The notes below the pieces were generated by a model. That model did no database searches, was not told the origin of the DNA, and was given only the letters and a program-made list of their open reading frames with translations. From Spinacia oleracea (taxonomy: Eukaryota > Streptophyta > Magnoliopsida > Caryophyllales > Amaranthaceae), in contig NC_079491.1 of NCBI RefSeq assembly GCF_020520425.1, forward strand, positions 1,922,001 through 1,986,000: a stretch of DNA of 64,000 nucleotides, given 5' to 3'. This document shows, in pieces, positions 1 to 64,000 of the stretch; within the stretch, counting starts at the first letter, position 1; every line of letters starts with the position of its first letter. Both the position numbers and the translations under genes were made by a program.

Positions 1-401
1 CTGCATGCAAGTTACAAGGATAATAAGATAAACTTTTTCCGGATCAGTAGTAAAGATAAAACAAAAAAAATAAATGGTGTACATAATAGGAAAACATTTT
101 TCAACAAAGCATGTACACAAATCATCAAACTAAGATTCACTGGCAAGTTAACTTAAATCATCTATATTACCAACATAAAAGTTAACACCAACAACTTCCA
201 TCTATATTATTCCAGTGGAGTCAAACATACACACGCCGTTATTTGACTCCTGGATTTTAATGGATTAAACTAAAACGGATCATCAATCTATTAATTTCTA
301 CTACACTGTAACTGAAAGCAACCTATCAGTTAAGTGTTAAAGCAGGGGTAGGCTGCTTAAAATGGCAGGCAACAAAGCAAGCAGATAAAAAAGGGCCTTA
401 C

Positions 402-3400
402 CCAGGGATTCAAAAAGATCAACACCGTCAACTGTGATGCCCCATCTGTTTGGTGCAGGACCAGCAATATAGGCACAAGCTCTTTCATCCGTGTCTTTTA
501 GGAAAACCTGCAAATATGAAAGAAATCTAATTCAGTGTGTAATCCAATCTATTGTCAAGGACAAGTGCAAGTTGCCGTACGACTGTGTCAAACTTTGTAA
601 CTAACGAGAGAACTTGAAAGAATCACTATTGACTTAACCTTTAACATAAGTTTATCAAAACTGACAGATTCTTATCTAACCTGCTGATTTTGCATATTGG
701 ACGGTGGACGAAAAATAATGCTGTCACAAATCTTCTTCTCATAATCACGAGTAGCTCTAACCGTACCAAGGTAATCAAGAATACAAGATTCAATCTCTTC
801 TTCTGAGAAGTCTCCAACAATACTGACCTGATTATTTGAGATAAAAGGGGAACATGTTAAAGGTGTTTCAGGCACTGTATTCAAATTTGATGCCAAACGA
901 GCAAATACCTCCATATTATCACCCACAAACTGATTCATCACAGCCTCTTTCACTGACTGTAATGATAAATTCTGCAGCGATTCTGGTGTAGGCTCTACAA
1001 AACGTTCATCACCATTCAACATTGCTAACATAAGCTTATGTGCTGTTGAACGCTCTAAGCTTTTAGGAATTGACCGATAATAAGACAAGTATAACTGTCT
1101 TGCTCTATCAAACGCATCATCCATCCAGACGCTATGCTGCATGTCCCATCAAGAATATTTAAATCATGAAAGAAAAATCCAAGGCATCAAGAAATACATA
1201 AGCCTAATGACCTGTTATTTCTGGTGTTAAAAACTTAAATGCTAACAACTGAACCTTATAGACTACAGATTGAATTCAGCACTGTATGATTCCAAGCCAT
1301 ATTTCTTCTTAGTAAGGAAACCTAGTTAAATAGTGTGAGTTTACTGAGGCAGCCAGGCAGGTTACATAGAAGAATGATCATGACACAGGCCTCAGTGGCT
1401 TCACACTTTTGTTAAGAATCTCAGAGAGAGCTATTTTCTTGATTATATGAAATGCTACAATCTCCAATAGAACTAGTTGTGTCCTATTTTTCATCCTACG
1501 CTTTTAACAACCAAACGGCTTAAAGATAGCTAGTCATAAACGTAAGACTGGAAGAGTGACCTCTAGTGACACTCTTCGAAACAACCCAACCACCACAACA
1601 GTGTGGATTCAGCCCACAGAAAGGGGTCACAGATAGGTCTGGATGAACACGGCATTGCCCTAACCAATTTAAACTAGATGAACTAGATCATATAAATTCG
1701 AAGCAAGAAAGTTAAAATCTTCAACAAAAGCAAGCTTAAAGCCAGTCTGTAAACTACATCGAACAAGGGAATCAACTGGCAGAACATGAACTATACCTCA
1801 AGAACCATGTGTAGTAATTGGAAGGCAGCACGCATTCCATTGTCTCTCAATGTAAAACGAAATTCCATGCATATAAACTCCTCAGTAGATTCCAGGGAGC
1901 AATTTATCAGATGATTCACACAGAAAAGCTCTACCTGACAGAAGAATCATTGACATTAGAGTAACGTTTAATAATTATAAACAGAGAATCATTGATAAAA
2001 TGTTACCAACAAAGATTGTAGCACTTATTTGGACATGCCACATGGCCGGCTGACAGCCCTAAATTACTTGATTGATATAGTAAAATAATCTTCTTCAAAA
2101 AGGTTAAAGGGCAATTCAGAAGCTGATGTAAAAGAAGTAGAGCTAGAAAGGCAATATATTATGTCTTACTACAATAAATATTTCATACTTATTCAGGCAT
2201 AGTAAGTAACTAAGTAGGGATTGTCTTTCAAGGATTTGTCTGAACCAAAGATATTAAATGAACTCTACCTGCTCTCTAGAAAAGTTGCCAACACGGCCAC
2301 CCTCACTGAGAGTTCGAACTCCAACAACAACAGACCCCTTTTCATCTGAGCTTTCCAAAGCTCGTCCACCACCAACTATTAGCCGCATGACACCACTCTG
2401 GCTCTCATGTCTTGAGATCTGCAATCACATTGAAGTTAAGCACATGCAAGTAAGAAAGTAAAAAATGACAGAAGCTAATGCAAATGGCTATCAATCAAAC
2501 AGAATAGGAAGTAGGGTTATGTGAAAATGAGAAAGGATTTATGGCATGGAGTACCCCTTTAACCAAACAACTTCAATTTTCAAATTTTGAGTCCCTTTGA
2601 GAATGCAACTATTATTCTGTTAAAATAGAGTGACAATGATGGTAGGCAACCAGAAGCCACCCTATTCTCACGAATGAACGCTTGTGTTTCTGGACATCAA
2701 GTACTTGGAAAAGAAAACACAGTATTGTTTCTATAAGATGTTATGGAAGAGAATTTTCATACTTCAAATTGAGAGGTTGATGAGAATGGTCTGGGGCGGG
2801 GGAGACTGGGATTTTGTATCTCAGAGGGAGGGTTGGGGTTTAGAAGGGTGCTTTCAAAAAATGCTGGATCTGGTGGGTAAGTGGTGGTGAAGGCTTCCTA
2901 TTGAACGCAGGTCTTGGTACAATGTCAACAAAAGAAAGTACGGTTTGTGACAAAAATGGGTGGGATCCTCAAGATTCTGTTTGGCTGACTCATAACTTCC
3001 CCTGTAAGTTTATTCCAAAGGTTTGTACTCTAGTTAAGCCATTGTTGTGGTTCATGATAGGAGATGGTAAGTGAATCCGGTATGAAAACATGTTTGGATT
3101 GACAAGTAGCCTATCTTAGGTCGTTGTTCTCTCCCTTTCTGCATGTCTACTCTCCATAATGCTCCAGCATTAATATTGACAGTGCGTGGTACTTACACGT
3201 GAAAAGGCCACCCCATGACCGAGAGATATAGGAGCTCATTTCTATGCAGAACCTTTTGGATATTCAATTAAAGGATGTGGAGGATTCAAGAGGGTGGATA
3301 GAATCCTGGAGGGGTTTCCATGTAAATCCTATCTTATGTCTTTGAGTCATTCATGTAGATATCCTACTTTCTCCTTAGTGAACTTCTTTTGGAAAGTCAA

Positions 3401-6400
3401 AGGTCTGTATCACCTGACAATTGCTTGTTTTATCAGACAAATAGTAAGTCATGCTCACGTCTTCCTTCACTGTGATATAGTCTGCCACCGTTGGGGAAAA
3501 AACACCAACAGTCTTGGGTCAGACCTTTGAGTATACAGAAGCAGTTGCAGATTCGCTATGCTTTGTTTGGCACAGGTAAGGAGGAGAAGTTGCTTGCCGA
3601 AATGTGATAATAGCACTTTTGTAGTGTGTCTGATTGGAGCAAGATGGCCGTAATTTTAATGGTGTTGTTGTCCCACATGATCGATTGTGATAAAGTAACT
3701 TTATTAGCTACTTTATGGGCTAAAAGAGCCGAGGCTTTCCCAAATTACTCTATTGAGGACATACAAAGGAACTTGGTTGATTTGTGGTTTTTTTCAGTCT
3801 CTTACCTAGGAAACCTTTTCATCTTGATGTACTTTTACTATTGTTTGTGCAGTTTTAATAAATATTTTTTCTTGTCAAAAAGAAAGAATTGGCACACAAA
3901 GAAACCTGATTTCTATGACAAGGCAACATTATTTTATAAGATTTTTTTTTGATTAAAACTGCACAATAAAAATTACATCAAGAGGAGTAGAAGACAAGAT
4001 GTCCTCATACAGAGAAAGATGAACAGAACTAAAAGTTAAGCCCGTGCCCGCTTCCTTAATATCTCCCCAGTTAGAGTAATTTGTGAAAACCCTGGCCTAC
4101 AACAAGGAAGCATTAACAACTATGTACTTCTGGAGTGTAGACCCCGTGAACACATCCAAATAACCTACAATAACAGCAGTAGATCCAAAACACAACATAT
4201 GGTACTTTGAATCAAGATAATTCGAGTACATTGGAAACATACAAATGCTGAACAAAAATAGTTCCTATGACAGAATCATGCTAAAATGAACATGACACAG
4301 CAAAGTTATACCTTGTAATTTACTGGAATACCATTTAGAAGACGACGCTGAGTGATCCCCGTCTCTTTATCATAAATTTTAGTTCCATTTAGTTCTGCAT
4401 CCAATGGTGCGAAAGAAGGGTTGCGTAGCAATCTTAATTCTTGTAATTGTGATGATGTTATGAGATCTTTTGGCACCTCAAGCTGGAAAATAAAACATAG
4501 AAGAAACAACACAATCAAGAAGGCAAATTAAAATTACAAATAAGACAAAGTGAGTTTCAAGAAGTATGAGAATATTTCAACAAGAATTGCACCTCAAGTT
4601 CAGCCTCAATGGGTTCCTTCAATCCTGCTCTTATAGCCTCAGATATCTCACTTGGTGATATCTTAAATTCAGTTTCACCAATTCCATCAATATGCACTTT
4701 CTTGGGAACACATGCAACAATTGCTGCAGGAGCAGGGGCAGTTGGTTTTCCAAAATCAGCAATAAATTCCAGCACTTCAGCGCCGATGGAATTTACCTTT
4801 AAACAATAGCAATAATCAATAGTCTTAAATTACTGCCAAAACATGGAGATGTCAGTTTGAAGGATATGATAAAAGCCTCAACGTTATGTAATTATATCAT
4901 CTCATTAATAAGTGAAGCAACAGAATTAACAAACCATTGTTGTACAAAAAAATGTTTATTTAGACATATAATTGTATAACTAGTACAAGTAAATCAGTTT
5001 TAATTCATATGCGTGTTTTAATTTGTACTACTAATAATAGCTGTTATGATTTTAATGTTTAATTTTTCTGTGACAATTAGATGTCAAATTGAATTGTTTA
5101 ATTAAATATATCAGGCAAAAAGACAACAATATGGAAAGAGGAGATTGGTTATAATTTATAAATGAACACGTGTAGCAAATCAAAGACAACAGATTAGAAA
5201 CAGAAAGATAGTAAATTAGTAAACACTCCTTCCTTATATTGGAAGTACACATGTTCACCAACTAGGTTCTTAATATGAATGAAGATTCTACAGAAACCGT
5301 CAACTATTTAAAATAAGGATACCTCTTCACGGGTAATTGTTCCAGCAACACCAACCAAACTCTCATGACCTTGTAACTGGTCCATCACTTTGTGTCCTAA
5401 TGCATCACTTTCCATAACAAAATCCAGATTGTCCACAGATGGCACATTATCAATCATTGCAGCCAAATGTTCACTATCTTTCAACAAAGCATCCCTATAA
5501 CGAGCTAATTCACCATTTGTCACACCAAATTCCTTCAGCCTTCGCACCTGCAATTAGAAACTAAATATTACTGATACACAGCAGAATAATAAACTCGGTC
5601 ACTCAGTTAAACTTGGATAATTGAGCTCAAACCTCCTGAACTGCAACTTTGATCGCATTTTGCCAATTTTTAGGTTCTGCTGTAACTGTAAGAGTAGTCA
5701 CGGTGCAACCTTCTCTTCCAGAATCACTGTGGTCCAACTCAATTGCGGTGAAAGGGGGATTTGAACTCTGTATAATTTCAATAAAGAAGCTAAATGTGAG
5801 GATCGGAACAAAGAAACAAACAAAAAACATAAACAATTCAAAATTCTATACTAATGCACAAACATCAGCAAGAATAGAGGAAATCTGAAGGACATTGATT
5901 AAACACTGTCAGACAAATTAAACACAATAGAAGACAAAATAAACGAGTGATATCAGACAGCGATATATTTCTAGATGAAATCACCTTGTATCGTGTGTTA
6001 ATCCTGAAATGCAAAGCAGAAAGAACGATCCTCTTCATTAGTACATTCCGTAGATCGCCATACGTCTGAACTTTACTCACGGGAATCTGCAACGTCACAA
6101 CAGCATGGAAGTGTGAGGAAAAGTAGGAAGTCTGGGGATGGGAAATAGAAGCTAACAACGCATTTTCCTTACAATAAAAAGAAGTCTCGTACTTCAGGTT
6201 TATGGATAAAAATTCTTTTACTTTCTTTACCATAACCTTAACTTTTCTTGATACACATTCTTTCACTGACGTTCATGTTAGCCGACCCCAAATCATTTTG
6301 AGATTAAGGTTTTTCATTGTGTTTGTTCAGGTGAAGAAAGAAGGAATACATCCCAACACAAAAATGTCTACTGGCAAAAAAATGCAGCTAATTAAATTGC

Positions 6401-9400
6401 TTAAATGAAGCAAACGCCAACATGAAAAATTTATTAATAAAATGGAGTCATATCAGCCAACTTCGAGGTGATGAAGATACTTGCATTCGTTTCAAATTTT
6501 CATATTTATTCTAACATATTATAATTCCCTCCCACACTCTACTCTCCAGAGATTTGTCTGGGATATTTGATTAGCAGATTTTAGAATTCCCTCCCACACT
6601 CTACTCTCCAGAGATTTATCCAAAAAAAAATTGATTAGCAGATATTATGTTTTATCATTACCTTACAGAACATATTAAATGAAAAATTCTGAAGCAACTC
6701 ATGTTGAAATATCTGAGGAGGGTCAGATGCACGACCACTTCCAGGTAGAGACCAATTGTGCTGGACAGGAGGGCGTACTGCATGTCTTTCCCTTTTAGTG
6801 ATTTTTGACTGCTCAGAAATTGATGCCTTATCTTGAGAAGCTCCTCCAAGGCCAGCTGAGAGCTTGGGCACGAGGAAACTAGCCATCGCACCAAATGCGT
6901 TAGGCGTTGGAGGTGGGGAAGCCTCTGTCTTATTCTCCAAGCCAGTCCGGCCAAATACAGCCTACATTTCAACAACAGGTTGACATGAAACCCATAATCA
7001 AAATATAAAAATAAAAACACAAGCAATTGAGTCATTAGCCTCTTACCTCAATTTGGTATACTGTTTTTGAGATGTTATCAATATCCCCAACAATGTACAA
7101 AGTAGCATTTGCTGGAAAATACCAGCGCTCGTGGAATTTTTTAATTTTATCAACATCCCACTTCTTGATCTGCTCCTCTAATCCTATAGGAAACCTTCCA
7201 CTCAATTTGTTCTCAGAATGCAAATATTGTAGCAGCTGGATAAAATGAAATGAAATCATACAATAGTCATAGACTCATAATATTATCAAATAACCACCAA
7301 CATGCAAACAGAAAATAATCTGAACATCAGAACCACCCTCAACACACCTGGCAATCAACACGATATTCGATAGTATTCATCATCTGAAGTTCAGACAATA
7401 TTGCACGTCTTTCCTTTTCAACCCTCGATGCAAGAAATTTAGGGTGGAAAGCTATCTGCAAGAAGACAGAAGCAGTATGTTCACTTAATCCATCAATAAA
7501 GGCAACCTGAAGTTGCTAAGAAGCTGAAAAGTTATGGTAACTTTTGGTAAATTGTGCCATAATTATGATTATTACCTCGTTTAAAGCATCAAGTACAGAA
7601 GGGAGTAGGTCACCGTCAGAATCCTAAAAAACACCACAAATATGTAATTAGTGTGGGTATACATGTGCATAGATATGTCACCAAGGCCTTATTTGGCCAA
7701 TAACGATGAGCATATAGCATAACTGGTAAGTGATTGGTAAATAAGCAGTTTACTAGGTATGTACTTCGGTATTAAAACTCAACTTTTTTTTGTGGAAACA
7801 GCATTGTAATTGAATATTCACGCAACCAATCATAGTCACTAGGTTACAGCAAATTTTCTCAAAGTATGCTAATTGTTCTCCAATTCATCTTTGTCACGCA
7901 CCCTCCAAGTCGGTTGCACTTAATAGTATACACATGGATTTTTCTCTTGACACATACCCTCGTAAGTTTTTCCTTACTACAACACAACACCATAGCAAAT
8001 CAGCTGCACTTAAGAGTATAGGGGATAAAGCCTTGTGTGTGTTACATTTTACATTGGTACCACACCAAACGAGAACCAAAACAAGAGGAGAAGAAAAAGG
8101 AAAGTTGGTATTTTGTTTAGATCAATATTTTCTAGCAGAAAAAAGAACGGGGAACATTTACAAATGTATCAAATAAAAGTATGTATGATTGGGTATAGGG
8201 ACTGAACTTTGTGTTTCTTCAAAAGATTTGAATTTTAACAAGTTTAATTGAAGTCTGAACTCTCAGGAATTAGCTCGCGATATTTAGGCATGATATTTTT
8301 AAACAAAAGTCCGTATAACAAAAGATGTTTATCATTTATGATCTTCTATATCCTGAATGACTGTGAGCGTGTATTTCATTCTATCAAAATATTAGTGAGC
8401 TACTCCCAAAAGAGAATCCAGAAGAACTAGACGAAGGCAGCAGAATGCTTCAAATATGTGACTTCAACCAGATCAGGAACTAAAAACCAAAAAATATTAC
8501 TATGCCACAGTCAAACAACGACGTCTGATACTATGACAGGAAAAAGCAGCGAACCTTTGCATGAGTTGGGGAATGAATATGAAAGACTGTATGGTGGAAA
8601 TCTGTGTAAGCATTAGACCTTGCTCCAGTGCCTAGCAACTTCTCACGCTTCTTACTACCAAGAAATGCAACATGTTCTATCATATGTGCAATCCCCTGCT
8701 CATCATCCTCCTCATCAATAGACCCAACATGAACTTCCATATGTGCTTCAAACCTAAATTTAAGATTATAACATTAGAACTGCATGCGTATATAAATATG
8801 TAGTACTACAGGCTCAGGGTTTATTATTGAGCTTGATTCATGAGTAAACTTGTCATGAACATTAGCTGTCCTTAGCCTGCAAGATGGAAACCATCACAAC
8901 AGCATCAAACTAAAACAATCACCACTAAACACACACACACACACACACACACATAATGTACACACACGTAGAGAGTAGAATAAACGGGTGACTTGTTTAT
9001 TGAAATATCGGAATGACACCTGCAGCTACAAGTGTACAACCTATACCAAGTCTTGTAACAAGCCACGGAAAGAATAACAGCTTCCTGAATCACTCCAATA
9101 GGAACGACTAGCCCGACAAAAAAGAGACAGGAACAACCCTTTCATGAAAAATAAGTCAGAAGTTGCTTATTTGATACTCCACCTACTAGCATAATTGGGC
9201 AGAGTAAATAAAAAGATATTCATACGTAAGAGTGTTAATTGGTGAAAATCACAGCTTACAGTCAAAAGTCAAAACATCCTCAAATCAAGCTCTAAGATAT
9301 TACCTCTCTTCTATGCGAGAGAGATAAAAATGAAGGCCCTAGGCCTGGAGCCAAAGTTAAGCAAACTCCCTTCCACCAAGTCCACACTCTGATCACTTAG

Positions 9401-12052
9401 AAGCTATGATAGTATGATAGAGCACCAACTGAACGCATCTAAAACTCACAGTAATTTTTTTTTTAAAATAAAAAACTTAGGTTGCATAATTTTGATCAAA
9501 AGGGCATAGTAACTACGAAAATTTTCCAAAACTCACAGCAGGACATGCATTCAATGACATAAGTTGGGGAACGGAAACCCTAAGATAAAGGTGACGGGTA
9601 CCTGTTTGGTGGAACTTTATTGGGTAAAATAATGTAGCGTAGTCCATTTATCATTTGTCCTCGGTATAACTTCGGGTGAGATGGAAGTTCAGTATTCAAA
9701 ACTTCCTCTATCTCCACTCTTCTTACTTCGGGGTCCAGAAAGTCCAATCCCGGATTCTCTAGCGTTCCCTCCAGACTTGTGCTAACTGCATGTGGTTCAT
9801 CTGGACCAACAGCAGAGCATCGAGCGTGATGTTGCTTCAACTAAAAAACACACAAAAACTACAAATGAGGAACAGTTTCAAAAATAAGTTACGGAATCCA
9901 AGCCACACTTCGGAATTTGCTTCCATGACACAGAACTAAATCAGCGATTAAGCTTATTTCACAATTACAAGGTCGAGGCTTGGATCCCATGTAAATCTTG
10001 TAGTTGGAAAGGCTTTTTACTTTTGCGACACAGCACGAGCTGAAACAACTAACGCAATTCACCAAACAAATGCATCCATGATAAAAATAAAAATAATAAA
10101 ATAATTGAAACAACTAAAGCGTCAATTGGAAAGATACAGATAAAGACCTTGACCATTGGGCGACTATTTTTTACCCTATATTGACCTTGTCCATTAAAGA
10201 TCTTGACCATTAAAGACCTTGTCCAATAAAAGCCCTTTTAGCTTGACCCTAACCTCATACCCAATGGGTAACTTTGTCCAATAACCCGGTCTACAAGCAG
10301 TGGGACAAAAGACTCCAAACTATGTTTTTCATACAAATGGTCAGACATCAGAGCGAGATAATATTCATTAAAAGGGGGTGGGTGTGGGTGTGGGTGTGGG
10401 TGTGTATGTGTGTGTGGATGGCTAAGACTTCTGCTGAGGTTGTTATATATTTGGATAAAAATGAACATTTAAAGCATTTAAAATAAATCATGGGATTCCG
10501 CTAATCAAAGTTCAGACAAACTAATATTTTGCAATGAGCATTAGATGGCACCCAAAATCCAAGCTGAAGTTATACAGAAACCAAAATTATTGTGCACATA
10601 TCTGATTGACAATTTGACATTCCCTCAACAAACCTACCCAATAATTTAATTAACCAACTCCTAACAAATGCGGCATCAAAATAATAAAATAGCTCACCAG
10701 TGCATTACATACCTCCACACATATACATTTGTTATAAAAATAGATATACAAAGAGGGCTCAAACATTTATGGAAGCTTCCGATGACATGTTACCCAAGTA
10801 AGTAACCAACAGAAGTAGTCAAAAGACGCTTACTTACACATACTGAGTGAGGCACATTCTTTGACAAAGGAAACGTTGATTTGTCTGCTGGAAATCTCGA
10901 ACTAAAACTCCTAGCAAATGACCCTTTTCTTCGACGGGTCTGATTGCAACACAAGTACATTCTATCTCTGGTTGAAGTTGCCAAGGGAATCTGCTCCATT
11001 GAAATGAAACCTTTCTGACTCCAGATATTATTTCTCATCTTCAGTGATCTACATACAATAGTTCTAGCATCATTTGCCCAACTTACATCATTATAATACA
11101 AAATAAAAAAGAATTGCAACATCTAAGCTGGTTCTTTAAATTAAATTTCTTTCCAGTAAAAGAAAAACAATCATTTTCACATTACTAAAGTACTCTCACG
11201 CATTCTCTCATTAGATTTATTTCTTTTTGGTGCAGGGAGAGTTGCAATGAAATATAGATAGGATTTCATCCCTGGATTACCACACCCCAATACCTCAACC
11301 AACTAAGGTAGTTGGCATCCACACTAACTGATATTGTCAGCCCCTCCTCCCTCCGCCAACTGTTACCTGATTCGCTAGTACAATAATGGGTACGGGTACG
11401 TAATTCGCTACCTAATTTGCTAAATTAGACCAAAAATGTACCATTTTCATGTTATAATTCGTGTTTCCGGTTAGCGGGGTGATTAGAGAATTAGGTAACA
11501 CTGCCTCCGCCCTTTGCCCTCCCCCTCTTGCATTTGGAAGTCATCTAGCTACTCGTCTTTAAATTCCTCTATCCAATAGTGTCTAAGTTTAGTTGCCAAT
11601 GATTCGTTACAGTGGCCGGGGATGCCTAACCACAGAGGGACAAGAAATGAGCATTCCGGCAGCCTCAAGAAGTGTAATAATACCCTGGCTTCGAGTTGTT
11701 AATGACTCAATATTCACAGTGTCCCCAGAAAACCAATCCACAGGCCACTATCATGATGCTAGGCAAATAATTCGTTACACTTTTTTTGCATTTATAAACA
11801 TATAAACAAAAGAAATGATAATATCAACAAATACTGCAAAAGAGAGCTGAAAGAGGTGTACCTGCACTTCGAAAGGCGAGGCGGAGACCGGCGAAGATTC
11901 AATCGAGGGTAATTTTTAGGGTTACGAAATCCAGGAGCAGAAACAACATTTGCAGAAACACCAATACTATTCGCTTCCCCAAAATTATTTCGCAATTGAA
12001 GTTTCGAAACGCCACCAAGAACCGCAGAAGCTGAAGCTGAAGCCGACGCCAT
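402..12052 (-). CDS. SPP: Chloroplast stromal processing peptidase, M16 metalloprotease (3' end outside window)
   Basis: SPP removes transit peptides from proteins imported into the chloroplast stroma (known for the family). Exons read from high to low coordinate: 11862-12052, 10838-11048, 9602-9840, 8555-8753, 7576-7623, 7348-7455, 7047-7235, 6662-6961, 5985-6086, 5633-5767, 5323-5547, 4593-4796, 4312-4482, 2269-2418, 1797-1934, 909-1136, 681-827, 402-507. All junctions are GT-AG and in phase, giving about 1030 codons; the usual length is about 1250, so the C-terminus lies beyond base 1. The start at 12052 opens an Ala/Ser/Arg-rich, acid-poor leader typical of a transit peptide. The inverted zinc motif H-M-I-E-H falls near residues 237-241 in exon 4, followed by GARSNAYTDFHHTVFHIH. 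M16 middle domains (GLEEQIKKWDVDKI, GREGCTVTTLTVTAEP) and an RLIVGGGRA segment follow. Oddity: the 81-nt intron 828-908 is in frame and stop-free. Intron 13 (2419-4311) holds LINE debris. Long introns at 7624-8554, 8754-9601, 9841-10837 and 11049-11861 hold no other gene I recognise. Confidence 0.95.
828..908 (-). other. Short in-frame, stop-free intron in SPP (exitron-like)
   Basis: On the minus strand, GTATTTG opens and AATCAG closes an 81-nt stretch between codons for NME and VSIVGDF. Removing it restores the continuous family sequence. Retaining it adds 27 residues (beginning VFARLASN, ending ISNNQ) without a stop or frameshift. Calling it an intron is an inference from family conservation and splice consensus; whether it is sometimes retained cannot be seen here. 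Confidence 0.8.
2640..3905 (+). mobile_element. Degenerate LINE 3' half (reverse-transcriptase C-terminal and zf-RVT region)
   Basis: Antisense insertion in SPP intron 13. Broken frames on the plus strand resemble the region after the reverse-transcriptase domain of plant L1-type LINEs. They include an LVGKWWWRLP-like stretch near 2870, an MIGDGKWIRYE-like stretch near 3060, FPCKSYLMS and VNFFWKVKG near 3310-3400, and SHAHVFLHCDI followed by RWG (zf-RVT-like, 3450-3500). A LWAKRAEAFPNYSIEDIQRN segment follows near 3715-3775. Several stops and frameshifts show it is dead. The 3' end is near 3840-3905, where a GTGCAGTTTTAATAAA tail is seen. Confidence 0.75.
3945..4140 (-). mobile_element. Second LINE 3' end in inverted orientation
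   Basis: On the minus strand this stretch ends with CTTGATGTAATTTTTATT, then GTGCAGTTTTAATC and a run of A. That matches the tail of the plus-strand LINE remnant at about 3823-3866 (CTTGATGTACTTTTACTA and GTGCAGTTTTAATAAA). The two 3' tails face each other across only about 60-80 bp. Upstream on the minus strand a short frame reads NWGDIKEAG, as in LINE C-termini. It is short and degenerate, so the assignment rests mainly on the shared tail. Confidence 0.5.
6519..6643. repeat. 62-bp tandem duplication in SPP intron 8
   Basis: Two adjacent units (6519-6580 and 6581-6643) share AATTCCCTCCCACACTCTAC, TCTCCAGAGATTT and GATTAGCAGAT. They lie just downstream of the exon 6662-6961 donor in the transcript direction. 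No function is apparent. Confidence 0.85.
8930..8953. repeat. (CA)n microsatellite in SPP intron 3
   Basis: About 12 uninterrupted CA dinucleotides in the intron between exons 9602-9840 and 8555-8753. Confidence 0.95.
10375..10422. repeat. GGGTGT/GT-rich simple repeat in SPP intron 2
   Basis: Tandem GGGTGT units pass into GTGTGT. The nearby 10140-10280 stretch also repeats a short GACCTTGTCCATTAAA-like motif several times. Confidence 0.85.
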
Positions 12053-12822
12053 TTTTAATCCTTGAAAATCACCCTATTAATAATACTAACGAAAATCAAT
12101 CAAAAAGAAAAAAAGTATCCTCAAACTCTGAATTTCAACACTGTCTCATCAAAATCCCCCCTCCTTCTTGACCTACAAATCAGAAATTGAAATCGAATTA
12201 TTGCAGAAATTATCGGAAGCTGAGAAAATTGAAGAACGCCGATAGAGAAAACGAGAGAGGTTTACCAGAGGAGAGAGAAAGGAGATAATGGTGAACGGTG
12301 AGGGAGAGGAGAAGAAGACGTTGTTGAATATGGGGAAGTTTGAGTAGGTTGTTGTGACGACAATAATAAAAATAAAAAAATAATAAAAAATATAAAATGA
12401 GAGATTTTTCTTGTAAAAAGAATATAAAAAGAAAAAGAAAAAGAGGGGAAATAACGACGTGGCGGTGGGAAAGAAAGAAATGGTGGTGGTTGTTAGTTTT
12501 AAGGTCACGTATTTGTTGGCGGTTTGTTGGGCCCAAGCCCAAGCCGCTTAGAGAACTCCTCGTTATTTATGTGTAAAATATCTTTTTGAGAAAATTAAAT
12601 TGTGTGGCTCTATTTCCTCGTTAGATTATTTAATTATGGAGTAATTATTTGATTTTTATAGTGGATTTCCTCTCTAGGTTATCAAATACTCTATATATAT
12701 AAATAAAAATCTTTTCCAAGTGTGATTTTTGGAGTTTTTTATAACATGAGTAAAATGTACCCATGTTAATGCACGGGATTTTTTTATTTTTTTTTTGAAA
12801 AGATAAGAAAAATAATACATTA
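12053..12822. other. SPP upstream region
   Basis: This holds the SPP 5' leader and presumed promoter on the minus strand. 12240-12350 is purine-rich on the plus strand, so pyrimidine-rich in the transcript. 12360-12440 is A-rich and 12600-12800 is AT-rich with an ATATATATAAAT stretch near 12690. I cannot place a transcription start. The open frames here are low-complexity and not supported as genes. Confidence 0.5.
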
Positions 12823-13194
12823 GGAGCCCCTCCGCACGAGGGTTACTCCTAAGTAATCATTGTCTAAAATGAAAAGTAACTGGGGACTATTACAAACTTC
12901 AATACCTATTGTGTTGCTAATTAAGTAACCAACATTTGCGATCCAGTCTGCTGTTCGGTCAGCTTCTCGGTAAATGTGCTTTATTTCCCAATTGTCGAAA
13001 AAAGTGAGAGTATCCTTGATATCTTTGATGATGTTATGAAGTTTCCACGGGATACTCCAAGTTCCTTTGACTGAGTTAATAACCATTAGATTGTCACCTT
13101 CAATACTTAGATTCTTGATGTTGAGGCGTTTTGCTTCCTGAAGTCCTCTGTGAAGAGCACACACTTCTGCCATGAACACTTGTGTACGTAATTC
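12823..13194 (-). mobile_element. RNase H domain fragment of a plant LINE (minus copy)
   Basis: About 119 open codons on the minus strand resemble the C-terminal RNase H domain attached to plant L1-type LINEs. Seen are MAEVCALHRGLQEA (second acidic position), LSIEGDNLMVINSVKG (third), and IYREADRTADWIANVG (last Asp). The frame ends NDYLGVTLVRRGS-stop. A stop sits just upstream and the first catalytic Asp segment is missing, so the piece is 5'-truncated and cannot be an active enzyme. It is divergent from, and inverted relative to, the copy at 13263-13595. Confidence 0.75.
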
Positions 13195-13262
13195 CTAGAT
13201 TGTGCGTGTTTGTTGCTCAAGGGAAAATAAAAAATTAGATAGTTATATGTTTATACAAAGGC

Positions 13263-13595
13263 ATTCAAGAATCAAAACGTCTCAAAATCAAGCATCTTCG
13301 TATAGAGGGTGATAATTTGCTTATCATCAATGCATTTAAGGGCAACTGGTCTATTCTTTGAAAACTACATAACATCGTTAACGATATCAAGAATCTTCTC
13401 ATCTTTTTCGACATGTGGGAGAACAAACATATTTTTAGAGAAGCAAACACATCAGTAGACGTACTGGATCGCAGACGTGGGACATCTTACTAGTGGAAAT
13501 ATGTATATAGATCCTTGTAATAGCCAAAGTTTACTTTCTATTCTTTATAAAGACTAATTAGGAGTGACTCTCGTACGGAGGGGCTCTTAAATATA
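13263..13595 (+). mobile_element. RNase H domain fragment of a plant LINE (plus copy, degenerate)
   Basis: Plus-strand frame with stops: IQESKRLKIKHLRIEGDN, then LLIINAFKGNWS, KLHNIVNDIKN and HIFREAN, ending at a sequence equivalent to the LGVTLVRRGS terminus (TTAGGAGTGACTCTCGTACG). It is homologous to the minus-strand copy 70 bp away, and the truncated 5' ends face each other, making an imperfect inverted repeat. Confidence 0.7.
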
Positions 13596-13602
13596 TTCTA
13601 CT

Positions 13603-13870
13603 GACAGGCTCAAGTCGTATCACCTAATAAAAAATAAACCTAAGTCCACTAACAAGATAGTAAGGGAAGTAGGGATCGAATCCACAGGGAAACATGCGTT
13701 CTTTCTATTACAAAATCTAAGGTCTAGACTACTGCGAACAAGATTTTGGTTGGTTTTGATATTAAAACTACGACGATAATAAAATAGGAATAAATCAGAA
13801 TTTAAAGGTCTAAGGCATAGGTTCATCAATGAACAACAATCCAGGATGATAAACAATCAATAATAATCAA
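13603..13870 (-). mobile_element. LTR-retrotransposon-like remnant
   Basis: The minus strand reads CCCTGTGGATTCGATCCCTA, then TTAGTGGACTTAGGTTTATT and a GATACGACTTGAG end. This resembles the terminal region of many plant Gypsy-type LTRs (established pattern, from memory). It has no coding domain and no second LTR. The sequence between here and the NOL9-like breakpoint near 14400 has no recognisable gene and may belong to the same insertion. Confidence 0.45.
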
Positions 13871-14400
13871 TAAAGCAGTTAATTAGAACACAAATAAAAA
13901 TGGTCCACAAAGAATGATATCAAATAAGAAATCATGTGTTAGCAGAGTAGTAATAGTTCAAAAGCATACAGTTAGGTTGTTACAGTAAGGTTATTAGTTT
14001 ACTGGGAGACAGTTCAATCAACACATGAGAAACAAATTAGATTCTCTTAAAGTTATTGGAAGCAAAGCAGAAAAGTAAACTAATAAAGCAAATATGTAAT
14101 CTTCAGAACAAGAAGAAGATATAAGAGGCTTCAAATTAGTGACTTTTGCATTGAAAAGAAATCTAAACTGAACCAGGTATCAAATTAATGTCATGACTTA
14201 TACAGGTTCAGTTAACAAACACCTAACAACAATTTCTTCTCCTTTAACCACATAATATCAGCCATCTAGTTCAAACTTGTAAGCGTTAGATAGATGCCTA
14301 GAACTAGATTTTGTGAAAGCATTCCAAACTTCACAACAGAAATTGTAGAAAATAACAGAATTTCAGGAAACTTACCATCGGTTGTAAGAATCCTTAGAGG

Positions 14401-16132
14401 AGTTTTCAGACAAGGGATAGTTAAGTCTGGAGGAAGGAAACAAAATTTATTAGAAATTAAGTGTCTTTTGATGAAATTCAACCTACAAGTTACTAAAAAT
14501 ACATATGAAAAAGAAGAAAAACAATCCCATAGTCAAGCACCTGGAGTTGCTTCATCAATGATGGTAAGTGATAGACATCCCGGAGGGGTGAACTCTGGCT
14601 GTCCAATATCTGTATCCAAGTAAGCTACTCTTTTGTATCTGCCAACAAGAATTAATCACTCAATACAAAAAATTGGCAGATGTAGAAGAAAAATCACTCG
14701 ATACAAAATAAGTTAAATTTTTTTGTAAAAGTTCCCATTATCATCACACATCTGCATAATAGACTTTCATTGCAGAAGTAAGTCCATAACTACTAGTTGT
14801 TCCAAAAGTCTACCGAGAAGGCCAAACAGACACCTACTTCCTCCGTTTCGCAATAGATGCATCATTTCTTTTTTCACATATCTCAACATGCTTCTTTGAA
14901 TATTAATATCTCTAATTGCGTGTAAGTAAAAATTATAAAAAATTGATATTTAGAATCCTCACATTGATACGAATTTAACAAGATCTCACTTGACTATGTT
15001 TGTTTTTACATAATGTGAAAGAATAATTGTCAAAGTTAGTTAATGAATAGTGTCCAAAAGAGAAACGATGCATCTATTGCGGAACGGAGGAAGTACTTAA
15101 AAAGTGGTTCATTTAGTTCACCAGCAAACATAACAGAGTACCTTGTTTAAACTACAAACTATGTGAAGGAACAATTGTCTGCTTTTATCAGTAAGCATTC
15201 TTAAGTCCAAGGGGAGACAAACAAATCTTTTTTTTTTTAAATAATAAAATAAATCCTCAAGGAGAACTGATTCTGCAGGAAGAACAACAGATAAAAAAAC
15301 AAATTCATTTAACAATTTGATCGACCAAATCAATCAGCAATAAAATTGAACTATAAAAAACAATAGCATCAATATTTAGTGAAATTAAGCCCTGAAAAGC
15401 TTGTCATAAAAAAAAGGTCTTTAAATTTTTATATTTAGCCTTACCAACAAGGCAACAAAGCATTTAAGTTTAAACCGAAACGAATGATACTTTGTAGCAA
15501 AACTGGCAATTTAGCAGAGAAATCACTGAGTAAAACAGAAAAGGTTGAAATGAACTGGAATTTTGAGCAGAAATCAATGGAAGAAGAAGATGAATTTGAT
15601 TGATAATATGAGAATTACAGAAAATGTAAATGACATTTAAGCTTTCGAGGGGCTTGATTATCTCCCAAATACAACTAAAACAACTGAGACTCTCTATAGG
15701 GATTCTTCATGTTTTCCCTCACATGATCTCTTTTATTTACAGAGATGACTCACTTGCTTTCTCTCCAAGCTAGACTTGTTATGCTGCACTCCCAATATTA
15801 CCCTTCCATATACCCAATTCAAACCAGAGGTGTACGAAATATCAACTTCACAAAAATTCCACATAAACTGAAGAGGGGAAAGGGAAACTTATGGCTAGTC
15901 ACGTGAAAATATTGGTCAAATGACAAGGTAGGGAGAAAGCTAACCTGGGAAGGAAAGTGTTGAGTAGGTAACGAGAGAAAGTGGTCTTGCCACTGTTTTT
16001 AGCGCCGCATATGAAGACAACAGGAGCTAGTGATGTGAAACTTTTTGATATGGTGTCTGCAACAACTGACCATTCTTCAGAAATTTCTATGCCTGGTGAT
16101 GAAGTCTCTCTCAGTGGAGCAAATCCCGCCAT
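14401..16132 (-). pseudogene. NOL9: 5' fragment of a NOL9/GRC3-type polynucleotide 5'-hydroxyl kinase gene
   Basis: NOL9/GRC3 kinases act in pre-rRNA processing (family knowledge). Exon 1 (15945-16132) has 62 codons from ATG and contains VFICGAKNSGKTTFSRY, a Walker A P-loop. Exon 2 (14541-14638) encodes YKRVAYLDTDIGQPEFTPPG, the D-x-D-x-G-Q motif of the Clp1/NOL9 family, ending DEATPG. Exon 3 starts at 14429 with DLTIPCLKTP, then leaves the family sequence at about 14401. Phases across both introns are intact (2, then 1). No later exon (lid, substrate-binding and C-terminal parts, several hundred residues) occurs before SPP begins at 12052. I therefore infer a truncated genomic fragment, possibly cut by the retroelement at 13603-14400. 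Intron 1 contains a Stowaway-like MITE. The start lies only 192 bp from the CWF19L2 stop, on the same strand. A rearrangement or assembly error near 14400 is the alternative. Confidence 0.75.
14837..15093. mobile_element. Stowaway-like MITE in the NOL9-like intron 1
   Basis: Terminal inverted repeats CTTCCTCCGTTTCGCAATAG and its near-complement (CTATTGCGGAACGGAGGAAG) are flanked by TA on both sides. At 257 bp, AT-rich and non-coding, it has the classic Stowaway architecture. Confidence 0.9.
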
Positions 16133-16135
16133 TTT

Positions 16136-16206
16136 AAAGGCGCTTGTATTCAATAAAAAAAATTTGAGAATAAAGGCGCTTGTATTCAATAAAAAAAATT
16201 GAGAAT
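16136..16206. repeat. 36-bp tandem duplication in the NOL9-like 5' leader
   Basis: Two adjacent units (16136-16171 and 16172-16206) begin AAAGGCGCTTGTATTCAAT and run into A8 and GAGAAT. They sit immediately upstream of the NOL9-like ATG. Confidence 0.9.
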
Positions 16207-16323
16207 ACAAACTACAAGATTCATGAAAGATGGCAATTTTATCTAGTGAATGAGTCAAAAAATTCTAGTATGTACAGTTTTCCTCGAAATCTACAACAAT
16301 ACTACGTATCCTGAATTCCCAAC

Positions 16324-17845
16324 TCAGTCTAGTTGTTTGGTCCAGTCGAATGGCTTCCAATCTCCAGCAAATGCAGAGACGGCTTCTTTTTGAGCATCGA
16401 CCGACTCGTTCTGACGACGACGATACATATTTTCATCCTGGGACTGTAGCATGCCCCTAATCACGTTGAGACCAAAACTAGTTTTGAATTGTGTTTCGTC
16501 GTCAATTACATGTACAAATCCCTTGTCAAGTCCAAATTCTACATGGAAGTAGGGGAAGTCCTTGGGGATTGAAGCACGCAGCCCTTTCTTACTCGTATCA
16601 ATTAATTTCTTTGCATTGTGCTGACTCCACTCGTCTTCTGCCTCGTCAATTGCCTACAAAAGAAGAAGAAAACATTCCTCAAAACCACGAGAAAGAGGTG
16701 GAAGTACATTGCATGGCGTTGCTGAACAAGTATGTAATAATGTTTCTGCTATTTTGCACCTAGAATAACCAACTATACTTGATATTCATTGAATTATCTA
16801 CATCACTGTAAAATAAGGAAGTCAAGTCACACATCTTTGGTGAAGGGTTAAGGTCAATTTCCTAAGTAGGCTTGCTCAGTTTAGACAGGGAAGCACTGTT
16901 TTTCTTTGCCTCTCATAAGCAGCTGGGCTCTGGGGCAGTGCCAAAAGCAAACATATTTTATGATACTGAAAGAAAGTTGGGCAGCTTGCATTCTTGCAAG
17001 TCAAATACAGTAAACAGAGAAATTTCATTATTTGTCGTTTGAATTTGGAGTTGAAATAAAACTTCTATGAGAAATTTTTAACTACCACGCAACGCACAGT
17101 TCTAGTACTAAGAAGTACTTCTATAAAAGAAGATTTAGGAGTGGACCATACTCCGTACTAAACATGAATCACACTCAATTCTGCATGCAGAAAAAGGTTC
17201 CTTAGGATTGATGTAAATATGCGGACACGTCACCACATCAATGTACTATTCAGCAAGTTTAGAACTAATTTGAAGAAAACCATAAATAAATGAGATGAAG
17301 GACATTTTTGGTGAAACAACCCCCCACTGACTATACATTCAGATATCATACCAGCCATCCCAAACAATTCAAGACCCATTATCCTTTACCAGCACCACCA
17401 ACTCAGCAAATTAACACAACTCACCATCAAAAACAAACAAGGGGAGATAAAGAAAATAGAAGATTATCACGTATGCCCCATTGTCAGTCAGGCATCAATT
17501 CAGAGGGACATATTGAGTTGTCACCTCTAGAATTCAAATTTTAAGTATATAATACTGAGATGAAAACGAACCTTTTTAAAATAAAGAGGTGCTTCTTTTG
17601 CAATGTCTTTGGGCAAAGGAATGCATTCGATTAAGCAATGGCGGCGCTGCTGTGCCAACCAAAGCACTGTTTCCAAAAAGATCATTTCTTTGTCTTGCTT
17701 AGCAGCCATCATAATGAGGCACTTCTTGAAGTTGCGGATTTCTTCCCAAACATTTTCATCTACCATTCTTGTGGCCAACTCATGCTGTTGAGATAAACGT
17801 GATCAGATAGTTAGAATTTAAAGACCAAAAACAAACAGATTAATG

Positions 17846-17937
<92 letters not shown>

Positions 17938-19253
17938 GTATAACCCATTGTGATGTATGAAGCCATTATATTTGGCAATAGCATATGAATTTCTTAAACT
18001 AGAAGGAAAAAGAAATGAATCCACTTCTAAGCAAATAGCAGAAAGCTAAAAACAAGGTCAACTTATAGAGAAACAGAAAATACCTGCAATGTTAATATGC
18101 AACAATGGCCAGGGGCAACTGGCTGGAATTGTGGTAGCATTAGGTATGTAAAATTCGCTATAGCTACAACAAGATGCTTAGGCCTCTTTGGATTCTCAAA
18201 ACAGCATAAGCATCGCTCCTGTTGAGTAACAATTCGCTTTCCCACATTTTGCATAGAATGTGATCTGTTCTCATGGTCTCCACCTTTTCTCCTGCCCTTT
18301 TTGGTCGGTGCCCCATCATAATCATATTCATCATCAGCCTGAGTAGACATACTATATTTCTTATTCTTCGTTATCGTCTGAGCCAAATGTCTATCACCAT
18401 CATCTTCTTTTCCCTTCTGCTGCAACTGTTTTTCTTGAGCAGCATATCTGATGATAATAATAAATGTACTCTATAAGCAATAAGAATCAGATATCTACTT
18501 ATAATGATGGCAGACTTCCAACATCCTGACAATTTCAAAAGGTTTTCAAAGGCAACTATGGAATTCAAGTAAGAACTAGAGAAAGGAAGGGAAACTATGT
18601 ACGGTACCTGCTCGAACTGACATCGTTTCTTAGTTTTACTAATCTCTCCCCTGCACTGTGATCCACTGTATTGTTTCCAGCTTCTTTCTGGTAAAACAAA
18701 AAAAGAAAAGTAACTGCATTTAGTTAAGCAACACCTTTAACTCTTCACGCAAAACTCTTTGGCTTACAAAGCATGGCTTCCAGGAATAGAATTATCGAGG
18801 GAAGGGGGGGGGGGGATTATGAAGCAAAGACACGTCAACTTAACTTTCGAATACAAGTCTGTCAAAAGCAAAATCATTGTTCTACATGAGAAGAAAAATA
18901 CGTTCAATGTTTTATACTGCTAAGGCCCTTGGCCTAGACACCTTTAAATCAGATCTACTTGATTTTCCCAAACTTTTCTCCAGGCTTGACATGGTCACAT
19001 CAAAGAAAATTTTGAGCGGCAAAATAGAGCAAGATACTCATCAACCTCATTGTATATTTGTATCATCATCTTGAAACTCAGCCTATCCCAATTCCAAATT
19101 ATATATTGCATCAGCTCCACTGACATATCAGGTCATGATTCCTAAACTCTTTATATCAAGGATAAAAGGCTTAACAACTTGCCAAATACCCTAAATCATC
19201 ATTGTTTACATTTCCTTTTTTCATTTTTTTGCGGGGGGAGAGGGGAAGGGGAA

Positions 19254-19288
<35 letters not shown>

Positions 19289-22200
19289 CAGCACTAAGTC
19301 ATAACGTAGCAATGTCAAAGAATCTCACCAGGAGTTTATCAGCTTCCTCATGCTTGCCTTTTAGTCTTAGCTGCATGGCTTTCGCAGCGAGTTGATTAGC
19401 ACTCAGAGGCTGCTTTTCCTCGCTAGATTTCTTTATAACTGAATCAGAATCTCCCTCCCGAATAGCATCAGATTTTGAACTTGAGACATCCTGAGAGCCA
19501 TATCCAGGTTTTTTGTGCTGATTTACAAATTCACTCATGAAGTTTCCATCATTAGAAAAGTTGTTTATGCTAGAAAGTGCATTTGAGATCAAGGCAGCAT
19601 CTTCACTTCTCATTTTATGACCTTTTCTTCCTCCCCAGGATAACGAATCGTGAACTTTAGGTGCTTTCATTTCAGGACGGCGGACAGAAGTATCCCTCAT
19701 ATTTTCACGTCCAGTATCCTGTAGAATCATCTTTGCAATATTAGGATGTAAAAATATATGAATTTCACTAATTTCAGCATAAGCATGGAACTATTTTATT
19801 AAACCCGACCCTCAAATGTCCACCCATACTCCTCAAGGTACATTGGCCATCCCATAACCTTTAATTCTAAAGAATGCTACTGCTCTGTTAGAATCCAACA
19901 AGAACGAAGTAGACTAGTAGGTAACAAACCAACAAGTACATTGCATTAATGGAAGCACTGAAGATCGTCTTAATCTAGACCATTTTGAAGTGAACTGACA
20001 AGCGGTGTAATATAGCTTACAGGAAAATAAAGAAATTCATATTCAACATCAGAGACTAGGAAAAGAGTTAGTCAGTGATGTATGTTGACTGAAGATTGAT
20101 AGCTCAGTAGCTCACCTTTTCAGGATCCCTTTTACTTTCACTAGTTAAATCTGATTTAGCTTCCCCGCCTGCTCCTATCTTCCGGGATTTTATGGCGTGC
20201 AAATGAGCACGGGGAGCAGCGGCACTACGAGATGCCACAGACACCGCAAGAGTACCTAGAGATCCCCACCTTTCTTTAACAACCTGAAAATATCAAGTTT
20301 CCTTTAGTTCAAAATTTCAGAAAAATTCTGGCATAACTATAAACATGCCCTTCAGAGCTTACGAACGTGCAACATACTTCTTTAACATGTGTTCCCTCGC
20401 GTGTTGCTTGCTCTTGTGCACGCTTCAAAGCCTTCATTCTCCAGCTTGCTCCACCGTCCCCCACTAAAGAAGATGCCAAAAGTTGATCGCTTTTAGCCTT
20501 TGTTTGATCTGCATCTTCAGGATAGCCACTTCCACTGTCCCTCAGATAAGGATTCAGTTCTTTGCGGTTTACTATTTCCTTCTGATTAAAAACAAGATAA
20601 ATGAGTTCTCCAAAAATTATGCTTCATCGTACTTTAACATATAGATATTGATAAGCATGTAGAACTCTAATTAGCAATGAAATTTGGCAAACTTAAAGGT
20701 AGCATGAAGCTCAGAAGCAGGCTCCAAAACTATATGGCATGTCCACTCATTACACAAGGTTCACAAACCTTTTTGAATAAATTATGTCAATAGATAAGAA
20801 TAGGGGAAAATGGCAGTCACACCACAAAAAGGCAATGGAGGGTAATTGGGTACACAAGTCTGAATCTGTAAAACTCAAACTCTCAAACAATATAATTTTA
20901 GAATAAATGTGATCATAAACTGCATTAAAACTGTCAACACACCACCTTAGTTTTAAAAAGCGTGAAGCACACTGAAGCGCAAAAGGGCCCTGGAGCTTAA
21001 GCGCAAAGCGCAAATCGAAAGCGCACGCTTTTCGTAGGCGAAGCGCACCCGGAAAGAAATAATAAAATTTCACAAGTTCAAAAAATATGGAAAGAAAAGA
21101 TGAAAAAAAAAAGAGAAATCAAAACGATGAAAGAAAAATTCAGAATCCGACGGGAGAAATCCGGTGAGAAGGCTAGAGAAATCCGGCTACGGGAGAAAAT
21201 TGCACTAGGGTTTTCAAAAACATCCCAAATATTCTCTTTTCAAAAAAAAAAGAAATCATGTGATACTTTAGAAAGAAGATTAGAGTCACGTGGCTTTAAT
21301 TTTTATAAAAAAGAAGGGTCTGATGTGCCCAGACTACAAGAAGCGCAAAAGCGCTAGGAAGCGCGCGCTTCTTGTATGTCGCTAGGCTTCGGCTTAGCTT
21401 CTGAGCTTCCGAGCTTTAAGCGCAAAAAAGCGCGCGCTTCTTGTATGTCGCTAGGCTTCGGCTTAGCTTCTGAGCTTCCGAGCTTTAAGCGCAAAAAAGC
21501 GCGCTTTTTAAAACTAAGCACACCACAGGTCCACACCTTCCACACCCCCAATTAAAATGTCAACCCCTTATTGACTTATTGTCCACTAGTCTTATTCTTA
21601 TATGCAAGCGATGCGTGGGAAAGTATTAATGTATATAATAAACATGTAAGAAACATTGTTCACAAAGTTCATCATAAGAAAAAATTATGACTTTTGCTTG
21701 ATATTGTGTGATTGATCAGTTAATATTTAGCAATAATTTTGATTAGAGAATTTTTGGGGTGTGATTGGGAAGTAAGAATGTTTTAATTATTCTTGAACAG
21801 ATTTTAATTTTGTCATATGCGTACAATTTGGGATGGAGACTCTATCAAATGAAATGTTCACCCTTTCGTTGATTTCACATAACTATGTAGCCCTTGATTT
21901 AAGATATTTTCCTTTAATATGTTCTGCTTCCGCTACCTGTCTGATGAGGTATTTGTCATTTTCTTTATATAACTGCATCTTCCTTATTTGCAGTTCCTTG
22001 TTTTACCGTTTTCACCTTCCTTAAGTAATCTCCTTTTCGGGGCATTTTGCAATTAAACACTCACTATATTTTACAATTAACAGGGGCGTTAAAGACTATT
22101 CATAAGGGGAAGTAAAAGGTCATTAATGACCTTAGGAAACTCCATAGAATATAGATTCACTACCTTGAATGGCTTGTTTTCAAGTAAAAGATGGTTTTTG

Positions 22201-23243
22201 TAAATGATGAAGTACACAAAGCTACTCGCATCATTGCCTACGATAATGTTTGTAATGGTAACTTGTTTCGCACACAAATAAATTTCTTCATCAATATGAG
22301 AAAAACTAATTTGACAATAACTGCTTGAAACCAAGGCCACCAAAACTATGCAGACAATCAATAAACCAACTTCAGACAAATAACAAGGCCCTTGGTCATT
22401 AAATATTTTGAAGCAACTGGTTTCAGTGTTGATCTCTAAATTCAGCAATTATGACTCGTGAGAAAGTCAAGGTTTAGTCTAGCCTACCTCTTCACTACCG
22501 GACTCGACTGGCTGCTCCTTATACAGTGGCTGAGCACTTTTGCCTGTTTTTTCAGCTGGTCTAGTCATCCAGTCCAACCCCATTTCCTTTCTCACGATAT
22601 CAATTTTATCCTTAGAGCTAGGGCCTCCAGCACCATCTGTGTTCAATACAATTAAAAAGTTATTAGTTAACCATTTTTCAATAATCAGGTATGAAAAACC
22701 ACAAGTCTCTACCAATAAGCAATCAAAAGTAACATAAATATGTACCAGAATCTTTCTCTTTACCCTTACTCCTACGCTTCCTTCTTCCTATACCATCATC
22801 CTCTCCACTCTCAGAGCCAGATAAAGAATCATCTTCGGAAGAATACTTCCGTTTGCTTCTTTTCGACTTCTTCTTAACCTTCAGCTTACGACTCTTGTGC
22901 TTCTTCCTGTCACCTCCCAAGCTATTATCACTCACATCATCCGCTGAAGATGAAGCCGAATACTCATCAGAAGAGTACCACTTCTTTTTCTTAGACCCTT
23001 TCCTAATTTTCTCATGTTCTTCATCATCTGAAGTACTATATTTGGAACCCTTCTTCTTCCCCCTATCTTTCTTGCCACTCGATTCCTCGATATTTCCCTG
23101 CGGCAACAGGGAATGTGTTTCACCAGCGTAAAAATCAACAACTACACTCAAAGTTCACCATTAGAAAGATATTAACAGAGCAAGTACAAGTGCCTTACCC
23201 TATCAACTTGATCCCGAGAAATCAACTTAATTCCAGACAGCAT
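16324..23243 (-). CDS. CWF19L2: CWF19-like protein 2 (CwfJ family, spliceosome-associated), complete
   Basis: CWF19-family proteins associate with the late or post-splicing spliceosome and lariat debranching (family knowledge). Exons: 23199-23243, 22746-23097, 22488-22636, 20378-20581, 20116-20283, 19329-19718, 18608-18687, 18084-18447, 17572-17784, 16324-16653. All are GT-AG and in phase, giving 764 residues. The start is the ATG of MLSGIKLISRDQVDR. Residues 16-132 are a Lys/Ser/Asp/Glu-rich low-complexity region (KKKSKRSKRKYSSED). The conserved C-terminus begins in exon 8 with CLCCFENPKRPKHLVVAI and PVAPGHCCILTLQHE (CwfJ N-terminal, HIT-like) and continues with YFHVEFGLDKGFVHVID and FDWTKQLD-stop in exons 9-10. 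The exon 6 acceptor could instead be 14 nt upstream (19732), but that would shift the phase, so 19718 is preferred. Introns carry an hAT-like element, an (AT)n tract and a poly-G tract. A near-identical second copy lies across the gap. Confidence 0.92.
17848..17934. repeat. (AT)n microsatellite in CWF19L2 intron 8
   Basis: About 43 AT dinucleotides. The copy across the gap (31380-31461) is 4 bp shorter, the first length difference between the two copies. Confidence 0.97.
19228..19282. repeat. Poly-G tract in CWF19L2 intron 6
   Basis: A GGGGAAGGGG prelude is followed by 29 consecutive G on the plus strand (C in the transcript), 46 bp from the exon 6 donor. The second copy has 27 G. A tract this long is hard to sequence exactly. 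Confidence 0.9.
20946..21518. mobile_element. Non-autonomous hAT-like element in CWF19L2 intron 3
   Basis: Perfect 17-bp terminal inverted repeats (CTTAGTTTTAAAAAGCG and its complement) are flanked by a perfect 8-bp target-site duplication, CACACCAC (20938-20945 and 21519-21526). The 573-bp interior has no transposase. It is rich in AAGCGC/GCGCTT and includes a direct repeat of about 67 bp (about 21363-21430 and 21431-21497) with TTCTTGTATGTCGCTAGG and TTAGCTTCTGAGCTTCCG. An 8-bp duplication is diagnostic of hAT-type insertion, so the superfamily call is an inference from structure. Confidence 0.85.
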
Positions 23244-23715
23244 ATTGTTATTCGACCTGAAAATAGAAAGGCCCCTTGAATACTTTTCAAATACCACATA
23301 AAATTGCAAGCTAGGGCATCTAATAACACTAGATAATTGCACGAACAATGAAGTAATCACATGCAATCAGGTATGAATTTGATTTTAAAATCTATTAAAT
23401 CTGGAAATTGAAATGATGAAATTGAATTCCAAATCAATTGTTTGGAGAACCTAATCATTTGAATTCTAGGGTGCAATTAGGTTGAATAAATTGGAGCTAA
23501 ATTGGGGGAAGGGGTTGGAAATTGCAGTAGAATACCTAAGATTGCAAGAAGAGAAACCCTTTTCTGGGGTTTCGCTAACTACTTCACCGCCGCAGTAGAC
23601 GCAAGGAAGAGAGAGAGCAGACGGCAAGAGCGACGAAGAGGAGTGGAGGGAGGTGGAGCTCTCCCGCCTATGAGGTTGTTTGACTCTTTTCCAACTTCCC
23701 TTTCATTTTTTTAAC

Positions 23716-24040
23716 AAAAGATCTTGTGCGCACAAGTTGTACAATAAATTTATTGTACACCAACATAATTTTTATCCAATTTTTTTGTAATTTTAACCTA
23801 GTTTTTATTAACTTTTATATTAGTAATAAAAAAGTTGATAGATAAATATTTTAAAGGGTTAAATGAATAATTATATACATTATTAGTCATTTTGAAGAAA
23901 TAAGTTTTACTAAAATTTAAAAAATTATCACTAAAAAATAGATAATTTTTACATATATAAGTTTAACTTTTAAGCATTTTGAGTTAACTTTTACTTCGGT
24001 GTACAATATTTATTGTACACCCCTTGTAAATAAGAATTTG
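23716..24040. mobile_element. MITE with TGTACAATAAAT inverted ends
   Basis: The left end (GATCTTGTGCGCACAAG, then TTGTACAATAAATTTATTG and TACACC) matches the reverse complement of the right end (TTCTTATTTACAAGGGG, TGTACAATAAATATTG, TACACC). The interior is AT-rich and non-coding. The ends themselves are near-palindromic. Family unknown; boundaries are approximate. Confidence 0.65.
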
Positions 24041-24454
24041 TGTTTTCCTAATTCTTTTTAACGATCCAAGTTTATGTTAGATTCATTGATCAAATATTAG
24101 TCTGTTACAATATTGGTCCTAATTATATTAGAAAATTAAATTTGACTAGAAATTGTACGTAAATTATTTTAAGAGATTTATTTCTATCGCATCCTCGCGG
24201 TTATAGCAGAAGGAGGGCGTACGCCACTGTTCCTAAAATCGAAAAATAAAAGTCGTAGAAGGTCTCTTTTGAAGGTGTCTGCAAACTAATTCCGAGAAGG
24301 AACAATAAAAAATGAAAATAAATAATAAACAATAATAACAATAATAATAAAAATAAAAAAAATAATTAATAATTAATAATATATATAAAAATTAATAATA
24401 TATATAAAAAAAATTAATTAATAATAATAAATAACGTTTTCAGATTTTTACGGG

Positions 24455-24745
24455 TACGACCGTACAGGTTGAAACGGGTTCGGATTTTAACATGTTCGGA
24501 TTTTTATGGGTACGGGTTGAAACGGGTTCGGATTTTAACGGGTTTAGGATTTAACGGGTATGCATGGGTTGAAACGAGTTCGGGTTGTCATAGATCCTGG
24601 ATTAAACGGGAACGGGTTGAAACGGTTTCGGGTATTAACGGGTACGGGTTTAAACGGGAACGAGTTGAAAAGGGGTTGGGTTTAAACGGATTTGAGAATC
24701 ATATCGGTCATCTTCATGTCAGATCGGGTAAATCGGGTTCGAATG
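24455..24745. repeat. Degenerate ACGGGTTYRAAACGGG-type tandem repeat
   Basis: Many imperfect 12-20 bp units built on GGGTTGAAACGGGTTCGG, ATTTTAACGGGTACGGG and GTTTAAACGGGAACG. It is much more GC-rich than the flanks. It gives an open frame only because of the repeat composition. Confidence 0.7.
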
Positions 24746-24799
24746 TAATGGCTCAATTTTCGCCGAATTTGGGTTCTTATCGGTTATGGTTAATATCGT

Positions 24800-25039
24800 G
24801 TCGGGTTATTTATAATCATAATAGTAATATTTCACTAATAATAATAATAAGAATGATAATAATAAGAATAATAATAATATTAAGAAGAAGAAGAATAAGA
24901 ATAATAATATAAGAATAATTATTTAATTATTAATTATTATTATTTATTATTTATTATTTATTATTATTATAATTATTATTTTATTATAATTATTATTTAT
25001 TATTATTATTATTATTATTATTTATTATTTTTGTTATTA

Positions 25040-25086
<47 letters not shown>

Positions 25087-25095
25087 GTTGATGTT
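24800..25095. repeat. TTA/ATA-rich low-complexity tract
   Basis: AATAAT, then TTATTA and ATT trinucleotide runs, passing into GTTGTTGTT. The second copy is about one triplet longer in the 25030-25090 part. Confidence 0.9.
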
Positions 25096-25107
25096 GTTGT
25101 TGTTGAA

Positions 25108-25231
25108 TCTTATTGGAACTTATTGGAACTTATCTGAACTTATTGGAACTTACCTGAACTTATTGTAACTTATTGAAACTTATTGGAACTTATTGAAACT
25201 TATCTGAACTTATCTGAACTTATTGGAACTA
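25108..25231. repeat. GAACTTATTG minisatellite
   Basis: About a dozen 10-bp units (GGAACTTATT, TGAACTTATC, TGAAACTTATTG variants) in tandem, ending just before AAAACTTATTTTTTTTAAGG. Confidence 0.9.
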
Positions 25232-25644
25232 AAACTTATTTTTTTTAAGGTGAACAGAACGCACCCTGAGTGTTACCAAACACATTTATGTAACTACTAG
25301 TTAAATTCGTAGTCAAATTTGCTAAACAAAAAGATAATCTGCTAATCGCTAATGCAAGAAGTAAACGACTAAACTCCATTTGCCAAACAAGGCCATTGAT
25401 CATTGTTAATTTATATGAACTTGAATGGGAAATATTTCATATTAAGATAGTATGAGAAGTTAAAGTTTTTGAAAGAGAAATTAAACAATCACGAAATCGT
25501 TGACGATCTTAATTAATAATTTTAATTGTAGTGAAAAAAATCACCTAATTTCCCTCTTCTTAAATTACCGTGAAATACTGAAATGCTAAAGAGATTATAT
25601 TATTAGTTATGTTCGGTGGAGATGTCAAAGGGCTGATTCATCCG

Positions 25645-26040
25645 TGAACAACTCGTGAACAAGCTCGGTCAAACCGTTCAAATAAAATTTTGAAGCTCGT
25701 TTAATAAATGATACTAGCTCGACAACTTGGTCTTCGGCTCATTTAGGATGCGAACAACTCGTTCATATTCGTTTATAAGCTCGACCGTGTTCGTTTATAA
25801 GCTCGTTCAAGCTAGATCTTTTAGTTAGAACTAAGTTGTAATTATTTTGTTAGACTTCAATTTTCAGAATATTTTATTTTATGAGAGTATAAACTAGTAT
25901 TAGTAAGTATAATTGCAAAAAACTTATTTGAAATGGTTATTTTTAAAAAATTCAAAACAATATTACGTTTATTGATATGTTCGTTTAAATTCGTTGTGGA
26001 TCGTTTATCAAGGTCTGTTTGTGAAAAGCTCGTTTATTAA
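25645..26040. repeat. CTCGTTTATAAGCTCG-rich dispersed repeat
   Basis: Repeated direct and inverted short motifs (AACAACTCGTGAACAAGCTC, TTCGTTTATAAGCTCG, GAAAAGCTCGTTTATTAA) without coding capacity. They resemble a decayed plant repeat. The following 26170-26330 is rich in CCAACAGCCAA units and ends with GCCAAACAGGGCCATTA, as DNA-transposon edges often do. Confidence 0.45.
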
Positions 26041-27078
26041 TACTATTTCATAAAGTAATTTATTTTTAATTAATATTTTATTTATTTGTAATTTCGTTTT
26101 ACTCCGTACATAATACAAAGTATGTATTGAAAAATGAATAAAAGACATTAAATGTCCTTAAATGTCATTTTACATAGCTACAACCAACAGCCAACAACTG
26201 ATTTTTCCAAACATATTTGAAACCAATCCATAGTCAAACAGCCAACAAAAGCAGCCTACTTGAACAACCAGTCAAACCAGCCAAGTAAAACAGCCAACAA
26301 CCAACAGCCAATTGCCAAACAGGGCCATTAGCGGAATGTTAATATGACATGTGAAGAAAATATTAATATAAGATCCCCTTGAATTTAGCATCAAGGTCTC
26401 CCACCTTCAACATCACTAGCTCTTTTCAAACAAAACACCCTTCCACTACCATCAATGCCGTTGATTGGGATAACCGGGGGGGGGGGGGGATTACGACGGG
26501 AAAGAAGGTGTAGAGTGTATTCTTATATATAGTGCAAAATCTTCTCAACGGTTGTAGTTTTGATCAACAAATACCTCATTTTAGTTCAATTATTATGTAT
26601 AAATTAAATTTGATTTTTATTATAGATGAATGACTTTTTATAAATGAATTAATTTTACTATAACCTGGTCATTTTCATGGTAGTTACAAATGTAATTTGG
26701 AGATTTTAAGTAATGGATTATTTGGGCGACATAACGATAAAATTAACAAGATATATGAGGAGGTCATCAAAATAATAAACTTGAATGATCTGAAGCATCG
26801 CTCGAGACGATAACTAATTTTGTTACTGACCAAAAATATAAAAAAATAAAATAAAAAAATTGATTAATTACCACCTTCCACGCGTATCTCTCTCCTTAAT
26901 CACACTTACTTTTATTTTCTGTTTGACTCGGACAAAATCTAAACATTCCCCCAAATTTCTCATTTCCCCCTCCTCTCTTCGACTTCTTTCTCTCTCCTCT
27001 TCTTCAACAAAAATTCAAAAAAGTTCATCAATCAAAATCCCCAATCCCAAAATCGCTAACCCTAAAACCCCCAAAACA

Positions 27079-30000
27079 ATGGACAAATCAACGCTAGCCT
27101 CCATTGGAGAACGCCTGAAAGCAGGGGGAACACAAATGGGAAGAACAATATCCCTAAAAGTGAAGGAAATGAAGGACCTTCTTCAAACTCCAACTCCTGA
27201 ATCACGAATCGTTGATCAATCCACTTCCCCGACGCTTGAATCGCCCGATTGGGGCCTTAATTTGAGAATTTGCTCGTTACTTAACGCCGAGGAGCTGAAC
27301 GGCGCTGAGATTATGAAGGCGATTAAGAAGAAGATTAACAATAGCGGAAACGGCGATGCGAAGACGTTGAGGTTGGCATTGGAGCTTCTAGAAGCTTGTG
27401 CGATGAATTGCGAGAAGGTATTCTCGGAGATTGCGTCGGAGAAAGTGGTGGAAGATATGGTGGCTAAGCTCATTGAGAATCCTCAGGCTGATCGCGAATG
27501 TCAAGTTAGAGCTATGGAGTTGATTAGGGCTTGGGGCGAGACCGAGGAGTTGAGTTATTTGCCAGTTTTTCGCCAAACTTATGAGGTAATTTTGAATGAT
27601 TTCGAGCCGGAATGTTGGCTGTTGATGAGTTTGTTAATATTTGGGTGAAATGCTTTAATACTTGGCATGATTTGTTCATATTTTGCTATGTATGAATTCA
27701 ATGTTTAATGGATGTGTGTGTTTTAGGATAAATTAGGGCATCTTCCTTATTTTTCCTCAAATTCATTTGCGCCTTTATGTTATTTATGGAATCTGGGTTA
27801 TTCAAATTATTCCAATGATTTTAATTATGTTGGAGATTGTAGTTGAATTATAAATAATGTTGATCTTATCTCTTCAAAGCATTGTTGCCAGCTTGCTACA
27901 CCATTAAAATTAAAATTATAGCACATCTTGGAAGTCTAGTAATTAGTCATTCGGTTTTTCTAATTAGCCTCGTTCATAATCTATTTCAGGGAATTAAATT
28001 TATAGGTAACAAAGAAAGATACGAAGCATTAAATAACTTTTCTTTTGGGTTCATCATTCCCTTCTTTTTGGCCGCTAAAAATAGATTGTGGATGGATGAT
28101 GCTTAACAACAATACCAAGTGCCTGTGGACTTGTTAGAAAGACTGTTAATCATTAAGCAGTGGCGGTGCCAGGAATTTTCCGTTAAGGGTTCGAATTTTT
28201 TATTTTTTTTTTGAAAAAAACAGTTAATTGATCATGTTTTTCAAAAAAAGTAAAAATAAATAAAGCCCCCTAAAATACTGAGTTTTTTTTTAACAAAAGA
28301 ACAATAACTATAAAAAATAGAGAAACAAATGACAAAATAAAATAGAAAAGCATAGAATAATAACTACCGAAAAAAGGGAAGCAAGTGGGCAGTGGCTAGA
28401 TTCGAACCCCCGTCTACTTGGTATCAGTCGGGAGATCTGACCACTGCGCCATATCTGCTCATCATCATTATTGCTGCACGCAATAGTATTTATTACAAAG
28501 TCCAGTAGGGGTTCAGTTGAACCCACTGAACCCCTACTGGCACCGCCACTGTCATTAAGTATTGATAGGTGATTTTTTCGACATCTGAGATTTGTTCAAA
28601 TAATTCATACGATTTTAATTTTGTTGGAGATTGAAATTATACCATTTCCTTTTGTGTGATGCTGGATTGGTAACTTTCATCATATTTGATTATTTGTCGT
28701 CACACTCCAATGCGTCCAGCTATCCTTGACAAGCTTTATATATGCTAATGCTCATTTGGGAAGTAATTAGGTAACATAATAGCACTGGTTGTACTTAGTA
28801 CACCTTAAATAATGGAATTGTGAAAAACGGTATCATATTTGATGTCATCCTATCAAAGTTTATATTGGTCTTAAACGATATGCTAATATCTCTGGTGTTG
28901 CTCTTTTGCTTCTTCATCAAATCAAATTGACAGAACTTGCAAAGGAGGAGTATGTCTTCTCAGGTCGAAGATGGAGGATTTCTACCCGTGCATTATTCTT
29001 TGGAATCATTAATTGACGAGCATGCAGTCTCGCCACCTGAAAGCTATCCAATTCCTGGCTCAGAGTCAAATGATGCATCTGATGCTATGCCGCCTTACAA
29101 TTATGGCAGTCTCAGTGTTGAACAAAAGAAAGAGTTTCTAGAAATTACCAAGAATAGCCTTGAAGTGCTATCCAGCTTGTTGAACTCTGAAGCAGAGCCC
29201 GAAGTCATTGAGGTAAATTTCCTTTTAAAGGTCTGGGTATTGCTGTTTAACTGTTCAATAAAATATTTAGGACTCAGCTGTTGAACACTGCGGATTTATA
29301 AATATTATTGGACCAAAGAGTGTCTTATACTCTTACGTATATACCAGTAGTTTGCTTTTTATTTTTTGCTGTTCCATAAGCATACTTCCTTTGTTCTTGT
29401 TTAATCGACATATTTTGACTTAAACCCTACTCATACAATTGCTTTATGTGTAAGGTAAATATAATCATGTGTGATCTTGTTAGATTCATCTCGATAAATA
29501 TTTTCTAAATATCTAACTTTGTATGATCTTCTCTTTTACATAATTGAAGATATAAATGATCAAAGATGTGCATTAACAAATATAACTAAAGAAACGTCTC
29601 AACTAAATAAGAACAGAGGAAGTATATAGTTTGCAGCACCCCGACCAATTTGCCATTTGTCATTGAAGCATCTTCATCTCAGGATGGCGTTAGGTGTAGT
29701 ATTGACATGCATAGTTTTTTAAATAACCAAAACTGACTTACGGGAATTTTGCTAGTAGTATGATAGTATCTAATGTCATGAATCAAAGGTCATGACATTA
29801 GAACATCCGAAAACATGGGGAAAAAGCTATATTACGGGAGTACATTATCTGTTGTTTGCAAAACCTGAAGACTTCTATTAATGTGGTACATTTTCTGATA
29901 GTTTTTTAAGACTCTTATTAATCAAGTGCCAGATTTTCCTACTCCTTGCATTTATCAGTCTGTTTATTTCAGTCCATACATGAAGAACTTTCTTTATTCT

Positions 30001-30546
30001 TAGCCAGTTGAAAATTTATGCGTCGTTCACCATGTTTTCTGGTAAGTATTTGTCCATTGATTGGTTCAGTGAAAGTGGAATTTGTTTGTACTATTGCAGG
30101 ATGATCTGACAATTAACATGTTGGACAAGTGCAAGGAGTCACAGCCTGTTCTGCAAAGGATAGTTCAAAGCACAAATGATGATGAAAGCTTGCTCTTTGA
30201 AGCTCTAAACCTAAATGATGAGCTTCAGCATGTCCTTTCAAAATTTGAGGAAATGCAAGTTTCAAGAAAACCCAACACCACGCAACAACCCGAGGAATCT
30301 CATTCTGTTGATGCACAACAACCCCCTCCAATGGTAGAAACCCCAGATATGAACAAATCAACAGAAACCCAAAAAGTAGAAAATGCAAAATCTTCTGAGG
30401 AATTGCAGAAGGAACCTCATCCTGTTCCAATGGTAGAAACCCCAGATGTTTACAAATCAACAGAAACCCTAAAAGTAGAAAATGCAAAATCTTCTGCTGC
30501 AAATCTTCTCAACGAGAGCGGTGAATCGAGCAGCGATGAGAAGTGA
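27079..30546 (+). CDS. TOL2: TOM1-like VHS/GAT-domain protein (TOL2 type), complete
   Basis: TOM1-like proteins bind ubiquitinated cargo and act in endosomal sorting towards the vacuole (family knowledge). Exons 27079-27585, 28934-29212 and 30100-30546, all phase 0, give 410 residues. The frame is open upstream to an ATG at 26860, but homology starts at MDKSTLASIGERLKAGG, and AAACAATGG is a good plant start context. The VHS domain lies at about residues 45-170 (LNLRICSLLNAEELNG, LELLEACAMNCEKVFSEI, LIRAWGETEELSYLPVFRQT). The GAT domain spans the exon 2-3 junction (KKEFLEITKNSLEVLSSLL, DDLTINMLDKCKESQPVLQR, LLFEALNLNDELQHVLSKF). The tail is disordered, with a 33-residue tandem repeat (340-372, then 373 to about 395), and ends SGESSSDEK. 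Intron 1 carries an hAT-like element and intron 2 a Stowaway-like MITE. TOL2 is chosen over other TOLs by the short N-terminus and acidic Ser tail. The gene is duplicated across the gap. Confidence 0.9.
28158..28551. mobile_element. Non-autonomous hAT-like element in TOL2 intron 1
   Basis: 15-bp perfect inverted termini (CAGTGGCGGTGCCAG and its complement) are flanked by an 8-bp duplication, TCATTAAG (28150-28157 and 28552-28559). At 394 bp it has no transposase. The CAGTGG-type end and the 8-bp duplication both fit hAT. Near the right end is a small inverted repeat (AGTAGGGGTTCAGT and ACTGAACCCCTACT). It holds a tRNA-like segment on its minus strand. Confidence 0.88.
28391..28462 (-). other. 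tRNA-like (SINE-like) segment inside the hAT element
   Basis: The minus strand contains TGGCGCAGTGGTCAGA, which fits an internal RNA polymerase III A box, and GGGTTCGAATCTAGCCAC, which fits a B box, about 30 bp apart as in tRNAs. A full acceptor stem is not evident, so this is not called as a tRNA gene. It could be a captured tRNA or the head of an embedded SINE. Confidence 0.55.
29395..29622. mobile_element. Stowaway-like MITE in TOL2 intron 2
   Basis: CTTCCTTTGTTCTTGTTTAA at the left and its near-complement TAAATAAGAACAGAGGAAG at the right are flanked by TA. 228 bp, AT-rich, non-coding. Confidence 0.85.
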
Positions 30547-30905
30547 GGTTTGTTATGGTGGAGTGAACTTTGTTTCCTCCCCTCCTTTCCCTGCTTTTCT
30601 TCTCTCTTTAAAGTGAATGATGTATGCTTATTATGGCTGCGTTTTCCAGTTGGCCATGGTTGTAGTTGTTTCAAGAGTTCGGTTTTTTGTATTTGTGTTT
30701 GTATTCATGTATGATGATAGAATATTTTCTCCATCCTAAAATAACTAATGTTATAGCCCTTCTGTAAATAATGATCTTGGCAACCTTGCTATGTTTCTCG
30801 CACTTGTATTTGAGTAATAATAGCAGCTCCAGAATCATTTAAACTATGTTACAGTGTTACTCTACACTTCACAGGTTGAGTACTCGGACGTTTGTATGAC
30901 AAAAT

Positions 30906-31003
30906 TAGACCTGATCAAATTGCAGGCTGGTTCCTGCTTGACCACGCCTTAAAAATTATGCCAATTAGGTCGGGCCGGGCCGGGCTCATGATGATCAGGT
31001 CTA
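30906..31003. mobile_element. GACCTGATCAA inverted-repeat element, copy A
   Basis: Starts TAGACCTGATCAA and ends TGATCAGGTCTA, with a GC-rich core (GGTCGGGCCGGGCCGGGC). It is the shortest member (98 bp) of a family with further copies at 46742, 48393, 49797 and 55842. It lies downstream of the TOL2-type gene, beside the contig end. Confidence 0.75.
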
Positions 31004-31042
31004 GACAAAATTTAAGAGTATTTACATGTCCTTTCAGGTTTC

Positions 31043-31142
31043 NNNNNNNNNNNNNNNNNNNNNNNNNNNNNNNNNNNNNNNNNNNNNNNNNNNNNNNNNN
31101 NNNNNNNNNNNNNNNNNNNNNNNNNNNNNNNNNNNNNNNNNN
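31043..31142. other. Assembly gap, 100 N
   Basis: Exactly 100 N, the conventional placeholder for a scaffold join of unknown size. Open frames running through it are artefacts. Confidence 1.
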
Positions 31143-31376
31143 GGCAAAGGAATGCATTCGATTAAGCAATGGCGGCGCTGCTGTGCCAACCAAAGCACTG
31201 TTTCCAAAAAGATCATTTCTTTGTCTTGCTTAGCAGCCATCATAATGAGGCACTTCTTGAAGTTGCGGATTTCTTCCCAAACATTTTCATCTACCATTCT
31301 TGTGGCCAACTCATGCTGTTGAGATAAACGTGATCAGATAGTTAGAATTTAAAGACCAAAAACAAACAGATTAATG

Positions 31377-31464
<88 letters not shown>

Positions 31465-32780
31465 GTATAACCCATTGTGATGTATGAAGCCATTATATTT
31501 GGCAATAGCATATGAATTTCTTAAACTAGAAGGAAAAAGAAATGAATCCACTTCTAAGCAAATAGCAGAAAGCTAAAAACAAGGTCAACTTATAGAGAAA
31601 CAGAAAATACCTGCAATGTTAATATGCAACAATGGCCAGGGGCAACTGGCTGGAATTGTGGTAGCATTAGGTATGTAAAATTCGCTATAGCTACAACAAG
31701 ATGCTTAGGCCTCTTTGGATTCTCAAAACAGCATAAGCATCGCTCCTGTTGAGTAACAATTCGCTTTCCCACATTTTGCATAGAATGTGATCTGTTCTCA
31801 TGGTCTCCACCTTTTCTCCTGCCCTTTTTGGTCGGTGCCCCATCATAATCATATTCATCATCAGCCTGAGTAGACATACTATATTTCTTATTCTTCGTTA
31901 TCGTCTGAGCCAAATGTCTATCACCATCATCTTCTTTTCCCTTCTGCTGCAACTGTTTTTCTTGAGCAGCATATCTGATGATAATAATAAATGTACTCTA
32001 TAAGCAATAAGAATCAGATATCTACTTATAATGATGGCAGACTTCCAACATCCTGACAATTTCAAAAGGTTTTCAAAGGCAACTATGGAATTCAAGTAAG
32101 AACTAGAGAAAGGAAGGGAAACTATGTACGGTACCTGCTCGAACTGACATCGTTTCTTAGTTTTACTAATCTCTCCCCTGCACTGTGATCCACTGTATTG
32201 TTTCCAGCTTCTTTCTGGTAAAACAAAAAAAGAAAAGTAACTGCATTTAGTTAAGCAACACCTTTAACTCTTCACGCAAAACTCTTTGGCTTACAAAGCA
32301 TGGCTTCCAGGAATAGAATTATCGAGGGAAGGGGGGGGGGGGATTATGAAGCAAAGACACGTCAACTTAACTTTCGAATACAAGTCTGTCAAAAGCAAAA
32401 TCATTGTTCTACATGAGAAGAAAAATACGTTCAATGTTTTATACTGCTAAGGCCCTTGGCCTAGACACCTTTAAATCAGATCTACTTGATTTTCCCAAAC
32501 TTTTCTCCAGGCTTGACATGGTCACATCAAAGAAAATTTTGAGCGGCAAAATAGAGCAAGATACTCATCAACCTCATTGTATATTTGTATCATCATCTTG
32601 AAACTCAGCCTATCCCAATTCCAAATTATATATTGCATCAGCTCCACTGACATATCAGGTCATGATTCCTAAACTCTTTATATCAAGGATAAAAGGCTTA
32701 ACAACTTGCCAAATACCCTAAATCATCATTGTTTACATTTCCTTTTTTCATTTTTTTGCGGGGGGAGAGGGGAAGGGGAA

Positions 32781-32813
<33 letters not shown>

Positions 32814-35800
32814 CAGCACTAAGTCATAACGTAGCAATGTCAAAGAATCTCACCAGGAGTTTATCAGCTTCCTCATGCTTGCCTTTTAGTCTTAGCTGCA
32901 TGGCTTTCGCAGCGAGTTGATTAGCACTCAGAGGCTGCTTTTCCTCGCTAGATTTCTTTATAACTGAATCAGAATCTCCCTCCCGAATAGCATCAGATTT
33001 TGAACTTGAGACATCCTGAGAGCCATATCCAGGTTTTTTGTGCTGATTTACAAATTCACTCATGAAGTTTCCATCATTAGAAAAGTTGTTTATGCTAGAA
33101 AGTGCATTTGAGATCAAGGCAGCATCTTCACTTCTCATTTTATGACCTTTTCTTCCTCCCCAGGATAACGAATCGTGAACTTTAGGTGCTTTCATTTCAG
33201 GACGGCGGACAGAAGTATCCCTCATATTTTCACGTCCAGTATCCTGTAGAATCATCTTTGCAATATTAGGATGTAAAAATATATGAATTTCACTAATTTC
33301 AGCATAAGCATGGAACTATTTTATTAAACCCGACCCTCAAATGTCCACCCATACTCCTCAAGGTACATTGGCCATCCCATAACCTTTAATTCTAAAGAAT
33401 GCTACTGCTCTGTTAGAATCCAACAAGAACGAAGTAGACTAGTAGGTAACAAACCAACAAGTACATTGCATTAATGGAAGCACTGAAGATCGTCTTAATC
33501 TAGACCATTTTGAAGTGAACTGACAAGCGGTGTAATATAGCTTACAGGAAAATAAAGAAATTCATATTCAACATCAGAGACTAGGAAAAGAGTTAGTCAG
33601 TGATGTATGTTGACTGAAGATTGATAGCTCAGTAGCTCACCTTTTCAGGATCCCTTTTACTTTCACTAGTTAAATCTGATTTAGCTTCCCCGCCTGCTCC
33701 TATCTTCCGGGATTTTATGGCGTGCAAATGAGCACGGGGAGCAGCGGCACTACGAGATGCCACAGACACCGCAAGAGTACCTAGAGATCCCCACCTTTCT
33801 TTAACAACCTGAAAATATCAAGTTTCCTTTAGTTCAAAATTTCAGAAAAATTCTGGCATAACTATAAACATGCCCTTCAGAGCTTACGAACGTGCAACAT
33901 ACTTCTTTAACATGTGTTCCCTCGCGTGTTGCTTGCTCTTGTGCACGCTTCAAAGCCTTCATTCTCCAGCTTGCTCCACCGTCCCCCACTAAAGAAGATG
34001 CCAAAAGTTGATCGCTTTTAGCCTTTGTTTGATCTGCATCTTCAGGATAGCCACTTCCACTGTCCCTCAGATAAGGATTCAGTTCTTTGCGGTTTACTAT
34101 TTCCTTCTGATTAAAAACAAGATAAATGAGTTCTCCAAAAATTATGCTTCATCGTACTTTAACATATAGATATTGATAAGCATGTAGAACTCTAATTAGC
34201 AATGAAATTTGGCAAACTTAAAGGTAGCATGAAGCTCAGAAGCAGGCTCCAAAACTATATGGCATGTCCACTCATTACACAAGGTTCACAAACCTTTTTG
34301 AATAAATTATGTCAATAGATAAGAATAGGGGAAAATGGCAGTCACACCACAAAAAGGCAATGGAGGGTAATTGGGTACACAAGTCTGAATCTGTAAAACT
34401 CAAACTCTCAAACAATATAATTTTAGAATAAATGTGATCATAAACTGCATTAAAACTGTCAACACACCACCTTAGTTTTAAAAAGCGTGAAGCACACTGA
34501 AGCGCAAAAGGGCCCTGGAGCTTAAGCGCAAAGCGCAAATCGAAAGCGCACGCTTTTCGTAGGCGAAGCGCACCCGGAAAGAAATAATAAAATTTCACAA
34601 GTTCAAAAAATATGGAAAGAAAAGATGAAAAAAAAAGAGAAATCAAAACGATGAAAGAAAAATTCAGAATCCGACGGGAGAAATCCGGTGAGAAGGCTAG
34701 AGAAATCCGGCTACGGGAGAAAATTGCACTAGGGTTTTCAAAAACATCCCAAATATTCTCTTTTCAAAAAAAAAGAAATCATGTGATACTTTAGAAAGAA
34801 GATTAGAGTCACGTGGCTTTAATTTTTATAAAAAGAAGGGTCTGATGTGCCCAGACTACAAGAAGCGCAAAAGCGCTAGGAAGCGCGCGCTTCTTGTATG
34901 TCGCTAGGCTTCGGCTTAGCTTCTGAGCTTCCGAGCTTTAAGCGCAAAAAAGCGCGCGCTTCTTGTATGTCGCTAGGCTTCGGCTTAGCTTCTGAGCTTC
35001 CGAGCTTTAAGCGCAAAAAAGCGCGCTTTTTAAAACTAAGCACACCACAGGTCCACACCTTCCACACCCCCAATTAAAATGTCAACCCCTTATTGACTTA
35101 TTGTCCACTAGTCTTATTCTTATATGCAAGCGATGCGTGGGAAAGTATTAATGTATATAATAAACATGTAAGAAACATTGTTCACAAAGTTCATCATAAG
35201 AAAAAATTATGACTTTTGCTTGATATTGTGTGATTGATCAGTTAATATTTAGCAATAATTTTGATTAGAGAATTTTTGGGGTGTGATTGGGAAGTAAGAA
35301 TGTTTTAATTATTCTTGAACAGATTTTAATTTTGTCATATGCGTACAATTTGGGATGGAGACTCTATCAAATGAAATGTTCACCCTTTCGTTGATTTCAC
35401 ATAACTATGTAGCCCTTGATTTAAGATATTTTCCTTTAATATGTTCTGCTTCCGCTACCTGTCTGATGAGGTATTTGTCATTTTCTTTATATAACTGCAT
35501 CTTCCTTATTTGCAGTTCCTTGTTTTACCGTTTTCACCTTCCTTAAGTAATCTCCTTTTCGGGGCATTTTGCAATTAAACACTCACTATATTTTACAATT
35601 AACAGGGGCGTTAAAGACTATTCATAAGGGGAAGTAAAAGGTCATTAATGACCTTAGGAAACTCCATAGAATATAGATTCACTACCTTGAATGGCTTGTT
35701 TTCAAGTAAAAGATGGTTTTTGTAAATGATGAAGTACACAAAGCTACTCGCATCATTGCCTACGATAATGTTTGTAATGGTAACTTGTTTCGCACACAAA

Positions 35801-36765
35801 TAAATTTCTTCATCAATATGAGAAAAACTAATTTGACAATAACTGCTTGAAACCAAGGCCACCAAAACTATGCAGACAATCAATAAACCAACTTCAGACA
35901 AATAACAAGGCCCTTGGTCATTAAATATTTTGAAGCAACTGGTTTCAGTGTTGATCTCTAAATTCAGCAATTATGACTCGTGAGAAAGTCAAGGTTTAGT
36001 CTAGCCTACCTCTTCACTACCGGACTCGACTGGCTGCTCCTTATACAGTGGCTGAGCACTTTTGCCTGTTTTTTCAGCTGGTCTAGTCATCCAGTCCAAC
36101 CCCATTTCCTTTCTCACGATATCAATTTTATCCTTAGAGCTAGGGCCTCCAGCACCATCTGTGTTCAATACAATTAAAAAGTTATTAGTTAACCATTTTT
36201 CAATAATCAGGTATGAAAAACCACAAGTCTCTACCAATAAGCAATCAAAAGTAACATAAATATGTACCAGAATCTTTCTCTTTACCCTTACTCCTACGCT
36301 TCCTTCTTCCTATACCATCATCCTCTCCACTCTCAGAGCCAGATAAAGAATCATCTTCGGAAGAATACTTCCGTTTGCTTCTTTTCGACTTCTTCTTAAC
36401 CTTCAGCTTACGACTCTTGTGCTTCTTCCTGTCACCTCCCAAGCTATTATCACTCACATCATCCGCTGAAGATGAAGCCGAATACTCATCAGAAGAGTAC
36501 CACTTCTTTTTCTTAGACCCTTTCCTAATTTTCTCATGTTCTTCATCATCTGAAGTACTATATTTGGAACCCTTCTTCTTCCCCCTATCTTTCTTGCCAC
36601 TCGATTCCTCGATATTTCCCTGCGGCAACAGGGAATGTGTTTCACCAGCGTAAAAATCAACAACTACACTCAAAGTTCACCATTAGAAAGATATTAACAG
36701 AGCAAGTACAAGTGCCTTACCCTATCAACTTGATCCCGAGAAATCAACTTAATTCCAGACAGCAT
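31143..36765 (-). CDS. CWF19L2: CWF19-like protein 2, second copy, 3' end lost in the gap
   Basis: Exons 36721-36765, 36268-36619, 36010-36158, 33903-34106, 33641-33808, 32854-33243, 32135-32214 and 31611-31974 match exons 1-8 of the first copy. Exon 9 (from 31315) is cut by the gap at 31143, and exon 10 is absent. The encoded residues equal those of the first copy as far as visible. The missing 3' end follows from the contig boundary, so it should not be read as a biological truncation, and this should not be counted as a second gene. Confidence 0.9.
31380..31461. repeat. (AT)n microsatellite, second copy
   Basis: Counterpart of 17848-17934, 4 bp shorter. Confidence 0.95.
34471..35040. mobile_element. 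hAT-like element, second copy
   Basis: Same termini and same CACACCAC flanks as 20946-21518. It is 3 bp shorter, from three A-runs. The identical flanking duplication shows it is the same insertion event carried in the duplicated segment. Confidence 0.85.
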
Positions 36766-38514
36766 ATTGTTATTCGACCTGAAAATAGAAAGGCCCCTTG
36801 AATACTTTTCAAATACCACATAAAATTGCAAGCTAGGGCATCTAATAACACTAGATAATTGCACGAACAATGAAGTAATCACATGCAATCAGGTATGAAT
36901 TTGATTTTAAAATCTATTAAATCTGGAAATTGAAATGATGAAATTGAATTCCAAATCAATTGTTTGGAGAACCTAATCATTTGAATTCTAGGGTGCAATT
37001 AGGTTGAATAAATTGGAGCTAAATTGGGGGAAGGGGTTGGAAATTGCAGTAGAATACCTAAGATTGCAAGAAGAGAAACCCTTTTCTGGGGTTTCGCTAA
37101 CTACTTCACCGCCGCAGTAGACGCAAGGAAGAGAGAGAGCAGACGGCAAGAGCGACGAAGAGGAGTGGAGGGAGGTGGAGCTCTCCCGCCTATGAGGTTG
37201 TTTGACTCTTTTCCAACTTCCCTTTCATTTTTTTAACAAAAGATCTTGTGCGCACAAGTTGTACAATAAATTTATTGTACACCAACATAATTTTTATCCA
37301 ATTTTTTTGTAATTTTAACCTAGTTTTTATTAACTTTTATATTAGTAATAAAAAAGTTGATAGATAAATATTTTAAAGGGTTAAATGAATAATTATATAC
37401 ATTATTAGTCATTTTGAAGAAATAAGTTTTACTAAAATTTAAAAAATTATCACTAAAAAATAGATAATTTTTACATATATAAGTTTAACTTTTAAGCATT
37501 TTGAGTTAACTTTTACTTCGGTGTACAATATTTATTGTACACCCCTTGTAAATAAGAATTTGTGTTTTCCTAATTCTTTTTAACGATCCAAGTTTATGTT
37601 AGATTCATTGATCAAATATTAGTCTGTTACAATATTGGTCCTAATTATATTAGAAAATTAAATTTGACTAGAAATTGTACGTAAATTATTTTAAGAGATT
37701 TATTTCTATCGCATCCTCGCGGTTATAGCAGAAGGAGGGCGTACGCCACTGTTCCTAAAATCGAAAAATAAAAGTCGTAGAAGGTCTCTTTTGAAGGTGT
37801 CTGCAAACTAATTCCGAGAAGGAACAATAAAAAATGAAAATAAATAATAAACAATAATAACAATAATAATAAAAATAAAAAAAATAATTAATAATTAATA
37901 ATATATATAAAAATTAATAATATATATAAAAAAAATTAATTAATAATAATAAATAACGTTTTCAGATTTTTACGGGTACGACCGTACAGGTTGAAACGGG
38001 TTCGGATTTTAACATGTTCGGATTTTTATGGGTACGGGTTGAAACGGGTTCGGATTTTAACGGGTTTAGGATTTAACGGGTATGCATGGGTTGAAACGAG
38101 TTCGGGTTGTCATAGATCCTGGATTAAACGGGAACGGGTTGAAACGGTTTCGGGTATTAACGGGTACGGGTTTAAACGGGAACGAGTTGAAAAGGGGTTG
38201 GGTTTAAACGGATTTGAGAATCATATCGGTCATCTTCATGTCAGATCGGGTAAATCGGGTTCGAATGTAATGGCTCAATTTTCGCCGAATTTGGGTTCTT
38301 ATCGGTTATGGTTAATATCGTGTCGGGTTATTTATAATCATAATAGTAATATTTCACTAATAATAATAATAAGAATGATAATAATAAGAATAATAATAAT
38401 ATTAAGAAGAAGAAGAATAAGAATAATAATATAAGAATAATTATTTAATTATTAATTATTATTATTTATTATTTATTATTTATTATTATTATAATTATTA
38501 TTTTATTATAATTA

Positions 38515-38547
<33 letters not shown>

Positions 38548-38564
38548 TATTATTTTTGTTATTA

Positions 38565-38611
<47 letters not shown>

Positions 38612-40605
38612 GTTGATGTTGTTGTTGTTGAATCTTATTGGAACTTATTGGAACTTATCTGAACTTATTGGAACTTACCTGAACTTATTGTAACTTATTG
38701 AAACTTATTGGAACTTATTGAAACTTATCTGAACTTATCTGAACTTATTGGAACTAAAACTTATTTTTTTTAAGGTGAACAGAACGCACCCTGAGTGTTA
38801 CCAAACACATTTATGTAACTACTAGTTAAATTCGTAGTCAAATTTGCTAAACAAAAAGATAATCTGCTAATCGCTAATGCAAGAAGTAAACGACTAAACT
38901 CCATTTGCCAAACAAGGCCATTGATCATTGTTAATTTATATGAACTTGAATGGGAAATATTTCATATTAAGATAGTATGAGAAGTTAAAGTTTTTGAAAG
39001 AGAAATTAAACAATCACGAAATCGTTGACGATCTTAATTAATAATTTTAATTGTAGTGAAAAAAATCACCTAATTTCCCTCTTCTTAAATTACCGTGAAA
39101 TACTGAAATGCTAAAGAGATTATATTATTAGTTATGTTCGGTGGAGATGTCAAAGGGCTGATTCATCCGTGAACAACTCGTGAACAAGCTCGGTCAAACC
39201 GTTCAAATAAAATTTTGAAGCTCGTTTAATAAATGATACTAGCTCGACAACTTGGTCTTCGGCTCATTTAGGATGCGAACAACTCGTTCATATTCGTTTA
39301 TAAGCTCGACCGTGTTCGTTTATAAGCTCGTTCAAGCTAGATCTTTTAGTTAGAACTAAGTTGTAATTATTTTGTTAGACTTCAATTTTCAGAATATTTT
39401 TATTTTATGAGAGTATAAACTAGTATTAGTAAGTATAATTGCAAAAAACTTATTTGAAATGGTTATTTTTAAAAAATTCAAAACAATATTACGTTTATTG
39501 ATATGTTCGTTTAAATTCGTTGTGGATCGTTTATCAAGGTCTGTTTGTGAAAAGCTCGTTTATTAATACTATTTCATAAAGTAATTTATTTTTAATTAAT
39601 ATTTTATTTATTTGTAATTTCGTTTTACTCCGTACATAATACAAAGTATGTATTGAAAAATGAATAAAAGACATTAAATGTCCTTAAATGTCATTTTACA
39701 TAGCTACAACCAACAGCCAACAACTGATTTTTCCAAACATATTTGAAACCAATCCATAGTCAAACAGCCAACAAAAGCAGCCTACTTGAACAACCAGTCA
39801 AACCAGCCAAGTAAAACAGCCAACAACCAACAGCCAATTGCCAAACAGGGCCATTAGCGGAATGTTAATATGACATGTGAAGAAAATATTAATATAAGAT
39901 CCCCTTGAATTTAGCATCAAGGTCTCCCACCTTCAACATCACTAGCTCTTTTCAAACAAAACACCCTTCCACTACCATCAATGCCGTTGATTGGGATAAC
40001 CGGGGGGGGGGGGGGGATTACGACGGGAAAGAAGGTGTAGAGTGTATTCTTATATATAGTGCAAAATCTTCTCAACGGTTGTAGTTTTGATCAACAAATA
40101 CCTCATTTTAGTTCAATTATTATGTATAAATTAAATTTGATTTTTATTATAGATGAATGACTTTTTATAAATGAATTAATTTTACTATAACCTGGTCATT
40201 TTCATGGTAGTTACAAATGTAATTTGGAGATTTTAAGTAATGGATTATTTGGGCGACATAACGATAAAATTAACAAGATATATGAGGAGGTCATCAAAAT
40301 AATAAACTTGAATGATCTGAAGCATCGCTCGAGACGATAACTAATTTTGTTACTGACCAAAAATATAAAAAAATAAAATAAAAAAATTGATTAATTACCA
40401 CCTTCCACGCGTATCTCTCTCCTTAATCACACTTACTTTTATTTTCTGTTTGACTCGGACAAAATCTAAACATTCCCCCAAATTTCTCATTTCCCCCTCC
40501 TCTCTTCGACTTCTTTCTCTCTCCTCTTCTTCAACAAAAATTCAAAAAAGTTCATCAATCAAAATCCCCAATCCCAAAATCGCTAACCCTAAAACCCCCA
40601 AAACA
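36766..40605. other. Second copy of the CWF19L2/TOL2 spacer
   Basis: Counterpart of 23244-27078, with the same repeats in the same order: ACGGGTT-type repeat at about 37977-38267, TTA-rich tract, GAACTTATTG minisatellite at about 38633-38756, CTCGTTTATAAGCTCG repeat at about 39167-39567 and a 15-G tract near 40002-40016. Confidence 0.85.
37238..37562. mobile_element. TGTACAATAAAT MITE, second copy
   Basis: Counterpart of 23716-24040 within the duplicated segment. Confidence 0.65.
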
Positions 40606-43600
40606 ATGGACAAATCAACGCTAGCCTCCATTGGAGAACGCCTGAAAGCAGGGGGAACACAAATGGGAAGAACAATATCCCTAAAAGTGAAGGAAATGAA
40701 GGACCTTCTTCAAACTCCAACTCCTGAATCACGAATCGTTGATCAATCCACTTCCCCGACGCTTGAATCGCCCGATTGGGGCCTTAATTTGAGAATTTGC
40801 TCGTTACTTAACGCCGAGGAGCTGAACGGCGCTGAGATTATGAAGGCGATTAAGAAGAAGATTAACAATAGCGGAAACGGCGATGCGAAGACGTTGAGGT
40901 TGGCATTGGAGCTTCTAGAAGCTTGTGCGATGAATTGCGAGAAGGTATTCTCGGAGATTGCGTCGGAGAAAGTGGTGGAAGATATGGTGGCTAAGCTCAT
41001 TGAGAATCCTCAGGCTGATCGCGAATGTCAAGTTAGAGCTATGGAGTTGATTAGGGCTTGGGGCGAGACCGAGGAGTTGAGTTATTTGCCAGTTTTTCGC
41101 CAAACTTATGAGGTAATTTTGAATGATTTCGAGCCGGAATGTTGGCTGTTGATGAGTTTGTTAATATTTGGGTGAAATGCTTTAATACTTGGCATGATTT
41201 GTTCATATTTTGCTATGTATGAATTCAATGTTTAATGGATGTGTGTGTTTTAGGATAAATTAGGGCATCTTCCTTATTTTTCCTCAAATTCATTTGCGCC
41301 TTTATGTTATTTATGGAATCTGGGTTATTCAAATTATTCCAATGATTTTAATTATGTTGGAGATTGTAGTTGAATTATAAATAATGTTGATCTTATCTCT
41401 TCAAAGCATTGTTGCCAGCTTGCTACACCATTAAAATTAAAATTATAGCACATCTTGGAAGTCTAGTAATTAGTCATTCGGTTTTTCTAATTAGCCTCGT
41501 TCATAATCTATTTCAGGGAATTAAATTTATAGGTAACAAAGAAAGATACGAAGCATTAAATAACTTTTCTTTTGGGTTCATCATTCCCTTCTTTTTGGCC
41601 GCTAAAAATAGATTGTGGATGGATGATGCTTAACAACAATACCAAGTGCCTGTGGACTTGTTAGAAAGACTGTTAATCATTAAGCAGTGGCGGTGCCAGG
41701 AATTTTCCGTTAAGGGTTCGAATTTTTTATTTTTTTTTTGAAAAAAACAGTTAATTGATCATGTTTTTCAAAAAAAGTAAAAATAAATAAAGCCCCCTAA
41801 AATACTGAGTTTTTTTTTAACAAAAGAACAATAACTATAAAAAATAGAGAAACAAATGACAAAATAAAATAGAAAAGCATAGAATAATAACTACCGAAAA
41901 AAGGGAAGCAAGTGGGCAGTGGCTAGATTCGAACCCCCGTCTACTTGGTATCAGTCGGGAGATCTGACCACTGCGCCATATCTGCTCATCATCATTATTG
42001 CTGCACGCAATAGTATTTATTACAAAGTCCAGTAGGGGTTCAGTTGAACCCACTGAACCCCTACTGGCACCGCCACTGTCATTAAGTATTGATAGGTGAT
42101 TTTTTCGACATCTGAGATTTGTTCAAATAATTCATACGATTTTAATTTTGTTGGAGATTGAAATTATACCATTTCCTTTTGTGTGATGCTGGATTGGTAA
42201 CTTTCATCATATTTGATTATTTGTCGTCACACTCCAATGCGTCCAGCTATCCTTGACAAGCTTTATATATGCTAATGCTCATTTGGGAAGTAATTAGGTA
42301 ACATAATAGCACTGGTTGTACTTAGTACACCTTAAATAATGGAATTGTGAAAAACGGTATCATATTTGATGTCATCCTATCAAAGTTTATATTGGTCTTA
42401 AACGATATGCTAATATCTCTGGTGTTGCTCTTTTGCTTCTTCATCAAATCAAATTGACAGAACTTGCAAAGGAGGAGTATGTCTTCTCAGGTCGAAGATG
42501 GAGGATTTCTACCCGTGCATTATTCTTTGGAATCATTAATTGACGAGCATGCAGTCTCGCCACCTGAAAGCTATCCAATTCCTGGCTCAGAGTCAAATGA
42601 TGCATCTGATGCTATGCCGCCTTACAATTATGGCAGTCTCAGTGTTGAACAAAAGAAAGAGTTTCTAGAAATTACCAAGAATAGCCTTGAAGTGCTATCC
42701 AGCTTGTTGAACTCTGAAGCAGAGCCCGAAGTCATTGAGGTAAATTTCCTTTTAAAGGTCTGGGTATTGCTGTTTAACTGTTCAATAAAATATTTAGGAC
42801 TCAGCTGTTGAACACTGCGGATTTATAAATATTATTGGACCAAAGAGTGTCTTATACTCTTACGTATATACCAGTAGTTTGCTTTTTATTTTTTGCTGTT
42901 CCATAAGCATACTTCCTTTGTTCTTGTTTAATCGACATATTTTGACTTAAACCCTACTCATACAATTGCTTTATGTGTAAGGTAAATATAATCATGTGTG
43001 ATCTTGTTAGATTCATCTCGATAAATATTTTCTAAATATCTAACTTTGTATGATCTTCTCTTTTACATAATTGAAGATATAAATGATCAAAGATGTGCAT
43101 TAACAAATATAACTAAAGAAACGTCTCAACTAAATAAGAACAGAGGAAGTATATAGTTTGCAGCACCCCGACCAATTTGCCATTTGTCATTGAAGCATCT
43201 TCATCTCAGGATGGCGTTAGGTGTAGTATTGACATGCATAGTTTTTTAAATAACCAAAACTGACTTACGGGAATTTTGCTAGTAGTATGATAGTATCTAA
43301 TGTCATGAATCAAAGGTCATGACATTAGAACATCCGAAAACATGGGGAAAAAGCTATATTACGGGAGTACATTATCTGTTGTTTGCAAAACCTGAAGACT
43401 TCTATTAATGTGGTACATTTTCTGATAGTTTTTTAAGACTCTTATTAATCAAGTGCCAGATTTTCCTACTCCTTGCATTTATCAGTCTGTTTATTTCAGT
43501 CCATACATGAAGAACTTTCTTTATTCTTAGCCAGTTGAAAATTTATGCGTCGTTCACCATGTTTTCTGGTAAGTATTTGTCCATTGATTGGTTCAGTGAA

Positions 43601-44073
43601 AGTGGAATTTGTTTGTACTATTGCAGGATGATCTGACAATTAACATGTTGGACAAGTGCAAGGAGTCACAGCCTGTTCTGCAAAGGATAGTTCAAAGCAC
43701 AAATGATGATGAAAGCTTGCTCTTTGAAGCTCTAAACCTAAATGATGAGCTTCAGCATGTCCTTTCAAAATTTGAGGAAATGCAAGTTTCAAGAAAACCC
43801 AACACCACGCAACAACCCGAGGAATCTCATTCTGTTGATGCACAACAACCCCCTCCAATGGTAGAAACCCCAGATATGAACAAATCAACAGAAACCCAAA
43901 AAGTAGAAAATGCAAAATCTTCTGAGGAATTGCAGAAGGAACCTCATCCTGTTCCAATGGTAGAAACCCCAGATGTTTACAAATCAACAGAAACCCTAAA
44001 AGTAGAAAATGCAAAATCTTCTGCTGCAAATCTTCTCAACGAGAGCGGTGAATCGAGCAGCGATGAGAAGTGA
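40606..44073 (+). CDS. TOL2: TOM1-like VHS/GAT-domain protein, second copy
   Basis: Exons 40606-41112, 42461-42739 and 43627-44073 encode the same 410 residues as 27079-30546, including the 33-residue tail repeat. Introns and embedded transposons are also shared. The copy is intact and would look functional, but the gap-edge geometry argues that it is the same gene assembled twice. Confidence 0.9.
41685..42078. mobile_element. hAT-like element with tRNA-like segment, second copy
   Basis: Counterpart of 28158-28551 with the same TCATTAAG flanks; the tRNA-like part is at about 41918-41989, minus strand. Confidence 0.87.
42922..43149. mobile_element. Stowaway-like MITE in TOL2 intron 2, second copy
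   Basis: Counterpart of 29395-29622, TA-flanked. Confidence 0.85.
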
Positions 44074-44432
44074 GGTTTGTTATGGTGGAGTGAACTTTGT
44101 TTCCTCCCCTCCTTTCCCTGCTTTTCTTCTCTCTTTAAAGTGAATGATGTATGCTTATTATGGCTGCGTTTTCCAGTTGGCCATGGTTGTAGTTGTTTCA
44201 AGAGTTCGGTTTTTTGTATTTGTGTTTGTATTCATGTATGATGATAGAATATTTTCTCCATCCTAAAATAACTAATGTTATAGCCCTTCTGTAAATAATG
44301 ATCTTGGCAACCTTGCTATGTTTCTCGCACTTGTATTTGAGTAATAATAGCAGCTCCAGAATCATTTAAACTATGTTACAGTGTTACTCTACACTTCACA
44401 GGTTGAGTACTCGGACGTTTGTATGACAAAAT

Positions 44433-44530
44433 TAGACCTGATCAAATTGCAGGCTGGTTCCTGCTTGACCACGCCTTAAAAATTATGCCAATTAGGTCGG
44501 GCCGGGCCGGGCTCATGATGATCAGGTCTA
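44433..44530. mobile_element. GACCTGATCAA inverted-repeat element, copy A duplicate
   Basis: Counterpart of 30906-31003 inside the duplicated segment. Confidence 0.75.
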
Positions 44531-44570
44531 GACAAAATTTAAGAGTATTTTACATGTCCTTTCAGGTTTC

Positions 44571-45500
44571 AGTGTTTTTTTCTCTTCTTCTTTACTCCAT
44601 TTTTTACACTATACACTTCCCAATTTCCCTCATCATCTCACTGAACAAACATGGCAGTAGTTTTTACATTTTTAACCTCACAATAGGAAATGGGTGAAGA
44701 GCAAGATGGTAAAAGAGAGTTTAGTTTGGTTGTAAAACACGTTTTTATTAAGAATGATTTTTTCCTTTTCAATCATTTTACGTTATTTTGTTTGGTTCTT
44801 CTTCTTCTTCTTCTTCTTCTTCTTCTTCTTCTTCTTCTATATTCCGTCTTTTTCACACTATGCACTACCCTAAACTTTGGTGTAAAAAGTTTTCATACAA
44901 AGATATTATTCCCTTTTCAATCATTTTACGTTGTTTGGTTTGCACGATAATTTTCCAATAACTCTTTCCGAGGTGGAGAATATTTCTCATTTGTAATGAA
45001 GAGAAACTACTTTTTCCTTTTTCTTCCTTACCTAATACTTCTCTCTTCCCATCAATCCCTACCCATCTATAGATCTACTCCATTTCCTTTCTTCTATGAA
45101 TTTTCTTACAAGGAAACCAAACAAAATAAAACTAATTTAAAATAGTGTTTTCCTTGAAAAATATTTTACTTAAAAAATCATTACAAGTGAAATGAATGCA
45201 GAGTAACCTTTGCTTTCTTGAAGAATAGCCAAACAATAGTACCAAATTATACATAGCCGATCGATTTTGTAAGTACAATTCTCTTTTATCTTAAACATAG
45301 CCAAGGAAAAATGGATAGAACACATTAAATGGTCAAAAATTCTATAATCAGGATAACAGAAAATGAAGGGTAGATAGAATATCATATCATGACAATTAAA
45401 AATGGTAATTTTATACGAGAACAACACCAACACCCAGATTAAGATAAACAAAATGCAATTACCCATTTTGGCTTTGCAAGATTTGAACAAAATATAACTA
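44571..45500. other. Spacer between TOL2 and the CK1-like gene 3' ends
   Basis: First unique sequence to the right of the duplicated segment. It holds a (CTT)n run at about 44796-44839 between two direct repeats of TTTTCAATCATTTTACGTT (about 44766 and 44916), and AT-rich DNA. 45200-45500 is presumably the CK1-like 3' UTR. No gene is recognised. Confidence 0.6.
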
Positions 45501-51321
<5,821 letters not shown>

Positions 51322-51911
51322 CTTTTATCCACTTTTTCTTTTTTTTTTCTGCTTCTTCCCCCTTCTTTTTACCCCTTTCAATCTACTGCACCCCCAAACA
51401 ATCAACAAAATTAATCTGTCGGGGGAGTCAGATTTACCCCCAAATCAACCAAAAGTCAAAACTTTTAGCTCTTAAATTCCAGAAATTATGTTAAAAAGAA
51501 GCTCAATTAAAAAGGCAATTTTTATGCCCCAGAAAAAGAATCAATCAAATTTGCACAACTTGCTGTACACGGAACTAACTAACTAGCCATATACATTTAA
51601 CATTTAATTAATAAAGAAACAATCTTTGCCGGCTCAAATCAAAAGGGGGGGATTTTGGTTGAACATCAAGATTGGGAAAAACCCTAAATCTTCCAACTCT
51701 CTCAAATAAAAATTAATATAGTGGAACCCTAATCAGAAAAGAAATCGATTATACGTTCATGCAGAAAATGGGAACCCTATCTATAATCATTGCAAAATAA
51801 ATTACCGCATTTCTGCGTTTTTTGAGAGAGAGGGAGATAGGGATGTAGAGAGAGAAAGCGGAAGAAGAGAGAGAAAGAGCAGACAAGACAGAGGGGGACA
51901 GAAAGAGAATG
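51322..51911 (-). other. CK1-like 5' leader and probable 5'-UTR intron
   Basis: The transcript strand is pyrimidine-rich at 51820-51911 (GA-rich on the plus strand). Consensus splice sites suggest an intron of about 51386-51806, placing the leader exon upstream of 51807. This is inferred from consensus sequence only. Confidence 0.5.
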
Positions 51912-54900
51912 GGGTTAGAAAATTAACGGAAATTATGTCCAGTTACGCAGTTTTACACAATTTTAGGATTTTTTTCCCTTTATTTTTTTCTTTTAATATG
52001 TAAAATAGTGACAAAATTAAAGACAACTTTTTATTCTCCTGATTTTTACTTATCTATACACTGATAATAGTTTCCTGTTAAAAAGAAAGATAATAGTCAT
52101 TGTTAAGGTTATTTTCTATAATTAAGGACGTTTTTCTCTTAATTTGTATGAAGTATTTCGTATTTAAAATTTATTGAGCATCAGAGCACCAACTCTATGT
52201 AAAAAAACATACTGTATTATGTATTTGGTTAGAATTTCTTTGTGCTTGCGTGCCTGATGAAGGATTTTGGAACTCTGTTAGGTTAAAATCACTATCTGAT
52301 TAACTCGTTCTTAGTTAGCGGGCTACTTCAAAAGTCGAGGGATCGAGGGGGAGAGTAAGGAAATCCCACTCCCGGCAATATTGAGGTGAGGGAATATTCT
52401 TCTTTCTATAACGTGTACATTAAGGTATACTATATTTAATAGAAAGTGATAGACTAATTGAAGTTGGTAAAAAGAAAGGGCAAGTAATTTTGAAGTGAAC
52501 TTTAAAAGTAAAGATAGTAGCTGGAATAATTTAGGTGATTATAGCAAAACTAGCTAGAAGGTGAAAAGCTAGTTGATAATCTAAAATGACAAGTTGGAAA
52601 TATCACTAGAAAATTTTACAACTTGGATTTATAAAACATCCTAAATTTAACAAATTAGTCAAATCGCTTACAAATTAGAGATAAAGTAACAAGATATTTG
52701 AAATTAGTAGTTGAATTTGTTTTTGCCAACTATTTCAATTCAAGTTACTCCCTATTAATTTTGCTAACATGGAAAGCTAAAATGAAATGACAAGTTGGTT
52801 TGGGGTAGCAATGCCTAAGCATAGTTGTCCCTAAGATAATTAATCATCATTCTGATTAGGGTAAAAATCTAAGAGCATCCAACATATAGAGTGAAACAAG
52901 CATTACGTAGAAATTAAAAAGTTAGAAGATGAACAAATAAATTAAAAAAAATACTAGTATTATCCTCATAAATGTATAATGAACTTTGCAAATTATTTTC
53001 AACTTCAAAGAAGAAAATGGGTGATTTTTCTTTTCCCTTTTTTAATCTAGGCAAACTCTCAAAGTCACATATTTTTCTTCTATAGAATATTTTACAAGTA
53101 TATTCAAATTTTGATCACAATTAATATCAATAAAATATGTATAATAAGTTAATAACGAATCTACAATATAATATTAAATAAATGGGAGTAGGTGGTCCAA
53201 ATTTAGACCTATTTTAACATGATTGATGGATCTCAAAACCTCATCATTAAAATTAAATTTGTTGCAATTTTTTTTTTGAGTTGGGTAGATCTTCTTCATG
53301 CCGTTCTCCTTCAACAAGCAAACATTGGACGTTGTATTTCTGCTCAAAAGCTCCCAACAAGTTTGGTTTTCAAGAGATTTTTGTGATATATCTTGGATCC
53401 TACGTACATAACATATCATAAAATGTGCATATACAAAGTATATAAATATATTAATCCGTATGATTTATGATAAATGTAGTAAGAAGTCTCATTTAAAAGA
53501 GTTTCAAATATTCAAAAGTGACAAGTTTAATTAAGTTGGATTGTCTAAGATTACAAAAGTGACTAACATTTAAAAACGGAGGGAGTAGTTATTTTTATTA
53601 GTAATTAACGTATTAGTACGTATGGTGAACAATCATTTGTATATAATACGTACAAAAGATTTTTACTAATACTACCTCTGTTTCATTAAGTTTTTTTACG
53701 CTTTGAAAGATGTGTCCAACAGCTAAAATTTTGACCATAAATTCTCACTATTATATCTATAAAAAAATTATCATGAGATATCTTGTTAGATTCGTCTCAA
53801 AATATATTTTATAAGTATTTCTCACTATTATATCTATCAAAAATTATCATGAGATATCTTGTTAGATTCGTCTCAAAATGTTTTTTTTTTGCCATACAAA
53901 ATTAGATATATCATCTGTCAAACATTACACTAGAGTCCGTGCAAATAGTAAGTGTAAAAAACTTATTAAAACGGAGGTAGTAGTAATTTGTGATTAAATG
54001 GTGCACGGAGTAGAATAGAGAATTTAGTGTGTACGATAGGTTTCAGGTTCGAATCCCCTATCCATTAGTAATTCTATTACTCTTTGTGACTCATTCATAA
54101 TAATAATAAAAAAAGCTCATATTTATTTAAGATAAAAAAGACTTCCTCTAATAGCTACTTTAATTTGTATAATGACAAGTGACGAGATATCATACACAAT
54201 GGTAATGTCATTAATCACTATAAAGCTTTTTTTGTTGATCAGGGAAAGCAAGTGTGTGCACAATTGATCAGTACATATCATTGAGCAAACCAAAAAACAC
54301 TCCTACGAGATTACAAATATCAAATTAATTATAGACATTATTTATTATGATCTTTCAACAAATCTATTAATCGATAAAAGTCATACGATAACTATTTTCA
54401 GTCAATTAGGCAAATCTAATATCTAATATATATATCCAAAATCAAACACTAATTTACAATAAAATTCAATCCAAAATTAAACACTACCCCAATATTAGAG
54501 TGTCAAATTATTTTTGAATTAAAAAAGTTGAGTGCAACGTTGATAAATAATTAGGTATCACGTACATATTTTTATTAATTAATTATTAATACTATGCATA
54601 TACAATTAATCTAATATATAAATATAGCAATTGGTGTATATAAGAGTTTTATTTTAACTTAACAATTTAATAGAATCCGTGCATCGCACGAGCTAATATC
54701 TAGTAAACATGTAATTTGGGATATTGCAAAAGGTTGTTGAGTATTTAATTTAGACTATACTACCGTTAGGACTAAGGAGGCAACAATGGATTGTTCCTCA
54801 GCAGTCATTGAAGACTTCTACGAAGAACAAGTCAATAAGATATTAAGATCATAACATCCCATCACATTTCAATACTACTACGTATTAAAGTATTAATATT

Positions 54901-55059
54901 AATAAAAGATTATCTTTTTTTGACAATTAGTGTTATCCTTACGTTGCACCGGCAATTTTCAAACTCAACTTCGATGGATCCTGCAAATTTTCTTCAGCAA
55001 CCGCAAACGTCAACATCCGAGACAACAACACCGCTAGTATAAGTGCCTATTCTTATAAT
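51912..55059. other. AT-rich spacer between the CK1-like and DEAH helicase genes
   Basis: No gene recognised. It contains a Stowaway-like MITE (53672-53980), a lone MITE-like end (AAAACGGAGGGAGTA near 53576-53589) and a B-box-like GGTTCGAATCC near 54046. A GTGCATCGCACGAG motif near 54680, as found at some plant transposon edges, is also present. Confidence 0.5.
53672..53980. mobile_element. Stowaway-like MITE with internal duplication
   Basis: Ends CTACCTCTGTTTCATTAAG and CTTATTAAAACGGAGGTAG, flanked by TA. Inside, a stretch of about 60 bp (CTCACTATTATATCTAT, then ATTATCATGAGATATCTTG, TTAGATTCGTCTCAAAAT) occurs twice, from about 53744 and from 53821. Confidence 0.85.
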
Positions 55060-55440
55060 GTAGGCGTCACACGAGTTTTTAAGGCAGAAGCATTCGCACT
55101 TCACAAAGGTATCCAGAAAATCAACAGGCTCAAGATAAAAAAAAACAGCTCTACATTGAAGGAGACAACCTTTTAGTCTTCAACTGTATCAAAGGAATGT
55201 GGCCTATAACTTGAAAACTTTACAACATTATTAATGACATAAAAGCTTTTCTACAACACTTTGATTTCTTGGATATCAAACATGTCAATAGATATCAAAC
55301 ATGTCGAGAAGCTAATTAGGCATCAGATTAGATTGCTAACGTTGGTCATTTAGTTAGTAGTAGTGTGTATATTGATTCTTGTAACAACCCGCAGTTAATC
55401 TCGATTGTAAATAATGATTACTTGGGTGTTCCCATATATA
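55060..55440 (+). mobile_element. RNase H domain fragment of a plant LINE (third copy)
   Basis: The degenerate plus-strand frame reads TRVFKAEAFALHKGIQKINR, then LKIK and an NDYLGV end, with stops and frameshifts between. It is homologous to the copies at 12823 and 13263. Earlier sequence (from about 54940) may belong to the same LINE but is too decayed to assign. Confidence 0.6.
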
Positions 55441-55713
55441 TGCAATTTGAGAAACCCCTGCTGAAATCATATACAACCACCAAAACTTGTCCATTACCCT
55501 CTCTTAGCCCTACACAATGTCACTGCTCATCTAAAACTATGTAAGATAAAAGTAAGTGAAGCTAAAAACAAGACAAAACTGGGTTAACTGATGTTATATA
55601 CAAGTATACAGTTTTATGTACAAATTTAGGCACTAAAGAATAGGACATGAAAATGCTATTTTTAGTTTATGATCGATTGATTACTTTGGAACAAAAATTC
55701 TCTACACATTTCT

Positions 55714-64000
<8,287 letters not shown>

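Follow-up and report, generated by a model that had tools for sequence, protein, structure and literature searches.

The 64-kb window analysed here, a stretch of C5 in a spinach genome assembly, is interrupted by a single run of N, and the sequence that ends at this run appears to begin again on its other side. This raises the question of whether a 13.4-kb segment with two genes was duplicated in the plant, or whether one sequence was written twice. The duplicated stretch most likely represents a known class of assembly error and not a true gene duplication, as set out below from the alignment of the two copies, their edges and a divergent paralog on C1.

Overlap across the scaffold gap

A BLASTN search of the 31,042 bases to the left of the gap against everything to its right (E up to 1e-5) returned a single full-length match, 17612-31042 against 31143-44570 on the plus strand, with the shorter matches corresponding to simple or tandem repeats within this same stretch. 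Global alignment of the two segments from end to end gave 0 mismatches and 9 gaps, totaling 15 bases, confirming both the coordinates and the end-to-end match that had been proposed in the first-pass annotation of this DNA. Its description of the copies as directly oriented and as ending and starting at the gap was likewise borne out, with copy 1 running up to the 100-N gap and copy 2 starting from it with 0 bases to spare on either side, and its length of 50,472 bp for the collapsed locus agrees with our recomputed value (a calculated figure only). As judged from this alignment, a 13.4-kb end-to-end match is not due to chance. All 20 of the 10-kb stretches upstream of the window (C5:1722001-1922000) were free of further N-runs.

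The differences between the copies are of one kind. All nine gaps are changes in run length, affecting two short tandem repeats (TA and TTA) and seven homopolymers (two of G, three of A and two of T; Table 1), in a segment where copy 1 contains 338 homopolymer runs of at least 4 bases and 10 of at least 8 bases. All five ORF pairs that we compared match exactly from one copy to the other. We read the nine gaps as consensus errors, as would be expected of two long-read consensuses that were polished separately.

Table 1. Coordinates of the features discussed, as positions in the 64-kb window.
Feature	Position	Strand	Remarks
RNase H-like (RVT_3) fragment	12820-13194	-	Pfam
CWF19L2-like gene, left contig	16327-23154	-	CwfJ_C_2 and CwfJ_C_1 domains; predicted, with provisional 5' end and splice sites
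CwfJ_C_2 of CWF19L2-like gene	ORF 16327-16653	-	Pfam; outside the repeated stretch
CwfJ_C_1 of CWF19L2-like gene	ORFs 17530-17802 and 18063-18470	-	Pfam; split
Putative further CWF19L2-like exons	ORFs 19299-19790 and 22723-23154	-	Assigned without a Pfam match
Copy 1	17612-31042	+	Terminal 13,431 bases of left contig; 0 mismatches and 9 run-length gaps versus copy 2
TA-repeat gap	17848		Run-length difference, copy 1 versus 2
G-run gap	19254		Run-length difference, copy 1 versus 2 (G29/G27)
8-bp direct repeats CACACCAC	20938-20945 and 21519-21526		Around the 573-bp element
573-bp element, CTTAGTTTTAAAA termini	20946-21518	no strand	In both copies; empty site in C1 paralog
A-run gaps	21103, 21242, 21307		Run-length differences, copy 1 versus 2
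TTA-repeat gap	24996		Run-length difference, copy 1 versus 2
T-run gap	25871		Run-length difference, copy 1 versus 2
G-run gap	26475		Run-length difference, copy 1 versus 2
VHS-GAT (TOM1-like) gene, copy 1	26842-30546	+	VHS in ORF 26842-27648, GAT in ORF 30073-30546
T-run gap	31020		22 bases before the end of the left contig
100-N scaffold gap	31043-31142	no strand	Sole N-run in the window
Copy 2	31143-44570	+	Opening 13,428 bases of right contig; matches copy 1 throughout
Truncated second image of CWF19L2-like gene	31145-36676	-	Starts mid-exon; without the CwfJ_C_2 ORF
VHS-GAT gene, copy 2	40369-44073	+	Both domain ORFs identical to copy 1 base for base
Helicase ORF	58213-59298	-	Helicase_C, HA2_N and HA2_C domains (Pfam)
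Tandem repeat	62101-62165		21-bp unit x 3.1, 100% matches

Genes, copy edges and the paralog on C1

Within the repeated stretch, the CWF19L2-like and VHS-GAT genes are divergently oriented. Pfam matches (E up to 0.001) were obtained for 9 of the 13 ORF pieces scanned, one of these only below the curated cut-off, with none in the other 4. The gene that had been called "TOL2-type" carries VHS and GAT domains and is TOM1-like, an assignment that holds at the level of domains and not of a TOL member number; the same two domains rule out an interpretation of this label as the Tol2 transposon.

The position of the copy edges bears directly on their origin. Copy 2 opens in the middle of an exon, covering positions 53-108 of the CwfJ_C_1 profile (122 positions long), compared to 53-122 in the left contig, and this exon is unbroken across 17612 both in the left contig and in the C1 paralog. 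Each edge and its counterpart have 0 bases in common, on either side, and there is therefore no recombination signature at the edges, where recombination between repeats would leave shared bases; on this ground, we rejected recombination or microhomology at these points. In the genome searched (894,210,420 bases in 242 sequences), and among the matches listed, 26842-31042 has full-length matches at two places, both on C5, and the right flank has, apart from repeats, one full-length match, namely itself. Partial matches to 26842-31042, again among those listed, comprise C4:186754451-186754847 (98%), many short repeats, and C4:73950989-73952889 (84-93%). The last of these matches 27546-29753, in the VHS-GAT region, in three pieces, and is perhaps an older fragmentary duplicate of that region.

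The CWF19L2-like gene has a dispersed duplicate at C1:114042509-114049846 (at least one further copy, among the matches listed), which provides a yardstick for divergence at this locus. Joined from four overlapping loci, the C1 paralog matches 16170-23705 in five blocks at 94.4-98.2%, and its global alignment to the C5 locus contains 171 substitutions in 6819 paired sites (2.5%) and 31 indel events. As the homology stops at 23705, the VHS-GAT neighbor is not included in the C1 duplicate. The earlier expectation that collapsing the repeat would leave one CWF19L2 thus stands for the C5 locus but not genome-wide, where this paralog is a second copy. The C1 paralog retains its introns, the 3 exon stretches compared are all open in frame, and a 470-bp stretch opposite 21958 is missing from C5. 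The 573-bp element, for which we found at least 39 further genomic matches at 79-87%, may be a hAT-type MITE, as suggested by its size and its 8-bp repeats.

Because the C1-C5 comparison contains 171 substitutions versus 31 indels, natural divergence at this gene is chiefly by substitution. Under this ratio, nine differences that are all indels, with 0 substitutions, have a probability of about 5e-8, a value that makes the case look too strong in that it gives simple repeats the mutability of the remaining sequence. Simple repeats mutate faster than average. When restricted to the 3 indels in runs of at most 6 bases, the corresponding value, calculated by hand and under the same mutation-rate assumption, is 0.153^3, or about 0.004. 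The divergence between the two C5 copies has a 95% upper bound of 0.022%, which is less than 1% of the C1-C5 divergence. By this bound, an old duplication is excluded, and the substitutions that would mark a true tandem duplication with an age above about 17,000 years number 0 in the C5 pair, although the bound alone does not discriminate between double representation of one sequence and a duplication that is very young.

Origin of the repeat

Taking these observations together, we consider it very probable that the 13.4-kb repeat is a homotype false duplication, that is, two contigs with a common end sequence that were N-joined instead of merged. The copies lie at contig ends with the gap between them, at the kind of boundary where such duplications are placed, and they carry 0 substitutions, as expected where haplotype variants are lacking. 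The first-pass annotation had also favored a false duplication, and its interpretation is supported by the zero substitutions, the run-length-only differences, the flush edges, the mid-exon start, the edges without homology and a fitting assembly recipe. Mechanistically, the left and right contigs would both terminate inside one and the same stretch of the genome, perhaps about as long as a long read and presumably present only once; the assembler would have left the overlapping contigs unmerged, and the Hi-C/Chicago scaffolder would then have set them adjacent, in the correct order and orientation, with a fixed 100-N spacer inserted where the real distance is about minus 13.4 kb. These assembler and scaffolder steps are the probable cause of the error.

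A spinach plastocyanin sequence matches the genome searched at 99 of 99 residues, at a single place, and the nucleotide matches listed lie on C1-C6. We infer that the assembly analysed is that of Monoe-Viroflay, which is described as comprising 894.3 Mb in six chromosomes and 307 contigs, with a contig N50 of 23.8 Mb (PMC8668906), and which would thus contain about 65 joins (307 contigs minus 242 sequences). The same source describes a selfed homozygous line showing no heterozygous k-mer peak, 118x PacBio CLR data from a library with a mean shear size of 20 kb, and a pipeline of Canu 1.7.1, Arrow, Pilon and HiRise (PMC8668906). The repeat, at 13.4 kb, compares with this mean of 20 kb, which is the shear size of the library of the presumed source assembly and not its read lengths. 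We note, however, that at 118x CLR coverage, merging of a 13.4-kb overlap would be expected, which is a point against an artefact.

We consider it improbable that the plant carries a genuine 13.4-kb tandem duplication of very recent age whose copies the assembler was unable to separate, so that contigs end at the repeat edges and the gap falls between the copies. The position at which a copy-to-copy junction would lie is occupied by the 100 N. The flush edges, on which the earlier false-duplication argument had leaned, are strong evidence but not decisive, since the contigs of such a repeat may likewise end at its edges, and 0 substitutions are compatible with an age below about 7,000-17,000 years (if rates of 1.5e-8 and 6.5e-9 per site and year are assumed). 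A young duplication would nevertheless require near-identity within the bound given above, a breakpoint that falls within a coding exon, breakpoints without homology, and 13.4 kb left unspanned by reads at the coverage and average shear described (PMC8668906). That the divergent CWF19L2/VHS-GAT pair was duplicated at most about 7,000-17,000 years ago, during the period of cultivation or close to it, is correspondingly a long shot.

Even less probable is a heterotype false duplication, in which a heterozygous plant would have contributed both of its alleles, one at each contig end. Such allelic overlap also yields end overlaps of neighboring contigs, as described by Kelley and Salzberg (2010, PMC2864568), but 0 substitutions in 13.4 kb and a fitting line without a heterozygous k-mer peak (PMC8668906) both speak against it, and with no allelic substitutions present we rejected heterozygous alleles as the source of the copies.

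A homotype false duplication has close parallels in published assemblies. According to Rhie et al. (2021, PMC8081667), homotype false duplications are frequently located at contig boundaries and are roughly as long as the reads. The spinach repeat resembles theirs in its position at a contig boundary and in being without allelic differences, and may do so in length. Their cases differ in coming from vertebrate assemblies and in being recognized by read depth, k-mers and maps, whereas the spinach locus was recognized by sequence alone; their hummingbird example is attributed to a bug in another assembler, FALCON (PMC8081667). Overlapping neighboring contigs also form a class of false duplication in the account of Kelley and Salzberg (2010, PMC2864568), where, as here, the ends of neighboring contigs align and should be joined, although the cause given there is heterozygosity, while the spinach copies are without any substitution. 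In a quinoa study, overlapping contig ends are treated as evidence for contig joining (PMC8519820).

Consequences for annotation and other features of the window

On the present scaffold, a single VHS-GAT gene probably shows up as two and a truncated extra CWF19L2 appears, such that an annotator would meet one fuller and one truncated CWF19L2 along with two VHS-GAT images. This resembles the false gene gain described by Ko et al. (2022, PMC9516828), in that annotation would yield one VHS-GAT gene too many and part of a further CWF19L2, as far as can be told from the bases themselves. Were the duplication instead young and real, the locus would comprise a pair of VHS-GAT genes together with a truncated CWF19L2. 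In addition, short reads from some 27 kb would be without unique placement, and variants in this sequence may go undetected. Should the assembly indeed be Monoe-Viroflay, the variation map from 305 resequenced accessions comes from the same paper (PMC8668906). In that case, the remaining joins, about 65 by subtraction, merit the same check for end overlaps, and an independent spinach assembly is described in PMC10890751.

Outside the repeated stretch, the RVT_3 fragment could be what is left of a retroelement or else a plant RNase H-like gene, and the helicase ORF is putatively of DEAH type; a short tandem repeat lies close to the right end of the window (Table 1).
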